This document shows, in pieces, positions 1 to 64,000 of a stretch of DNA of 64,000 bases. Under the pieces are notes generated by a model, which was not told the origin of the DNA, searched no databases, and was given only the letters and a program-made list of their open reading frames with translations. The DNA comes from Terrabacter sp. Root181 (GTDB lineage: Bacteria; Actinomycetota; Actinomycetes; Actinomycetales; Dermatophilaceae), in NCBI RefSeq assembly GCF_001428505.1, contig NZ_LMHU01000001.1, positions 1,195,813 to 1,259,812 on the forward strand, written 5' to 3'. Each line of letters starts with the position of its first letter. Positions within the stretch are counted from its first letter, which is position 1. A program made the translations under genes and the position numbers.

Positions 1-138
1 GTCAGCGCCACCGTCGGCGCCGCCGTCGTGGCTGCTCGTGTCGGCTCCGCCGTCAGCAGGGCCCTCGGTGTCAGCGCCACCGTCGGCGCCGCCGTCGTGG
101 CTGGTCGTGTCGGCTCCGCCGTCAGCGGGCCCCTCGGT
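1..138 (-). repeat. 69-bp in-frame tandem repeat, two visible copies
   Basis: Bases 1-69 and 70-138 are nearly identical 69-bp units, differing at only a few positions. Each encodes 23 residues of the acidic partial protein. The array continues to the window edge and may hold more copies. Perfect codon phasing indicates expansion of a coding minisatellite. Confidence 0.85.
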
Positions 139-180
139 CGTCGGGTCGTCGCTCACGGGGTCCAGCGGGCTGTCGCTCAT
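1..180 (-). CDS. Acidic Asp/Gly-rich repeat protein, N-terminal fragment
   Basis: An open frame runs off the left edge; only the first 60 residues are visible. The ATG (CAT at 178-180) is preceded on the minus strand by a strong GGAGGAG ribosome binding site. The translation starts MSDSPLDPVSDDPTTEGP and then becomes two copies of a 23-residue unit rich in Gly, Ala and Asp, with one SHD motif per unit, encoded by 69-bp DNA repeats. It has no signal peptide or recognisable domain, so it looks like a disordered acidic N-terminus. The function is unknown because the body of the protein lies outside the window. Confidence 0.6.
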   Translation of the reverse strand, partial: MSDSPLDPVSDDPTTEGPADGGADTTSHDGGADGGADTEGPADGGADTSSHDGGADGGAD

Positions 181-275
181 CGCTTCTCCTCCACAGGGTG
201 TGCCGCGGCGCCGGACGACGCCGTCGACGTGCACCTACCCACTGGGCGCGCTCCGGGCACGTCGCGGCCCCACCT

Positions 276-1097
276 TCAGGTCAGGTGGTCGAGGTCCCCA
301 CGCGTCCACGCCGCGTGACGGTCCGCCGACCGACGCAGCACGGCCTTGGCGTCCGACGGCACGACGGCACCGAAGTTGTTGTAGAGCCGGTCGAAGTGCA
401 GTCCCTCGAGCTGACCCGCGATGCGCTGGACGACGTTGCCCGACAAGGGGATCCGGTTCGGGTAGCTGCGCATGAAGCTCACCGACCGGCGGTCGGGGTT
501 GGGGAAGACCGCATCTCCCGCAAGCAGCACGCCGCGCCCGTCGGCGCCCGCCTTCCACTCGACGACCGCCTGGCCGCGGAAGTGCCCACCGACCCGGTGC
601 AGGGTGAGCCCCGCGGCGATCTCCCGCTGCTCGTCGTAGAGCTCGACGAGCGGGTCGTGGCGCCGCACCCACTCGGCGTCGGGGGCGGCCACGAGCACCG
701 GCACGTCGCCGAGGGCGTGGGCCCACTCCGTCTGCACGCCGTACATGTGCGGATGGCTGGCGGCCACGGCGAGCGTCGGGCCGAGGGCGCGCACGAGCTC
801 GACGGTCACCTCGTCGATGTAGCCGACGCAGTCGAAGAGGAGCACGCCCTCGCCCACCCGCAGGACCATGGTCTGCTGCCCGATCCCGACCTCGGGCTCG
901 GCACGCAGGCCCCAGAGGTCGGTCTCGACCTCGTCGACGGTGATCCGGGTCCCGGCCTCCCGAAGCTGCTGCACGGTGGTCCATTGCTGCCCTTGCTCGA
1001 GCACCCACTGTCGCTCGTCCTCGCAGACGGCACACGCGCCCGGCGGCTCGGGCAGGTCGTCGGTCTCGACGGCGCAGGTCGCACAGATCCAGATCAC
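276..1097 (-). CDS. Zinc-ribbon plus metallo-beta-lactamase-like hydrolase
   Basis: A 273-residue protein. Residues 5-25 hold two CxxC pairs (C5/C8 and C22/C25), a small zinc ribbon. Then comes an MBL-fold-like core with ASHPHMYG near residues 114-121 in place of the usual HxHxDH, a later VGGHF histidine (H172) and a LLAGDAVF aspartate (D195). Two ligand positions of a classical metallo-beta-lactamase fold are therefore altered, and catalysis or metal number may differ. I chose GTG at 1097 because it sits just before the zinc ribbon; an upstream GTG at 1130 has no ribosome binding site. It is divergent from the coiled-coil gene at 1157. The substrate is unknown. Confidence 0.7.
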   Translation of the reverse strand: MIWICATCAVETDDLPEPPGACAVCEDERQWVLEQGQQWTTVQQLREAGTRITVDEVETDLWGLRAEPEVGIGQQTMVLRVGEGVLLFDCVGYIDEVTVELVRALGPTLAVAASHPHMYGVQTEWAHALGDVPVLVAAPDAEWVRRHDPLVELYDEQREIAAGLTLHRVGGHFRGQAVVEWKAGADGRGVLLAGDAVFPNPDRRSVSFMRSYPNRIPLSGNVVQRIAGQLEGLHFDRLYNNFGAVVPSDAKAVLRRSADRHAAWTRGDLDHLT

Positions 1098-1156
1098 GCG
1101 CCAAGCCTGCCCCTCCGCGGCGGGCCGCACCAGCGGGTTTGCGGGAGGATGCAGGG

Positions 1157-2053
1157 GTGATCCTGCACGTGCGCGCCGCCGTCGAGCAGCTGTATGCCGT
1201 CCCGCCCGCTCGGTTCACCCCGTTGCGTTCCGAGCTGGTGGCCGAGGCGAGGTCGGCGGGCGAGAAGGACCTCGCCGCCTCGGTCGGTGCCCTGCGCAAG
1301 CCGACCCTCGCCGCCTGGGCGGTCAACCACTTCGTCCGCGAGCACGCCGACGAGCTGGAGGAGCTCCGGTCGTTCGCCGAGCTGCTCCGTGAGGCGCAGC
1401 GCAGCCTCGACGCCGACCAGCTGCGCCTGCTCGGCCGCGAGCGGGCCACACGCGTCGACGCTCTCGCCGATCGCATCGCCCAGGTCGCGGCGCAGGACGG
1501 TCCGGGACTCGGCGCGGGCGCGGCCCAGGAGGTGCGCGAGACGCTGACGGCGCTCATCGCCGATGAGGACGCCGAGGCCTCGGTCCTCACGGGCGCGCTC
1601 GTCAAGTCACTCAGCTACTCCGGCTTCGGTTCGGTCGACGTGGCCGATGTCGTCGCCATCGCGGACCTCGACGCGGACGACGACGACGCCGCGGCCGGTC
1701 GCCCCTCGCTCTCGGTGCTGCCCGGGGGTGCCGGAGGCGGCGACCCGGTCGACCTCGAGGAGCGGCGACGGAGCCGGCGGACCGCGGAGCGCGCCCGCCT
1801 CCAGTCGACGCTCGAGACCGCGCGGGCCGACCTGCGGGCCGCGGATCGGCAGGTCGCGGTCCTCACGGCCCGTCAGGAGGAGGTCGTCGAGGGCATCGCC
1901 GACCTCGAGCGGCGGCTCGCGACGGCGAGGGCCCGGCTCGAGAAGGTCACGGGCGAGCTCGACGACGCGACCGGCATACGCAGTCAGCGTGAGCAGGAGG
2001 AGGCCGCGGCCCAGCAGGCGCTCGACGCGCACGACGCGCACGACGGGGCGTGA
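1157..2053 (+). CDS. Conserved hypothetical protein with C-terminal coiled coil
   Basis: A 298-residue soluble protein. The N-terminal ~130 residues are helical and include KPTLAAWAVNHF. A central Asp-rich linker near 175 precedes about 90 residues of heptad-like charged helix (ERRRSRRTAERARL onward), a likely long coiled coil. There is no signal peptide. The GTG at 1157 has GGGAGG eight bases upstream; the longer TTG at 1139 lacks a site. It is convergent with the AI-2E permease gene, 33 bp away. I do not recognise a characterised family; the coiled coil suggests self-association or scaffolding, which is inference. Confidence 0.7.
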   Translation: MILHVRAAVEQLYAVPPARFTPLRSELVAEARSAGEKDLAASVGALRKPTLAAWAVNHFVREHADELEELRSFAELLREAQRSLDADQLRLLGRERATRVDALADRIAQVAAQDGPGLGAGAAQEVRETLTALIADEDAEASVLTGALVKSLSYSGFGSVDVADVVAIADLDADDDDAAAGRPSLSVLPGGAGGGDPVDLEERRRSRRTAERARLQSTLETARADLRAADRQVAVLTARQEEVVEGIADLERRLATARARLEKVTGELDDATGIRSQREQEEAAAQQALDAHDAHDGA

Positions 2054-2086
2054 CGTCCGTCGCGGCCAGGACGGCCGGCGACGTGG

Positions 2087-3496
2087 CTACTTCTTGCCCT
2101 CCGAGGCGTGGTCGCGGGAGAACCAGTGCCGCAGGGTCGCACGCAGGCCGGTCGGCTGGGGCTCGGCCGCGGGCGTCGGCGGCTCGGCGGCCTTCGCCCG
2201 AGCCCGGGGCAGCGCGGGGAGCCGGGCCGTGAACGACGCGTGCTGGTGTTCGGCGTGCTGCCGCTCCCCGGGCTGGGGAGCGGCAAGCTGCGGCAGCAGC
2301 TCGTACTTGCGCGAGTAGATGTCGAAGAGGGCGAGCATCAGCGCGGCCACGGGCACCGCCACGAAGGCTCCGGCGACGCCGAAGAGCGCCGCACCGAACA
2401 TGACGGCAGCGAAGGACACCGCGGGATGCACGTCGACCGCGTCCGCCGAGATGCGGGGCTCGATGGTGACGTTCTCGATCTGCTGGTAGACGAGGGCGAA
2501 GCCGAGCAGCGCCACCCCCTGCCACGGCTCCGGGCCGACGAGGCCGACGAAGACCGGCAGCGCGATCGCGATGTAGGTCCCGATGGTCGGCACGAACTGC
2601 GCCACGAGGCCGGTCCAGATGCCGAGGGCCAGCCAGTAGTCCATGCCGATGATGAGCATGAACAGGCTGGACAGGCCGCCGCAGATCGCGGCGAGCACGA
2701 GCCGGGCCGACACGTAGCCGCCGGTCTTGATGACCGCGAGGTCCCACGCCACCCCGATGACCTCCTGCTGGCGCGGCGGGGCGAGCTGAGCGACCCAGCG
2801 ACGCAGACGCAGGCTGTCGGCCGAGAAGTAGAAGGTGAAGAAGAAGAAGGTGATGGACGAGAAGAAGGCACCGAGCACGGCGGCGACGGCACCGATGAGG
2901 CCGCCGGCGACGCTGCCGGCCAGACTGCCCAGACCGCCGACGTCGCTCGTGAACTGGGCCAGGAACGCGTCGGGGCTGAGCTCGGAGCCGAAGGTCTCGT
3001 TGGCCCACGTCGTCGCCTTCTGGACGAGCGCCGGGATCGAGGCGACGAAGGTGGCGAGCTGGTCGGCCAGCAGGTTGCCGAACGCGAGCATGAAGACGAT
3101 GCAGAAGACGAGCACGCCGAGCATGACGATCATCGTCGCCATCCCGCGTCGCATCCGGCGCGAGAGCCGCGCGACGGCCGGCTCCATGGCGATCGAGGCG
3201 AGCATGGCCATGATGAGGGTGAAGATGACCGAGCCGCCGTCGTCGATGACGAACTTGCCCAGGGCGGCGATCGCGACGATGGCGACCGCGAGCCAGCCCG
3301 CGCGCCACACGCTGCGCCGGTCGAAGCGCACCTGGACGTCGACCAGGCGGGTGTCCACGTCACTCCCGACGCCCGGTTCGGTGCGCGCCGCAGCGCCCGC
3401 CGGGGTGCCCGGTGGTTCGACATCGGAGCCGAGCCGCCCGGTCGACGGTTCGGCGGTAGGACCGGTGTCCGGCTGACCATCGATGGGGCCGCTCAT
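2087..3496 (-). CDS. AI-2E family transporter (PerM/YdiK-like permease)
   Basis: A 469-residue polytopic membrane protein. After an acidic, Pro-rich cytoplasmic N-terminus of about 65 residues come repeated hydrophobic segments (AGWLAVAIVAIAALGKFVI, MIVMLGVLVFCIVFMLAFG, then several more). The central periplasmic region and the AVSFAAVMFGAALFGVAGAF segment are typical of the AI-2E exporter family. The C-terminal ~80 residues are a charged cytoplasmic tail. Members export autoinducer-2 or act as Na+/H+ antiporters; which applies here cannot be told. ATG at 3496 has AAGGA upstream. Confidence 0.85.
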   Translation of the reverse strand: MSGPIDGQPDTGPTAEPSTGRLGSDVEPPGTPAGAAARTEPGVGSDVDTRLVDVQVRFDRRSVWRAGWLAVAIVAIAALGKFVIDDGGSVIFTLIMAMLASIAMEPAVARLSRRMRRGMATMIVMLGVLVFCIVFMLAFGNLLADQLATFVASIPALVQKATTWANETFGSELSPDAFLAQFTSDVGGLGSLAGSVAGGLIGAVAAVLGAFFSSITFFFFTFYFSADSLRLRRWVAQLAPPRQQEVIGVAWDLAVIKTGGYVSARLVLAAICGGLSSLFMLIIGMDYWLALGIWTGLVAQFVPTIGTYIAIALPVFVGLVGPEPWQGVALLGFALVYQQIENVTIEPRISADAVDVHPAVSFAAVMFGAALFGVAGAFVAVPVAALMLALFDIYSRKYELLPQLAAPQPGERQHAEHQHASFTARLPALPRARAKAAEPPTPAAEPQPTGLRATLRHWFSRDHASEGKK

Positions 3497-3635
3497 GCCC
3501 GCATCCTTCCAGTAGCGACGCCCAGAGTGCGTGAACTGCTCGATTTCGTATCCGCGCCGCCGACCGTGTAGTCTCGCCGTCGCACAACAGGTCGACCTGA
3601 AGGCGTTCTCGCAGCGGTTTCTCGGTGTCGGCCGT

Positions 3636-3708
3636 GCCCCAATAGCTCAGTCGGCAGAGCGTTTCCATGGTAAGGAAAAGGTCTAGGGTTCGATTCCCTA
3701 TTGGGGCT
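3636..3708 (+). tRNA. tRNA-Thr (anticodon GGT)
   Basis: A 73-nt cloverleaf: 7-bp acceptor stem gccccaa/ttggggc, D arm around agctcagtcggcagagc, anticodon loop reading GGT, and T arm ggttcgattcc. CCA is not encoded. It lies 60 bp before tRNA-Met, the same pair that precedes rpmG in M. tuberculosis. Confidence 0.95.
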
Positions 3709-3768
3709 CTGGTCGGTCGGGCTCCGGTCCCCGTCGCAGCAGCGGCGGGCCGGGGGACGACAGCCCAT

Positions 3769-3845
3769 GGCGGGGTAGCTCAGCTGGTTAGAGCGCACGA
3801 CTCATAATCGTGAGGTCGCGGGATCGAGCCCCGCTCCCGCTACCA
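3769..3845 (+). tRNA. tRNA-Met (anticodon CAT, elongator type)
   Basis: A 77-nt cloverleaf with CCA encoded at 3843-3845. The acceptor stem ggcgggg/tcccgct has G-U pairs at both ends. The anticodon stem cacga/tcgtg encloses ctcataa. The paired first base argues against initiator tRNA. Confidence 0.95.
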
Positions 3846-4013
3846 CTTCCGCGCGCACCGGTTCGATTTCTCGAATCATCGGGGTGTCGCGTAACCTTGG
3901 ACGTCGCGCCTGCGTGTCACCCCGGGATGCCGCCCGGAACGCGTGACGCGCCGCGCGACACCCGTCGCAAGACGACCGAACACCCAAGTACGTTTCCGAA
4001 AGAGCAGGTTGCC

Positions 4014-4184
4014 GTGGCCAGCAAGAGCAGCGACGTCCGTCCGAAGATCACGATGGCGTGTGTGGACTGCAAGGACCGCAACTACATCACCAAGAAGAAC
4101 CGTCGGAACAACCCCGACCGCCTCGCGATGAACAAGTTCTGCCCGAAGTGCGGCAAGCACACGGAGCACCGCGAGACCCGCTGA
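4014..4184 (+). CDS. rpmG: 50S ribosomal protein L33
   Basis: A 56-residue basic protein of the large subunit. It carries both zinc-ligand pairs (C16/C19 and C43/C46), so it is the zinc-binding (C+) form. The start is GTG at 4014, giving the [17 protein letters not shown]-terminus, with an AGCAGG site upstream. It sits between the Thr/Met tRNA pair and the hydratase pair. Confidence 0.95.
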
Positions 4185-4287
4185 CCCCAGCGCACCCATC
4201 GACCGCTCCCTCGGCCACCCGGCCGGGGGAGCGTCGTCGTTCCCGGACGCCCACCGGTCGGCGCGGGCGCGGGTCGGCGGCGGTGGA

Positions 4288-4293
4288 TAGGCT
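4288..4293 (+). promoter_or_regulatory. -10 box for a probable leaderless transcript (HadA-like gene)
   Basis: TAGGCT ends 7 nt before the ATG at 4301 and no ribosome binding site is present. This is the actinobacterial leaderless arrangement, where transcription starts at or next to the start codon. No clear -35 is seen. Confidence 0.55.
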
Positions 4294-4300
4294 GCCCCGT

Positions 4301-4747
4301 ATGCCGGTGAACGCAGACTTCCAGGGCCGGGTGTACCCGCCCACCGAGACCTATCGGGTCAGTGCCGCCAAGATCCGTGAGTTCGCCGAGGCGGTCGGTT
4401 CGGCCGACCCGGTGCACGTCGACGCCGACGTGGCGCGAACCCGTGGCTACGCCGACGTCATCGCGCCGCCGACGTTCGCCGTGCTCATCGCCCAGCAGTG
4501 CGACGGGCAGCTGATCCGCGACCCCGAGGCCGGCATCGACTTCTCCCGCGTCGTGCACGGTGAGCAGCGCTTCGTCCACCACCGGCCTCTGACGGCCGGC
4601 GACGCCGTCGTCGGCACGCTCCACGTCGACACCGTGCGCGAGGCCGGCGGACACGCCATGGTGACCACCCGCACCGAGCTCGCCACCGAGGCGGGCGAGT
4701 CCGTGTGCACCGCCACGTCGACCATCGTCATCCGAGGAGCCGAGTGA
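4301..4747 (+). CDS. MaoC/hotdog dehydratase subunit, HadA-like
   Basis: A 148-residue single hotdog domain of the FAS1-like dehydratase type (RVYPPTETYRVSAAKIREFAEAVG, then APPTFAVLI). In mycobacteria HadA is the substrate-binding, non-catalytic partner of the (3R)-hydroxyacyl-ACP dehydratase HadAB. The downstream subunit overlaps by ATGA and carries the catalytic-type motif, so the two probably form a heterodimer. The order rpmG-hadA-hadB matches M. tuberculosis. The mycolic-acid role cannot be assumed here; a general fatty-acyl hydratase role is likelier. Confidence 0.85.
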   Translation: MPVNADFQGRVYPPTETYRVSAAKIREFAEAVGSADPVHVDADVARTRGYADVIAPPTFAVLIAQQCDGQLIRDPEAGIDFSRVVHGEQRFVHHRPLTAGDAVVGTLHVDTVREAGGHAMVTTRTELATEAGESVCTATSTIVIRGAE

Positions 4748-5202
4748 TGAGCGCCCAGCCGAGCACCCCGACCGCCACGCCGGTGCGGTCCTTCTCCGAC
4801 GTCGCGGTCGGTGACGCGCTGCCGTCGATGACCGTCCACGTCGACCGCGCCCGCCTCGTGCAGTACGCCGGCGCCTCCCTCGACCGCAACCGCATCCACT
4901 GGGACGAGCCGTTCGCCAAGGCGGTCGGGCTGCCCGACGTCATCGCCCACGGCATGTTCACGATGGGCTCGGCCGTCACGCTGGTCACCGACTGGGCCGG
5001 CGACGCCGGCCGCGTCGTCGAGTACGGCGTGCGTTTCACCCGCCCCGTCGTCGTGCCCTACGACACCGGCGCCGACATCGAGGTCGCCGGCGTCGTCAAG
5101 TCCGCCGACCCCGAGACCAAGCGGGTCACCGTCGAGCTGACCGCTACGGCCGCCGGCGAGAAGGTCCTCGGCCGCGCGCTGGCCGTCGCCGTCCTCGACT
5201 GA
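4747..5202 (+). CDS. MaoC/hotdog dehydratase subunit, HadB-like (catalytic type)
   Basis: A 151-residue hydratase-2-type hotdog protein. The segment YAGASLDRNRIHWDEPFA followed by PDVIAHGMFTMG is the hydratase 2 motif, with D and H in catalytic positions. Its ATG overlaps the upstream stop (ATGA), implying translational coupling and fixed stoichiometry with the HadA-like subunit. Expected reaction: reversible dehydration of (3R)-hydroxyacyl thioesters. murB follows after 17 bp, probably on the same transcript. Confidence 0.88.
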   Translation: MSAQPSTPTATPVRSFSDVAVGDALPSMTVHVDRARLVQYAGASLDRNRIHWDEPFAKAVGLPDVIAHGMFTMGSAVTLVTDWAGDAGRVVEYGVRFTRPVVVPYDTGADIEVAGVVKSADPETKRVTVELTATAAGEKVLGRALAVAVLD

Positions 5203-5219
5203 GCGGGCCGGACCACCGC

Positions 5220-6293
5220 GTGCACGAGCAACACGACGTCCCCCTGTCGACCCTCACGACCATGAGGGTCGGTGGCCCGGCGTCCCGCGTCGTCACCGCC
5301 GAGACCACCGACGAGCTCGTCGACGCGGTCCGTGAGGTCGACGACGCCGACGAGCCGCTGCTCGTCGTCTCGGGCGGCTCCAACCTCCTCGTGTCCGACG
5401 ACGGCTTCGAGGGCACGGTCGTGCGCATCGCCACCTCGGGCATCACGCCCGAGTCCGCCGACTACTGCGGCGGCGCGGTCGTGCGCGTGGCCGCGGGCGA
5501 GGTCTGGGACGACGTCGTGGCGCACGCCGTCGCGCAGGGCTGGGCCGGCGTCGAGGGCCTGAGCGGCATACCTGGGCTCACGGGTGCTACGCCCATCCAG
5601 AACGTCGGCGCCTACGGCCAGGACGTCTCGCAGACCGTGGCCCAGGTGCGCACGTGGGACCGCCAGGAGCAGGCCGTGCGCACCTTCATGAACGCCGACT
5701 GCGCGTTCACCTACCGCCACTCGCGCTTCAAGGGGCACTCGCGCTACGTCGTGCTCGACGTGGTGTTCCAGTTCGAGGTCGCCGACCTCAGCCGCCCGGT
5801 GGCGTATGCCGCCCTGGCGAAGGGCCTCGGCGTCGAGATCGGCACGCGCGTGCCCCTCTCGGACGCCCGCGAGGCCGTCCTCGAGCAGCGTCGGGCCCGC
5901 GGGATGGTGCTCGACGACGCCGACCCCGACACGTGGTCGTGCGGGTCGTTCTTCACCAACCCCATCCTGAGCCGGCACGAGTTCGACGACCTCGTCGAGC
6001 GCGTGGGGGAGCGGCTCGGGTGGGAGGGGCCCACCCCTCCGCGCTTCCCGGAGGCCGACGGGCGGGTCAAGACGAGCGCGGCCTGGCTCATCGACCATGC
6101 CGGCTTCGCCAAGGGCTTCGGTCTGCCCGCACCGGCCGCGCTGTCCACGAAGCACACCCTGGCCGTCACCAACCGGGGCGGAGCCACGACCGCCGACGTC
6201 CTCGCCCTCGCCCGCCAGGTGCGCGACGGGGTGCACGACGCCTTCGGTGTCACCCTCGTCAACGAGCCGGTCATCGTCGGCGATCGGCTCTGA
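5220..6293 (+). CDS. murB: UDP-N-acetylmuramate dehydrogenase (MurB)
   Basis: A 357-residue cytoplasmic FAD enzyme that reduces UDP-GlcNAc-enolpyruvate to UDP-MurNAc with NADPH in peptidoglycan synthesis. FAD-binding motifs are visible: TTMRVGGPASRVVTA, SGGSNLLVSDDGFEG and LTGATPIQNVGAYGQDV. The proton-donor serine lies in CGSFFTNPI, and the C-terminal NEPVIVGDRL contains the conserved Glu. The start is GTG at 5220, 17 bp after the HadB-like gene. A strong terminator follows. Confidence 0.95.
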   Translation: MHEQHDVPLSTLTTMRVGGPASRVVTAETTDELVDAVREVDDADEPLLVVSGGSNLLVSDDGFEGTVVRIATSGITPESADYCGGAVVRVAAGEVWDDVVAHAVAQGWAGVEGLSGIPGLTGATPIQNVGAYGQDVSQTVAQVRTWDRQEQAVRTFMNADCAFTYRHSRFKGHSRYVVLDVVFQFEVADLSRPVAYAALAKGLGVEIGTRVPLSDAREAVLEQRRARGMVLDDADPDTWSCGSFFTNPILSRHEFDDLVERVGERLGWEGPTPPRFPEADGRVKTSAAWLIDHAGFAKGFGLPAPAALSTKHTLAVTNRGGATTADVLALARQVRDGVHDAFGVTLVNEPVIVGDRL

Positions 6294-6324
6294 GGCTCGT
6301 CCCCCGATCCCGAGCTGCACGACG

Positions 6325-6357
6325 AAGGCCCCGGTTCCGTTGGGAACCGGGGCCTTT
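6325..6357. terminator. Bidirectional intrinsic terminator, murB/lipoprotein
   Basis: A perfect 14-bp stem (6325-6338 with 6343-6356) with a GTTG loop, A-rich on the 5' side and TTT on the 3' side. It lies between convergent murB and the lipoprotein gene and can serve both strands. Confidence 0.9.
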
Positions 6358-6379
6358 CGCGTGACGCGGAGCGCTGCCG

Positions 6380-7063
6380 CTACTTCGTCAGGACGACGGA
6401 GAAGGTCTTGGCCGGGATGTTCTTGTCCGTCGTGCTGACGGCGTAGGCCGGCCGGTTGAAGGCCAGGCGCAGAGTGCTCGTGGTGCCCTTGTCGACCTTG
6501 AAGAAGACCCAGCCGCGGTCGCGGTCGTCGCGCTTCGTCGTCAGCAGCGGGTCGGCCTTGTAGGCCTTGCCGAACTCGGCCGTCGGCGCGACGTTCTGCT
6601 TGGGGCGCGCCGCGACGAGCGTCAGCATCTTCGGGTCGAGCGAGGCGGAGTAGCGCGATCCGGCGGCGAACTCGACCTTGACGCCGACGATCTCGAAGGC
6701 CTCGGCCCCGACGGGCTGGTTCTTCGGGAAGGGCAGGTTGCGCGAGACGCGCAGCGCCGTGATCGTGTGGCCGAGCTGGGGGTCCTTGATGACGGCCTTG
6801 ATGGTGCGCGTCGAGTACTTCGCCGGCGCTGCCGACGTCGGAGCGGCGGTCGTGGTCGGCGCTGTGGTCGTGGACGCCGTCGAGCTGCTCGTCGCGGCCG
6901 GCGTCGTGCCGGCCGGGGCCGTCGGGTCGGCGGTCACGGGCGACTCCCCGCTGCACGCCGCGAGCGCGACGACGGGGGCGACGAGGCCGACCACGGCGAG
7001 TCGTCGCAGACGGGCGCCGGAAGCGGTCAATGGGCGGGCGTGGGCGGGGGCAGAAGTCTTCAT
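6380..7063 (-). CDS. Secreted lipoprotein with Thr/Pro linker, DUF4352-like domain
   Basis: A 227-residue lipoprotein precursor. A basic N-region, the hydrophobic LAVVGLVAPVVALAA and lipobox LAAC (C37) predict cleavage and lipid anchoring. A Thr/Ala/Pro-rich spacer of about 35 residues leads to a beta-rich domain with VGVKVEFAAGSRYSAS and GWVFFKVDKGTTSTLRLAF, a layout like the immunoglobulin-fold DUF4352 proteins. I chose ATG at 7063, giving a normal n-region; an in-frame TTG at 7102 is possible. The role is unknown. The 125 bp upstream, to the ada stop at 7189, show nothing identifiable. Confidence 0.75.
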   Translation of the reverse strand: MKTSAPAHARPLTASGARLRRLAVVGLVAPVVALAACSGESPVTADPTAPAGTTPAATSSSTASTTTAPTTTAAPTSAAPAKYSTRTIKAVIKDPQLGHTITALRVSRNLPFPKNQPVGAEAFEIVGVKVEFAAGSRYSASLDPKMLTLVAARPKQNVAPTAEFGKAYKADPLLTTKRDDRDRGWVFFKVDKGTTSTLRLAFNRPAYAVSTTDKNIPAKTFSVVLTK

Positions 7064-7188
7064 CTCCCGCCCAGCATGACCGGGCGCACCGATCCTGAGC
7101 AAACCCGGTGGGGCGGCGCCGCGAGCGCGGACGTGCTGGGTCCGGCCCGTTATGCCCGGTTACGACCCGGTCCTGCGTGTGGTCGGTG

Positions 7189-8217
7189 TCACGCCGTGCC
7201 GGCGAGCCAGGTGTCGACGTCGGCGAGCGCGGCCTTGCGGAGCCGGTCCGGCATCCGGCTGCCCTCCAGCGAGCCGCGAGCCAGCCGGGCGAGGCCGGCG
7301 TCGTCGAAGCCGAGGTCGCGGGCCGCGGTGTACTGCGCAGCCAGACGGGACCCGAAGAGGAGGGGGTCGTCCGCGCCGAGCGCGACGGGGATGCCGGCCT
7401 CGACGATCCGGTGCAGCGGCACGTCCCTGGGATCGGCGTACACGCCGAGCGCGACGTTGCTGCCCGGGCACACCTCGAGCGTCACGCCCGCCTCGGCGAC
7501 GGCGTCGAGCACCTGGGGGTCCTCGACGCTGCGCACGCCGTGCCCGATGCGGTCGGGGTCGAGGTGCTCGAGCGTCTCCATGACCGACTGCGCACCGAGG
7601 AGCTCCCCGCCGTGCGGCACGAGGGCGAGGCCGGCTCGACGGGCGATGGCGAAGGCCGGAGCGAAGTCGGCGACGGCCCCGCGTCGCTCGTCGTTGGACA
7701 GGCCGAAGCCGACGACGTCGCCGGCCTCCTCGCCCGCGTGGTGGGCCGCGAGGCGGGCGAGGGTGCGGGCCTCCAGCGGGTGGCGCATGCGGCTCGCCGC
7801 GACGACGACACCCACGCCGATCTCGCCGTCCGCCGAGACCGCGCGGGCCTCGTCGAGCACGATCTCGAGAGCGGGCGTGATGCCGCCGACGAAAGGCGCG
7901 TACGACGTGGGGTCCACCTGGATCTCGAGCCAGCGCGACCCCTCGGCGGCGTCGTCGGCCGCAGCCTCGCGCACGATCCGGCGCATGTCCTCCTCACCGC
8001 GCACGCACGACCGGGCGGCGTCGTAGAGGCGCTGGAAGCGGAACCAGCCACGCTCGTCCGTGGCCCGGGCGAGCCGCGGGGGCCAGCCCGTCACGAGCGC
8101 GTCCGGGAGGCGGATGCCGTGTCGGGCGGCGAGGTCCCGCACCGTGTCGATGCGCATCGAGCCGGTGAAGTGCAGGTGCAGGTGCGCCTTGGGCAGGTCC
8201 TGCACCGCACGCGTCAT
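7189..8217 (-). CDS. add: Adenosine deaminase
   Basis: A 342-residue amidohydrolase that deaminates adenosine to inosine. Zinc-ligand motif HLHLHFTGSM begins at residue 12; further ligands and catalytic residues sit in LVPHGGE, RIGHGVR and GADDPLLF, with CPGSN between. The FTGSM variant is common in actinobacterial paralogues, so adenine or a related nucleoside is an alternative substrate. ATG at 8217 has no ribosome binding site but a CACACT box 7 nt upstream, suggesting a leaderless message; a GTG at 8262 would add 15 residues. Confidence 0.88.
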   Translation of the reverse strand: MTRAVQDLPKAHLHLHFTGSMRIDTVRDLAARHGIRLPDALVTGWPPRLARATDERGWFRFQRLYDAARSCVRGEEDMRRIVREAAADDAAEGSRWLEIQVDPTSYAPFVGGITPALEIVLDEARAVSADGEIGVGVVVAASRMRHPLEARTLARLAAHHAGEEAGDVVGFGLSNDERRGAVADFAPAFAIARRAGLALVPHGGELLGAQSVMETLEHLDPDRIGHGVRSVEDPQVLDAVAEAGVTLEVCPGSNVALGVYADPRDVPLHRIVEAGIPVALGADDPLLFGSRLAAQYTAARDLGFDDAGLARLARGSLEGSRMPDRLRKAALADVDTWLAGTA

Positions 8218-8224
8218 GCGGGTC

Positions 8225-8230
8225 AGTGTG
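8225..8230 (-). promoter_or_regulatory. -10-like box for leaderless add transcript
   Basis: CACACT on the minus strand ends 7 nt before the add ATG. The same hexamer is proposed for the S10 promoter at 57926-57931. No ribosome binding site lies between. Confidence 0.4.
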
Positions 8231-8249
8231 TCATCCGGTCCCGGGCGGC

Positions 8250-8296
8250 GCAGAGAGGCCACGGCGCGGCTGGTGCCGGGGCCGTGGCCTCTCTGC
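8250..8296 (-). terminator. Strong hairpin terminator after the aminotransferase/DUF5709 operon
   Basis: A perfect 16-bp inverted repeat (8250-8265 with 8281-8296) with a 15-nt loop. It lies just past the stop of the DUF5709-like gene and immediately before the add promoter, so it insulates the two minus-strand units. There is no long T tail. Confidence 0.75.
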
Positions 8297-8309
8297 GGGT
8301 CGGCCGGAC

Positions 8310-8831
8310 TCAGTCCTCGTCGGGCTCGTCGGCGATCTCGTCGACGACGTGCATGGCGGCCTCCTCGGCCGACGCCCCGGCGCCGTCGACGCCCACGTCG
8401 CTGGCCCAGGCCTGCTTCTCGTCATCCTCGTGCGCGCCCTCGTCGTCGGCCACGAGCCGCCCGGCGCGGGCGTCGCCCACCTCGTGGTCGCCGAGCCAGT
8501 CGTCCTCGGCGTCGATGGAGTCGGGGTCGTCGCCGCCGACGCGGTCACCGTCGAGGCCGCTCTCGTTGTCGGGGGCCCCGTAGGCGGAGTTCGGGTCGGG
8601 GACCTCCTGCCGGATGCGCTCGTCGATCGTCTCGTCGATGGACTCCTCGTAGGCCGTCGTGCCGTGGGCCGTGACGCCCTGGGGCCGGTCGTTGGGGGAG
8701 TAGCCGCGGTCGAGCACGTCCTCGAGGTCGCCGTCGTCGAGGGTGTCCTCGGGCTGGAGCTGGTCCTCGTCGTCGACGCTGTAGGTCGTCAGGTCGTCGT
8801 CGATGGTCTCGTTGGGATCCAGGTCGCTCAT
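8310..8831 (-). CDS. DUF5709-like acidic protein
   Basis: A 173-residue, strongly acidic soluble protein with no membrane segment. The order DPNETIDDDL, then DVLDRGYSPNDRPQGVT, then ESIDETIDERIRQEVPDP matches the actinobacterial DUF5709 family as I remember it. The ATG overlaps the aminotransferase stop (ATGA), and AAGGAGCC lies upstream, so it is co-translated with that gene. The function is unknown; composition suggests a largely disordered protein. Confidence 0.75.
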   Translation of the reverse strand: MSDLDPNETIDDDLTTYSVDDEDQLQPEDTLDDGDLEDVLDRGYSPNDRPQGVTAHGTTAYEESIDETIDERIRQEVPDPNSAYGAPDNESGLDGDRVGGDDPDSIDAEDDWLGDHEVGDARAGRLVADDEGAHEDDEKQAWASDVGVDGAGASAEEAAMHVVDEIADEPDED

Positions 8832-10201
8832 CGCGAGGCTCCTTCGGTGGCGGTGGTCGTGGTGGTTCCTGCCGACGGCGTCGCGCCGTCGCCCGCTGCC
8901 CCTACCCCAGAGGCGCGGTCCCGCGTCAGCTTCTCGGCGGCGGCGAGCGCGACGCACGTCGCGACGCCGGCCATGGCCGTGAGCACCTCGTCGAGCACCG
9001 GGAAGGTCGGCGCGAGGCGGATGTTGCGGTCGCGCGGGTCGTTGCCGAGGGGGAAGGACGCGCCCGCCGGCGTCACCGCGATGCCGGCCTCCTTGGCGAG
9101 GGCCACCACCCGGGACGCGGTGCCGTCGAGCACGTCGAGGTTGACGAAGTAGCCACCGGTCGGGTGGCTCCACTCGGCGACCTCGAGCCCGGCGAGCCCG
9201 GACGTCAGGGCGTCGTCGACGGCCGCGAACTTCGGCGCGATGATCGCGCGGTGCTTGCGCATGTGCGCCCGCACCCCGTCGGCGTCGCGGAAGAACTCGA
9301 CGTGGCGCAGGTGGTTGACCTTGTCGGGCCCGATCGAGCCCATCGCCAGGTGCGAGAGGTACCACGTGACGTTGGCCTGGCTCGCGGCGAGCACGGCGGC
9401 GCCGGCGCCCGCGAAGGTGATCTTCGAGGTCGAGGCGAACATGATGGGCCGGTTCGGGTGCCCGGAGGCGGCGGCGAGGCTGAGGATGTCGGCGCTCTTG
9501 GCCTCGTCCTCGGTGAGGTGGTGGAAGGCGTACGCGTTGTCCCAGAAGATCGTGAAGTCGGGTGCCGCGGTCGGCATCGCGGCGAGGCGCGCGGCCTTCT
9601 CCTGCGACACGATCGCGCCGGAGGGGTTGGCGTAGGTCGGCACGATCCAGATGCCCTTGATGCTCGGGTCGTCCTTGACGAGAGCCTCGACCGCGGCCAC
9701 GTCGGGCCCGTCGTCGTGCATCTCGACCGTGACCATCTCGATGCCGAACTCCGCGAGCATGGAGAAGTGGCGGTCGTAGCCGGGCACGGGGCAGATGAAG
9801 GTGACCTGCTCCTCCTGGCTCCACGGCCGGGGTGACTCGACGCCGCCGAAGAGCAGGAAGTCGACGATGGTCGTGTGCATCATCGTCAGGCTCGAGTTGC
9901 CGCCGGCGACGACCTGGCTCGGCTCGACCCAGAGCAGCTCGGCGAAGAGCTCGCGCAGCTCGGCCAGGCCCTCGAGCCCGCCGTAGTTGCGCACGTCGAC
10001 GCCCGCGCGGTCCTTCGTCGTCGTCGGCAGGTGCAGCAGGTCGTCCGAGAGGTCGAGCTGCGCGGCGGACGGCTTGCCCCGCGTCAGGTCTAGCTTGAGA
10101 CCGCGGGACTGCAGGGCCTCGTAGGCCGACCGCTGCTCGGCGAGGAAGCCGGCCAGGTCGTCGTCGGACAGGGACGCGAGGGGGGTGCGCGGGTTCGTCA
10201 C
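8828..10201 (-). CDS. Class I aminotransferase, aspartate aminotransferase subgroup Ic type
   Basis: A 457-residue PLP enzyme. The Schiff-base lysine is K260 in STSKITFAGAG; PTYANPSG (residues 188-195) and WDNAY (220-224) contact the cofactor. The sequence resembles the actinobacterial subgroup Ic aspartate aminotransferases such as Corynebacterium AspT, so transfer from aspartate to 2-oxoglutarate is likely. The C-terminal ~25 residues are an unusual Ala/Gly/Thr-rich tail. I chose GTG at 10201 (VTNPRTPLASL); the reading frame is open far upstream but without initiation signals. CAGGAT six bases before the GTG could be a leaderless -10. Confidence 0.88.
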   Translation of the reverse strand: MTNPRTPLASLSDDDLAGFLAEQRSAYEALQSRGLKLDLTRGKPSAAQLDLSDDLLHLPTTTKDRAGVDVRNYGGLEGLAELRELFAELLWVEPSQVVAGGNSSLTMMHTTIVDFLLFGGVESPRPWSQEEQVTFICPVPGYDRHFSMLAEFGIEMVTVEMHDDGPDVAAVEALVKDDPSIKGIWIVPTYANPSGAIVSQEKAARLAAMPTAAPDFTIFWDNAYAFHHLTEDEAKSADILSLAAASGHPNRPIMFASTSKITFAGAGAAVLAASQANVTWYLSHLAMGSIGPDKVNHLRHVEFFRDADGVRAHMRKHRAIIAPKFAAVDDALTSGLAGLEVAEWSHPTGGYFVNLDVLDGTASRVVALAKEAGIAVTPAGASFPLGNDPRDRNIRLAPTFPVLDEVLTAMAGVATCVALAAAEKLTRDRASGVGAAGDGATPSAGTTTTTATEGASR

Positions 10202-10391
10202 GTCTCGATCCTGCCACTGCGCCCCTCCGCCCGGGCGCCCGAGTCCGTATGCCGGGTCGAACCGTCCCGCCACGGGCTCGGCACGTGTCCGCCGGGTTGC
10301 CCAGCGAGCTGCCCGGCGGGCTGCCCAGAAGGTGGCCCGGTATCGTCCGGAGGGCGCCCACCGAGGGCTCGTCGAGGGGGTTTCGGGCCGG

Positions 10392-10421
10392 TTCGCGTTG
10401 GGGCGCACCGTCCCGTATGAT
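10392..10421 (+). promoter_or_regulatory. Promoter for tRNA-Trp (and probably secE-nusG)
   Basis: A near-consensus -10 box TATGAT at 10416-10421, with a weak -35 TTCGCG 18 bp upstream at 10392-10397. It lies 72 bp before the mature tRNA-Trp end, the only strong promoter-like sequence before the tRNA. Confidence 0.55.
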
Positions 10422-10493
10422 CGTCCCTCGGACGGCTTCGCTGGCCATGCTGACGCATGCCGTCCCGCCGTGGACACCCAACGTCCCCGGCGA

Positions 10494-10566
10494 AGGGCAA
10501 TAGCTCAATTGGTAGAGCTCTGGTCTCCAAAACCAGCGGTTGGGGGTTCGAGTCCCTCTTGCCCTG
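10494..10566 (+). tRNA. tRNA-Trp (anticodon CCA)
   Basis: A 73-nt cloverleaf: acceptor agggcaa/ttgccct, D arm agctcaattggtagagct, anticodon stem ctggt/accag around CCA, and T arm ggttcgagtcc. The 3' CCA is not encoded. It directly precedes secE, the trpT-secE-nusG order seen across Actinobacteria. Confidence 0.96.
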
Positions 10567-10682
10567 CGCATCCCAGTGATGTGGTCGTCGTGCAAGGCGG
10601 CACGCGGCTTCTGCCCTGACGTGGAACCCCACGGTCCGGGTGTGGCGCCCGCGGGCCGACACCCAGGCAGAAAGAAGGAATT

Positions 10683-10952
10683 GTGACGGAGACGAGCGCC
10701 AAGCGCGGGTCCGGCCGTGCCGACAAGGCTCGTGGCGGCAACCCCGTGTCGCGTCTCTTCGGCGCGATCAGCCTCTTCGTGCGCCAGATCCTCGACGAGC
10801 TGCGCAAGGTCGTGCGGCCGACGGGTCCCGAGCTCGTGCGCTACACGACCGTCGTGGTCGTGTTCGTCGTGATCATGATGGCCCTGGTGTCAACGCTCGA
10901 CTTCGGTCTGAGCCGCCTGGTCTCCTGGGTCTTCACGGGTTCGGCGACCTGA
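10683..10952 (+). CDS. secE: Preprotein translocase subunit SecE
   Basis: An 89-residue single-span SecE that clamps SecY in the inner-membrane translocon. The conserved amphipathic segment [19 protein letters not shown] (about 32-50) is followed by transmembrane [19 protein letters not shown] basic, Gly-rich tail precedes it. The start is GTG at 10683 with AAGGAA upstream. It is followed by nusG. Confidence 0.95.
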
Positions 10953-11034
10953 GGCACGAGCCCACGGGCACCATCGCGGGATGTCACCGCCAGCCGTCAC
11001 CGGCTGGTCCACGAGCAAGGAAGTAGGTCAGAGC

Positions 11035-11973
11035 GTGTCCGAGCAGTTCGCCCACGAGGGCGCCCCGAACGGCGAGAGCACCGAGAGCGACGTCGTCGAC
11101 CCCGCGGTCGAGACCGACGAGCTCACGGCGTCCGACGTCGAGTCGGGTGCTGAGGACGACGCCACCGACTCCGACAGCGACACGGTCTCCGTCGACGAGT
11201 CCGAGCCCGCCCTGTCCGCCGAGGACGACGAGTCCGCCGAGGACGACGAGTCCGCCGAGGACGACGAGTCCGCCGAGGACGACGAGTCCGCCGAGGACGA
11301 CGAGTCCGCCGACGACACCGACGAGTCCGATGACGACGCCGAGCCTGCGGTCCAGGGCAGTGGCGACCCGGTCGCCGACTTCAAGGCCGACCTGCGCACG
11401 CGCTTCGGCGACTGGTACGTCATCCACTCCTACGCCGGTTACGAGAACCGTGTGAAGGCGAACCTCGAGACGCGTATCCAGACCCTCAACATGGAGGACT
11501 TCATCTTCGAGATCGAGGTCCCCATGGAGGAGGTCACCGAGATCAAGAACGGCCAGAAGAAGCAGGTCCGTCGCGTCCGGATGCCCGGCTACGTCCTCGT
11601 CCGCATGGACCTCACCGACGAGAGCTGGGGCGCCGTGCGCCACACGCCGGGCGTCACCGGCTTCGTCGGCAACGCGCACCAGCCGGTGCCGCTGTCGATC
11701 GACGAGGTCTTCACGATGCTCGCCCCGAACTTCGAGGCCGCTGCGGCCGCCGACGGCTCGGGCGCCGCGTCGAGCTCCGGCGCTCCCAAGGACGTGCGTG
11801 TCGTCGACTTCGAGGTCGGCGAGTCCGTCACCGTCATGGAGGGGCCCTTCGAGACCCTTCCCGCCACGATCTCCGAGATCAACCCCGACACCCAGAAGCT
11901 CAAGGTGCTCGTCTCCATCTTCGGCCGGGAGACCCCGGTCGAGCTCTCCTTCGCCCAGGTCGCCAAGATCTGA
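11035..11973 (+). CDS. nusG: Transcription termination/antitermination factor NusG
   Basis: A 312-residue NusG that couples RNA polymerase to Rho or to the ribosome (NusE/S10). The NGN domain starts at [15 protein letters not shown] (residue 126) and contains [14 protein letters not shown]; the KOW domain is the C-terminal ~55 residues ([13 protein letters not shown] ... [11 protein letters not shown]). The first 125 residues are an acidic extension with five SAEDDE repeats, making the protein far longer than the 181-residue E. coli form. I chose GTG at 11035 (AGGAAGTAGG upstream); an ATG at 10981 is less supported. Confidence 0.95.
11218..11307 (+). repeat. Five perfect 18-bp tandem repeats inside nusG
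   Basis: Five consecutive copies of gccgaggacgacgagtcc, each encoding Ala-Glu-Asp-Asp-Glu-Ser, within the acidic NusG extension. Exact DNA identity indicates recent or slippage-prone expansion; copy number should vary between strains without shifting the frame. Confidence 0.95.
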
Positions 11974-11988
11974 TCGAGGGTCGTACGA

Positions 11989-12012
11989 CCTCGTGCGGCT
12001 GACCGCACGAGG
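11989..12012 (+). promoter_or_regulatory. Hairpin in the nusG-rplK spacer
   Basis: A perfect 10-bp stem (11989-11998 with 12003-12012) closed by a CTGA tetraloop, 16 nt after the nusG stop. There is no T tract, so it may be a weak terminator, an RNA-processing site or part of an L1-responsive leader of rplKA. Confidence 0.55.
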
Positions 12013-12070
12013 ACATGCAACCGGGTCATCGCCCAAGGCGTCGGCCCAGCAACACAGAAGGTAGGCATCC

Positions 12071-12502
12071 ATGCCCCCCAAGAAGAAGGTCTCCGGCTTC
12101 ATCAAGCTGCAGATCCAGGCCGGTCAGGCCACGCCCGCCCCGCCCGTCGGCCCCGCCCTCGGTCAGCACGGCGTCAACATCATGGAGTTCGTCAAGGCGT
12201 ACAACGCCGCGACGGAGTCCCAGCGCGGCAACGTCATCCCGGTCGAGATCACGGTCTACGAGGACCGCTCGTTCACCTTCGTGACCAAGACCCCGCCGGC
12301 CGCCGAGCTCATCAAGAAGGCCGCCGGCGTCGCCAAGGGTTCCGGCGAGCCGCACAAGACGAAGGTCGCCAAGCTCTCGCGCGAGCAGGTCCTCGAGATC
12401 GCCCGCCAGAAGATGGAAGACCTCAACGCCCACGACGAGGAGATGGCGGCGCGCATCATCGCCGGCACCGCTCGCTCGATGGGCATCGACACCGAGCTCT
12501 GA
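12071..12502 (+). CDS. rplK: 50S ribosomal protein L11
   Basis: A 143-residue protein of the GTPase-associated centre that binds 23S rRNA and the L10-L7/L12 stalk base. The N-terminal domain shows [20 protein letters not shown] with the proline hinge targeted by thiostrepton; the C-terminal RNA-binding domain ends [18 protein letters not shown] clear AGAAGG site precedes ATG. It is in an operon with rplA. Confidence 0.97.
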
Positions 12503-12523
12503 GCTCGACGTCACCCCGGCCGC

Positions 12524-12546
12524 ACGGCATACGGACCGTATGCCGT
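12524..12546 (+). promoter_or_regulatory. GTATGCC hairpin between rplK and rplA
   Basis: GGCATAC (12526-12532) and GTATGCC (12538-12544) form a 9-bp stem over a 5-nt loop in the rplK-rplA spacer. It is one of three such hairpins in translation and transcription operons here (see also 40292-40325 and 47982-48018). Confidence 0.7.
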
Positions 12547-12611
12547 CGGCCACGTGGGAGGGCCAGCGCTGGCCCGCACCACGACTCCACCACCACGCAA
12601 GGAGCAGTTCC

Positions 12612-13328
12612 ATGAAGCGCAGCAAGAACTACCGCGCAGCCGCCGAGCTCATCACGCCCGGCAAGGTCTACGCCCCCCTCGAGGCCGTCCGCGTCGCCAA
12701 GCAGACGGCCAAGGCCAAGTACGACGAGACCGTCGAGGTCGCCATGCGCCTCGGCGTCGACCCGCGCAAGGCCGACCAGGCCGTCCGCGGCACGGTCAAC
12801 CTGCCGCACGGCACGGGCAAGACCGCCCGCGTCCTCGTCTTCGCCAACGGCGACAAGGCCGAGGCCGCCCGTGAGGCCGGCGCCGACCACGTCGGCTCCG
12901 ACGACCTGCTCGAGAAGGTCCAGGGTGGCTGGCTCGACTTCGACGCCGTCGTCGCGACCCCTGACCTCATGGGCAAGGTCGGTCGTCTCGGCAAGGTCCT
13001 CGGTCCGCGTGGCCTCATGCCGAACCCGAAGACCGGCACCGTGACGATGGACGTCGCCAAGGCCGTCACCGACATCAAGGGCGGCAAGATCGAGTTCCGC
13101 GTCGACAAGCACGCGAACCTCCACTTCATCATCGGCAAGGCGTCCTTCGACGAGACGAAGCTCGTCGAGAACTACGCCGCTGCCCTCGAGGAGATCCTGC
13201 GTCTGAAGCCGGCCAGCTCCAAGGGCCGCTACATCGAGAAGGCCACCGTCTCCACGACGATGGGCCCGGGCATCCCGCTCGACTTCTCCAAGACGCGCAA
13301 CCTCCTCGCCGAGGAGGAGCAGGCCTGA
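12612..13328 (+). CDS. rplA: 50S ribosomal protein L1
   Basis: A 238-residue L1-stalk protein that moves deacylated tRNA at the E site; in many bacteria it represses its own operon. Typical segments are [28 protein letters not shown], the hinge and domain II, and [20 protein letters not shown] at 12612 has AAGGAG upstream. It is the last gene of the rplKA unit, followed by a terminator. Confidence 0.97.
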
Positions 13329-13349
13329 CCGCCTGACCCAGCAGTCGAG

Positions 13350-13381
13350 GAGCCCGTCACCCCACCCGGGGTGGCGGGCTC
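13350..13381 (+). terminator. Intrinsic terminator after rplA
   Basis: Stem GAGCCCG/CGGGCTC continuing through CACCCC/GGGGTG around an ACCC loop, 21 bp after the rplA stop. It is GC-rich with only a short pyrimidine tail. Confidence 0.8.
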
Positions 13382-13482
13382 TCGTCGTTCGCGCCCGTCC
13401 CTCTCGAGTGGCCTCGTGGTCACACCCGTCCGGCTCCCGGGATGGGTGGGGTGCTCGGCGCGATCTGAGGTGTTTGCGCGGG

Positions 13483-13488
13483 TACGGT
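13483..13488 (+). promoter_or_regulatory. -10 box for probable leaderless ggt transcript
   Basis: TACGGT ends 6 nt before the ggt ATG, with no ribosome binding site between them. No convincing -35 is seen. Confidence 0.5.
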
Positions 13489-13494
13489 CGAACG

Positions 13495-15372
13495 ATGAGT
13501 CGTCACAGCGCACGCACCACGAGACGTTCCCGATGGGTCCTCGGCGCTCTCGTCGTCGGACTCCCTCTGTCCCTGTTGCCGGCCACGGCCGGCGCTCAGC
13601 CGGCTGGGGCCCCGACCGCCGCCACGGTCGACCGCGGGTGGCACGGCCAGCCCACCCCGCTGCCGAAGGTCCCGGTCATGACGGGCTCCGGTGGCGCGGT
13701 CAGCTCGGTCGACCGGGACGCCTCGCAGGTCGGCATCGACGTGCTGGCCCGGGGCGGCAACGCGGCGGACGCCGCGGTCGCGACGGCGGCTGCCCTCGGT
13801 GTCACCGAGCCCTACAGCGCCGGCATCGGCGGCGGTGGTTTCCTCGTCTACTACGACGCCCGCAGCAGACACGTCTCGACCATCGACGGTCGCGAGACGG
13901 CGCCCGAGTCGTTCACGTCGACGTCGTTCGTCGACGAGACGACGGGCGCGGCCTACCCGTTCGCCACGGCCGTCAACTCGGGTCTGTCGGTGGGTGTCCC
14001 CGGCACGCCCGCCCTGTGGGACAAGGCCTTGCGCGACTACGGCACGTGGTCGCTCAACGAGGCGCTCAAGCCCGCCGAGAAGCTCGCGGCCCAGGGTTTC
14101 GTCGTCGACCAGACGTTCGCCGACCAGACCACGGCCAACGCGACGCGCTTCAAGACCTTCCCCGAGACGGCCCGGGTGTTCCTGCGCGACGGCGGGGCGC
14201 CTGCCGTCGGTTCCGTCTTCACCAACCCCGACATGGCCAAGGCCTATAGGACGCTGCGCACCCAGGGCGTCGCGGCGCTGTATGCCGGGTCGCTGGGTCA
14301 GGCGGTCGTCGCCGAGGCGAGCGCCCCGCACACCGACGGCACGAGCGTGTTGCCCGGCCAGATCAGGATGGACGACCTCCGCGCGTACCGGGCCCTGACG
14401 AAGGACCCGATCCACTCGCGGTACAAGGGCTACGACGTCTACGGCATGCCGGTCCCGAGCTCCGGCGGCATCGCCGTGGCCGAGATCCTCAACCTCATGG
14501 CGGCCTACGAGCAGCGCACCGGGGTCTCCACGGGTGACGTCGACCAGGTGCAGTACCTCCACCGGTTCTCCGAGGCGTCGGCCACCGCGTTCGCCGACCG
14601 GAACCGCTACGTCGGTGACGTATCGAACGTGCCGGTGCAGGAGCTGACGAGCACCGGCTTCGCGGGTGAGCGCTCCTGCCTCTTCGACCCGACGCATGCG
14701 CTCACGCGACCGATTGCTCCGGGCGTCCCCGACCGGTCCTACGTCTCCACCTGCCCGACGGCGCTGGTCTCGTCGCAACCCAGCGAGGGCCAGTCGACGA
14801 CGCACCTGACGGCGACCGACCGGTGGGGCAACGTCGCCTCCTACACGCTCACCATCGAGCAGACCGGTGGCTCGGGCATCACCGTCCCGGGCTACGGGTT
14901 CCTCCTCAACAACGAGCTGACGGACTTCAACTTCACGCCGACCCAGGGCAGTGCGCCCGACCCGAACCTGCCGGGGTCGGGCAAGCGGCCGCGCTCGTCG
15001 ATGAGCCCGACGATCATCCTCGATGACGGCAAGCCGTTCCTCGCCGTCGGCTCGCCCGGTGGCGCGACGATCATCACGTCGGTCTCCCAGACGATCCTCG
15101 GCTACCTGGACCGCGACCTCTCGCTCGTCGACGCGGTCGCGGCGGCACGCCTCAGCTCGCGCAACGGGGCGGAGGGCGCCGAGCCGACCATCCTCGACGG
15201 CCCGACCGGCGCCGGCCTCCGGGCCCTCGGGCACAACCTCGTGTCGGCCGGCACGCCCAACGAGATCGGCGCGGTCACGGCGATCCGGAGCCTCGCGGAC
15301 GGCCAGTTCGAGGCCGCGGCCGAGACGACCCGGCGTGGCGGTGGCTCGGCGATGGTGGTCGACCCCCGCTGA
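13495..15372 (+). CDS. ggt: Secreted gamma-glutamyltransferase
   Basis: A 625-residue Ntn-hydrolase precursor that cleaves or transfers gamma-glutamyl groups (glutathione and related peptides) outside the membrane. The Sec signal is RRSRWVLGALVVGLPLSLLPATAGA. Autoprocessing should occur at T436 in STTHLTATD, giving a ~190-residue small subunit that retains GSGITVPGYGFLLNNELTDF and the GSPGGATI glycine loop; the large subunit has SGIGGGGFLVYYD. It is monocistronic: terminator before, a second one after, and a leaderless-type promoter. Confidence 0.93.
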   Translation: MSRHSARTTRRSRWVLGALVVGLPLSLLPATAGAQPAGAPTAATVDRGWHGQPTPLPKVPVMTGSGGAVSSVDRDASQVGIDVLARGGNAADAAVATAAALGVTEPYSAGIGGGGFLVYYDARSRHVSTIDGRETAPESFTSTSFVDETTGAAYPFATAVNSGLSVGVPGTPALWDKALRDYGTWSLNEALKPAEKLAAQGFVVDQTFADQTTANATRFKTFPETARVFLRDGGAPAVGSVFTNPDMAKAYRTLRTQGVAALYAGSLGQAVVAEASAPHTDGTSVLPGQIRMDDLRAYRALTKDPIHSRYKGYDVYGMPVPSSGGIAVAEILNLMAAYEQRTGVSTGDVDQVQYLHRFSEASATAFADRNRYVGDVSNVPVQELTSTGFAGERSCLFDPTHALTRPIAPGVPDRSYVSTCPTALVSSQPSEGQSTTHLTATDRWGNVASYTLTIEQTGGSGITVPGYGFLLNNELTDFNFTPTQGSAPDPNLPGSGKRPRSSMSPTIILDDGKPFLAVGSPGGATIITSVSQTILGYLDRDLSLVDAVAAARLSSRNGAEGAEPTILDGPTGAGLRALGHNLVSAGTPNEIGAVTAIRSLADGQFEAAAETTRRGGGSAMVVDPR

Positions 15373-15397
15373 CCGCGCGGCTGAGCGATCCGTAACC

Positions 15398-15430
15398 GTG
15401 AGGCCGGTCCCCGTCCGGGGCCGGCCTCAC
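15398..15430. terminator. Bidirectional terminator between ggt and the DUF3152 gene
   Basis: Near-perfect inverted repeat with arms GTGAGGCCGG and CCGGCCTCAC, continuing inward with CCCC/GGGG. It separates convergent genes. Confidence 0.85.
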
Positions 15431-15444
15431 TCATGCCGTCAGGG

Positions 15445-16335
15445 TCAGGCCGGCCTGGGGGTCGGCCAGGGCCACGCCGTGCAGCCCTTGAGGCCGTAGG
15501 TCTGCTGCATCATGACCGGCGCCACCTTGCCCTTGCCGCCGCAGTAGGCGTGCGCGTGCCCGGTGCCGTGGCCGACCTCGTGGTTGACGAGGTAGGTGCG
15601 GTAGCCGGTGACGTCGCTGCCGTAGGCCGCGGCGCCGAGGACCCAGCGGCGCAGGTTGAGCACGACCCGCCCCGAGTTGTGGCAGCTGACCTGGCCCCGC
15701 GTCTGGAGCGGCGCACACAGCCGGTCGGTCGTGTCGGGGCTCGCGAGCGTGATGCGCAGGTCGACGGCGGCGCCCTTGGCCGCAGCGGCGGGTGAGACGT
15801 CGATGAACCGGACGCCGTCCTTCGCCTGCCAGCCGCGCGGGTCGGTCAGGACGGTGCCGACGGTGGTCGCGAGGTCCTCGCCCCGGATGTCGAGGCCGCC
15901 CTCGAGCTCGACGGTGTAGCGCACCGTGCGGCCGCTCGCGGGGGCCGGGCGCAGGGCTGCGGTGGGCATCGCCACGACCGTGAAGGTGCCGGACCCCTTC
16001 TCGATGACCGCGCCCTTCTCGTCCTTGCCGTCGTCCTTGCCGTCGCCGGAGCCGGTGGCCGACGTGGCCCCGCCGACCTGCGAGTCGGTCGCGGCATCGG
16101 GTACCCGCTCGACCTCGTCGATCGAGACCGCCGGCGCCGTCCCGGCCGTCATCGCGACCCGAGAGGCGCGCGAGACCGCGCCCTCCGGGACCGGCTCGCC
16201 GGCACCGGCCGACGTCACCACCCAGAGGTCGGCGGCGACGCAGAGCACGACGGCGAGACCCGCCCACGTCCGACGGCGGCGGATCGCCTGCCGTCGCGAC
16301 GGGGTCGGACGGCGGACTGCGCTGCCACTCCCCAT
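15445..16335 (-). CDS. DUF3152 exported metallopeptidase-like protein
   Basis: A 296-residue protein with a basic N-terminus and one hydrophobic segment (WAGLAVVLCVAADLWVVTSA) that anchors or exports it. A low-complexity linker holds a GDGKDDGKDEKG run. The C-terminal DUF3152 domain has the zinc signature NHEVGHGTGHAH (H252, E253, H256) with cysteines around it, as in archaemetzincin-like proteins. Substrates are unknown. I chose ATG at 16335 because TAGCGT lies 7 nt upstream, the local leaderless pattern; GTG at 16344 is the alternative. Confidence 0.82.
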   Translation of the reverse strand: MGSGSAVRRPTPSRRQAIRRRRTWAGLAVVLCVAADLWVVTSAGAGEPVPEGAVSRASRVAMTAGTAPAVSIDEVERVPDAATDSQVGGATSATGSGDGKDDGKDEKGAVIEKGSGTFTVVAMPTAALRPAPASGRTVRYTVELEGGLDIRGEDLATTVGTVLTDPRGWQAKDGVRFIDVSPAAAAKGAAVDLRITLASPDTTDRLCAPLQTRGQVSCHNSGRVVLNLRRWVLGAAAYGSDVTGYRTYLVNHEVGHGTGHAHAYCGGKGKVAPVMMQQTYGLKGCTAWPWPTPRPA

Positions 16336-16342
16336 AGGTGCC

Positions 16343-16348
16343 ACGCTA
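16343..16348 (-). promoter_or_regulatory. -10 box for leaderless DUF3152 transcript
   Basis: TAGCGT on the minus strand ends 7 nt before the ATG at 16335, with no ribosome binding site. The placement supports ATG over the upstream GTG. Confidence 0.5.
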
Positions 16349-16411
16349 GGTCACGTACCCCCTGCGGTGGGGGATCGCGCGTCGGACCCGCCGACGGGCC
16401 CCGGGCTCGAT

Positions 16412-16440
16412 TTGGTCCGCGACGGTCCAGCCCGTACTCT
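16412..16440 (+). promoter_or_regulatory. Promoter of the rplJ-rplL operon
   Basis: -35 TTGGTC (16412-16417), a 17-bp spacer, then -10 TACTCT (16435-16440). The -35 sits in CGATTTGGTC, identical to that of the str promoter at 46820. Transcription from here gives an L10-type leader of about 205 nt. Confidence 0.75.
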
Positions 16441-16654
16441 GGTCCACGACCAATGACCGCCGGTTGGAGGGCGTGGGCAACCACGATCTCCCGAAGGTTC
16501 CGCACGATGCGGGCAGCCAGCGCAGGACACTCAGCCCCACGGCATACCTCGAGTATGTCGCTGCGAGCCCCGAGCGCCCTGCGCCGGGGCTCTTTTCGTG
16601 CAGGCCCTCCGGGCCCCTTCGACAGGCGGCACCACGCAAGGGAAGGAGGCCCAG
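16441..16654 (+). ncRNA. Ribosomal protein L10 leader (autoregulatory 5' UTR)
   Basis: About 210 nt of untranslated RNA between the rplJ promoter and start codon. In many bacteria this leader binds the L10(L12) complex to repress rplJL, and position and size fit. A terminator-like hairpin with a TTTT tail lies inside at 16565-16596, so premature termination is possible. I identify it by position and structure, not by covariance. Confidence 0.6.
16565..16596 (+). terminator. Attenuator-like terminator in the rplJ leader
   Basis: GAGCCCCG (16565-16572) pairs with CGGGGCTC (16585-16592), followed by TTTT, about 60 nt before rplJ. An intrinsic terminator inside a leader implies attenuation control of rplJL. 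Confidence 0.7.
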
Positions 16655-17239
16655 ATGGCGAACTCCGAGAAGACGGCTGCCATTGCCGAGATCGCGGACA
16701 AGTTCCGTGAGTCCGGCGCGGCCGTTCTCACCGAGTACCGCGGTCTGACCGTGGCCCAGCTCTCGCAGCTGCGCACCTCGATCCGGGAACACGCCACCTA
16801 CGCCGTGGTCAAGAACACGCTCACGGAGCGCGCCGCCAAGGAGGCCGGTATCACGGCCTTCGACGGCCACCTCCAGGGCCCGTCGGCCATCGCCTTCATC
16901 ACCGGTGACCCGGTCGAGGCTGCCAAGGGTCTGCGTGACTTCGCCAAGGCACACCCCCTCCTCGTGATCAAGGCTGGCGTCCTCGACGGCAAGACCTTGT
17001 CCCCCGAGGAGATCACGAAGCTCGCGGACCTCGAGTCCCGCGAGGTTCTCCTGGCCAAGCTTGCGGGCGCCATGAAGGGCTCCCTCAACAAGGCCGCCTA
17101 CCTCTTCGTCGCTCCTCTGTCGCAGACGGCCCGCGTGGTCGACGCCCTGCGCCAGAAGGTCGAGGCGCAGGGTCCCGCCACGCCGGCTGCCGCCGACGAG
17201 GCAACCACCGACGTCGCCGAGGGTGGCGACGAGAGCTGA
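16655..17239 (+). CDS. rplJ: 50S ribosomal protein L10
   Basis: A 194-residue base of the L7/L12 stalk. The N-terminal rRNA-binding region includes [16 protein letters not shown] and [13 protein letters not shown]; the C-terminal helix that holds L12 dimers lies near 140-170. The tail ([17 protein letters not shown]) is acidic. A strong GGAAGGAGG site precedes the ATG. It is co-transcribed with rplL, 69 bp downstream. Confidence 0.96.
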
Positions 17240-17308
17240 TCGCGCTCCTGCGCACCAGCTCGATTCAACAACACGCCACTCACGGCAATATCTAGGAAGG
17301 AAGCCACC

Positions 17309-17695
17309 ATGGCGAAGCTCAGCACCGACGAGCTCCTTGACGCTTTCAAGGAGATGACCCTCATCGAGCTCTCCGAGTTCGTGAAGCAGTTCGAGGAGAC
17401 CTTCGAGGTCACCGCTGCTGCCCCCGTTGCCGCGGTTGCCGCCGCTGCCGGTGGCGGCGCTGCCGCCGTCGAGGAGGAGGAGAAGGACTCGTTCGACGTC
17501 GTTCTCACCGCCGCGGGCGAGAAGAAGATCCAGGTCATCAAGGAGGTCCGCGCGCTCACGAGCCTCGGCCTCAAGGAGGCCAAGGACCTCGTCGACGGCG
17601 CCCCCAAGCCCGTCCTCGAGGGTGTCGACAAGGCTGCGGCCGAGAAGGCCAAGGAGCAGCTCGAGGGCGCCGGCGCCACCGTCGAGCTCAAGTGA
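17309..17695 (+). CDS. rplL: 50S ribosomal protein L7/L12
   Basis: A 128-residue stalk protein that recruits translational GTPases. The N-terminal dimerisation helix ([18 protein letters not shown]) is joined by an Ala/Gly hinge to the C-terminal factor-binding domain with [30 protein letters not shown] lies before the ATG. A strong terminator follows. Confidence 0.97.
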
Positions 17696-17731
17696 TCTGA
17701 CCCGGCACTGCCGGGATCACTGCTGTACCGC

Positions 17732-17767
17732 AAAGGCGGGTCCGACCATCTGGTCGGGCCCGCCTTT
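17732..17767 (+). terminator. Intrinsic terminator after rplL
   Basis: A 17-bp stem (17732-17748 with 17751-17767) flanked by AAA and TTT, 37 nt past the stop. It ends the rplJL operon. The next 225 bp to 17992 contain no gene I can support, only two GTATGCC-type motifs. Confidence 0.92.
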
Positions 17768-17992
17768 CGCTGTGCTCTGGTCGCCGGGCTGCGTGGGCGC
17801 GACCCGCGACGGCGCTCGCGGCGTGGAGCGTCGGCGGGCGTATGCCGTCACGCTCGCTCCCAGCGCACGGGCCCGCCGCCGATGCCGCGACCACCGCCAC
17901 GCCCCGCGCCCTCGTCGACGCTCGCCCCCGGGTCGAGGTGTTTCGTCGCCACTGTGCGCGACGGCATACCTCGACCGGGGAGCGTGGCGGGG

Positions 17993-19120
17993 TCAGGCGG
18001 CGTGGGCCAAGGCGTCCTTGAGGGCGGCGAGGACGAGGGCCACGCGGTCGGGGCGGGCGTTGTGGCCCATCAGGCCGATGCGCCAGACGGTGGCGGCGAA
18101 CTCCCCCACCCCGGCGCCGATCTCGAGGTTGTGCCGTTCGAGCAGGTAGGCGCGGACCGCGGCCGAGTCGACGCCGTCGGGGACCCGGACCGTGGTCAGC
18201 TCGGGCAGGCGGGAGCCCTCGGCGGCGAAGAGGGCCAGGCCCATCTCCTGCAGGCCGTCCTGGAGCAGACGCCCGGCCTCGGCGTGACGGTCCCAGACCT
18301 TCTCGAGGCCCTCGTCGGCGATGCGCTGCAGGCCGGCGTGGAGGCTCGCGACCATCGCCGTGGGGGCCGTGTGGTGGTAGGTGCGCTTGCCGGATCCGGA
18401 GGCCTCGCCGACGTAGCCGCCGAGCAGGCCGAGGTCGAGATACCACGACGACGGCTTCTCGACGCGCCGGTCGAAGGCCCGGTCGCTGATGGTGAAGGGC
18501 GCGAGGCCCGGAGCGACGCCGAGGCACTTCTGGGTGCCGGCGTAGCCGATGTCGATGCCCCACTCGTCGGCGCGCAGCTCGATGCCACCGATGCTCGTGA
18601 CGGCGTCGACGAGCAGCAGCGCGTCGCCCTTGACGGCGCCGAGCGCTGCGATGTCGGAACGGACACCGGTGGACGTCTCGGCGTGCACCGCGGCGATGAT
18701 CTTCGGGGACGGGTGGGCGGCGGCGACGCGCCCGACGTCGACGGGCGTGCCCCACTCGTGGTCGACGCGCACGACCTCGGCGCCGTGGCGGCCCGCGACG
18801 TCGACCATGCGCTCTCCGAAGAGCCCGTTGACGGCCACGACGACGACGTCGCCGGGCGAGACGGTGTTGACGAACGCGGCCTCCATGCCCGCCGATCCAG
18901 TCGCCGAGAGCGGCAGGGTGCGGCGGTTGTCGGTGCCCCAGACATGGCGCAGCAGGTCGCACGTCTCGTCCATGATCGCGAGGAAGTCCGGGTCGAGGTG
19001 CCCGAGCAGCGGTGCGGCGAGCGCCAGGGTCGCCTCGGGGTAGGGGTTGCACGGGCCGGGGCCGAAGAGGTGCCGGTCGGCGATGGGGCGGCGGGTCGTG
19101 GTGGGCGGCGTCGCGGTCAT
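17993..19120 (-). CDS. Alanine/serine-glyoxylate aminotransferase family protein
   Basis: A 375-residue class V PLP enzyme. It has the family N-terminus HLFGPGPCNPYPE, cofactor aspartate in LLLVDAVTSIGG, and Schiff-base K198 in GTQKCLGVAPGLAP; the C-terminal RIGLMGHNA is typical. It should transaminate glyoxylate to glycine using alanine or serine. The upstream gene encodes a glycolate-oxidase-type FAD enzyme and overlaps it by one base (TGATG), so the pair plausibly turns glycolate into glyoxylate and then glycine. Confidence 0.9.
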   Translation of the reverse strand: MTATPPTTTRRPIADRHLFGPGPCNPYPEATLALAAPLLGHLDPDFLAIMDETCDLLRHVWGTDNRRTLPLSATGSAGMEAAFVNTVSPGDVVVVAVNGLFGERMVDVAGRHGAEVVRVDHEWGTPVDVGRVAAAHPSPKIIAAVHAETSTGVRSDIAALGAVKGDALLLVDAVTSIGGIELRADEWGIDIGYAGTQKCLGVAPGLAPFTISDRAFDRRVEKPSSWYLDLGLLGGYVGEASGSGKRTYHHTAPTAMVASLHAGLQRIADEGLEKVWDRHAEAGRLLQDGLQEMGLALFAAEGSRLPELTTVRVPDGVDSAAVRAYLLERHNLEIGAGVGEFAATVWRIGLMGHNARPDRVALVLAALKDALAHAA

Positions 19121-20511
19121 CAGAATCCTGCTCCGGGGTTGAGGATGCCCTGTGGGTCGAGGGCGTTCTTGATGCGGTGGGTGAGGGCCATGACGTCGGG
19201 CCCGAGCTGCTCCGGCAGGGCCGCTCGCTTGAGGCGGCCGACGCCGTGCTCGCCGGTGATGGTGCCGCCGAGCCCGATCGCGAGGCTCATGACCTCCGAG
19301 AACGCCTGTGCCGCGCGGGCCCCGGCGTCGTCATCGCCCGCCGGGTAGACGATGACCGGGTGCGTGTTGCCGTCGCCGGCATGGGCCACGACCGGGATCT
19401 CGACGGCATGGCGTCGGGAGATCTCGGCGATGCCGGTGAGCAGGTCGGGCAGGCGCGGCACGGGCACGCCGACGTCCTCGAGCATGATCGCGCCTCGGCG
19501 CTCGATGGCGACGATCGCGGCGCGACGGGCGGCGACGAACATCTCGCCCTCGGCGGCATCCGTCGTGGTGAAGCACTCCCGCGCGCCGCCCTCCTGGCAC
19601 AGTCGCTCCATCACGGCGATCTCCTCACCGCGCGCCGCACCCGGGGCGTCGGACTGCGCCAGCAGCATGGCACCGGCCTCGCGGTCGAGCCCCATGCTCC
19701 GGTGGTCCTCGACGGCGTTGACCGAGGCCTGGTCCATCAGCTCCATCATCGACGCGCGCAGCGTGTTGCCGACGGCCACGACCACCCGAGCCGCGTCCTC
19801 GACGGTGTCGAAGGTGGCCACGAGGGTGGCCGGCGGCGCCTGGGCCGGCACGAGCCGCAGGGTCGCCCGCGTCACGACGCCGAGGGTGCCCTCGCTGCCC
19901 ACGAAGAGCTTGACGAGCGAGAGGCCCGCCGTGTCCTTGACCCGCTGGCCGCCGAGGTGCACGAGCGTCCCGTCGGCGAGGACGACGTCGAGGCCGAGCA
20001 CGTAGTCGGTCGTGACGCCGTACTTCACGCAGCACAGGCCGCCAGCGTTGGTCGCGACGTTGCCGCCGATCGAGCAGATCTCGAACGACGACGGGTCGGG
20101 CGGGTACCAGAGCCCGTGCTCGGCCGCGGCCTGCTTGACCTCCACGTTGAGCGCCCCGGCCTCGACGAGCGCGGTGCGCGTGCTCGGGTCGATCTCGACC
20201 GTCCGCATCCGCTCGAGGCTCAGCACGATGCAGCCGTCGATCGCGTTCGAGCCGCCAGAGAGCCCACTGCCGGCCCCGCGTGGCACGACCGGGACCTCGT
20301 GCTCGCCGGCCCAGCGCACGGTGGCCTGCACGTCGGCCGCGCTCGCCGCGCGGACCACGGCGAGCGGCACACCGGCGGCGGCGTCAGCCGTGTAGTCGAA
20401 GCGGTAGGCGGCCACGCTGTCGGGCTCGGTCAGCAGCGCACCGGGCGTCAGGGACCCGGCGAGTCCCTCCAGGGCCCGCAGGTCGGGAGCGTCCTTGCTC
20501 ACTGTCGTCAC
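19120..20511 (-). CDS. FAD-linked oxidase, glycolate oxidase GlcD type
   Basis: A 463-residue vanillyl-alcohol-oxidase-superfamily flavoprotein. The PP-loop FAD domain contains VPRGAGSGLSGGSNAIDG and SIGGNVATNAGGLCCVKYG; the C-terminal domain has VAHAGDGNTHPVI and ITGEHGVGRLKR, with the histidines typical of GlcD and D-lactate dehydrogenases. Glycolate is favoured by the linked glyoxylate aminotransferase; D-lactate or D-2-hydroxyacids remain possible. I chose GTG at 20511, placed 6 nt after TACGGT (leaderless pattern); a second GTG lies at 20502. Confidence 0.88.
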   Translation of the reverse strand: MTTVSKDAPDLRALEGLAGSLTPGALLTEPDSVAAYRFDYTADAAAGVPLAVVRAASAADVQATVRWAGEHEVPVVPRGAGSGLSGGSNAIDGCIVLSLERMRTVEIDPSTRTALVEAGALNVEVKQAAAEHGLWYPPDPSSFEICSIGGNVATNAGGLCCVKYGVTTDYVLGLDVVLADGTLVHLGGQRVKDTAGLSLVKLFVGSEGTLGVVTRATLRLVPAQAPPATLVATFDTVEDAARVVVAVGNTLRASMMELMDQASVNAVEDHRSMGLDREAGAMLLAQSDAPGAARGEEIAVMERLCQEGGARECFTTTDAAEGEMFVAARRAAIVAIERRGAIMLEDVGVPVPRLPDLLTGIAEISRRHAVEIPVVAHAGDGNTHPVIVYPAGDDDAGARAAQAFSEVMSLAIGLGGTITGEHGVGRLKRAALPEQLGPDVMALTHRIKNALDPQGILNPGAGF

Positions 20512-20517
20512 GCGACC

Positions 20518-20523
20518 ACCGTA
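20518..20523 (-). promoter_or_regulatory. -10 box for leaderless FAD oxidase transcript
   Basis: TACGGT on the minus strand ends 6 nt before the GTG at 20511, with no ribosome binding site. It is the same hexamer and spacing as at ggt (13483). Confidence 0.5.
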
Positions 20524-20651
20524 ACCACGACGGGTCCGCTCGCGCGTCCAGGGCGAGCCGATGGCGTATGCCGTCCCGTCCCTCAGGTGTCCGTCGTCAG
20601 CACCCGGAGAGTGCTCGCGCCACGCGCCGTCGATCCGCGCACCGGTCCCGG

Positions 20652-20657
20652 TAGGTT
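20652..20657 (+). promoter_or_regulatory. -10 box for leaderless transcript of the 362-residue hypothetical gene
   Basis: TAGGTT ends 7 nt before the ATG at 20665, with no ribosome binding site, matching the leaderless arrangement seen elsewhere in the window. Confidence 0.5.
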
Positions 20658-20664
20658 TGCCCGC

Positions 20665-21753
20665 ATGGGATGGCTGTCGCGCACCTTCAGGCCCGCTGCT
20701 GACGACGCTCCGGACACCGGCGCCGAGCACGTGGAGCCCGTGGACACCGGCGCGCCCACCGCGGACACCGACGTGCCCACCGCGGACACCGACGTGCCCA
20801 CCGTGGCACCCGGACCGGCCGCCGCACCGGCACCATCGACCCCGCTGGCCGCTCCGACGTCGACGTCACCCTCTGCGCCGACGACGGACGCGTCGAGCCC
20901 GTCGGGGCGCTACGGACCGCTCGTGTGCGTGACGCGCTTCGACACGGCGCCGGCCGAGCTCGAGTGGCAGCTGCCGCTCAACGGCGAGCTGTATCGGCTC
21001 ATGCCGGGGGCAGACCGTCCCGACTACTCGCTCCTCGTCCTCGAGCGCCCGCTGCACTTCTACCCCCGCGAGGGCTTCGACCTGCGTCGTGTCGAGGCCG
21101 AGCAGCAGGTGCAGGACCGCAAGGGCCGCACCATGGTCCGCGTGCACGCACTGCTGCTGTGTGCCCGCTTCGTCGGCCAGCAGCTGCACCCGGGCATGAC
21201 CGACCTCGCCGTCAACCTCGCCTACGTCATCGACAACTCGCTGGCCCGCGACGCCGAGGTCGACTTCGCCAAGATCGAGTTCGCCGCGATCGGCTTCCTC
21301 AGCGAGGGCCACGCCCCGAGGGCCGCCACCGAGCCCGCCCGCGAGGAGGCCGCCGCCGAGGCCGCCACCGAGCAGACCACCCAGGCAACGGTCGCGGCGG
21401 CGACCGAGCCCAAAGAGCCGGTCACGTCCGATGACGACTCGGGCGGCCGGCATACGCCCTCGGAGGTGCTCGACGAGCTGGCGACGACGCTGCGCCGCGG
21501 CATCGAGGAGCAGCGGGGGGCGCCCGTCCAGCGGATGACCGCCGCCCTGACCCTCGACACGGACCACCGCCTGACCGGCCTGTCGGGCAACGCCGACGGA
21601 CAGGCGCCGGTGCCCAGCCCGGACACGTTCGGCCGCCTCGCCGAGGTGCTCGGCCGCCTCGCCCGGCTCGACGGGGCCGACCGGGTCGCCGCCGTCACCG
21701 TGCGCGTCGACGGGGATGCCGTCAGCCACGAGGTCACGGCCACGCACGACTGA
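20665..21753 (+). CDS. Hypothetical protein, acidic linkers around a conserved core
   Basis: A 362-residue soluble protein that I do not recognise. Residues ~8-85 are Thr/Pro/Asp-rich with 7-residue repeats (TADTDVP). A folded core follows from about 88 (GRYGPLVCVTRFDTAPAELEW ... MVRVHALLLCARFVGQQLHPG ... KIEFAAIGFLSEG). A second Ala/Glu/Thr-rich linker leads to a C-terminal helical part (EVLDELATTLRRGIEEQ). There is no signal peptide or membrane span. The ATG at 20665 was chosen because the frame upstream is an antisense shadow of the oxidase gene. It ends 3 bp from the convergent DUF4178 pair. Confidence 0.75.
   Translation: MGWLSRTFRPAADDAPDTGAEHVEPVDTGAPTADTDVPTADTDVPTVAPGPAAAPAPSTPLAAPTSTSPSAPTTDASSPSGRYGPLVCVTRFDTAPAELEWQLPLNGELYRLMPGADRPDYSLLVLERPLHFYPREGFDLRRVEAEQQVQDRKGRTMVRVHALLLCARFVGQQLHPGMTDLAVNLAYVIDNSLARDAEVDFAKIEFAAIGFLSEGHAPRAATEPAREEAAAEAATEQTTQATVAAATEPKEPVTSDDDSGGRHTPSEVLDELATTLRRGIEEQRGAPVQRMTAALTLDTDHRLTGLSGNADGQAPVPSPDTFGRLAEVLGRLARLDGADRVAAVTVRVDGDAVSHEVTATHD
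20758..20799 (+). repeat. Two 21-bp tandem repeats, in frame
   Basis: Two exact copies of a 21-bp unit encode TADTDVP twice; a diverged copy precedes and another follows. They lie within the disordered N-terminus of the hypothetical protein. Confidence 0.85.
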
Positions 21754-21756
21754 CGG

Positions 21757-21996
21757 TCAGTCGCCGGAGACCTCGCGGTAGCTGCGTACCCGCGCCGGGT
21801 CGGCCAGGCGGCCGACGCTGATCTCCCACATGCCGCCGTCGAAGCTCTCGTAGACGAGCACGGCGTCGTCGGTGTCCACCGCGACGAACTCGACGAACTC
21901 GCACGTGCCCTGGAGGCCCAGACCCGTGTCGCCCTCGGCGGTGTAGGTGAGGGACCCCGCCGCGAGGAGCGACCAGTCGCGGCCGTCGAGACTCAT
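21757..21996 (-). CDS. C-terminal half of a DUF4178 domain (separate ORF)
   Basis: A 79-residue ORF beginning MSLDGRDWSLLAAGSLTY and ending DGGMWEISVGRLADPARVRSYREVSGD. This matches the second half of the DUF4178 fold as I remember it: a GRxY strand, a cysteine/phenylalanine pair, and a final WE-S-GR strand. Its ATG overlaps the stop of the ORF encoding the first half (ATGA), so the two are either translationally coupled halves of one fold or a frameshifted gene. The sequence stays intact and acidic with no further stops, arguing against decay. Confidence 0.65.
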   Translation of the reverse strand: MSLDGRDWSLLAAGSLTYTAEGDTGLGLQGTCEFVEFVAVDTDDAVLVYESFDGGMWEISVGRLADPARVRSYREVSGD

Positions 21997-22232
21997 CCCG
22001 CCCGGTCGGGGTCGCCGAAGAGGTCGTGCCGGGTCTGCCAGTGGATGACGCACTCGGCGCCGCGCGGCTGCAGCGAGAGCCACTCCCGCGGGCCGGACGA
22101 GGTGATGCAGTGCTCGCCCCACCGGGTGCCGGCGAGGTCGAACCGGACGGTCCCGACGACACGGTACGTGCTGCCCTCGACCTCGAGCAGCGCCCCCGGT
22201 GCGACCTGTGACGGCCGCAGCTCTGCTCGCAC
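21993..22232 (-). CDS. N-terminal half of a DUF4178 domain (separate ORF)
   Basis: A 79-residue ORF from GTG at 22232, with AGGAGG four bases upstream. It carries the first half of DUF4178: VEGSTYRVVGTVRFDLAG, then RWGEHCITS, then REWLSLQPRG. It ends at TGA exactly where the second half starts with an overlapping ATG. DUF4178 is normally one domain of ~140 residues in one protein, so the split is unusual. An ATG at 22236 lies in the other frame and is closer to the ribosome binding site than ideal. The role is unknown. It is divergent from the mce operon. Confidence 0.65.
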   Translation of the reverse strand: MRAELRPSQVAPGALLEVEGSTYRVVGTVRFDLAGTRWGEHCITSSGPREWLSLQPRGAECVIHWQTRHDLFGDPDRAG

Positions 22233-22382
22233 GCATCCTCCTGGCTCCACAGGTCTCGCACAGGCTAGCCGCGCCGGACCCTCCCTGCCGGGAGAACCCG
22301 ACTCGCGCGTAACTTCCGCCCGGCGCCCTCGTTTCCCCCGTAGCCGAGTCGAGACGGCCAGGAAGACATAGGTGGATGCCAC

Positions 22383-23351
22383 ATGGGTGTGGAGATCGCG
22401 GTCACAGGTCTGACCAAGACCTTCGGTTCGCAGACGATCTGGCGGGACGTGACCCTCACGCTTCCCGCGGGGGAGATCTCGGTCATGCTCGGGCCCTCGG
22501 GCACCGGCAAGTCCGTCTTCCTCAAGACACTCGTCGGGCTGCTCAAACCCGACGCCGGGTCGATCGTCATCAACGGACGTGACCTGACGCGCCTGCGTGA
22601 GGCCGACCTCTACGAGGTGCGCAAGCTCTTCGGCGTCCTCTTCCAGGACGGCGCCCTCTTCGGCTCGATGACGCTCTACGACAACGTCGCCTTCCCGCTG
22701 CGCGAGCACACGAAGAAGACCGAGGCGGAGATCCGGCGCATCGTCACCGAGAAGATGGATCTCGTCGGGCTCTCCGGCGCCGAGGGCAAGCTCCCGGGAG
22801 AGATCTCAGGTGGCATGCGCAAGCGGGCCGGGCTGGCGCGGGCCCTCGTGCTCGACCCCGAGATCCTGCTCATCGACGAGCCGGACTCGGGCCTCGACCC
22901 GGTGCGCACGAGCTACATCAACCAGCTCTTCGTCGACCTCAACGCGCAGATCGACGCGACGTTCCTCATCGTCACCCACGACATCAACACGGCCCGCACG
23001 GTGCCGGACAACATCGGCCTGCTCTACCACAAGCACCTGGCGATGTTCGGGCCGCGCGAGATGCTGCTCAGCTCGGAGGAGCCGGTCGTGCGGCAGTTCC
23101 TCAACGCCCAGACGATCGGTCCGATCGGCATGTCCGAGGAGAAGGACGCCGACGAGCTCGCCGCCGAGTCGGGCCAGGAGCTGCCGCCCCTGCCGCCGAT
23201 CGCCCTCCAGCTGCCGACGAGCGACGGCAAGCCCCGTCGCGCCGAGCGCCCCGCCGGGGGCTGGTGCCGCGACAACGGCGTCACCCCGCCTCCGGGCTCG
23301 TTCGAGTCACGCAACGCGGGCATCCCCGGTGTCCGGGTGGAGGTGAGCTGA
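22383..23351 (+). CDS. Mce transport ATPase (Mkl/MceG, MlaF family)
   Basis: A 322-residue ABC ATPase that powers the Mce lipid importer. Walker A is GPSGTGKS (37-44), signature ISGGMRKRAG (141-150), Walker B ILLIDEPDSG (161-170) and switch H199 in IVTHD. The ~75-residue C-terminal extension after NAQTIGPIGMSEE is typical of MceG proteins. In M. tuberculosis the orthologue lies between rplL and rpoB, far from its mce operons; here it heads the complete operon at that same locus. yrbEA follows after 1 bp. Confidence 0.93.
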   Translation: MGVEIAVTGLTKTFGSQTIWRDVTLTLPAGEISVMLGPSGTGKSVFLKTLVGLLKPDAGSIVINGRDLTRLREADLYEVRKLFGVLFQDGALFGSMTLYDNVAFPLREHTKKTEAEIRRIVTEKMDLVGLSGAEGKLPGEISGGMRKRAGLARALVLDPEILLIDEPDSGLDPVRTSYINQLFVDLNAQIDATFLIVTHDINTARTVPDNIGLLYHKHLAMFGPREMLLSSEEPVVRQFLNAQTIGPIGMSEEKDADELAAESGQELPPLPPIALQLPTSDGKPRRAERPAGGWCRDNGVTPPPGSFESRNAGIPGVRVEVS

Positions 23352-23352
23352 C

Positions 23353-24123
23353 GTGGCCGCACCCCTCACCGGCGCCCTGCGCCAGTCCGGTTCGCTCTTC
23401 GCGCTGGCGCTCGACGTGTTCCGGGCCCTGCCCAAGCGACCGTTCCAGGTCAAGGAGTTCATCCAGCAGGCGTGGTTCATCGCGAGCGTCACGATCCTGC
23501 CGACGGCTCTCGTCTCCATCCCGTTCGGCGCGGTCATCGCCCTCCAGCTCGGCACCTTGACGCGCCAGCTGGGCGCCCAGTCCTACACGGGCGCCGCCAG
23601 CGTCCTGGCCGTCCTGCGCGAGGCCAGCCCGATCGTCACAGCGCTCCTCATCGCCGGCGCGGGGGGTTCGGCCATCTGCGCCGACCTCGGCTCGCGCAAG
23701 ATCCGTGAGGAGATCGACGCCATGGAGGTGCTCGGCATCAGCCCGATCCAGCGCCTCGTCGTGCCCCGTGTGCTCGCCTCGATGCTCGTCGCGGTGCTGC
23801 TCAACGGGCTCGTGTCGGTCGTCGGCGTCGTCGGCGGCTACGTCTTCAACGTCATCGTCCAGGGCGGCACGCCGGGCGCATACATCGCGAGCTTCACGGC
23901 CCTGGCCCAGCTGCCCGACCTCTGGACCGCAGAGATCAAGGCCCTGATCTTCGGGGCCATCGCGGCGGTCGTGGCGGCGTACAAGGGGCTCAACGCCGGC
24001 GGTGGTCCGAAGGGCGTCGGCGACGCGGTGAACCAGAGCGTCGTCATCACCTTCATGCTCCTGTTCGTCGTCAACTTCGTCATCACGGCCGTGTACTTCC
24101 AAGTCGTCCCGCAGAAGATCTGA
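23353..24123 (+). CDS. Mce permease subunit YrbEA (MlaE family)
   Basis: A 256-residue inner-membrane permease. Five or six hydrophobic segments surround the MlaE signature VLREASPIVTALLIAGAGGSAICADLG split by loops, and IREEIDAMEVLGISPIQR, the coupling helix that meets the ATPase. The start is GTG at 23353. It pairs with YrbEB to form the channel. Confidence 0.93.
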   Translation: MAAPLTGALRQSGSLFALALDVFRALPKRPFQVKEFIQQAWFIASVTILPTALVSIPFGAVIALQLGTLTRQLGAQSYTGAASVLAVLREASPIVTALLIAGAGGSAICADLGSRKIREEIDAMEVLGISPIQRLVVPRVLASMLVAVLLNGLVSVVGVVGGYVFNVIVQGGTPGAYIASFTALAQLPDLWTAEIKALIFGAIAAVVAAYKGLNAGGGPKGVGDAVNQSVVITFMLLFVVNFVITAVYFQVVPQKI

Positions 24124-24133
24124 GGAGAGGGCG

Positions 24134-24991
24134 ATGGCGACGAAGACCCAGACCCGACCGAGCACGGAGCGGCTGCTCCACCTCGCGAGCCGGCCCTCCC
24201 GCGCGCTCGACTCGCTCGGCGAGCAGATGCGCTTCTACGTGCGCTCCCTGGCGTGGAGCGGGCGCACGATCCGCCGCTACAAGAAGGAGATCATCCGCCT
24301 GCTGGCGGAGGTCTCCCTCGGCACCGGTGCGCTCTCCGTCATCGGCGGCACGGTGGGTGTCATCGCCTTCCTCGCCTTCTTCACCGGCACCGAGGTCGGC
24401 CTGCAGGGCTACTCCTCGCTCGAGCAGCTGGGCACCGGAGCCTTCACGGGCTTCTTCTCGGCCTACCTCAACACCCGCGAGATCGCCCCGCTCGTCGCGG
24501 GACTGGCGCTCGCGGCCACGGTCGGCTGCGGCTTCACCGCCCAGCTCGGCGCGATGCGCATCTCGGAGGAGGTCGACGCTCTCGAGGTCATGGGCATCCC
24601 GTCGCTGCCGTTCCTCGTGACGACGCGCATGATCGCCGGCTTCATCGCCGTCATCCCGCTCTACGTCCTGGGCCTGCTCAGCTCGTATGCCGCCACGCGC
24701 TTCATCTCGACGGCGTACTTCGGTCAGTCGGAGGGCACCTACGACCACTACTTCCACCTGTTCCTGCCACCGGGTGACGTGTTCTGGTCGTTCGCGAAGG
24801 TCATGGTCTTCGCCGTCGTCATCATCCTCATCCACTGCTACTACGGCTACACGGCGTCGGGCGGCCCCGCCGGTGTCGGCGTCGCCGTCGGCACCGCGGT
24901 GCGCACGTCGATCGTGGCCATCAACATCGTCGACTTCTTCCTGTCCCTCGCCATCTGGGGCGCCACGACGAGCGTGAGGATCGCCGGATGA
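24134..24991 (+). CDS. Mce permease subunit YrbEB (MlaE family)
   Basis: A 285-residue MlaE-family permease with a ~45-residue basic cytoplasmic N-terminus. It has TREIAPLVAGLALAATVGCG and the coupling motif ISEEVDALEVMGIPSLPF. The GAGAGGGCG site precedes the ATG. Its stop overlaps the mceA start (ATGA). Confidence 0.93.
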   Translation: MATKTQTRPSTERLLHLASRPSRALDSLGEQMRFYVRSLAWSGRTIRRYKKEIIRLLAEVSLGTGALSVIGGTVGVIAFLAFFTGTEVGLQGYSSLEQLGTGAFTGFFSAYLNTREIAPLVAGLALAATVGCGFTAQLGAMRISEEVDALEVMGIPSLPFLVTTRMIAGFIAVIPLYVLGLLSSYAATRFISTAYFGQSEGTYDHYFHLFLPPGDVFWSFAKVMVFAVVIILIHCYYGYTASGGPAGVGVAVGTAVRTSIVAINIVDFFLSLAIWGATTSVRIAG

Positions 24992-26319
24992 GCGACACCA
25001 GCCCCGGCCCGCTCACCCAGCTGACGCGGTGGCGCATCGGCGTCAAGGCCTACGGCATCGTCTTCCTCCTCGTGCTGGCGCTGCTCGTGGGCCTCGCCGT
25101 CGCGTCCTTCCAGAAGCGCTTCACGCCCGTCGTCATGGTCACCCTCGAGACCGACCGCCTCGGCAGCCAGCTGCAGGAGAGCTCCGACGTCAAGCTGCGC
25201 GGCCTGCTCGTCGGCGAGGTGCGCCACGTCGAGGCGACCCCGACGGGAGCCCGTCTCGAGCTGGCGCTCCAGCCCGACGAGGTCGCCGGGATCCCGTCGA
25301 ACGTCAGCGCCCGGCTGCTGCCCAAGACCCTCTTCGGCGAGCGCTACGTCGACCTCGTCACGGCCACCTCGAACGCGCGCCCGATCCAGGCGGGCGACAC
25401 CATCCCGCAGGACCGCAGCACCGTGTCCATCGAGCTCGAGACGGTCCTCGACAACCTCTACCCGCTCCTGCGCACCGTGCAGCCGGGCAAGCTCGCGACC
25501 ACCCTCAACGCGCTGTCGACGACGCTCGACGGCCGCGGCGACCAGATCGGTCGCAACCTCGTGCTCGTCGACCGCTACCTCGAGGCGCTCAACCCCAGCA
25601 TGCCGACGATCCGACACGACATCTCCCTGCTGGCCGACACCGCAGACCTCTATGCCGGAGTCGCGCCCGACTTCTTCCGCCTGACCGAGTCGCTGCGCGT
25701 CCCGAACAGGACGATCGTCGAGAAGGACCAGCAGCTCGCGGCCTTCCTCGTCGGCACCGCGGGCTTCGCCAACGAGGCGGCCGGCTTCCTGCGCGACAAC
25801 GAGCAGCGCATCATCCAGGTCGGCCAGGTCAGCAAGCCAACCCTCCAGCTGCTCGCCGAGTACTCCCCGATCTACCCGTGCGTGGCCTCGGGCCTGGTCA
25901 ACTGGCTCCCGCGCGCCAACGCGGCCTTCGCGGGCGGCACCTTCCACATCACGCTCGAGGTCGTGGCCCCCCGTCAGCCGTACCGGCCGGGGGAGGAGCC
26001 GCGCTGGGACGACACGCGCGGCCCGCACTGCTACGGCCTGCCCTCGCCCGACGGGTCGCAGTCGAACCCCTTCCCCGGCAACCACTTCGACGACGGCACC
26101 CAGCCGGCGAGCGAAGCGACGCCCTTCTCGGCCGTGCCCGAGGCGCTGCTCGGCAAGGCCCCCGCCGCTGACTCCGGCAGCGCCGGCACGACCGACGAGC
26201 AGCGCGTCGTCGCGGCCCTCCTCGCCCGTGACGGCCAGTCGTCCGACGGGGGAGCGAGCAGCATCCAGACCCTGCTCGCGGGACCGATGATGCGCGGCAC
26301 GGTGGTGAGCACCCGATGA
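24988..26319 (+). CDS. Mce family protein A
   Basis: A 443-residue substrate-binding subunit. One membrane helix (AYGIVFLLVLALLVGLAVASF) anchors a periplasmic MCE domain at about 45-125 (RGLLVGEVRHVEATPTGARL ... KTLFGERYVDLV). A helical needle region and a Pro/Ser-rich tail follow. It is the first of six Mce proteins, which in mycobacteria form a hexameric tunnel carrying lipids or sterols to the permease. Confidence 0.92.
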   Translation: MSDTSPGPLTQLTRWRIGVKAYGIVFLLVLALLVGLAVASFQKRFTPVVMVTLETDRLGSQLQESSDVKLRGLLVGEVRHVEATPTGARLELALQPDEVAGIPSNVSARLLPKTLFGERYVDLVTATSNARPIQAGDTIPQDRSTVSIELETVLDNLYPLLRTVQPGKLATTLNALSTTLDGRGDQIGRNLVLVDRYLEALNPSMPTIRHDISLLADTADLYAGVAPDFFRLTESLRVPNRTIVEKDQQLAAFLVGTAGFANEAAGFLRDNEQRIIQVGQVSKPTLQLLAEYSPIYPCVASGLVNWLPRANAAFAGGTFHITLEVVAPRQPYRPGEEPRWDDTRGPHCYGLPSPDGSQSNPFPGNHFDDGTQPASEATPFSAVPEALLGKAPAADSGSAGTTDEQRVVAALLARDGQSSDGGASSIQTLLAGPMMRGTVVSTR

Positions 26320-27347
26320 AGGTCAAGGGCTCGCTCATGAAGCTCATCGTCTTCGCGGCGGTGACGCTCTTCGCGACGAGCATCCTCGCGCTGACGATCG
26401 CCAACATCCAGCTCGGCTCCAAGGCGACCTACACGGCCGTCGTCACCGACGCGACGGGCGTCATCGCCGGGCAGGACGTCCGCATCGCCGGGGTCCGGGT
26501 GGGCGAGGTGACCGACGTCCGGGTCGCCCACGACGCGACGTCCGAGGGCGCCACCGCCGAGATCGACTTCTCGGTGCTCAAGAGCTCCGTGCTGACGCGG
26601 GGCACCGAGGTGACGGTGAAGTACCGCAACCTCGTGGGCCAGCGCTACCTCGCGCTGAGCCAGGGCGCCGGCGCCCCCGCGCCACTTGCCGACGGCTCGA
26701 CGATCCCGCTCTCGCGCACTCACCCGGCCCTCGACCTCACAGTCCTCTTCAACGGCTTCAAGCCGCTCTTCGCCGCACTGTCGCCGAGCGACGTCAACGA
26801 GCTGTCGGGCCTGCTCATCCAGACGCTGCAGGGGGAGGGTGGCGACGTCAACTCCCTGCTCGCCAGGACGGCCGGCCTCACGTCGGCCATCGCCGACCGC
26901 GACGCCGTCATCGGCCGCACCATCGACAACCTCAACACCGTCCTCGGCACCGTCGACGCCCACGACCAGCAGCTGCTCTCGCTCATCGACCAGCTCCAGC
27001 GCTTCACCAGCGGGCTCGCGGCCGACCGCGAGACGATCGGCCGCTCGCTGTCCGGGATCAACACCCTCTCGGCCGAGACCGCCGACCTGCTCGTCTCGAC
27101 GCGCCCGCTCATCAAGGACGACGTCTCCCAGCTGCGCACGCTGGCCACGACGCTCAACAAGCCGGCCAACGTCAAGGAGTTCGAGGACTTCATCACCGGC
27201 GCGCCGAGGCGCATCGCCACGCTGACGCGCACGGCGACCTATGGGTCGTGGTTCAACTTCTACCTCTGCAAGTTCGACACGAAGAGCCCGATCCTGCCCG
27301 GCGTGAGCCCCACCTACGAGGTCTCGTCAGCGAGGTGCGAGTCATGA
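26316..27347 (+). CDS. Mce family protein B
   Basis: A 343-residue Mce subunit. Membrane anchor MKLIVFAAVTLFATSILALTI; MCE domain ~40-120 with GQDVRIAGVRVGEVTDV and VKYRNLVGQRYLAL; then a long alpha-helical shaft. A C-terminal SWFNFYLCKFD segment is typical of MceB and MceD members. It overlaps mceA and mceC by ATGA. Confidence 0.92.
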   Translation: MKVKGSLMKLIVFAAVTLFATSILALTIANIQLGSKATYTAVVTDATGVIAGQDVRIAGVRVGEVTDVRVAHDATSEGATAEIDFSVLKSSVLTRGTEVTVKYRNLVGQRYLALSQGAGAPAPLADGSTIPLSRTHPALDLTVLFNGFKPLFAALSPSDVNELSGLLIQTLQGEGGDVNSLLARTAGLTSAIADRDAVIGRTIDNLNTVLGTVDAHDQQLLSLIDQLQRFTSGLAADRETIGRSLSGINTLSAETADLLVSTRPLIKDDVSQLRTLATTLNKPANVKEFEDFITGAPRRIATLTRTATYGSWFNFYLCKFDTKSPILPGVSPTYEVSSARCES

Positions 27348-28375
27348 GCATCCCCTTCCGAGAGCGCAACCCGGTCCCGATCGGTGCCATCGGCCTGCTC
27401 GCCATCGCCGTCGTGCTCTACCTGGCGTTCAACGCCTCTAGCCTTCCGCTCATCGGCGGCGGGACGGCATACAGCGCGGCCTTCTCGGAGGCCGGGGGCA
27501 TCAAGCCCGACGACGACGTCCGCATCGCCGGCGTCAAGGTCGGCAAGGTGACGGGCGTCGACCTCGAGGGCGGCCACGTCCGTGTCGACTTCACCATCAC
27601 CGAGGACGCGAGCTTCGGCCGGCAGACCGGTGCGTCGATCCGGATGAAGACGATCCTCGGCGAGAAGTACGTCGCGCTCGACCCGAAGGGCCAGGGCCAG
27701 CTCGAGGCCGACGCGCAGATCCCCGTCGCGCGCACCGTCAGCTCCTACGACGTCATCAACGCCTTCCAGGACCTCACGACGACGACCGAGCGCATCGACA
27801 CCGACCAGCTGGCGAAGTCCCTCACGGTCATCGCGACGGAGTTCAAGGACAGCCCGCAGTACGTCAAGGCCACCCTCGACGGGCTCTCCCGCCTCTCGCG
27901 CACGGTGGCCGGCCGCGACGCCGAGCTGGGCTCGCTGCTCCAGCGGGCCAACAGCGTCTCCGGCCTCGTCCGCAGCCGCAACCAGCAGGTCAGCACGCTC
28001 ATCAGGGACGCCGACCTGCTCATGGTCGAGCTCGTCAAGCGTCGCGACGACATCCGCACGCTCTTCCGCAACACCTCGGCGCTCGCCAAGCAGCTGACGG
28101 GTCTCGCCCGCGACAACCGGGGCCAGCTCAAGCCGGCGCTCGCCGAGCTCGACAGGACGCTCGCGATGCTCCAGAAGCACGACACCGACCTGCAGAAGAC
28201 GATCCGGGCGATGGCCCCCTTCACGCGGGTCTACGCCAACACGCTCGGCACGGGACGATGGTTCGACACGTGGGTCTCCAACCTCGTCGTGCCCGTCGGC
28301 ACGCCGGGCCTCGCGCTGCCGGGCACGCAGCTGCCCGACCTGCTTCTCCCCGGCACCTCCGGAGGTGGCCGCTGA
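27344..28375 (+). CDS. Mce family protein C
   Basis: A 343-residue Mce subunit starting MSIPFRERNPVPIGAIG with anchor LLAIAVVLYLAFNA. MCE domain about 40-120 (DDDVRIAGVKVGKVTGVDL, KTILGEKYVALDP), then the helical needle with repeated Leu-rich heptads, then GRWFDTWVSNLVVP and a Pro/Gly/Leu tail. The ATG at 27344 overlaps the mceB stop; earlier in-frame codons lie inside mceB. Confidence 0.92.
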   Translation: MSIPFRERNPVPIGAIGLLAIAVVLYLAFNASSLPLIGGGTAYSAAFSEAGGIKPDDDVRIAGVKVGKVTGVDLEGGHVRVDFTITEDASFGRQTGASIRMKTILGEKYVALDPKGQGQLEADAQIPVARTVSSYDVINAFQDLTTTTERIDTDQLAKSLTVIATEFKDSPQYVKATLDGLSRLSRTVAGRDAELGSLLQRANSVSGLVRSRNQQVSTLIRDADLLMVELVKRRDDIRTLFRNTSALAKQLTGLARDNRGQLKPALAELDRTLAMLQKHDTDLQKTIRAMAPFTRVYANTLGTGRWFDTWVSNLVVPVGTPGLALPGTQLPDLLLPGTSGGGR

Positions 28376-29589
28376 TGACTGCGCCCCAGGGTTCCCGTCT
28401 GCCGTTCGGCCGGCTCCACGGCCCCGCGACCGTCCTCGGCAAGGTGGTCACCGGTCTCGTCGTCGTCGCCCTGGTCGCGGCCGGCGTCGTGTTCTGGCCC
28501 CGCCGGGCCCAGACGTCGGTGAGCGCCGACTTCACCCGTGCGGTCGGTCTCTACCCGGGCTCGGACGTGCGCATCCTCGGGGTCAAGATCGGCCAGGTCG
28601 ACACCGTGACGCCGGAGGGCGACCACGTGCACGTCACCTTCAGCTACGACGACACGTACCGCGTTCCGGTCTCGGCCAAGGCCGCCATCGTCGCGCCCTC
28701 GCTGGTCTCCGACCGCTACGTCCAGCTGCTGCCCGTCTACGAGGCCGGCCCCGCACTGACGGCCGGCACGCGAATCCCTTTGGAGCGCACGGCAGTTCCC
28801 GTCGAGCTGGACCGCGTGTCCCAGAGCCTCGATGACCTCATGGTCGCGCTCGGTCCCGACGGCGCCAACAAGGACGGCGCGCTCAACGAGCTGCTGCGCA
28901 CGTCGGCGGCCAACCTCGACGGCAACGGCGACACGATCAACGGCACGGTGCACGACCTGTCGACCGCGCTGTCGACCCTGTCCGGCAGCCGCGACGACCT
29001 CTTCGGCACCGTGAAGAACCTCCAGTCCTTCACCTCGATGCTCGCGACGAACAACACGCAGGTGCGCCGGCTCAACGCCGACCTGGCGACGGTCGCGACC
29101 CAGCTGAGCGAGGAGCGCGAGAACCTCAAGGCGACCCTCGAGAGCCTCGGGGTCGCGGTCGACGAGGTGTCGGGCTTCGTCTCCGACAACCGAGCGCTGC
29201 TCAAGAGCGACCTCGACCGCGCGGTCACCGTGACCAACGCCTTCGCGAAGAACCGTCAGGCCCTCGCCCAGCTCCTCGAGAACGCGCCGGTCGCCCTGTC
29301 GAACCTCCAGAACGCCTACCACCCGCAGACCGGCACGCTCGACACCCGCAACAACGCGAAGGGTCTCGACGACCCGTTGCTCCTCGTCTGCTCGATCCTC
29401 ACCGGCCCGACGAAGACGGGGAACACCAGGCTGTGCGACTCCCTGAAGAAGGCGCTGCTGCCCCAGCTGCCCACCCTGCCCTCGCTGCCGAGCGGCGCTG
29501 CGGTGCAGGGCACTCCGCAGTCGAGTGGCCTCGTCAACCTGCGGGGCGCCGACCCCACTCTCGGTGGACTGCTCGGAGGCTCCCGATGA
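28375..29589 (+). CDS. Mce family protein D
   Basis: A 404-residue Mce subunit. Anchor TVLGKVVTGLVVVALVAAGVV; MCE domain about 45-130 with GSDVRILGVKIGQVDTV; then a long helical segment and CSILTGPTKTGNTRLC, a cysteine pair likely to be disulfide-bonded outside the membrane. It overlaps the mceC stop by one base (TGATG). Confidence 0.92.
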   Translation: MTAPQGSRLPFGRLHGPATVLGKVVTGLVVVALVAAGVVFWPRRAQTSVSADFTRAVGLYPGSDVRILGVKIGQVDTVTPEGDHVHVTFSYDDTYRVPVSAKAAIVAPSLVSDRYVQLLPVYEAGPALTAGTRIPLERTAVPVELDRVSQSLDDLMVALGPDGANKDGALNELLRTSAANLDGNGDTINGTVHDLSTALSTLSGSRDDLFGTVKNLQSFTSMLATNNTQVRRLNADLATVATQLSEERENLKATLESLGVAVDEVSGFVSDNRALLKSDLDRAVTVTNAFAKNRQALAQLLENAPVALSNLQNAYHPQTGTLDTRNNAKGLDDPLLLVCSILTGPTKTGNTRLCDSLKKALLPQLPTLPSLPSGAAVQGTPQSSGLVNLRGADPTLGGLLGGSR

Positions 29590-30839
29590 CGTATGCCGTC
29601 CGCTCCCGTTCCCGACGTGGGTCCGCCGTCGTCGTGCTGGCCTGCCTCGCTCTCGGGGGCTGCAGCGCCTACGACCTGCCGCTCCCGGGCGGCGCCGGCA
29701 CCGGCGACGACTCCTACACCGTCACTGCCGAGTTCGCCGACGTGCTCGACCTCGTGCCCCAGTCGTCGGTCAAGGTCAACCAGGTCACCGTCGGGACCGT
29801 CGAGGACATCCAGGTGACGGGCTGGACCGCGACGGTCCGGCTGCGGCTGCCCGGCACCGTCGTGCTGCCCGACAACGCGACGGCCGAGCTCAAGCAGACC
29901 TCGCTCCTGGGCGAGAAGTACGTCGCGATCGCCGCCCCGACCGACGTGCCGTCGCAGGGCCGCCTCGGACAGGGCGACCGCATCCCGCTGTCGCGCACGA
30001 GCCGCAATCCCGAGGTCGAGGAGGTCCTCGGCGCGATGTCGCTGCTGCTCAACGGTGGTGGTGTCGCCCAGCTGAAGACCATCGAGGCCGAGCTCAACAA
30101 CGCGCTCCGCGGCCGCACCGGCGACGTCAAGGACCTGGTCACGCAGCTGAACACCTTCGTCGGCGGACTCGACGCCCAGAAGGGCGAGATCGTGCGGGCC
30201 ATCGACAGCATCGACCGGCTCTCGTCGACGCTGGCGAAGAACCAGGCCAAGATCGCCGCAGCGCTCGACGAGCTGCCCAAGGGGCTGACGATCCTCGCCG
30301 ACCAGCGCCGACAGCTGACGGCGATGCTCACGGCCCTGCGTGACCTCGGCGAGGTCGGCACCCGGGTCATCCGCGGTTCGCGGGCCGACCTCGAGGCCAA
30401 TCTCAGGGCGGTCAGCCCGATCCTGCGGCAGCTCAACAAGGCCGGTGACGACCTGCCCAAGAGCTACCAGCTGCTGCTGACTTACCCCTTCCCCAACAAC
30501 GCCCAGAACACCATCAAGGGCGACTTCACCAACCTCTGGGCGACCCTCGACACCAACCTCGACACCATCGCCGGCAACCTCGGCGTCGGCAGGCTCCCGG
30601 CCCTGCCGGACATCCCGGGGGCGCCGCTGCCGTCGGTGCCGTTGCCGTCGGTGCCCGTGCCCTCGGTCCCGCTCCCGAGCGTCACCGTGCCGTCGGTGCC
30701 CGGCGTGCCCCTGCCGACGACGCTGCCCGGTGGCCTGGTCGGCTCGAGCCGTTCCGGTTCGGCGGGCGACGGCTCCGCCGACGGCTCGGCCGACGCGGCG
30801 TCGTGGTCCACGCTCTTCCCCACGGGAGGCTCTCGATGA
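29586..30839 (+). CDS. Mce family lipoprotein E (LprK-like)
   Basis: A 417-residue Mce subunit that is a lipoprotein: SAVVVLACLALGGCSAY gives lipobox LGGC near residue 27, the classic trait of MceE/LprK. The MCE domain follows, then the helical region with SYQLLLTYPFPNNA. Residues ~345-390 are a Pro-Ser-Val repeat (PLPSVPLPSVPVPSVP), an extended low-complexity tail. It overlaps mceD and mceF by ATGA. Confidence 0.92.
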   Translation: MTYAVRSRSRRGSAVVVLACLALGGCSAYDLPLPGGAGTGDDSYTVTAEFADVLDLVPQSSVKVNQVTVGTVEDIQVTGWTATVRLRLPGTVVLPDNATAELKQTSLLGEKYVAIAAPTDVPSQGRLGQGDRIPLSRTSRNPEVEEVLGAMSLLLNGGGVAQLKTIEAELNNALRGRTGDVKDLVTQLNTFVGGLDAQKGEIVRAIDSIDRLSSTLAKNQAKIAAALDELPKGLTILADQRRQLTAMLTALRDLGEVGTRVIRGSRADLEANLRAVSPILRQLNKAGDDLPKSYQLLLTYPFPNNAQNTIKGDFTNLWATLDTNLDTIAGNLGVGRLPALPDIPGAPLPSVPLPSVPVPSVPLPSVTVPSVPGVPLPTTLPGGLVGSSRSGSAGDGSADGSADAASWSTLFPTGGSR

Positions 30840-32134
30840 TCACCCGCACCGTCCGGCTCCAGCTGGCCGCCTTCGCCCTCCTGTCGATCACGCTCGTGGC
30901 GGTCCTCTCGGCGAGCTACGTCGGGCTCACCGACAAGCTCGCCGGGGGCAGCTACGTCGTGTCCGCCGACCTCGCCCAGTCGGGCGGCATCTTCGTCGGC
31001 GCCGAGGTCACCTACCGCGGCGTCACCGTCGGCAAGGTCGAGGGGATGCGCCTGTCCGGCGACGGCGTCGTCGTCGACGCGAGGCTTGACCGCGGCACGG
31101 AGGTCCCGAAGGACACGAAGGCCGTCGTCGAGAACCGGTCGGCGGTGGGCGAGCAGTACCTCGACCTCCAGCCGCGCACCGCGCGCGCTCCCTACCTGGC
31201 GTCCGGCGACGTCATCCCGCGAGACCGGACCGCCTTCCCGCTCCGGATCGACCAGCTGCTCCAGCACGTCGACGACACCGTCGCGTCGGTGCCGCGCGAC
31301 GCCCTCGTCACCACCGTCGACGAGCTGGCCGAGGCGTTCAAGGGTGGTGGCTCCGACCTGCAGCGGCTCATCGACTCCGGTGACGCCCTGACCACCGCTG
31401 CGTCCGAGGCGCTCCCCGAGACGACGCGCCTCATCGATGACGGCCGCATCGTCCTCGACACGCAGGTCAGGAGCGGTGACGACATCCGCACCAGCGTGTC
31501 CGGCTTCGCGAACGTCGCCGACGCCCTTCGGGAGGCGAATCCCGACCTACGCGTGGTCCTCGACCGAGGGTCCGTCGCCGTCGAGCAGCTCGACGCGCTC
31601 ATCTCCGAGAACAAGCAGAGCCTGGCGGCGCTCCTCGCCAACTTCATCACCATCGGCAACGTGACCACGGCCCGTCTCGACGGGATCGAGCAGCTCCTCG
31701 TCACCTACCCCGACGTCGTCACGGGCGGCTTCAGCGTCGTGCCCGGCGACGGCACCGCCCACTTCGGTCTCGTGCTCAATGTCGACGACCCCAAGGCCTG
31801 CGAGGCCGGCTACGAGGGCACGACGAAGGTCGACCCGCACCGCACCACGGGTCTGCCGCCCGTGAACCTCGACGCCCACTGCGCCGCGTCGCGGGGCTCC
31901 GGGCTCAACGTCCGCGGAGCGCAGAACGCGCCCAAACCCACCCGAAGGGGACAGAGCGGGCAGAGCTACCCCATGTCCTTCGGGGCGACACCGGTCGCTC
32001 TCGGCAACCGGGCCGTGACCTCCGGCAGCCCTGCCTCGTTGTCAGTCCAGTCGCCGGTCGCTCCGGCCGGTGGCGACGAACGGACCGACAACGGCACGAG
32101 CTGGCTCTGGATGATGCAGGAGGCGCTCCGCTAG
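30836..32134 (+). CDS. Mce family protein F
   Basis: A 432-residue last Mce subunit. Anchor LQLAAFALLSITLVAVLSASY; MCE domain about 38-115 with GAEVTYRGVTVGKVEGMRL and VGEQYLDLQP; a helical shaft; then a C-terminal disordered tail with two cysteines. The two Mce-associated genes follow directly. Confidence 0.92.
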   Translation: MITRTVRLQLAAFALLSITLVAVLSASYVGLTDKLAGGSYVVSADLAQSGGIFVGAEVTYRGVTVGKVEGMRLSGDGVVVDARLDRGTEVPKDTKAVVENRSAVGEQYLDLQPRTARAPYLASGDVIPRDRTAFPLRIDQLLQHVDDTVASVPRDALVTTVDELAEAFKGGGSDLQRLIDSGDALTTAASEALPETTRLIDDGRIVLDTQVRSGDDIRTSVSGFANVADALREANPDLRVVLDRGSVAVEQLDALISENKQSLAALLANFITIGNVTTARLDGIEQLLVTYPDVVTGGFSVVPGDGTAHFGLVLNVDDPKACEAGYEGTTKVDPHRTTGLPPVNLDAHCAASRGSGLNVRGAQNAPKPTRRGQSGQSYPMSFGATPVALGNRAVTSGSPASLSVQSPVAPAGGDERTDNGTSWLWMMQEALR

Positions 32135-32158
32135 CCGGTGACGGAAGGAAACCCCTCG

Positions 32159-32812
32159 ATGACGATGGTCACCACCCGCTCGGAGACCGAGCGGCCCTCG
32201 CGGTCGCCCGAGACCTCCGCCGACCGCGAGCCGCGCGAACCCCGCGAGACTCACGACCCCACTGACGCCGCAGTGGGCTCCGGTCACCCCGACGCGCCAC
32301 GTGCGGGCCTTAGGGGTGTCCGCACGTGGCGCCCCACCCCCCGGCTGCTGTGGACTGTCACGGCCGTCCTGCTGCTCGTCGCCGTCGCCGTCACGGCGAC
32401 CCTGGGCCGCTCGGCCTGGCAGCAGCAGCGGGAGGCCGACAGCCGCGCCGCCGCCCTGGCCGCCGGGCGCCAGATCGCCGTCAACTTCGTGACGATGAAC
32501 GCCGCCTCGTTCGACGCCGACACCCAGCGTGTGCTCGACGAGACGACGGGAGCCTTCCGGAAGGAGTACGCCTCCACGCTGGCCCAGCTGGAGCCCGTCG
32601 TCACCGCCAACAAGACGGTCTCGACGGTCGAGCGGGCCGAGGCCTCGCTCGTGTCGGGCGACGACGACTCGGCCAAGGTCATCGTCGGGGTCGTGGCCCC
32701 CACGTCCAACGCCTCGACACCCAAGGCAGAGAAGAAGACGTACCGGCTCCGGCTCGACCTCGTGAAGGTCGGCGACGCCTGGAAGGTGAGCACCCTTGAC
32801 TTCGTCAGCTGA
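32159..32812 (+). CDS. Mce-associated membrane protein (Mam) 1
   Basis: A 217-residue bitopic protein: ~60 acidic cytoplasmic residues, one helix (LLWTVTAVLLLVAVAVTATL), then an NTF2-like extracytoplasmic domain that ends KVGDAWKVSTLDFVS, as in Mam proteins that stabilise Mce complexes. I chose ATG at 32159 with AAGGAA upstream; GTG at 32138 would add 7 residues. It overlaps the next gene by 17 bp. Confidence 0.85.
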   Translation: MTMVTTRSETERPSRSPETSADREPREPRETHDPTDAAVGSGHPDAPRAGLRGVRTWRPTPRLLWTVTAVLLLVAVAVTATLGRSAWQQQREADSRAAALAAGRQIAVNFVTMNAASFDADTQRVLDETTGAFRKEYASTLAQLEPVVTANKTVSTVERAEASLVSGDDDSAKVIVGVVAPTSNASTPKAEKKTYRLRLDLVKVGDAWKVSTLDFVS

Positions 32813-33461
32813 TCCCCGCCGCCCCCTCGCCGCGCCCGCCGCGGGTCCTCGCAAGCGCGTGGCCGGCGCCCGGCGACGGTCCGCAGGCGCCGACACCGGC
32901 GCCCCCGCGACCTCGACCCTCGTCCTCGACGACAGGCCCGCACCGACCGCCGACGACCCTGCCGGCGATCGCGGCTCGGCCGGCCTGTGGGCCTCCGCCA
33001 TCGGCGTCACGCTCGCGCTCGCCCTGCTCGCGGCCTCGCTCGTGTACGCGCTGCGCCCCGCGGTCTCCGACACCGACCGCACGGCCGCGGTGGGATCGGC
33101 CCGGACGACCCTGGAGAGCCTGCTCAGCTACAGCGGCTCCGCCTTCGACAAGCACGTCGGCGAGGTCACCCCGCAGCTGACGTCCCCGTTCAAGGACCAG
33201 TTCACCAAGGTCGCGGCCACCGACATCAAGCCGATGGCCGTCAAGAACGACGCGACCGTGCAGGCCAAGGTCTACGACGCCGGCGTCATGGACGCGGACG
33301 GCGACGGCGGCGAGGGGACGACCGTGCGGGTCATGGCCTTCGTCAACCAGGCCACGACCACCAAGGCCCAGCAGGCTCCCGCGATCGACCAGAACCGGGT
33401 CATCGCGACCATGCGGAAGGTGGGCGATCGCTGGCTCGTCAGCGAGCTGTCCGCCTTCTGA
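32796..33461 (+). CDS. Mce-associated membrane protein (Mam) 2
   Basis: A 221-residue paralogue of the upstream protein: disordered basic N-terminus, helix WASAIGVTLALALLAASLVYAL, and an NTF2-like domain ending KVGDRWLVSELSAF. The start appears to be TTG at 32796 inside the upstream gene, with GGAAGGTGAG before it. It closes the mce operon. Confidence 0.82.
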   Translation: MTSSADPRRPLAAPAAGPRKRVAGARRRSAGADTGAPATSTLVLDDRPAPTADDPAGDRGSAGLWASAIGVTLALALLAASLVYALRPAVSDTDRTAAVGSARTTLESLLSYSGSAFDKHVGEVTPQLTSPFKDQFTKVAATDIKPMAVKNDATVQAKVYDAGVMDADGDGGEGTTVRVMAFVNQATTTKAQQAPAIDQNRVIATMRKVGDRWLVSELSAF

Positions 33462-33480
33462 CAGGGGGAAGAAGGGGGAA

Positions 33481-33512
33481 GGTCCCGGGCGCCCGCGAGG
33501 TCGTCCGGGACC
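33481..33512 (+). terminator. Probable terminator of the mce operon
   Basis: GGTCCCGG (33481-33488) pairs with CCGGGACC (33505-33512) around a 16-nt loop, 20 nt after the last stop. There is no T tract, so confidence is moderate. Confidence 0.5.
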
Positions 33513-33595
33513 GAGGCGCCCACCGATGTCCCGCGGCACGACGCACGGGGGACTGGTGCAGCGACCGAGGCTCGGACCACCCCTGGGCCCTGCGG

Positions 33596-33601
33596 CATAC
33601 T
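33596..33601 (+). promoter_or_regulatory. -10 box for leaderless aguB transcript
   Basis: CATACT ends 7 nt before the GTG at 33609, with no ribosome binding site. The box overlaps a GGCATAC motif. Confidence 0.45.
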
Positions 33602-33608
33602 GCACGCT

Positions 33609-34571
33609 GTGAAGCTCATCCAGGCCAATGGCGTCCCAGAGTCCCTCGCCCGCGTCGACCAGCCCGGCACCGCGCCCGTCCGGGTCGGCGTGGTGCAGCA
33701 CGAGTGGGTCGACGACCCCGCTGCCCTCCTCGAGACGCTCCGTGACGGCATCCGCACGGCGGCCGAGGCCGGCGCCTCCATCGTCTTCCTGCCCGAGCTG
33801 ACCCTGTCGCGCTACCCGGCCGACACGCTGCCAGCGGGCACCCCGTCGGCGCTCGCCGAGGATCTCGAGTCCGGCCCGACGGTGACCTTCGCCCGCGATG
33901 CCGCCCGCGACTTCGGGATCCACGTCCACGCCTCGCTCTACGAGCGCGCCGACGAAGGCGACGGGCTCGGCTTCAACACCGCGGTCGTCGTGGCCCCGAG
34001 CGGAGAGGTCGTGGCCCGGACCCGCAAGACCCACATCCCCGTCACGGCCGGCTACTACGAGGACAAGTACTTCCGCCCCGGACCGCCCGACGACGCGTAT
34101 CCCGTTGTGGCACTGGGTGACCCGGCGCTCAGGCTCGGCCTGCCGACCTGCTGGGACGAGTGGTTCCCCGAGGTCGCGCGCCTCTACTCGCTCGGCGGCG
34201 CCGAGGTGCTCTGCTACCCCACGGCCATCGGGTCCGAGCCCGACCATCCCGACTTCGACACGCAGCCGCTGTGGCAGCAGGTCATCGTCGGCAACGGCAT
34301 CGCCAACGGCCTCTTCATGGTCGTGCCCAACCGCTTCGGCACCGAGGGCCTCATCACCTTCTACGGCAGCTCGTTCATCTCCGACCCCTACGGTCGCGTC
34401 CTCGTCCAGGCCCCGCGCGACGAGGCGGCCGTCCTCGTCGCCGACCTCGACCTCGCGCAGCGACGCGACTGGCTCGAGCTCTTCCCCTTCCTCGAGACCC
34501 GTCGGCCCGACTCGTATGCCGCCCTGACCGCACCCGTGCGGGACGAGCACCGTCGCGAGGTGCAGCAGTGA
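33609..34571 (+). CDS. aguB: N-carbamoylputrescine amidase
   Basis: A 320-residue nitrilase-superfamily enzyme hydrolysing N-carbamoylputrescine to putrescine, CO2 and ammonia. The Glu-Lys-Cys triad is visible: E63 in LPELTLSRY, K140 in RKTHIPV, C181 in TCWDEWFPE. The CWDEWFPE context and ETRRPDSYAAL tail are typical of AguB. It overlaps agmatine deiminase, the preceding pathway step. The start is GTG at 33609 from a leaderless-type promoter. Confidence 0.93.
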   Translation: MKLIQANGVPESLARVDQPGTAPVRVGVVQHEWVDDPAALLETLRDGIRTAAEAGASIVFLPELTLSRYPADTLPAGTPSALAEDLESGPTVTFARDAARDFGIHVHASLYERADEGDGLGFNTAVVVAPSGEVVARTRKTHIPVTAGYYEDKYFRPGPPDDAYPVVALGDPALRLGLPTCWDEWFPEVARLYSLGGAEVLCYPTAIGSEPDHPDFDTQPLWQQVIVGNGIANGLFMVVPNRFGTEGLITFYGSSFISDPYGRVLVQAPRDEAAVLVADLDLAQRRDWLELFPFLETRRPDSYAALTAPVRDEHRREVQQ

Positions 34572-35647
34572 CCGATGCCGTTCCGGCGCCGAGCGGTGCG
34601 GGAGGCGCGGCGGGAGCGGGTGAGCCAGGCTGGCTGATGCCGTCCGAGACCGCCCGGCACGACTGCACGTGGATGGCCTGGCCGAGCCAGGGCTACACCC
34701 TCGGCGAGACTCCCGAGGAGGTGGCCTCGGCGCGCCGCACGTGGGCGGCCGTCGCCGACGCGGTCGTCGAGTTCGAGCCGGTCCGGATGGTCGTCGTGCC
34801 CGCCGACCTCGACGTGGCGCGGGCGCACCTGCACCCCGACGTCGAGCTCGTGCCGGCCGCGCTCGACGACGCGTGGATGCGCGACATCGGCCCGACCTTC
34901 GTCCGTTCGGCCGACGGCTCGCGTCTCGGCGCGGTCGACTGGGTCTTCAACGGCTGGGGCGCGCAGGCGTGGGCCACGTGGGAGCACGACGCCCGGGTCG
35001 GCGGCTTCGTCGCGGGTCTGTCCGGGGCCGAGGTCATCGGCTCGTCCCTCGTCAACGAGGGCGGTGGCATCCACGTCGACGGGCTGGGCACGGTGCTGCT
35101 CACCGAGACCGTCCAGCTCGACCCGGGCCGCAACCCGGGTCTGACCCGCAGCGACGTCGAGGCGGAGCTCGCGCGCACCATCGGGGCGACGACGTGCGTG
35201 TGGCTCCCGCGAGGCCTGACCCGCGACTACGACGAGTTCGGCACCCGCGGCCACGTCGACATCGTGGCGACGATCCCGAGGCCGGGGGTCGTGCTGCTCC
35301 ACGAGCAGCAGGATCCCTCGCACCCCGACCACGCCGTCTCACGCGCCCTGCGCGAGCTCCTCGAGGACGCCCGTGACGCGCGTGGCGAGCGGTTCGAGGT
35401 CGTCGGGGTGCCGGCCCCGCGCACCCTCGCCGACGCCGAGGGCCCGGTCGACTGGTCCTACCTCAACCACTTCGTCGTCAACGACGGCGTCATCGCCTGC
35501 ACCTTCAGGGACGAGCAGGACGAGGCGTCGCTCGCGGTGCTCGCCGAGGCGTACCCGGGTCGGCGGGTCGTCGGTGTCGACGCGCGCCCGCTCTTCGACC
35601 GTGGTGGCGGCATCCACTGCATCACCCAGCAGCAGCCCGCCCTCTGA
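34568..35647 (+). CDS. aguA: Agmatine deiminase
   Basis: A 359-residue guanidino-modifying enzyme converting agmatine to N-carbamoylputrescine. Signature segments are DDAWMRDIGPTF, SLVNEGGGIHVDG, GTRGHVDIVATI and catalytic C351 in GGGIHCITQQQP. The GTG overlaps the aguB stop (GTGA). Together the genes form a two-step putrescine route from decarboxylated arginine; no arginine decarboxylase is in the window, so agmatine may be imported. Confidence 0.94.
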   Translation: MTDAVPAPSGAGGAAGAGEPGWLMPSETARHDCTWMAWPSQGYTLGETPEEVASARRTWAAVADAVVEFEPVRMVVVPADLDVARAHLHPDVELVPAALDDAWMRDIGPTFVRSADGSRLGAVDWVFNGWGAQAWATWEHDARVGGFVAGLSGAEVIGSSLVNEGGGIHVDGLGTVLLTETVQLDPGRNPGLTRSDVEAELARTIGATTCVWLPRGLTRDYDEFGTRGHVDIVATIPRPGVVLLHEQQDPSHPDHAVSRALRELLEDARDARGERFEVVGVPAPRTLADAEGPVDWSYLNHFVVNDGVIACTFRDEQDEASLAVLAEAYPGRRVVGVDARPLFDRGGGIHCITQQQPAL

Positions 35648-35704
35648 CACCGACCGGGTCCGTCCCACCACGCCAGGGCCCCGGACCGCCCCGGACCGCC
35701 CCGG

Positions 35705-35748
35705 ACGTCGAGTGGGCACTCTCCCCGGGGAGAGTGCCCACTCGACGT
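35705..35748. terminator. 44-bp perfect palindrome between convergent genes
   Basis: Bases 35705-35726 are the exact reverse complement of 35727-35748, with no unpaired centre. It lies between aguA and the convergent DUF4282 gene, so it probably terminates both. The arm contains cgtcgagtgggc, close to the cgtcgagtggcc core of the 32-bp repeats at 51733-51846. Confidence 0.75.
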
Positions 35749-35774
35749 GGAGGGGCCGCGGGTGGCCCGGCGGC

Positions 35775-36287
35775 TCAGGCCTGCGGGAGTCGCTTGTGGA
35801 TGTCCTCGCTCATGCGCACGACCGAGAGGTAGAACTCGAGGGTCATGCGGATGACGGCGAGGTAGATGATGACGAAGACCGGGCCGAGGATGAGCGCGGC
35901 GAGGCCGGTCCCGACGCTGTTGGCGAAGCCGGCGAACACGAAGATGAGCCAGCTCGCGACGAGCGCCACGGTCGCCAGCAGGTAGACGAACCGCACGAGG
36001 ATCGGCGTGACGAAGTTCGTGAAGCTGAAGTCGAAGAGCGCGGCGAAGAAGCCGGCGCCCTCCCTGGCGGGGTCCGGGATGCTCGACATGCCGCTCGACC
36101 CACCGGTCGGCGCCACGGGCGGCGGCGGGGGAGGGGTGCTGCCGGCGACCGGTGCGTCCGGTGCGCCCGGGGCGGCCGGCACGGGCGACGCGGGCGAGGC
36201 GGGCTGGCCGCTCGGGATCGGCGTCGTCGGGTCGCTGCCGGCGGGCTGGTTGAAGGACGGTTGCTCGGGCGGGTTCGGATCGGACAT
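35775..36287 (-). CDS. DUF4282 membrane protein
   Basis: A 170-residue protein. The first ~70 residues are a Pro/Ala/Gly-rich cytoplasmic linker with six prolines in a row. The C-terminal ~90 residues hold two membrane helices (LVRFVYLLATVALVASWLIF and ALILGPVFVIIYLAVIRMTL) around a short loop, ending with FYLSVVRMSEDIHKRL, the DUF4282 layout. ATG at 36287 has GAGAGGGAAG upstream. The function is unknown. Confidence 0.85.
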   Translation of the reverse strand: MSDPNPPEQPSFNQPAGSDPTTPIPSGQPASPASPVPAAPGAPDAPVAGSTPPPPPPVAPTGGSSGMSSIPDPAREGAGFFAALFDFSFTNFVTPILVRFVYLLATVALVASWLIFVFAGFANSVGTGLAALILGPVFVIIYLAVIRMTLEFYLSVVRMSEDIHKRLPQA

Positions 36288-36603
36288 GGCTTCCCTCTCG
36301 GAAGGAGACGTCAACGGATCTCTGGCGTGCTCCATGCTAGGGCGGGGCCCTGTCCAGAGGCCCGGATCGGCACCCTCGCGCTGCGCGTCGTCGCAGGTCA
36401 GCGGGGTTCTGGCCCGCGCTGCGCGGCGTGTCGCGACGCGCCTGCGGAGGGGTGGGTCTTGACGTCGGGCCCGCGGAGGGCCATATTCGTCGCGTTCGCA
36501 TCGCGAGCTCCCGGTCCGGGAGGCGTGGCAGGTCACGTCGAGGGCGCCGGTCGTTCCAGACCGGTGGGCGCCTCGACAGACGATCTCCGTCTCTTGACCC
36601 GGC

Positions 36604-36632
36604 TGGACACTCCTGCCCTTTACCGGTAGGCT
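36604..36632 (+). promoter_or_regulatory. Probable promoter of rpoB-rpoC
   Basis: TGGACA (36604-36609), a 17-bp spacer, then TAGGCT (36627-36632), 152 bp before the rpoB start. The rest of the 497-bp region 36288-36784 has no supportable gene; it should hold a leader of about 145 nt. Confidence 0.55.
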
Positions 36633-36784
36633 AGGCCTTTGCGCTGCCCATGCCCACCCTTCGCGACCTCGGTCAGGCCAATCACCATGCCATCCGGCAT
36701 CCGGTATGACCTCGGGACCCGCGAGCGGAGCCATGCGGCAACGCGGATCTGAAGATTCGAAAAAGGCCCGTGGAAGGACCCTCC

Positions 36785-39700
36785 TTGGCTGCCTCGCGTA
36801 CTGCGACGAACATGTCCACCGCACAGACCCCTTCGGGGCGTCTGTCCTTCGCGAAGATTCGCGAACCACTCGAGGTCCCCGACCTCCTGGCGCTTCAGAC
36901 GGAGAGCTTCGACTGGCTGCTCGGCAACGAGCGCTGGCAGGCTCGCGTCGCCGCGGCCAAGGCCGAGGGACGCACCGACGTCCCGGACCGGTCCGGGCTC
37001 GAGGAGATCTTCGAGGAGATCTCCCCGATCGAGGACTTCAGCGGCTCCATGTCGCTGTCGTTCCGCGACCACCGCTTCGAGGAGACCCGCAAGACGATCG
37101 AGTCGTGCAAGGAGCGCGACCAGACGTACGACGCACCGCTCTTCGTCACCGCCGAGTTCATGAACGCCCAGACGGGTGAGATCAAGAGCCAGACGGTCTT
37201 CATGGGCGACTTCCCGCTCATGACCGAGCGCGGCACCTTCATCATCAACGGCACCGAGCGTGTCGTCGTCTCGCAGCTCGTCCGCAGCCCGGGCGTCTAC
37301 TTCGAGCGCACGCCCGACAAGACGTCCGACAAGGACATCTACACGGCCAAGATCATCCCGAGCCGCGGTGCCTGGCTCGAGTTCGAGATCGACAAGCGCG
37401 ACATGGTCGGCGTCCGCGTCGACCGCAAGCGCAAGCAGTCGGTCACGGTGCTCCTCAAGGCCCTCGGCTGGACCGAGGCCCAGATCCTCGAGGAGTTCGG
37501 CGAGTTCGAGTCGATGCGCCTCACCCTGGAGAAGGATCACACCCAGGGCCAGGACGACGCGCTGCTCGACATCTACCGCAAGCTGCGCCCGGGCGAGCCG
37601 CCGACCAAGGAGGCCGCGCAGACCCTGCTCGACAACCTCTACTTCAACGGCAAGCGCTACGACCTCGCCAAGGTCGGCCGCTACAAGGTGAACAAGAAGC
37701 TCGGTCTCGACGCCTCGATCAACGACTCGACCCTGTCGATCGACGACATCGTCAAGACGATCAAGTTCATCGTCACGCTGCACGACGGCCAGGACTCGAT
37801 GAAGGGCGTCAAGAACGCCGAGGAGATCGACGTCCGCGTCGAGGTCGACGACATCGACCACTTCGGCAACCGTCGCCTGCGCTCCGTCGGCGAGCTCATC
37901 CAGAACCAGGTCCGCACGGGCCTGTCGCGGATGGAGCGTGTCGTCCGCGAGCGCATGACGACGCAGGACGTCGAGGCGATCACTCCGCAGACCCTGATCA
38001 ACATCCGCCCTGTGGTGGCCTCGATCAAGGAGTTCTTCGGCACGTCGCAGCTCTCGCAGTTCATGGACCAGAACAACCCGCTCGCGGGTCTGACGCACAA
38101 GCGTCGTCTGTCCGCGCTCGGCCCGGGTGGTATCTCCCGTGACCGCGCCCAGATGGAGGTCCGTGACGTCCACCCGTCGCACTACGGCCGCATGTGCCCG
38201 ATCGAGACGCCGGAAGGCCCGAACATCGGCCTCATCGGCTCGCTCGCGTCCTACGGTCGCATCAACGCGTTCGGCTTCATCGAGACGCCGTACCGCAAGG
38301 TGACCGGCGGTCACGTGACCGACGACGTCGACTACCTGTCCGCCGACGAGGAGGACCGCTACGTCGTCGCCCAGGCCAACGCGCCGCTCGACAAGCAGAA
38401 CAACTTCACCGAGGACCGCGTGCTCGTGCGCACCAAGGGCGGAGAGGTCGAGCTCGTCCCCGGCGACGAGGTCGACTACATGGACGTCTCGCCGCGCCAG
38501 ATGGTCTCGGCCGCGACCGCGATGATCCCGTTCCTCGAGCACGATGACGCCAACCGTGCCCTCATGGGCGCCAACATGCAGCGTCAGGCCGTCCCGCTCG
38601 TCAAGAGCGAGGCGCCGATCGTCGGCACCGGCATGGAGTTCCGCGCCGCCCTCGACTCGGGCGACGTCGTCCGCGCCGAGAAGGCCGGAGTCGTCCAGGA
38701 GGTGTCGGCCGACCTCGTCACCGTCGCCAACGACGACGGCACGTACCAGACCTACCGCATCGCCAAGTTCGCGCGCTCCAACCAGGGCACGAGCTACAAC
38801 CAGGTCGTCGTCGTGAACGAGGGCGACCGTCTCGAGGCCGGTGGCGTCATCGCCGACGGTCCCGCGACCGAGGGTGGCGAGATGGCGCTCGGGCGCAACC
38901 TGCTCGTGGCGTTCATGTCGTGGGAGGGCCACAACTACGAGGACGCGATCATCCTCAGCCAGCGTCTGGTCCAGGACGACGTCCTCTCCTCGATCCACAT
39001 CGAGGAGCACGAGGTCGACGCCCGCGACACGAAGCTCGGCCCCGAGGAGATCACCCGGGACATCCCGAACGTCTCCGAGGAGGTCCTCGCCGACCTCGAC
39101 GAGCGCGGCATCATCCGCGTCGGCGCCGAGGTCCGTGACGGTGACCTGCTCGTCGGCAAGGTCACGCCCAAGGGCGAGACCGAGCTGACGCCGGAGGAGC
39201 GCCTGCTGCGCGCCATCTTCGGTGAGAAGGCGCGCGAGGTCCGTGACACGAGCCTCAAGGTGCCCCACGGCGAGACCGGCACGGTCATCGGCGTCAAGGA
39301 GTTCCGTGCCGACCTGGGCGACGACCTGCCGCCCGGCGTCAACCAGCTCGTCCGCGTCTACGTGGCCAACAAGCGCAAGATCACCGACGGTGACAAGCTC
39401 GCCGGCCGCCACGGCAACAAGGGCGTCATCTCCAAGATCCTGCCGGTCGAGGACATGCCGTTCCTCGAGGACGGCACGGCGGTCGACGTCGTGCTCAACC
39501 CGCACGGTGTGCCGCGACGCATGAACCTCGGCCAGATCCTCGAGCTGCACCTCGGCTGGGCCGCCTCGCGCGGCTGGAAGATCGAGGGCAACCCGGAGTG
39601 GGCCAAGGAGATCGCGCCCGACGCGCACGAGGCCCCCGCGGGCACGCGCGTGGCGACGCCGGTCTTCGACGGTGCGTCGGAGGACGTCGTCACGGGTCTG

Positions 39701-40267
39701 CTCGACTCGACGCTCAAGACGCGCGACGGGGTCCGCCTCATCGACGCCTCGGGCAAGACGCGCCTCTTCGACGGCCGCTCCGGCGAGCCGTTCCCCGAGC
39801 CCGTCGCGGTCGGCTACATGTACATCCTCAAGCTCCACCACCTCGTCGACGACAAGATCCACGCTCGTTCGACGGGTCCGTACTCCATGATCACCCAGCA
39901 GCCGCTCGGCGGTAAGGCCCAGTTCGGTGGCCAGCGCTTCGGTGAGATGGAGGTCTGGGCCCTCGAGGCGTACGGCGCCGCCTACACGCTCCAGGAGCTC
40001 CTGACGATCAAGTCGGACGACGTTCCCGGCCGCGTGAAGGTCTACGAGGCCATCGTCAAGGGCGAGAACATCCCCGACTCGGGCATCCCGGAGTCGTTCA
40101 AGGTCCTCCTCAAGGAGATGCAGTCGCTGTGTCTCAACGTCGAGGTCCTGAGCAGCGACGGCACCACGATCGAGATGAAGGAGTCCGACGAGGAGGTCTT
40201 CCGCGCGGCGGAGGAGCTCGGCATCGACCTGAGCCGGCGTGAGCCGTCCAGCGTCGAAGAGGTCTGA
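36785..40267 (+). CDS. rpoB: DNA-directed RNA polymerase subunit beta
   Basis: A 1160-residue catalytic subunit. The rifampicin pocket reads [20 protein letters not shown] then [11 protein letters not shown]; the positions equivalent to E. coli D516, H526 and S531 are wild type, so no canonical rifampicin-resistance change. Further landmarks are [33 protein letters not shown] and the C-terminal clamp segment [20 protein letters not shown] chose TTG at 36785 (LAASRTATN), the start type used by Streptomyces rpoB, with GGAAGGA upstream; GTG at 36770 is the alternative. Confidence 0.96.
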
Positions 40268-40291
40268 GAAGGCCACCTAACGACAAGCGGT

Positions 40292-40325
40292 GCGTATGCC
40301 GCTGGGCCCGCTCAGCGGCATACGC
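40292..40325 (+). promoter_or_regulatory. GTATGCC hairpin between rpoB and rpoC
   Basis: A 12-bp stem with arms gcgtatgccgct and agcggcatacgc around a 10-nt loop, between the rpoB stop and the rpoC ribosome binding site. There is no T tract. The 16-mer cgtatgccgctgggcc recurs just before the rpoC terminator at 44328. Confidence 0.75.
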
Positions 40326-40388
40326 CCCCTCGTCAACGAACACCACTCAGACCAAAGACTTAACGAGAGTTACGAGAGAAGGAACCAC

Positions 40389-44285
<3,897 letters not shown>

Positions 44286-44337
44286 CCGGTCCCGTCCACC
44301 GCGTGAGCGGCGGACGACGACCACCACGTATGCCGCT

Positions 44338-44367
44338 GGGCCGGCTCCCCGACAGGGGAGCCGGCCC
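44338..44367 (+). terminator. Intrinsic terminator after rpoC
   Basis: A perfect 13-bp GC-rich stem (44338-44350 with 44355-44367) with a GACA loop, 52 nt after the stop. It lacks a T tail. Confidence 0.85.
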
Positions 44368-44491
44368 TCGGCGCGTTCGGGGGAGCGACCGGTTCAGCGC
44401 GCGGGCAGCGGACAAATCGGACTAGTCTCGCGGGCAAGGTGAGTGTCTGGCGGGCGCCAGGGCCGGCCGGCGACACCCTCGGGAGGTCGTC

Positions 44492-46054
44492 ATGTTCGGT
44501 GCTCCTCGCTCGCTCAAGGTCGTGCGTGGCTCGCGTGGTCCGCGCCACCGCCCGGTGCGCTGGCCCTTCCTCCTGGCGGTGGCGATGCTGGCCGTCGCCG
44601 CCATCGTCGCCTCGGCGCCACCCGGGTCCGGCGCCACCGTCTACTCGACGCGCGACGCCGCCCTGCGCCGCGAGGTGGGCCGGCTCATGACCGACCCGAG
44701 CGTGACGGCGTCGACGGCGCACGTCGGGGTCGTCGTGGCCGACGCGTCCACGCGCACGCCGGTCTACGTCCGCTACGCCAACACCCCGCTCGCCCCCGCA
44801 TCGACCCAGAAGACCTTCACCGCGGCTGCGGCGATGTACACGCTCGGCAGCGGCTACCGGTGGCGCACCGACGTCTATGCGCCGTCGGCCCCCGTCGGGG
44901 GAGTGGTGTCGGGGCGGCTCTACCTCAAGGGCGCCGGCGACCCGACGCTGCTCGAGCGCGACCTGACGGCGCTGGCGAGCGCGCTGCGGTCCAAGGGCGT
45001 CACGCGGGTCACGGGTGACGTCGTCGCCGACGCGTCCGCCTTCGACGAGGTGCGCTACAGCCCGTACTGGTCGACGTCGTACGCGTCGAGCTACTACGCC
45101 GCCCAGGTGTCGGCCCTGACGCTGGCACCCGACACGGACTACGACGCGGGCACGGTCATCGTCTCCGCGAGCCCCGGCACGAGCACGACGAGCGCGCCCC
45201 GTCTCACGGTGACGCCGGCGTCCGCTGCCTCGCACGTGCGCGTCGTCAACAGGGCACGCACCTCCGCCACGGGCTCCATGACGACGATCGCGGTCACCCG
45301 GGCCTCCGGCACCAACACGCTGACGGTCACGGGCCAGGTGCCGCTCGGGCACTCGGCCGCCAGGAAGTGGGTCACGGTCGACGACCCCGCCCTCATGACG
45401 GCGCGGGCACTGCGCACCCGTCTCGTCGCCGCGGGCATCCGGGTCGACGGCACCGCGGTGCGCGGCACCACCCCGGCCGGGCAGTCCCTGCTGGCGCGCC
45501 ACACGTCGATGACCCTGGGGCAGCTGCTCGTGCCCTTCCTCAAGCTGAGCAACAACGGACACGCCGAGGCCATCACCAAGACCCTGGGGTCGAGGTATGG
45601 CCGCCCGGGCAACTGGGCCGACGGCACGAAGGCCCTGCGCGACTACGCCGCCCGCGTCGGCATCCCCGTCGCCGGCCTGCGGTTCGTCGACGGCTCCGGG
45701 CTCGCGAGGGCCAACCGCCTGACACCCAGCCAGCTCGCGACGCTGCTCGACAAGGTCCAGCGCACGTCGTGGTGGCCGACCTTCCGCGCCGCGTTACCGG
45801 TCGCGGGCACTGACCCCGTCCGATGGACCGGGGGCACCCTGGCCGGCCGGATGCGGGGCACGGCCGCCGCCGGCAACCTCCGCGCCAAGAACGGCAGCCT
45901 GACCGGCGTCACGTCCCTCGCGGGCTACGTCACAGGGGCCGACGGCCGTCGCTACGTGTTCGTCATGATCAGCAACTACTCCGGCATCTCGCCGCGGCCC
46001 GTGGAGGATCGTCTGGGCGTGCTGCTCGCGCGGTGGCGCATGACCAACCGCTGA
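44492..46054 (+). CDS. dacB: D-alanyl-D-alanine carboxypeptidase/endopeptidase, PBP4 (S13) type
   Basis: A 520-residue exported penicillin-binding protein that trims or cleaves peptidoglycan cross-links. The signal/anchor is PFLLAVAMLAVAAIVASAPP after a basic N-region. Motif 1 is S104-T-Q-K107, motif 2 S353-N-N355. Motif 3, usually KTG, reads K466-N-G468 in RAKNGSLTGVTSLAGY, so the KTG threonine is Asn. GGGAGG precedes the ATG. A TAGTCT at 44423-44428 may be its -10. Confidence 0.92.
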   Translation: MFGAPRSLKVVRGSRGPRHRPVRWPFLLAVAMLAVAAIVASAPPGSGATVYSTRDAALRREVGRLMTDPSVTASTAHVGVVVADASTRTPVYVRYANTPLAPASTQKTFTAAAAMYTLGSGYRWRTDVYAPSAPVGGVVSGRLYLKGAGDPTLLERDLTALASALRSKGVTRVTGDVVADASAFDEVRYSPYWSTSYASSYYAAQVSALTLAPDTDYDAGTVIVSASPGTSTTSAPRLTVTPASAASHVRVVNRARTSATGSMTTIAVTRASGTNTLTVTGQVPLGHSAARKWVTVDDPALMTARALRTRLVAAGIRVDGTAVRGTTPAGQSLLARHTSMTLGQLLVPFLKLSNNGHAEAITKTLGSRYGRPGNWADGTKALRDYAARVGIPVAGLRFVDGSGLARANRLTPSQLATLLDKVQRTSWWPTFRAALPVAGTDPVRWTGGTLAGRMRGTAAAGNLRAKNGSLTGVTSLAGYVTGADGRRYVFVMISNYSGISPRPVEDRLGVLLARWRMTNR

Positions 46055-46076
46055 CCCGCGGGACCCGCTGCGTCGG

Positions 46077-46082
46077 TAGGGT
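46077..46082 (+). promoter_or_regulatory. -10 box for leaderless Usp-like gene
   Basis: TAGGGT ends 6 nt before the ATG at 46089, with no ribosome binding site. Confidence 0.5.
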
Positions 46083-46088
46083 GGTCGC

Positions 46089-46715
46089 ATGACCGAGCCC
46101 ACGGCCGACGAGCCCAACGCGACCGAGCCCGCCGACCACGCGTCGCCGGCCGCGCCCACCGCCGACGAGCCCCTCGAGGCCACTGAGCCCACCGAGGCGA
46201 CCGAGCCGACCGAAGCCACCGACGCCGACAGCGGTCCGGCGCCGACGATCATCGTGCTGACCGAGGAGGCGCTCAAGCCGGTCGACGTCGACAAGATCAT
46301 CGGTCTGCACGAGGAGGACGCGCCGACCTACCGCGTGCTCGTCCCCGCCGACACCGAGCGCAACCTGCTCAGCTCCTTCCTCAACCACCTCAGCCTCTTC
46401 GAGATGCGAGAGGCCCTCGAGTCCCTGCGTCCCGTCGACCGGACCGAGGCCCACAGCGACGCCGACACCGCACTGTCGACCACCTTGGCCGAGTTCGAGG
46501 GACACGACGTCGTCGCCACCGGGGAGATCACTGCCGACGACCCCATGCCGACGCTCGTCGAGGAGGTGGCCCGTCTCGGTGCGCGCGAGGTCGTCGTCGT
46601 CACCGAGCCGCACGCGGTCGAGGACACCTTCCACACCGACTGGGCCTCCCGGGCCCGCGAGACGCTCGGCGTGCCCGTGCTGCACATGTATGCCGGAGAC
46701 TGGCGCCTGGGCTGA
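46089..46715 (+). CDS. Hypothetical protein, acidic tail plus universal-stress-like fold
   Basis: A 208-residue soluble protein. The first ~50 residues are a Glu/Pro/Thr repeat (ATEPTEATEPTEAT). The rest alternates strands and helices in a Rossmann-like order: PTIIVLTEEAL, TYRVLVPADTERNLL, HDVVATGEITADDPMPTLVEEV, AREVVVVTEPHAVED, VPVLHMYAGDW. This resembles UspA-type folds but has no nucleotide-binding glycine loop. The function is unknown. It lies between dacB and the str promoter. Confidence 0.72.
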   Translation: MTEPTADEPNATEPADHASPAAPTADEPLEATEPTEATEPTEATDADSGPAPTIIVLTEEALKPVDVDKIIGLHEEDAPTYRVLVPADTERNLLSSFLNHLSLFEMREALESLRPVDRTEAHSDADTALSTTLAEFEGHDVVATGEITADDPMPTLVEEVARLGAREVVVVTEPHAVEDTFHTDWASRARETLGVPVLHMYAGDWRLG

Positions 46716-46819
46716 GCCGGCCGACCCCGGCCCGACCCGAGCACTCGTCGGGGTGACGTGCCCGCGCTCCGCAGCGGACGGCATACCCCATCGGCCCCGC
46801 ACGGGCCGGTCTATCCGAT

Positions 46820-46848
46820 TTGGTCGGCGTGCCGCGCCCCGGTACGCT
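46820..46848 (+). promoter_or_regulatory. Promoter of the str operon (rpsL-rpsG-fusA)
   Basis: -35 TTGGTC (46820-46825), a 17-bp spacer, then -10 TACGCT (46843-46848). The context CGATTTGGTC matches the rplJ promoter exactly. Transcription should give a leader of about 270 nt. Confidence 0.75.
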
Positions 46849-47124
46849 TGAACACTGTGTCTGAGGCACGTACTCAGGCATGCGCGATGACGGCCTCGGT
46901 GCCCTGTCCGCCCGCTCGCTGCGGACGCGACATCACTGCGGTCCAGAGCACACCTTTCGCCGGGCAACCGCTCCGACCGACTGCCTTCCGGCAGTCGTCA
47001 CGAGGGGAAGTGCAGGGGGAAGTACCGGTTCCGACACACCCGACCTCGGGGGTCGAGGAGCCGAACAGCCAAGGAGTCGTCCGCCAGGACGACTGACAAC
47101 GAGCAACGTTATGGAGTAACCAGG
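46849..47124 (+). promoter_or_regulatory. rpsL 5' leader with two hairpins
   Basis: About 275 nt of untranslated RNA. Hairpin 1 at 46979-46996 has GACTGCC/GGCAGTC around TTCC. Hairpin 2 at 47041-47055 has CGACC/GGTCG around TCGGG. The block cccgacctcgggggtcg is repeated exactly in the S10 leader at 58121-58137. An S7 or other autogenous control site is possible but not shown. Confidence 0.6.
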
Positions 47125-47499
47125 TTGCCTACCATCAACCAGCTGGTCCGCAAGGGCCGCCAGGACAAGGCCAGCAAGGCCAAGACCCCGGCGCTCAAGG
47201 GCTCGCCCCAGCGCCGCGGTGTGTGCACCCGCGTGTACACCACCACCCCCAAGAAGCCGAACTCTGCCCTGCGCAAGGTCGCCCGCGTGCGCCTCAGCTC
47301 GGGCATCGAGGTCACGGCCTACATCCCCGGCGTCGGCCACAACCTGCAGGAGCACTCGATCGTGCTCGTGCGCGGTGGTCGTGTGAAGGACCTCCCGGGT
47401 GTGCGTTACAAGATCGTCCGCGGCACGCTCGACACCCAGGGTGTCAAGAACCGCAAGCAGGCTCGTAGCCGTTACGGCGCGAAGAAGGAGAAGAGCTGA
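47125..47499 (+). CDS. rpsL: 30S ribosomal protein S12
   Basis: A 124-residue decoding-centre protein. [18 protein letters not shown] and [18 protein letters not shown] carry both lysines (E. coli K42 and K87 equivalents) in wild-type form, so there is no canonical streptomycin-resistance change. The start is TTG at 47125 with GGAG upstream. First gene of the str operon. Confidence 0.96.
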
Positions 47500-47969
47500 T
47501 GCCTCGTAAGGGACCCGCTCCGAAGCGCCCGCTCGTCGTCGACCCGGTCTACCAGAGCCCGCTCGTCACGCAGCTCGTCAACAAGATCCTCCTCGACGGC
47601 AAGAAGTCGATCGCCGAGATGATCGTCTACGGCGCCCTCGAGGGCTGCCGCCAGAAGACTGGCACCGACCCCGTCGCCACGCTCAAGCGCGCGCTCGACA
47701 ACGTCAAGCCGGCCATGGAGGTCAAGAGCCGTCGCGTCGGTGGCGCGACCTACCAGGTGCCGATCGAGGTCAAGCCCAACCGCTCGACCACCCTCGCCCT
47801 GCGCTGGCTCGTCGGCTACTCGCGGCAGCGCCGTGAGAAGACGATGACCGAGCGCCTGATGAACGAGATCCTCGACGCGAGCAACGGCCTCGGCGCCGCT
47901 GTCAAGCGCCGCGAGGACACCCACAAGATGGCCGAGTCCAACAAGGCCTTCGCGCACTACCGCTGGTGA
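47499..47969 (+). CDS. rpsG: 30S ribosomal protein S7
   Basis: A 156-residue 16S rRNA 3'-domain organiser and head protein. It starts [20 protein letters not shown] and includes [14 protein letters not shown] and [20 protein letters not shown]. The ATG overlaps the rpsL stop by one base. Confidence 0.97.
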
Positions 47970-47981
47970 CCCAGCGGTCCG

Positions 47982-48018
47982 GCCGGTATGCCGGGAGCCC
48001 GCTCCACGGCATACCGGC
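47982..48018 (+). promoter_or_regulatory. GTATGCC hairpin between rpsG and fusA
   Basis: Twelve-bp stem with arms gccggtatgccg and cggcataccggc around a 13-nt loop in the 132-bp rpsG-fusA spacer. There is no T tail, so it may partially terminate, cap or mark a processing site. Confidence 0.72.
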
Positions 48019-48101
48019 TGGGCACGCGCCCGCCCGTCGCACGACGCGGCCCACGGCGCCCACGATTTTCACCCCACGACGAATGAGACGAGAAACCTGA
48101 C

Positions 48102-50219
48102 GTGGCACTCGACGTCCTGACGGACCTCAAGAAGGTCCGCAACATCGGCATCATGGCGCACATCGACGCTGGCAAGACCACGGTGACGGAGCGCATCCTC
48201 TTCTACACCGGTGTCAACCACAAGATCGGTGAGACCCACGACGGTGCGTCGACGACCGACTGGATGGAGCAGGAGAAGGAGCGCGGCATCACGATCACGT
48301 CTGCCGCCGTGACCTCCTTCTGGGAGGGCACCCAGATCAACATCATCGACACCCCCGGACACGTGGACTTCACCGTCGAGGTCGAGCGCTCGCTGCGCGT
48401 CCTCGACGGTGCCGTCGCCGTGTTCGACGGCAAGGAGGGTGTCGAGCCGCAGTCCGAGACGGTGTGGCGTCAGGCCGACAAGTACGACGTGCCGCGCATC
48501 TGCTTCGTCAACAAGATGGACAAGCTCGGCGCCGACTTCTACTTCACCGTGGCGACCATCAAGGACCGCCTCGGTGCCGAGCCGCTCGTCATGCAGCTGC
48601 CGATCGGTGCCGAGAACGACTTCCTCGGTGTCATCGACCTCGTCTACATGCGTGCCCTCGTGTGGCCCGGCGACGCCAAGGGCGACGTGACCATGGGTGC
48701 CAAGTACGAGATCGCCGAGATCCCGGCCGACCTCCAGGCGAAGGCCGAGGAGTACCGCATGGCCCTCGTCGAGCGCGTCGCCGAGTCCGACGACGACCTC
48801 ATGGAGAAGTACCTCGGCGGCGAGGAGCTGACCCCCGAGGAGCTCAAGGCCGGCATCCGCAAGCTCACCGTGAGCTCCGAGCTCTACCCGGTGTTCTGCG
48901 GCTCCGCCTTCAAGAACCGTGGCGTCCAGCCGATGCTCGACGCCGTCGTCGACTACCTCCCGTCGCCGCTCGACGTGCCGCCGATGATCGGCCACAAGCC
49001 GGGCGACGAGGCCGTCGAGCTGACCCGCGCGCCGTCCACCGAGGAGCCCTTCTCGGCGCTGGCGTTCAAGGTCGCGACGCACCCGTTCTTCGGCACGCTG
49101 ACCTTCATCCGCGTCTACTCGGGCCACATCAGCTCGGGCACGAGCGTCATCAACTCGACGAAGGGCCGCAAGGAGCGCATCGGGAAGCTCTTCCAGATGC
49201 ACGCCAACAAGGAGAACCCCGTCGAGGAGGCCCTCGCCGGCCACATCTACGCGGCCATCGGCCTCAAGGACACGACGACCGGCGACACCCTGTCGGACAT
49301 CAACGAGCAGATCGTGCTCGAGTCGATGACCTTCCCCGACCCGGTCATCCAGGTCGCCATCGAGCCCAAGACCAAGGGTGACCAGGAGAAGCTCGGCACG
49401 GCCATCCAGAAGCTCTCGGCCGAGGACCCGACCTTCCAGGTCCACCACGACGAGGACACCGGCCAGACGATCATCGCCGGCATGGGTGAGCTGCACCTCG
49501 ACATCCTCGTCGACCGCATGAAGCGCGAGTTCAAGGTCGAGGCCAACGTCGGCAAGCCGCAGGTGGCCTACCGCGAGACGATCCGCCGCGCCGTGCTCAA
49601 GTACGACTACACGCACAAGAAGCAGACCGGTGGCTCGGGTCAGTTCGCCAAGGTCCAGGTCAGCTTCGAGCCCCTGGGCGAGACCGAGGACGGCTCGATG
49701 TACGAGTTCGTCAACGGTGTCACCGGTGGTCGCGTCCCGCGTGAGTACATCCCGTCCGTCGACGCCGGCATCCAGGACGCCATGCAGTACGGCGTGCTCG
49801 CCGGATACCCCCTCGTGGGCATCAAGGCGACCCTGAACGACGGCGCCTACCACGACGTCGACTCCTCGGAGATGGCGTTCAAGATCGCCGGCTCGATGGT
49901 CCTCAAGGAGGCCATCAGGAAGGCGGACCCGGTCCTGCTCGAGCCGATGATGGCCGTCGAGGTCCGTACGCCCGAGGACTACATGGGCGACGTCATCGGT
50001 GACATCAACTCCCGCCGTGGCCAGATCCAGGGCATGGAGGACATCAGCGGCGCCAAGGTCGTCAAGGGCCTCGTCCCGCTGTCCGAGATGTTCGGCTACG
50101 TCGGCGACCTGCGCTCCAAGACGCAGGGTCGCGCGAGCTTCTCCATGGAGTTCGACTCCTACGCAGAGGTCCCCAAGGCCGTTGCCGAGGAGATCATCAA
50201 GAAGACCCGCGGGGAGTGA
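48102..50219 (+). CDS. fusA: Elongation factor G
   Basis: A 705-residue translocase GTPase. G1 is AHIDAGKTT (from residue 19), with DTPGHVDF and [10 protein letters not shown] following; domain IV contains [14 protein letters not shown] and the tip [21 protein letters not shown]. The start is GTG at 48102 after GAGACGAGA. tuf follows after 104 bp. Confidence 0.97.
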
Positions 50220-50323
50220 CTGCGGGCCATCCCGTAGTCTCTTCCATCGGAAACCACCCCAACAGCGCCACGTCCTGCCCTGGTCGTACGGCGTAACACG
50301 AGATAGTCCTGAGGAGGACCACA

Positions 50324-51520
50324 GTGGCGAAGGCAAAGTTCGAGCGGACCAAGCCGCACGTCAACATCGGCACCATCGGTCACATTGACCACGGCAAGAC
50401 GACGCTGACGGCTGCGATTTCCAAGGTTCTGCACGACAAGTACCCCGACCTGAACCCCCAGTTCGCGTTCGAGGACATCGACAAGGCTCCCGAGGAGCGC
50501 CAGCGCGGTATCACGATCTCGATCGCGCACATCGAGTACCAGACGGAGGGTCGTCACTACGCCCACGTCGACTGCCCGGGCCACGCTGACTACGTGAAGA
50601 ACATGATCACGGGTGCGGCTCAGATGGACGGCGCGATCCTCGTGGTCGCCGCCACCGACGGCCCCATGCCGCAGACGAAGGAGCACGTCCTCCTGGCCCG
50701 CCAGGTCGGCGTCCCCTACATCGTCGTGGCGCTCAACAAGGCCGACATGGTCGACGACGAGGAGATCCTCGAGCTCGTCGAGATGGAGGTCCGTGAGCTC
50801 CTGTCGCAGTACGAGTTCCCGGGCGACGACCTCCCGGTCGTGCAGGTCTCGGCGCTCAAGGCGCTCGAGGGCGACGAGAAGTGGGGCCAGTCGGTCCTCG
50901 ACCTCATGGACGCCGTCGACAACTCCATCCCGGAGCCCGAGCGCGACGTCGACAAGCCGTTCCTCATGCCCGTCGAGGACGTCTTCACGATCACCGGTCG
51001 TGGCACCGTCGTCACCGGTCGTATCGAGCGCGGCATCCTCAAGGTCAACGAGGAGATCGAGATCGTCGGCATCCACACCGGTCCGCCGGCCAAGACGACC
51101 GTCACGGGCGTCGAGATGTTCCGCAAGCTCCTCGACGAGGGTCGCGCCGGTGAGAACGTCGGTCTGCTCCTTCGTGGCACCAAGCGCGAGGACGTCGAGC
51201 GCGGGCAGGTCATCTGCAAGCCGGGCTCGATCACCCCGCACACGGACTTCGAGGCTCAGGTCTACATCCTCTCGAAGGACGAGGGCGGCCGTCACACGCC
51301 GTTCTACGACAACTACCGTCCGCAGTTCTACTTCCGTACGACGGACGTGACGGGTGTCGTGCACCTGCCCGAGGGCACCGAGATGGTCATGCCCGGCGAC
51401 AACACCGACATGACGGTCGAGCTCATCCAGCCGATCGCCATGGAGGACGGCCTCAAGTTCGCCATCCGTGAGGGTGGCCGCACGGTCGGCGCCGGTCGCG
51501 TCACGAAGATCATCAAGTGA
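50324..51520 (+). CDS. tuf: Elongation factor Tu
   Basis: A 398-residue aminoacyl-tRNA carrier GTPase. Motifs: GHIDHGKTT (G1), [16 protein letters not shown] (switch I), DCPGHADY (G3), NKADMVDD (G4). The C-terminal domain has [17 protein letters not shown]-like [21 protein letters not shown] at 50324 has GAGGAGGA upstream. A strong terminator follows. Confidence 0.97.
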
Positions 51521-51550
51521 TCTGACGCTGCACCTGCAGCACTGCTTCAT

Positions 51551-51590
51551 CGGTAGGGCCCGTTCCGCTTCGGCGGAGCGGGCCCTACCG
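51551..51590 (+). terminator. Terminator after tuf with UUCG tetraloop
   Basis: An 18-bp stem (51551-51568 with 51573-51590, one G-U) closed by TTCG, 30 nt after the tuf stop. The very stable GC stem compensates for the missing T tail. Confidence 0.92.
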
Positions 51591-51732
51591 CTGTCCCGTG
51601 GGCACGCGGTCGCGGAACGCCCGACGGCCCGAGCGGCGTGGAGCGTCGGCGGCCGCTACCAGCGTCACCGTCCTTGCGTATGCCGGTTGGCCGCCTCCGA
51701 TGCCGCTCGTGCCGTCGCGCGTCCCGCTCCTC

Positions 51733-51846
51733 AACCGTCGAGTGGCCAAAGTCTGCCCCCTGCGAACGGTCGAGTGGCCAACGTTTGCCCCCTGCGAACC
51801 GTCGAGTGGCCAACGTTTGCCCCCTGCGAACCGTCGAGTGGCCAAA
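51733..51846 (+). repeat. 32-bp tandem repeat, three and a half copies
   Basis: Units at 51733-51764, 51765-51796 and 51797-51828 plus a partial unit to 51846. Each begins aaccgtcgagtggccaa and ends with tgccccctgcg; the copies differ at a few bases. The array lies between tuf and the convergent methyltransferase gene and encodes nothing convincing. The core cgtcgagtgg also occurs in the palindrome at 35705. Bases 51591-51732 hold no gene I can support. Confidence 0.9.
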
Positions 51847-51876
51847 GCTCGCCGTCCTTCTGAGCCGCGGGTCAGC

Positions 51877-52707
51877 TCAGGGACGGCTTCCGGTGGTGTA
51901 GCGGACCTGTTGGGTGAGGTGCAGCTGGTCGTCGTCGCCCCGGTCCGCTTCCAGAGCGGTTGCGATCAGGGCCATGGCGTCCGGGAGCTCGACGTCGGGG
52001 ACGGCGGCCCAGAGCTGGCGCATCCCGAGCGTCATCGTCCAGGCGCGCCAGGCGGCGGCGTCGGGCAGGGTGACCTCGAGGGGCTCGTCGTGGCTGTCGA
52101 CGTCGGTGGCGCCGGCGGCCTCCATGAGGGCGGCCATGGTGTCGGTGCTGGCAAAGGGGCCCGCGCGCCCGGTGGTCCGGGCGTCGAGGACCTGGGGCGG
52201 TGCATACGCCATGAGCACGGCCTCGGCGGCCGTCCAGGCGGCGTCGGTGGGGCCGAAGGTCGACAGGCCCAGGCGACCACCCCGGCGCAGCAAGGTGACC
52301 CAGCCCTGGACGGTCTCGACTGGCTGGGGGTCGAAGAAGAGGACGAGTGAGGCGGTGACGACGTCGAACGAGCCGGGCTCCGTCGAGAGCGGGGTTGCCT
52401 CACCGGTCCGGGCCCCGAGGGTGGTGACGGCTCGGGTCTCGGCCTCGGTGCGGAGCAGGTCGACCATGGCGGGCGAGAGGTCGACCGCGGTCACGTGGCC
52501 CGTGGGGCCGACGGCGGACACGAGCGGGAAGGTCGCGGCCCCGCGGCCGGCGCCGACGTCGAGGGCGTGGTCACCCGGACGAGGTGCGGTCAGCTCGACC
52601 AGTCGGGCACCGATCGGCCCGAACCACGGCACACCGCCCTGGTCGTAGCCGGGGGCGAGCTGGTCGAAGAGCGCGGCGACACCGGCGCGGCGTTCGGAGG
52701 GGTCCAT
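51877..52707 (-). CDS. Class I SAM-dependent methyltransferase
   Basis: A 276-residue cytoplasmic enzyme. SAM motif I is HALDVGAGRGAATFPL (~47-62), with motif II VTAVDLSPAMVDLLR and the post-motif FDVVTASLVLFFDP. The UbiE/Methyltransf_11 type order and FDQLAPGYDQGGVPWFG start suggest small-molecule methylation; the substrate is not predictable. GGAGGA lies 11 nt before the ATG. Confidence 0.85.
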   Translation of the reverse strand: MDPSERRAGVAALFDQLAPGYDQGGVPWFGPIGARLVELTAPRPGDHALDVGAGRGAATFPLVSAVGPTGHVTAVDLSPAMVDLLRTEAETRAVTTLGARTGEATPLSTEPGSFDVVTASLVLFFDPQPVETVQGWVTLLRRGGRLGLSTFGPTDAAWTAAEAVLMAYAPPQVLDARTTGRAGPFASTDTMAALMEAAGATDVDSHDEPLEVTLPDAAAWRAWTMTLGMRQLWAAVPDVELPDAMALIATALEADRGDDDQLHLTQQVRYTTGSRP

Positions 52708-52770
52708 GGCCCGATGGTCCTCCTCCGGCGGGTCCGGCGGGAGGCCGAGCCGCGCCTGATCCGCGCCGCG

Positions 52771-53262
52771 TTACTGGCCGAGGGCGACGAGGACGACGGT
52801 GTCGGAGTCGGCTGCGAGGTAGGCCTTGGCGCGGAAGGAGCCCTCGGCGAAGAGCGCGTCGAGTGCCGTGGAGCGGAGCAGCTGACCCGACGGCACGGCG
52901 GAGCGGACCCCGTCCTCGACGTCAGGCGTCTCGGTGGCGGGCTTTGGGGAGGCGGCCCGCAGGGTGGCTGCGGTCTCGGGGGAGACCTCGACGACGGCGT
53001 CGATCCAGTACGTCGACGGGCCCGGTGCGTCGCCGCCGAGCGTCCCCGACATCCACGTCGCCGAGACGGGCCGGCCCAGGGCGCTGAACCGCTTCGTCAG
53101 CGGCTCGAGGTCGGTGCGGACGTCGCCGGTGCCGGTCTTGGTCGCGCTGCTCACGGTGCTCCTCGTGCGGTCGGTGGTGGGCATCGGGTCGGTGCTGCAC
53201 CCGCCGGTCACAGCCAGGGTCAGCAGGGCGGCACAGGCGGCCACGGCGGATCGGGTCCTCAT
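52771..53262 (-). CDS. Small lipoprotein coupled to the WXG100-like gene
   Basis: A 163-residue lipoprotein precursor: basic MRTRSAVAACAALLTLAVTGGC with lipobox C22, then a Thr/Ser-rich linker and a compact domain (RFSALGRPVSATWMSGTLGG ... TYWIDAVVEVSPETAATLRA). The ATG overlaps the stop of the upstream WXG100-like gene (ATGA), so the two are made together. If the upstream protein is a toxin, this is the natural immunity candidate, acting at the outer face of the membrane. That is inference; no immunity family is recognised. Confidence 0.7.
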   Translation of the reverse strand: MRTRSAVAACAALLTLAVTGGCSTDPMPTTDRTRSTVSSATKTGTGDVRTDLEPLTKRFSALGRPVSATWMSGTLGGDAPGPSTYWIDAVVEVSPETAATLRAASPKPATETPDVEDGVRSAVPSGQLLRSTALDALFAEGSFRAKAYLAADSDTVVLVALGQ

Positions 53263-54410
53263 CGGCTGCTTCCTCGTTCGTCGGCTCGGTCCTCACGGCC
53301 CAGGCCCGGGGTGCGCTCGACGTCACCGGAGCCCACGTCGATGCTCGGGGGCGGTGTGCCGACGGGCCACGTGATCGTACGCGTGACGTCGCCGCTCGAC
53401 GGGAAGGGCTTGGCCCAGCCGATCTCGGTGAAGCGCCCGTTCTCGTTGTCGCCCGCGCCGCTCGCGATGTCGGACTGGTCGGGGTTGAAGTTGTAGTAGT
53501 CCTCGGCGTGCACGGTGACCTGCATCGACACCTGGCCGTTCTCCACCGTGACGTCGGCGCTGCTCCACTGCTGGTAGCCGCCGATGGTCTTCTGCCAGTT
53601 CTCGGTGGTCGGGTACGCCGTCGCGGGGTGGGCGTCACCGGTCATGCTGAAGTGCAGGTTGCCGTTGCGCACCATCTCGTCGACCGCCGCTGCCGTGCGG
53701 GCGACCTCGTCGTTGACGTTGGCCGCGATGGACGGGTCCTCCTCGTAGCCCTCCTCGTAGTCGAAGCGGGCCGGCTCGCCGTCGTTGTCCCAGTAGTGGG
53801 CGTACATCGCCGTCGCGTCGTCGAGGTCCGACTTGACGAGGCGCCCGCCCTCGAGCTTGGCCATCCACTCGAGCTTGGCGATGTGGTCGTGCCAGTTCGA
53901 GTCCTTGGAGTCGTACGCGAAGCCCTCGTCCCACTCGATGTCGGGCTTCTTCGGCTCGCCGAAGTCGTAGCCGTCGACCGGGCCTCCGGTGCCCGTCGTC
54001 GCGGGGGCCGGAGGAGTGGTCGGGGCCGGCCCCGGGGACGGGGACGGTGTCGGTCCGAACGACATCGGGACGGCGCCGCCGAGCAGTGCCCCACCGCCCG
54101 GACCACCCGAACCGCCCGCGCCACCCGGACTGCCGCCCTGCTCGCTGGCCCCACGCTGCCTGGCGGCGTTCTCCCTCAGGCGGGCTCCGAGGCCGTGGAG
54201 GGCCCGCTCGAGGGCGTCGATGGACGGGGCGGACGAGTGCCAGTCACCGCGGAAGGCGTCGAAGTCCCTGCCGCCCCACGCCGCGCCGAGGGCGCCGAAG
54301 GCATGGTCCACCGCGCTCCGCGTGGCCCGGCACTCGCCGGCGAAGCGGTCGAGCTGACCCGCGGCCCGATCGAGGGCGTCCGGATCGGCGCCCTTCCTGT
54401 ACACGACCAC
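53259..54410 (-). CDS. WXG100-like protein with polymorphic-toxin-like C-terminus
   Basis: A 383-residue protein. Residues 1-88 form two helices with W45-G-G47 between them, the WXG100/ESX layout. Residues 90-145 are a Gly/Pro/Ser linker. From 148 a distinct domain begins (YDFGEPKKPDIEWDEGFAYD) and ends with NFNP (307-310), DIASG (314-318), NGRF (324-327), GWAKPF (331-336) and TRTITW (343-348). I recall this pattern from C-termini of polymorphic or Rhs-type toxins. I chose GTG at 54410; the frame upstream lacks a start signal. No ESX genes are nearby. Confidence 0.7.
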   Translation of the reverse strand: MVVYRKGADPDALDRAAGQLDRFAGECRATRSAVDHAFGALGAAWGGRDFDAFRGDWHSSAPSIDALERALHGLGARLRENAARQRGASEQGGSPGGAGGSGGPGGGALLGGAVPMSFGPTPSPSPGPAPTTPPAPATTGTGGPVDGYDFGEPKKPDIEWDEGFAYDSKDSNWHDHIAKLEWMAKLEGGRLVKSDLDDATAMYAHYWDNDGEPARFDYEEGYEEDPSIAANVNDEVARTAAAVDEMVRNGNLHFSMTGDAHPATAYPTTENWQKTIGGYQQWSSADVTVENGQVSMQVTVHAEDYYNFNPDQSDIASGAGDNENGRFTEIGWAKPFPSSGDVTRTITWPVGTPPPSIDVGSGDVERTPGLGREDRADERGSSR

Positions 54411-54522
54411 GGCAGTTGCCCTTCCCCGAGCTGTCGACGTCCGCGGCGGCCGAGGGGTGGCCGCTGCGCCATACCTTAGGCAGAAGGGCCGGCTGCGAAC
54501 CATGGGGAGCACTCCCCGCGGG

Positions 54523-55026
54523 TCAGGCGTCGACGCGGCGCCAGAACCACGGGGTCACCTCGGCGAGGAGCGCGGCGACCGCCTGCCGGACGACCTCGGA
54601 GTGGACCACCGTGACCGCCTCATCGCCGTGCAGCACCTGAGCCGCTGCATCTCCGACGCCGGCGGCGCCGCACTCTCCGAAGAAGTCGGCACCGTCCGCG
54701 ACCGCGTGCACCCAGCCCAGCTCTGGATCGTGTCCGCGCAGGTCCTGCTCGCCCACGTACCACCGGGTCACCGACGGCACCCAGACGGCGTCGAAGTCAC
54801 CGGCGGCGACGAGCGAGGCGAGGACGAGGGGCGCGAAGGCGCGGTCCTCCGCCCGCTCGTGATCGAGCCGCTCGAGCATCGCCGAGGCGAGCCGGCTCCG
54901 GTCGTCCGCGGAGAGGTCACCGTCGCGCACCCGGCCGGCCAGGGCGGCATACGCCCGTTCGTCCCGGACGGCTGGGTCGGGTGAGGCGAGGTCGTCGACG
55001 AGCGACCGCAGCGAGGCGTCGGGCAT
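54523..55026 (-). CDS. Short DUF2785-like protein
   Basis: A 167-residue soluble helical protein. The central YVGEQDLRGHDPELGWVHAVADGADFFGE matches the DUF2785 signature (DLRG...GWVHA.AHGAD), except that the usual His in AHGAD is Asp. Family members are usually about 250-300 residues, so the C-terminal part is missing or replaced by VVRQAVAALLAEVTPWFWRRVDA. No continuation is visible in the other frames. No ribosome binding site is seen at 55026. The function is unknown. Confidence 0.65.
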   Translation of the reverse strand: MPDASLRSLVDDLASPDPAVRDERAYAALAGRVRDGDLSADDRSRLASAMLERLDHERAEDRAFAPLVLASLVAAGDFDAVWVPSVTRWYVGEQDLRGHDPELGWVHAVADGADFFGECGAAGVGDAAAQVLHGDEAVTVVHSEVVRQAVAALLAEVTPWFWRRVDA

Positions 55027-55137
55027 GCGGGCGAGCCCGGCCAGCCCGGCCAGCCCTGCCAGCCCGGCCGTCCCGGCCGCCGGGTACCAGTCGTGCCGGT
55101 CGTTGCCGCCGGGCGCCGTATGCCGTATGACTGGCCC

Positions 55138-55908
55138 ATGGTGGCGACAGGGGAGTCGGTTCGGCGCGTCCGTGGAGGGCTGGCGCGCGTCGCCGTGGTC
55201 GTCGTCTCGGCCGCGATGGTGTGCGCAGGCGCGGGGTGCTCGAAGGCCGGAGGGTCGGCGCTGGCCGCCCGCGCGGGCGAGCCGTCGGTCCCGACGTCGA
55301 CCGCGTCGGCCGTGTCGTCGATGGCATCGTCGGAGCCGACGACGCCTGCCGCCCGGACGGTTCCGACGAGCTCGGCAGCCCCGCTCCTCGTCGGGCGGCG
55401 GGTCACCGCGGCACGTGCCGGACTCTCCTTCGAGGTTCCCGCAGGGTGGCAGGCGCTCGACCCCTCGGCCGCCATGGGCGCCGGTGCGGCAGCGCTGCCC
55501 GACGCGGCCAAGGAGCTGGCCGCGAGCTCGGGCCTGTCGGTGGACGAGTACCTCCAGCGCATCGGCACCGCCATCGAGGTCATGGTCATGGGCCGCCCCG
55601 TGCGCGGCTCGGCCGACAACATCTCGGTCATCCCGACGCCGCTGGCCCAGCTGCCGACCGCCGACGACCTGCGTTCGCAGCTCGAGGCGGTCGAGGCGTC
55701 GGTGACGCGCGTGGACCGGACGACGACGCCCATCGGCACCGCGATCGTCGTCGCGTCACGGCTGCCGATGGGTACCTTCACCACCCACACGCGCTCCGTG
55801 GCGGTCCGGCACGACGGCCACGTCACCTACCTCACGGTGACGGCGACGACCCGGTCCGGCGCCGACTCGCTCCTGCGGGACATGCTGGCCAGCCTGCGGC
55901 GCGTGTGA
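55138..55908 (+). CDS. Lipoprotein, conserved actinobacterial type
   Basis: A 256-residue precursor with basic n-region, hydrophobic VAVVVVSAAMVCAGAG and lipobox AGAGC (C34). A Ser/Thr/Pro linker (~40-85) precedes a globular domain: ARAGLSFEVPAGWQALDPS ... TPIGTAIVVASRLPMGTFTTH ... TVTATTRSGADSLLRDMLASL. This resembles LpqN/DUF1795-like domains by its PAGW start, but I cannot assign it. ATG at 55138; TATGAC six bases upstream may be a leaderless -10. The spacer before it carries a short ccggccagcc-type repeat at 55029-55080. Confidence 0.72.
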   Translation: MVATGESVRRVRGGLARVAVVVVSAAMVCAGAGCSKAGGSALAARAGEPSVPTSTASAVSSMASSEPTTPAARTVPTSSAAPLLVGRRVTAARAGLSFEVPAGWQALDPSAAMGAGAAALPDAAKELAASSGLSVDEYLQRIGTAIEVMVMGRPVRGSADNISVIPTPLAQLPTADDLRSQLEAVEASVTRVDRTTTPIGTAIVVASRLPMGTFTTHTRSVAVRHDGHVTYLTVTATTRSGADSLLRDMLASLRRV

Positions 55909-55988
55909 GCCGTCCACGACCCTGGTCGGCCGGGGCCACGTGCAGCCCGCCTTCCGGGGCCGTCGCTCGTGGGCCGGAGGGCGGCGGA

Positions 55989-55994
55989 TAGGGT
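55989..55994 (+). promoter_or_regulatory. -10 box upstream of the M18 aminopeptidase
   Basis: TAGGGT ends 8 nt before the ATG at 56003. The transcript would be nearly leaderless, although GGGAG also lies 3 nt before the ATG. Confidence 0.45.
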
Positions 55995-56002
55995 CGGGAG
56001 CC

Positions 56003-57307
56003 ATGGCGCACTCGTTCGACACCGACACCGAAGCCCAGGGCCTCATCGACTACGTCGACGCCTCGCCGACGCCGTTCCACGCGTGCGAGCAGGCCGCCGC
56101 ACGACTCGTCGCCGAGGGCTTCACCGAGGTCGTCGAGACCGAGCCGTGGCCCACCGAGCCGGGTCGGCGCTACCTCGTCCGCGGTGGCTCGCTCATCGCC
56201 TGGGACACCACGGGCGCCCACGGCGCCGGGTCGGGCCCGGCGGCCGGGTTCCGTGTCGTCGGGGCGCACACCGACAGCCCCAACCTGCGCGTCAAGCCGA
56301 ACCCCGACCACTCCCGGGCCGGCTGGCAGATGCTCGGCATCGAGCCCTACGGCGGCCTCATCCTCAGCTCGTGGCTCGACCGCGACCTCGGGCTGGCCGG
56401 CCGGGTGGCCGTGCGCGGCTCGGCCGGTGTCGAGACGCGCACCTTCCACGGCCGCGATGCGCTGCTGCGGGTCGCACAGCTCGCCATCCACCTCGACCGC
56501 ACCCAGAACGAGGCGCTCACCCTCAACAAGCAGGCGCACATGGAGCCGCTCTGGGGCGTCGGCGACGAGCCCGGCGACTTCGTCGGCTACCTCGCCGAGC
56601 AGGTCGGGGTCGACCGCGAGGACGTCCTGTCGTGGGACGTCATGACGCACCCGGTGCAGCCGTCGACCCGGCTCGGCCGGGCGCGCGAGCTCATCGCCGC
56701 CCCGCGCCTCGACAACCTCGCGACGTCGTACGCCGGCGTGCGTGCCCTGCTCGACGCGGTGGCCACCGAGCCCTCCCACGTGCCGGTGCTCGTGCTCTTC
56801 GACCACGAGGAGATCGGCAGCACGTCCGAGCGCGGCGCCACCTCGACGCTGTTGCCCTCGGTCCTCGAGCGCATCGTCACGGCCGGTGGGGGCACCCGCG
56901 ACGACTACTGGCGGGCGCTCGCGGCCACCGTCATCGCGTCGGGCGACATGGGCCACGCGACCCACCCCAACTACGCCGAGCGCCACGAGCCCATGCACCA
57001 GATCCGCGTCAACGGCGGCCCGGTGCTCAAGGTGAACACCAACCTGCGCTACGCGACGGACTCCGTCGGTGCGGCGGCGTTCCGGATCGCCTGCGAGCAG
57101 GCCGGGGTCCCGATGCAGACCTTCGTGACCCGCAGCGACCTCCCGTGCGGCTCGACCGTCGGCCCGGTGACGTCGTCGCTGACGGGCGCCACCACGGTGG
57201 ACTTCGGCGCGGCCGCCCTGTCGATGCACAGCACCCGCGAGCTCATGGGCGCCGAGGACCCGGCCATGTATGCCGGTGCGCTGAGCGCCTTCCTCGCCCC
57301 GGCCTGA
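56003..57307 (+). CDS. M18 family aminopeptidase
   Basis: A 434-residue cytoplasmic dizinc aminopeptidase (aspartyl/leucyl type, ApeB/PepC family). Zinc ligands and catalytic residues are in VGAHTDSPNLRVKP, FDHEEIGSTSERGA and GDMGHATHPNY, with the late histidine in SMHSTREL. It removes N-terminal residues from peptides during turnover. ATG at 56003 was chosen over upstream in-frame codons because the promoter lies just before it. Confidence 0.93.
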   Translation: MAHSFDTDTEAQGLIDYVDASPTPFHACEQAAARLVAEGFTEVVETEPWPTEPGRRYLVRGGSLIAWDTTGAHGAGSGPAAGFRVVGAHTDSPNLRVKPNPDHSRAGWQMLGIEPYGGLILSSWLDRDLGLAGRVAVRGSAGVETRTFHGRDALLRVAQLAIHLDRTQNEALTLNKQAHMEPLWGVGDEPGDFVGYLAEQVGVDREDVLSWDVMTHPVQPSTRLGRARELIAAPRLDNLATSYAGVRALLDAVATEPSHVPVLVLFDHEEIGSTSERGATSTLLPSVLERIVTAGGGTRDDYWRALAATVIASGDMGHATHPNYAERHEPMHQIRVNGGPVLKVNTNLRYATDSVGAAAFRIACEQAGVPMQTFVTRSDLPCGSTVGPVTSSLTGATTVDFGAAALSMHSTRELMGAEDPAMYAGALSAFLAPA

Positions 57308-57458
57308 GCCGCCGACGGAGGAGCGGCGCGAGGCCTCGGGTGCGGCGCCCTCCTGGCCCGGTCCACCGCGTGACCGGCCCCGCCCGCGCCGGGCGACCGG
57401 ACGGCATACGCCGGCGGGGTGGTCCTGCCCGGGGCCGGACGGGTGCGAGGATGAAGGC

Positions 57459-57857
57459 GTGGAGACCACGCTCGTCGTGCCGGACCGGCCGACCCTCGTC
57501 TACGACGCCGACTGCGGGTTCTGCACGCGCAGCGTGCAGTTCGTCCAGCGGTGGGTCGACCGGCGGGACCGCTACGACGTGCGTCCCTGGCAGTCGCTCG
57601 ACCTCGCGGCGGTCGGCCTCACGGCCCAGGACTGCGACGAGGCCGCCCAGTTCGTGACGGCCGACGGCGAGGTCCGGTCGGGCCACCGCGCCATCGCGAG
57701 CGCCGCGACCCACGGCGCCCCGGGCTGGCGACCCGTCGGGGCCCTCCTCATGGCACCGGGGGTCTCCTGGGTGGCCGCGAGGGCGTACCGATGGGTGGCC
57801 GACCACCGCCACCAGCTGCCGGGCGGCACCGCCGCGTGCGCCGTCCCGCGACCCTGA
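57459..57857 (+). CDS. DCC family thiol-disulfide oxidoreductase (DUF393)
   Basis: A 132-residue thioredoxin-like protein. The defining LVYDADCGFCTRSV gives CxxC at C19/C22; the ending ADHRHQLPGGTAAC is also typical of the DCC family. Predicted redox or thiol exchange role, partner unknown. The start is GTG at 57459; GAGGAT six bases upstream may be a leaderless -10. Confidence 0.88.
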   Translation: METTLVVPDRPTLVYDADCGFCTRSVQFVQRWVDRRDRYDVRPWQSLDLAAVGLTAQDCDEAAQFVTADGEVRSGHRAIASAATHGAPGWRPVGALLMAPGVSWVAARAYRWVADHRHQLPGGTAACAVPRP

Positions 57858-57901
57858 CGACGCGCCACGTGCGCGGCCCTGCCGTGGCGTGCCGCCTCGA
57901 T

Positions 57902-57931
57902 TTGATAGTGCGGTGCGCGCTCTGGCACACT
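57902..57931 (+). promoter_or_regulatory. Promoter of the S10-spc operon
   Basis: -35 TTGATA (57902-57907), an 18-bp spacer, then -10-like CACACT (57926-57931). The flanking CGATTTG matches the rplJ and str promoters. It lies 256 bp before rpsJ. Confidence 0.6.
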
Positions 57932-58186
57932 GTTCAGGTTGCTTGACGCGCGTCGCTGACCCATGTCGGTGCCGCCGCCCCTTGAGAGCCTCCTGACGGG
58001 GACTCGCCCGGACTCCTCTCGGAGGCCCGAGGGAAGCGCAAGTTACCCGGTTCGGCCGGGCAATCCACACGAAAGTGGCACTCAGGTGCGCACCTTTCAC
58101 CGCGAAGCGGGCGCGACACGCCCGACCTCGGGGGTCGGATGGCCAAGGGAACCGGTAGTCAGAAGCGAGAGAGAGACGTTCATCAG
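57932..58186 (+). promoter_or_regulatory. rpsJ 5' leader
   Basis: About 250 nt of untranslated RNA. The hairpin CGACC-TCGGG-GGTCG at 58123-58137 lies in the same cccgacctcgggggtcg block as in the str leader, preceded in both by a cgacac box and further upstream by a cacctttc box. L4-type autogenous control is known for S10 operons in some bacteria; this hairpin may be a regulatory element. A GAGAGAGA stretch lies about 15 nt before rpsJ. Confidence 0.6.
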
Positions 58187-58495
58187 ATGGCGGGACAGAA
58201 GATCCGCATCCGGCTGAAGTCGTACGACCACGAGGTCATCGACAACTCGGCTCGGAAGATCGTTGACACAGTGACGCGCGCCGGCGCGACCGTGGTGGGA
58301 CCCGTCCCGCTGCCGACGGAGAAGAACGTCTTCGTCGTCATCCGGTCGCCGCACAAGTACAAGGACAGCCGCGAGCACTTCGAGATGCGCACGCACAAGC
58401 GCCTCATCGACATCATCGACCCGACGCCCAAGGCCGTCGACTCGCTGATGCGTCTCGACCTGCCGGCGGACGTCAACATCGAGATCAAGCTCTGA
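58187..58495 (+). CDS. rpsJ: 30S ribosomal protein S10 (NusE)
   Basis: A 102-residue head protein and NusG partner. [19 protein letters not shown] and [20 protein letters not shown] are family signatures. The ATG at 58187 is the family start; an upstream in-frame ATG at 58139 would add 16 residues and is unlikely. First gene of the S10 operon. Confidence 0.97.
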
Positions 58496-58505
58496 GGCGG
58501 TTGAG

Positions 58506-59159
58506 ATGACTGTTGCTCAGAAGAACGTCAAGGGCGTGCTCGGCGAGAAGCTCGGCATGACCCAGGTGTGGGACGCAGACAACAAGCTCGTCCCCGTGAC
58601 CGTGGTCAAGGCCGGCCCCTGCGTCGTGACGCAGGTGCGCGCCGACGAGACCGACGGCTACTCCGCGGTCCAGATCGCCTTCGGTGCGATCGACCCGCGC
58701 AAGGTGAACAAGCCCATGAGCGGCCACTTCGAGAAGGCCGGCGTCACGCCGCGCCGTCACCTCGTCGAGCTCCGCACGGCCGACGCCGCCGACTACGAGC
58801 TCGGCCAGGAGATCACGGCCGAGTCCTTCGAGGCCGGACAGCGCGTCGACGCGACGGGCACGACCAAGGGCAAGGGCTTCGCCGGTGTCATGAAGCGTCA
58901 CGGCTTCCACGGCGTCAGCTCCTCGCACGGTGCGCACCGCAACCACCGCAAGCCGGGCTCCATCGGCGGCTGCTCGACCCCGGGCCGTGTCTTCAAGGGC
59001 ATGCGCATGGCTGGTCGCATGGGTGGCGTTCGCCAGACGACCCAGAACCTCCAGATCCACGCCGTTGACGCCGAGAAGGGCCTCCTGCTCATCAAGGGTG
59101 CCGTCCCCGGCCCCCGCGGTGGCATCGTCCTGATCCGCACGGCTGCGAAGGGTGCATGA
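58506..59159 (+). CDS. rplC: 50S ribosomal protein L3
   Basis: A 217-residue peptidyl-transferase-proximal protein. [14 protein letters not shown] at the start; [14 protein letters not shown] and [20 protein letters not shown] form the loop reaching the catalytic centre. It overlaps rplD by ATGA. Confidence 0.97.
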
Positions 59160-59791
59160 TCCACATGGCCACGAAGACCCCCACGCTTCCCGCTGACATC
59201 TTCGACGTCCAGACCAACGTCCCGCTGATCCACCAGGTCGTGGTGGCACAGCTCGCGGCCGCTCGTCAGGGCACGCACTCGACGAAGACCCGCGGCGAGG
59301 TCCGCGGCGGTGGGCGCAAGCCCTACCGCCAGAAGGGCACCGGTCGCGCCCGCCAGGGCTCGACCCGCGCCCCGCAGTTCGCCGGCGGTGGCGTCGTCCA
59401 CGGCCCGCAGCCGCGTGACTACTCGCAGCGCACCCCCAAGAAGATGAAGGCCGCCGCCCTGCGCGGTGCCCTCTCCGACCGGGCCCGCTTCGACCGCATC
59501 CACGTCGTCGACTCCATCGTCTCGGGCGACCTGCCCTCGGCGAAGGACGCCGCCGCGCTGCTCGCCGGTCTGACCGAGCGCCCCAACCTGCTCGTCGTGC
59601 TCGAGCGCGGTGACGAGGTGGCGTTCAAGTCGGTCCGCAACCTGCAGAACGTCCACGTGCTGGTCGCCGACCAGCTCAACACGTACGACGTCCTGTGCGC
59701 CGACGACATCGTCTTCACCCAGGCTGCGCTCGACGCGTTCGTCGCCGGTCCCGTGAAGGCTGACAAGGCCGACAAGGAGGCCACCAAGTGA
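59156..59791 (+). CDS. rplD: 50S ribosomal protein L4
   Basis: A 211-residue exit-tunnel protein. The extended loop is [21 protein letters not shown] short Lys/Asp tail ([11 protein letters not shown]) ends it. The start may be ATG at 59156 (overlapping the rplC stop, GAAGGG upstream) or ATG at 59165, which removes three residues. Confidence 0.95.
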
Positions 59792-60087
59792 GCATCCACG
59801 CCAAGGACCCCCGCGACATCCTGATCGCGCCGGTCGTCTCCGAGAAGTCGTACGGTCTGCTCGACGAGGGCAAGTACACCTTCATCGTCGACCCCCGTGC
59901 GAACAAGACGGAGATCAAGATCGCCATCGAGCAGATCTTCAACGTCAAGGTCGACAAGGTCCACACCCTGAACCGTCAGGGCAAGACCCGTCGCACCCGA
60001 TTCGGCCTCGGCAAGCGCAAGGACACCAAGCGTGCGATCGTCTCCCTCCGCGAGGGATCGATCGACATCTTCGGTGCGGGCGCCTGA
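59788..60087 (+). CDS. rplW: 50S ribosomal protein L23
   Basis: A 99-residue exit-site protein that docks trigger factor and [23 protein letters not shown] and [19 protein letters not shown] are typical. GTG at 59788 overlaps the rplD stop (GTGA). Confidence 0.96.
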
Positions 60088-60115
60088 GATCGACGAAGAA
60101 TAAGGACACACGAAC

Positions 60116-60952
60116 ATGGGTATCCGTAAGTACAAGCCGACCACTCCGGGCCGTCGTGGCTCGTCGGTCGCCGACTTCGTCGAGATCACGCGTTCCACCC
60201 CGGAGAAGTCGCTCGTCCGCCCCCTGTCGAAGACGGGTGGCCGCAACAACGCGGGCCGCATCACCACGCGTCACATCGGTGGCGGCCACAAGCGTGCCTA
60301 CCGCGTCATCGACTTCCGTCGCCACGACAAGGACGGCGTGCCGGCCAAGGTCGCTCACATCGAGTACGACCCCAACCGCACCGCGCGCATCGCGCTCGTC
60401 CAGTACTCCGACGGCGAGAAGCGCTACATCCTGGCCCCGAACAAGCTGAAGCAGGGCGACCCGATCGAGAACGGCCCCGCGGCCGACATCAAGCCGGGCA
60501 ACTCGCTTCCGCTGCGCAACATCCCCGTGGGTACGGTCGTCCACGCGATCGAGCTCAAGCCCGGTGGTGGCGCGAAGATCGCCCGCTCCGCGGGTGCTCG
60601 CGTGCAGCTCGTCGCCAAGGACGGCCCCTACGCCCAGCTGCGTATGCCGTCCGGTGAGATCCGCAACGTCGACGCGCGCTGCCGCGCGACCGTCGGCGAG
60701 GTGGGCAACGCCGAGCAGAGCAACATCAACTGGGGCAAGGCCGGCCGCATGCGCTGGAAGGGCAAGCGCCCGACCGTCCGTGGTGTCGCCATGAACCCGG
60801 TGGACCACCCGCACGGTGGTGGAGAGGGCAAGACGTCCGGTGGACGTCACCCCGTCAGCCCCTGGGGTCAGGCCGAAGGCCGCACCCGCAAGGGACACAA
60901 GGAAAGCGACAAGCTCATCGTTCGTCGCCGCCGTACTGGCAAGAAGCGCTGA
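60116..60952 (+). CDS. rplB: 50S ribosomal protein L2
   Basis: A 278-residue core protein needed for subunit joining and peptidyl transfer. It starts [34 protein letters not shown] and [18 protein letters not shown] include the functionally important histidine. AATAAGGA lies upstream. Confidence 0.97.
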
Positions 60953-60967
60953 TAAGGAGCCTTTGGA

Positions 60968-61249
60968 ATGCCTCGTAGCCTGAAGAAGGGCCCCTTCATC
61001 GACGACCACCTTCAGAAGAAGGTGGACGCCCAGAACGAAGCGGGCACGAAGAACGTCATCAAGACCTGGTCGCGTCGTTCGGTCATCAGCCCGGACATGC
61101 TGAGCCACACCTTCGCCGTCCACGACGGCCGCAAGCACGTCCCGGTGTTCGTCACCGAGTCGATGGTCGGCCACAAGCTCGGCGAGTTCGCGCCGACCCG
61201 CACGTTCAAGGGTCACGTGAAGGACGACAAGAAGGGGCGTCGTCGCTGA
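60968..61249 (+). CDS. rpsS: 30S ribosomal protein S19
   Basis: A 93-residue head protein contacting S13. [15 protein letters not shown] and [20 protein letters not shown] are signatures. AAGGAG precedes the ATG. Its stop overlaps the upstream candidate start of rplV. Confidence 0.97.
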
Positions 61250-61275
61250 TGCCCACCGAATCCAAGGAAGAAGTC

Positions 61276-61644
61276 ATGGAAGCCAAGGCTTCGGCTCGGC
61301 ACGTCCGTGTCAGCCCCCAGAAGGCTCGCCGTGTCGTGGACCTGATCCGCGGCAAGGCCGCCACCGACGCCATCACGACGCTCCAGTTCGCGCCGCAGGC
61401 CGCCTCGGAGCCGGTGCAGAAGGTGCTCGAGAGCGCCATCGCCAACGCCCGGGTCAAGGCCGACCGCGAGTCGGTCGCCTTCGACGAGCGCAACCTCGTC
61501 ATCACGGCCGCGTTCGTGGACGAGGGCCCGACGATGAAGCGCTTCCGCCCGCGTGCCCAGGGCCGCGCCGGTCGCATCAACAAGCGCACGAGCCACATCA
61601 CCGTGGTCGTCACGCAGCCGGAGAACACGAAGGGAGCCCGCTGA
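61276..61644 (+). CDS. rplV: 50S ribosomal protein L22
   Basis: A 122-residue tunnel protein; family signatures [20 protein letters not shown] and [19 protein letters not shown] are seen, with the beta-hairpin loop between. ATG at 61276 matches the usual family start and has AAGGAAG upstream; ATG at 61249, overlapping rpsS, would add MPTESKEEV and is possible. Confidence 0.93.
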
Positions 61645-62468
61645 TGGGTCAGAAGGTCAACCCCCATGGCTTCCGTCTCGGCATCACGACGGACCACAAG
61701 AGCCGCTGGTTCGCCGACTCGACGAAGTCGGGTCAGCGCTACCGCGACTACGTCAAGGAAGATGTCTCGATCCGTCGCCTGATGGAGAAGGGCATGGAGC
61801 GCGCCGGTATCGCCTCCGTCGAGATCGAGCGCACCCGTGACCGCGTCCGTGTGGACATCCACACGGCCCGCCCGGGCATCGTCATCGGCCGCCGCGGCGC
61901 CGAGGCCGACCGCATCCGCGGCGAGCTCGAGAAGCTCACGGGCAAGCAGGTCCAGCTGAACATCCTCGAGGTCAAGAACCCCGAGATCGTCTCCCAGCTG
62001 GTCGCCCAGGGCATCGCCGAGCAGCTCTCGGCCCGCGTGGCGTTCCGCCGCGCCATGCGCAAGGGCATGCAGTCCGCCCAGCGCGCCGGCGCCAAGGGCA
62101 TCCGCGTGCAGGTCTCCGGCCGCCTCAACGGCGCCGAGATGAGCCGCACCGAGTTCTACCGCGAGGGTCGCGTCCCGCTGCACACGCTGCGTGCGCAGAT
62201 CGACTACGGCTTCTACGAGGCCCGTACGACCTTCGGTCGCATCGGCGTCAAGGTGTGGATCTACAAGGGCGACATGACGGCGAAGGAGCTCGCGGCCCAG
62301 CAGGCCGCCGCCCCGCGCCCGTCGCGTGGTCCGCGTCGTGACGGCGGTGACCGTCCGAACCGCGCCCGTCGTGGTGACCGCAACGAGACCGCCGCTGCTC
62401 CGGCAGTGAACGAGACCGCTGCTGCCGAGGCCCCCGCCGCGGCCAGCACCGAGAATGAGCAGGCCTGA
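61644..62468 (+). CDS. rpsC: 30S ribosomal protein S3
   Basis: A 274-residue mRNA-entry protein. [15 protein letters not shown] start; KH domain with [21 protein letters not shown]-terminal [17 protein letters not shown]. The last ~60 residues are an Ala/Arg/Glu tail ([19 protein letters not shown]), common in actinobacteria. It overlaps rplV by one base. Confidence 0.97.
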
Positions 62469-62470
62469 CC

Positions 62471-62890
62471 ATGTTGATTCCCCGTCGAGTCAAGCACCGC
62501 AAGCAGCACCACCCGAACCGTCACGGTGCGGCCAAGGGTGGCACGACGATCGCGTTCGGTGACTACGGCATCCAGGCTCTCGAGCCGGCCTACGTCACCA
62601 ACCGTCAGATCGAGTCCGCTCGTATCGCGATGACCCGCTACATGAAGCGTGGCGGCAAGGTGTGGATCAACATCTACCCCGACCGTCCGCTCACCAAGAA
62701 GCCCGCCGAGACCCGCATGGGTTCCGGTAAGGGCTCGCCGGAGTGGTGGATCGCCAACGTCAAGCCGGGTCGCGTCATGTTCGAGATCTCGGGCGTGGCC
62801 GAGCCGGTGGCGCGTGAGGCCATGCGTCTCGCGATGCACAAGCTCCCCATGAAGTGCCGCTTCGTTCAGCGTGAGGGTGGTGACATCTGA
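62471..62890 (+). CDS. rplP: 50S ribosomal protein L16
   Basis: A 139-residue protein at the A-site tRNA elbow. [15 protein letters not shown], then [31 protein letters not shown] is the arginine-rich loop. It follows rpsC by 2 bp and overlaps rpmC by one base. Confidence 0.97.
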
Positions 62891-63276
62891 TGGCAGTCGG
62901 AACCAAGGACCTGGCTCCCGAGCAGCTGCGTGGTCTGGACGACACGAAGCTCGCGGACGAGCTGAAGAAGGCCAAGGAAGAACTGTTCAACCTGCGTTTC
63001 CAGTCGGCCACCGGCCAGCTGGACAACCACGGCCGTCTGCGCGCCGTCAAGAAGGACATCGCGCGCATCTACACCGAGATGCGTGAGCGCGAGCTCGGCA
63101 TCGGCTCGGCCCCCGCCGCCCCCAAGGCGCCGGAGAAGGCCGAGAAGGTCGAGAAGAAGGCTGCCAAGGCCGACAAGAAGGCCGACAAGGCCGAGAAGGC
63201 TGACAAGCCCGAGAAGGCTGACAAGGCCGAGAAGAAGGCCAAGAAGGCTGACAAGGCGCAGGAGGCTGACGCATGA
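62890..63276 (+). CDS. rpmC: 50S ribosomal protein L29 with long Lys/Ala-rich tail
   Basis: A 128-residue protein; the normal L29 core (about 1-77, [18 protein letters not shown] and [20 protein letters not shown]) is followed by ~50 residues of [20 protein letters not shown]-type repeats. Typical L29 is 60-80 residues. The tail resembles histone-like or chaperone-like disordered extensions and sits near the exit tunnel. It overlaps rpsQ by ATGA. Confidence 0.95.
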
Positions 63277-63563
63277 GCGAGCAGGAGAAGGTCGTGAGCG
63301 ACCAGGCGAGTGAGCGCAACTACCGCAAGACCCGTCAGGGCTACGTGGTGAGCGACAAGATGGACAAGACCGTCGTCGTCGAGGTCGAGGACCGCGTCAA
63401 GCACGCGCTCTACAGCAAGGTCATCCGCCGCACCACCAAGGTCAAGGCGCACGACGAGCAGAACGAGGCCGGCGTGGGCGACCGCGTGCTCATCATGGAG
63501 ACGCGTCCGCTCTCCGCGACGAAGCACTGGCGCATTGTCGAGATCCTCGAGAAGGCCAAGTAA
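63273..63563 (+). CDS. rpsQ: 30S ribosomal protein S17
   Basis: A 96-residue primary 16S-binding protein. [20 protein letters not shown] and [20 protein letters not shown] are signatures, ending [16 protein letters not shown]. The ATG overlaps the rpmC stop. A 75-bp gap then separates it from rplN. Confidence 0.97.
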
Positions 63564-63638
63564 GCCACCCCCCATTTCCGTTCGGCAAGGCTCATCCGGG
63601 CAACCGGTGAGAACCAGCACGACGACAGGAGTTAGACA

Positions 63639-64000
63639 GTGATTCAGCAGGAGTCGCGGCTGCGCGTCGCCGACAACACCGGTGCCAAGGAAATCCTGTG
63701 CATCCGTGTTCTCGGCGGCTCGGGCCGTCGCTACGCCGGCATCGGCGACACCATCGTCGCCACCGTCAAGGACGCGATCCCTGGCGGCAACGTGAAGAAG
63801 GGTGACGTCGTCAAGGCCGTCATCGTCCGCACCGTCAAGGAGCGTCGCCGCGCCGACGGTTCCTACATCAAGTTCGACGAGAACGCTGCGGTGATCCTCA
63901 AGGCCGACGGTGACCCCCGTGGTACCCGCATCTTCGGCCCGGTGGGCCGCGAGCTGCGCGAGAAGAAGTTCATGAAGATCATCTCTCTCGCGCCGGAGGT
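63639..64000 (+). CDS. rplN: 50S ribosomal protein L14, 3' end cut by the window
   Basis: GTG at 63639 starts [20 protein letters not shown] with AGGAG eight bases upstream. [20 protein letters not shown] and [19 protein letters not shown] are signatures. Codon 120 (EV) is the last complete one; the family length of 122 indicates only the final residue and stop lie outside. It begins the spc part of the operon. Confidence 0.96.

Follow-up and report, generated by a model that had tools for sequence, protein, structure and literature searches.

The window, that is, the whole stretch of 64,000 bases analysed here from the genome G000, includes the L1 gene and the rpoB and rpoC genes. An exact scan finds the heptamer GTATGCC 32 times in it, 19 times on the + strand and 13 times on the - strand, in close agreement with the initial annotation (about 31 copies, 18 and 13 by strand). 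The next base is G in all 32 copies, which makes the asymmetric octamer GTATGCCG the actual unit. Its sites are as follows, with the variant GGATGCCG indicated where it was found in a related genome.

1192..1199, + strand, in gene 1157-2053
1972..1979, - strand, in gene 1157-2053; G024 has GGATGCCG
4299..4306, + strand, at the called start of gene 4301-4747
5564..5571, - strand, in gene 5220-6293; GGATGCCG in G024, G034 and also G005 (a GTATGCCG genome)
5804..5811, + strand, in gene 5220-6293
10247..10254, + strand, intergenic
12525..12532, - strand, intergenic, upstream of the L1 gene, inverted pair arm 1; GGATGCCG in G024 and G034
12538..12545, + strand, intergenic, upstream of the L1 gene, inverted pair arm 2; GGATGCCG in G024 and G034
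14280..14287, + strand, in gene 13576-15372
16540..16547, - strand, intergenic; kept in L021, G005, G001 and G023
17840..17847, + strand, intergenic
17962..17969, - strand, intergenic
20566..20573, + strand, intergenic; flanks cgatggc-GTATGCCG-tc
21448..21455, - strand, in gene 20929-21753
24685..24692, + strand, in gene 24134-24991
27465..27472, - strand, in gene 27344-28375
29591..29598, + strand, start of gene 29586-30839
33593..33600, - strand, intergenic
34514..34521, + strand, in gene 33609-34571
40294..40301, + strand, rpoB-rpoC spacer, hairpin arm 1; GGATGCCG in G024 and G034
40316..40323, - strand, rpoB-rpoC spacer, hairpin arm 2; GGATGCCG in G024 and G034
44328..44335, + strand, intergenic, downstream of rpoC
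46688..46695, + strand, in gene 46089-46715
46779..46786, - strand, intergenic
47986..47993, + strand, intergenic, hairpin arm 1; neighbours rpsG-like and fusA-like by size and order only
48007..48014, - strand, intergenic, hairpin arm 2
51678..51685, + strand, intergenic
54945..54952, - strand, in gene 54523-55026
55118..55125, + strand, intergenic
57268..57275, + strand, in gene 56003-57307
57402..57409, - strand, intergenic
60642..60649, + strand, in gene 60116-60952; G024 has GGATGCCG

With gene boundaries taken from our own gene calls, 17 of the 32 copies lie between genes, as had been estimated; 16 of the 17 intergenic positions first proposed are correct within 2 bases, and the copy placed at 46790 is actually at 46780. 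Intergenic DNA accounts for 7,562 bases of the window, which gives densities of 2.2 copies per kb between genes and 0.27 per kb within them. The three pairs described as standing face to face are all real, and each lies between same-strand genes with no T-run in the 20 bases after it. The pairs 40294/40316 and 47986/48007 do face inward, but 12525/12538 faces outward.

Genome-wide, GTATGCCG occurs 2,231 times in G000 (1,135 copies on the + strand and 1,096 on the -), against 250 for the reversed control word (124 and 126). In 699 kb of G000 sequence, 292 copies were observed where an order-3 Markov model with the motif masked predicts 5.2. It is the top octamer of this sample with a z-value of 120, the best non-overlapping word having 15.6. 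The order-3 expectation for the window is 1.6; the 6-7 copies expected initially are correct for base composition alone. The octamer is therefore hugely over-represented in the genome, as are uptake sequences of the DUS and USS type, and the proposal that its counts might lie close to a Markov expectation fails. One-mismatch words are barely enriched (78 intergenic copies against 63.7 expected). Over-representation of mismatched forms is predicted under tolerant uptake (parts of PMC1939737). The near lack of enrichment counts against a drive with tolerant uptake, which should enrich such words, although this is a predicted property of the DUS/USS type and not its definition, which is that competent cells preferentially take up DNA bearing the word.

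It is important to note that 216 of the 292 sampled copies lie wholly inside called genes, so that the original picture of an intergenic feature holds only in part: the octamer is indeed denser between genes, but most copies are coding, and their number too is far higher than expected. Synonymous-codon shuffling leaves 12.5 coding copies in one analysis and 14.8 in another, so the observed number is about 15 times the codon expectation; between genes, 67 copies were found against 2.4 expected. The density in G000 is 0.78 per kb in intergenic DNA and 0.38 per kb in genes. This coding and non-coding distribution with a non-coding excess is that of the DUS/USS type. The motif is denser between than within genes also in G001, G005, G015, G023, G024 and G034. 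The dialect word is not so distributed in G031 (0.35 vs 0.71 per kb) and G009 (0.17 vs 0.40 per kb), each with 2 intergenic copies.

Gaps between sites are more even than random in G000 (1 of 1000 simulations as even) and in G034 (11 of 1000); in four of the six genomes tested, those with fewer sites, even spacing is not significant. The density of GTATGCCG rises with GC content (Spearman 0.36, 174 windows of 4 kb). It falls to zero in the four windows below 64% GC, three of which come from one 27-kb, possibly foreign contig. A mobile insert within tadA has one copy in 9.7 kb and the element side in G008 none in 8.3 kb, a small sample. The GC trend and the insert counts are suggestive of depletion in foreign DNA.

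A check of relatives, proposed at the outset, shows that the motif is widespread and varies by single letters at orthologous sites. Among 149 genomes of the family, 81 are rich in GTATGCCG, seven have at least 1,800 copies of the dialect GGATGCCG and ten have at least 1,100 copies of the dialect GTACGCCG. No such word was found in G010, G016, G017 and G021 (100 kb sampled of each). In the coding sequences of G034, G024 and G031, the dialect words are commoner than codon shuffling predicts. The words have in common the core G-A-GCCG, in which the second and fourth letters vary, and clade-specific dialects that share a core are likewise found in the DUS/USS type. Orthologous intergenic sites read GGATGCCG in four of four aligned cases in G034 and four of six in G024, among them the two arms of the rpoB-rpoC hairpin in each genome, while only 2-3% of random octamers change at that letter alone. 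This joint switch implies a sequence-specific reader, and we infer a single trans-acting one behind the octamer and its dialects.

In L021, G005 and G001 together, 29 of 31 intergenic comparisons show the site conserved, a share that is 42-56% for random octamers. Coding sites are kept in 17 of 29, the same as random octamers. The more distant GTATGCCG genome G023 retains four of six intergenic and none of nine coding window sites (random, 40% and 37%). The coding copies thus turn over yet remain enriched, as a drive predicts.

Several other explanations must be compared with this pattern. Codon-pair preference for TAT-GCC, which the initial annotation had itself named as a way to explain the motif away, or a compositional artefact, would agree with the 130 of 216 coding copies in the Tyr-Ala frame. 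However, 4.7 copies are expected in that frame after shuffling, an excess is also seen in two antisense frames (48 vs 3.7 and 28 vs 0.6), so that the coding excess is present in both orientations, and the intergenic copies are enriched as well. The enrichment vanishes on synonymous-codon shuffling, which means that codon pairing cannot explain it; this reading is refuted and retains practically no probability. A Chi-like recombination signal for an enzyme of the AddAB, AdnAB or RecBCD type would also be an asymmetric, abundant and clade-specific octamer. Chi sites should predominate on one strand of each replication arm. To the right of oriC, which was located by five parS sites and eight DnaA boxes, the strands of GTATGCCG divide 103:92 over 19 stretches (the window and 18 others, contig C1 being taken as one replication arm). 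No replication-strand bias is seen there, which makes such a signal quite improbable. The weak strand bias claimed before is accordingly a matter of the 19:13 in the window and is not seen at this larger scale. Remnants of a short palindromic mobile element, REP-like or other, or transcription terminators could account for the inverted pairs and for a 22-base extended form of the motif in G023. The sample holds 12 close pairs, seven inward and three outward, and in six of the seven inward ones the starts are 21-22 bases apart. However, inverted pairs within 60 bases hold only 20 of the 292 sites, the window pairs have the same-strand neighbours and the lack of a T-run described above, and most copies are single octamers inside genes. 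A REP copy is a complete hairpin unit that lies outside genes. Given the coding copies, the mobile-element reading is largely refuted, and this group of explanations as a whole is highly improbable.

Two further explanations retain more weight. In the manner of the HIP1 word, a DNA methylase, or repair around its mark, could bias mutation or repair, with the dialects following the methylase. In cyanobacteria the HIP1 octamer is abundant, has derivatives and alternate words in some genomes, is matched by a methylase and reaches 1,000-2,000 copies per Mb (parts of PMC4390886), compared with about 1,100 per Mb for GTATGCCG in G015 and about 450 in G000. The strictness of the octamer, with few near-misses, fits as well. 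However, HIP words are palindromic, while GTATGCCG differs from its reverse complement and the conserved flanks around it lie mainly on one side; we consider this explanation unlikely. The octamer could also be bound by a protein that organises the nucleoid or the chromosome and depends on many sites; the even spacing in G000 and G034, the strand neutrality and the strong intergenic conservation speak for this. Against it are the coding copies, kept no better than random octamers, and the four sampled family genomes without such a word, which indicate that it is dispensable. Systems that read orientation, such as KOPS, are strand-biased, and a version of that type would be expected to be so here. 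On balance this role is unlikely. A methylation-linked or other reader of the octamer is possible.

The pattern is a better match to the uptake sequences of Neisseria and Haemophilus than to palindromic HIP1, Chi or REP. Judged from sequence comparison, GTATGCCG may be a DNA-uptake-type sequence, a self-DNA signature, and we hold this with about even confidence. The initial suggestion of a DUS-like element, made with a protein-binding or methylation motif held equally open, is partly supported: the abundance, strand neutrality, intergenic preference in G000, some inverted pairs, even spacing and dialects fit it; it is weakened by the competence genes, which do not track the motif among genomes, and no reader protein for the octamer was found. 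G000 has the competence machinery, namely comEA, comEC and two tad loci, although one tadA is split by an insertion and the strain is therefore possibly not transformable now. ComEC was found in 57, TadE in 56 and ComEA in 56 of 58 genomes, and such near-universal machinery fails to separate motif-rich from motif-free genomes. The known uptake-sequence cases have a PilM-class type IV pilus. Of 36 family genomes, 34, among them G000, lack the pilus gene pilM (PF11104); the matches are in G033 and, partial, in G028.

In the uptake model, GTATGCCG would form the core of a tag that marks self-DNA throughout the genome and on both strands alike. A sequence-specific reader, likeliest in a Tad/Flp-pilus and ComEA/ComEC route like that of Micrococcus luteus, would take up DNA bearing the octamer in preference to DNA that lacks it. 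Once inside, this DNA would undergo homologous recombination and thereby spread and repair the octamer where protein and regulatory constraints permit, and as the specificity of the reader drifted, the sites would follow, giving the dialects GGATGCCG and GTACGCCG. More tentatively, and with somewhat less than even confidence, the motifs may represent an uptake system of Gram-positive Actinobacteria that has three or more one-letter dialects, namely GTATGCCG, GGATGCCG, GTACGCCG and perhaps GGACGCCG. It would extend over Intrasporangiaceae, Microbacteriaceae and probably Nocardioides with repeated gain, loss and switching, use a Tad-pilus/ComEA-based receptor non-homologous to ComP, and be opposed by mobile elements that insert in pilus genes.

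To our knowledge, uptake of DNA by means of a sequence tag has been described in just two families, both Gram-negative, and our literature search found no uptake sequence reported for Gram-positives. If the proposal is true, self-recognition in bacterial sex evolved again, in a Gram-positive lineage and with a different pilus, and nature offers a set of receptors paired with words, two-dialect genomes among them, in which correlation could reveal the receptor. Should the reader instead be a methylase or chromosome protein, it would still have to be explained why a strict octamer that forms dialects occupies thousands of sites in an actinobacterial family.

Comparison with the known systems shows where the likeness lies. 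The DUS of Neisseriaceae is a short, asymmetric, over-represented word inside and between genes, with some intergenic inverted pairs, clade-specific dialects on a shared core and two one-letter dialects in one genome (parts of PMC3630211); GTATGCCG agrees in all these features. It differs in that its hosts are Gram-positive actinobacteria, most without a PilM match, that no ComP-like receptor is known on the actinobacterial side, that its window pairs stand between same-strand genes and not at terminators, and that its near-miss words are barely enriched. The USS of Pasteurellaceae is a core with weaker flanks. Like GTATGCCG, it has many copies in genes, no orientation bias and an excess outside genes (parts of PMC1939737); the two have no common sequence, and phylum and envelope differ. 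Cyanobacterial HIP1 (GCGATCGC) and the alternate HIPs resemble GTATGCCG in being very abundant octamers replaced in some genomes by a derivative or other word (parts of PMC4390886), but they are palindromic and tied to a methylase, whereas GTATGCCG is asymmetric. For Micrococcus luteus, the parts of PMC4322843 and PMC8467076 covered by our search terms mention no uptake word. That organism is a close parallel: its natural transformation uses a Flp/Tad pilus and requires both tad loci (parts of PMC4322843), it belongs to the same phylum, and its route corresponds to the comEA and comEC genes and the two tad loci of G000.

An exact scan of the window located 32 copies of the heptamer GTATGCC or its complement GGCATAC (19 on the forward strand and 13 on the reverse), where about 31 had been reported in the initial annotation. 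The next base is G in all 32 of them, which extends the word to an asymmetric octamer, GTATGCCG. The 17 copies previously placed between genes are the same ones found here, in 7,562 intergenic bases as delimited by our own hexamer-based gene caller. This caller was used throughout; the coding figures for genomes G022 and G027, where almost no coding sequence was called, and for Agromyces, where the calling was partly unsuccessful, were not used. All three facing pairs described earlier are present and are listed below. A scan of the window against Rfam returned three tRNAs and nothing else.

12525/12538: inverted pair upstream of the gene for ribosomal protein L1 (L1 by Pfam)
Between rpoB and rpoC: hairpin pair (RpoC by Pfam; RpoB from its size and neighbours)
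Between genes resembling rpsG and fusA (judged solely by size and order): third pair

The octamer is a real and striking feature of the genome of Terrabacter sp. Root181 (G000; 4.94 Mb in 12 contigs), whose RpoB shares 97% identity with its counterpart on a Humibacillus xanthopallidus contig (family Intrasporangiaceae). The whole genome contains 1,135 forward and 1,096 reverse copies of GTATGCCG, compared with 124 and 126 copies of the reversed word. The proposed enrichment is borne out by an order-3 Markov model for whose training the motif was masked: 292 copies are found in 699 kb of G000 and 5.2 are expected. In this sample GTATGCCG is the top octamer, with a z-score of 120, while the best non-overlapping word reaches 15.6. 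Between genes, 67 copies are found against 2.4 expected, and words with one mismatch occur there close to expectation (78 against 63.7); the word is strict for this reason. Its flanks are weak, approximately GGC on the 5' side and, on the 3' side, T and at a short distance also G and GC. In the relative G023 they amount to a form of roughly 24 bases, GCC-GTATGCCG-CTGRGCYNGCTCC, inside genes and between genes alike. Locus L107 was kept in the samples for codon shuffling, the order-3 Markov model, close pairs and GC density, and was excluded from the flank and density comparison, the dialect expectations and the one-mismatch counts. Another word family, GAGAGGCCA and CGAAAGGCCA, is likewise over-represented between genes in the G000 sample, with 15 and 10 copies where less than one is expected.

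A preference for certain codon pairs could produce an excess of GTATGCCG in genes, but this explanation was rejected by synonymous-codon shuffling, after which 12.5 coding copies are expected in the G000 sample and 216 are observed. By frame, the counts are 130 against 4.7 for the one reading Tyr-Ala, and there is an excess in two of the antisense frames as well, with 48 against 3.7 and 28 against 0.6. The reading as a REP element or terminator, suggested by the facing pairs, was rejected because many copies are coding and few are paired, only 10 close inverted pairs being found among 292 sites. A Chi- or KOPS-like role was assessed at the replication origin, located as follows.

L002 3442-13706 (G000 contig C1, about 103-114 kb): oriC region with five parS sites and eight DnaA boxes

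Copies were counted in the window and 18 other stretches, all to the right of oriC on the 1.89 Mb contig; 103 are forward and 92 reverse. These counts show no replication-strand bias; the weak bias noted earlier was not seen, and the Chi/KOPS reading was rejected. The strongest rival is a methylation-linked word similar to HIP1, the palindromic octamer of cyanobacteria. However, a word of this kind should be a palindrome, and GTATGCCG is not palindromic.

In G000, copies of GTATGCCG are spaced more evenly than at random, 1 of 1000 simulations being as even; for G034, a relative described below, this was 11 of 1000. Regular spacing could not be demonstrated in the four smaller samples, G015, G024, G031 and G023. 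In 4-kb windows of G000 the density climbs with GC content (Spearman 0.36) to 0.55 per kb above 74% GC, yet the GC content of the octamer itself is only 62.5%. It is absent from four windows below 64% GC, three of which come from one 27-kb contig. One copy is found in the 9.7 kb (71% GC) of a mobile insert in a tadA gene of G000, and none in 8.3 kb (73% GC) on the element side of a similar junction in G008. The shortage at low GC is consistent with scarcity in foreign DNA without being proof of it, and a depletion of the word in foreign DNA is only suggested.

Among 149 genomes of the family, 81 carry at least 600 copies of GTATGCCG and the other 68 at most 404; in 22 sampled genomes of other families of the same order it occurs at background numbers. 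Word counts in sequences of motif-poor relatives brought out one-letter variants. The first, GGATGCCG, reaches 3,816 copies in G024, 3,949 in G034 and 4,480 in G131, and at least 1,800 in 7 of the 149 genomes (next highest 1,336). The second, GTACGCCG, reaches 4,185 in G130, 3,903 in G070 and 2,216 in G031, and at least 1,100 in 10 of the 149. These tallies (81, 7 and 10) were counted by eye from the count tables. Dialects differ within genera. In genus g66, G074 is mixed (1,217 GTATGCCG and 2,195 GGATGCCG) and G131 has mostly GGATGCCG (4,480, with 361 GTATGCCG); G145 of the same genus has switched as well. In genus g26, G033 and G124 carry GTATGCCG and G098 carries GTACGCCG. In genus g57, G151 has low counts of each of the three words. 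Two dialects at once in large numbers, GTATGCCG with GGATGCCG or with GTACGCCG, occur in G074 and G108 (g66) and in G150 and G161 (g54); these genomes have possibly been caught in mid-transition.

Dialect words, observed/expected copies (expectation from codon shuffling in coding DNA and from the intergenic expectation between genes)
Sample; word; coding; intergenic
G034; GGATGCCG; 112/22.1; 54/2.2
G024; GGATGCCG; 43/11.1; 14/0.6
G009; GGATGCCG; 35/12.5; 2/1.2
G031; GTACGCCG; 67/16.5; 2/0.3
G032; GTACGCCG; 16/7.1; 2/0.9
Microbacterium loci; GGATGCCG; 36/8.6; 5/0.5
Nocardioides, two loci (L064, L087; L049 left out); GTACGCCG; 19/6.8; 5/0.2
Streptomyces loci; GGATGCCG; 34/17.7; 3/2.9
G018; GGACGCCG; 48/25.9; 6/1.5

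The excess is weaker in G032 and G009, and in G031 and G009 the dialect word is no denser between genes than in coding DNA. The three non-native words are close to or below expectation in G000. Outside the family, the Microbacterium and Nocardioides loci have more copies than expected, while no intergenic excess is found for GGATGCCG in the Streptomyces loci or for dialect words in the mycobacterial loci. An order-wide draw of 159 genomes gave one other family, f19, with at least 1,500 copies of GGATGCCG in 9 of 10 genomes; the loci that bear the names Microbacterium and Agromyces lead us to infer that this family is Microbacteriaceae. A mild excess of GGATGCCG was also noted in small genomes of family f4 of the same order (G212, G225, G277 and G264), where the word outnumbers its reversed control roughly 4- to 8-fold. 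A candidate fourth dialect, GGACGCCG, is only weakly enriched in G018; it exceeds 3,500 copies in G036, G039 and G050 of other families, where the reversed control gives 770-890. In 100 kb each of the motif-poor family genomes G010, G016, G017 and G021, no word was found whose over-representation approaches that in the positive controls. Possible other repeated words are CCCCAGCA in the Nocardioides stalactiti locus L049 (18 against 0.8 expected) and CTGCTGAA/CCTGCTGA in the Naasia locus L051 (14 and 16 against about 1).

The window was aligned with orthologous DNA of relatives, counting only sites aligned without gaps and reusing the same sites across genomes. In the GTATGCCG relatives L021, G005 and G001 the octamer is intact in 29 of 31 intergenic comparisons (42-56% for random octamers), while coding sites (17 of 29) are similar to random octamers. 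In the more distant G023 the octamer persists at 4 of 6 intergenic sites and at 0 of 9 in coding DNA, with 40% and 37% for random octamers. In the GGATGCCG relatives the intergenic sites of the window read GGATGCCG in 4 of 4 aligned cases for G034 and 4 of 6 for G024, and the two arms of the rpoB-rpoC hairpin and the two of the 12525/12538 pair are among them; for coding sites the figures are 1 of 5 and 3 of 9. A change at that one letter alone affects 2-3% of random octamers. Since separate sites have been altered alike, the data strongly suggest a trans-acting reader of the octamer that changed its specificity. In a tree of RpoB, G024 and G034 form a pair whose sister group consists of 11 GTATGCCG rows; G033, also a GTATGCCG genome, lies outside, and the GTACGCCG genome G031 adjoins the GTATGCCG genome G026. 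These placements, together with the switches within genera, indicate several dialect changes.

The known actinobacterial transformation route, that of Micrococcus luteus, depends on two tad (Flp pilus) loci, and comEA and comEC mutants were tested alongside (PMC4322843). G000 has comEA adjacent to comEC and two tad loci. However, ComEC (PF03772, 57 of 58 genomes), TadE (PF07811, 56 of 58) and ComEA (56 of 58) do not discriminate motif-rich genomes, and being nearly universal they speak neither for nor against a link with uptake. PilM (PF11104) occurs in 13 of 58 genomes and does not track the motif; pilM, a type IV pilus gene, was not found in 34 of 36 family genomes, the matches being G033 and G028 (partial). 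In motif-poor G022 the ComEA match (C1 1681311-1681821) is in two pieces, one with an internal TGA, so that comEA looks broken. An FtsK-like ORF beside tad in G000 was considered as reader and rejected: Pfam lists FHA and FtsK/SpoIIIE domains and no FtsK gamma domain. The first two make up some type VII secretion ATPases (PMC11217815). An FtsK/SpoIIIE-family gene beside tad-1 of M. luteus is reported to affect transformation (PMC8467076).

L247 14632-18921 (G000): FHA and FtsK/SpoIIIE ATPase of 1,429 residues, beside tad
L247 3059-3409, 3410-13077, 13078-14361 (G000 contig C8, about 349-360 kb): split tadA and insert
L251 12195-14188 (G029): tadA piece adjoining a serine recombinase
L250 6690-8498 (G008): piece of a neighbouring pilus gene adjoining a serine recombinase

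One tadA of G000 is split. Its N-terminal part is on an ORF of 427 residues, the C-terminal part must be the ORF of 116 residues, and the 9.7 kb between them include a serine recombinase. The gene is uninterrupted in G004 (L249) and G023 (L252). With the junctions in G029 and G008, the pilus locus appears to have been struck repeatedly by mobile elements. The interruption of competence genes by elements is a documented theme (PMC12955456; PMC4774983), which suggests, without proving, that in these genomes too the tad locus serves transformation and is being attacked. In view of the split tadA, G000 itself may not be competent at present.

The octamer had been likened in the initial annotation to DNA-uptake sequences, and most genomic tests agree with this, the exceptions being the expected enrichment of near-miss words, which fails, and depletion in foreign DNA, for which there are only hints. 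Judged from the genomes, GTATGCCG would work like an uptake sequence in most respects examined. Because a DUS is defined by preferential uptake and the octamer is known from genome sequence alone, it is not classed as one. Among the matches listed for open PMC papers, no report of GTATGCCG, of an uptake sequence in Actinobacteria or of a Gram-positive uptake word was found. Known uptake words have no orientation bias and are present in genes, with non-coding DNA favoured (PMC1939737). The DUS of Neisseriaceae, which is described with eight dialects sharing a common core, intergenic inverted pairs and two dialects within one genome (PMC3630211), is the best analogy to GTATGCCG and its dialects.
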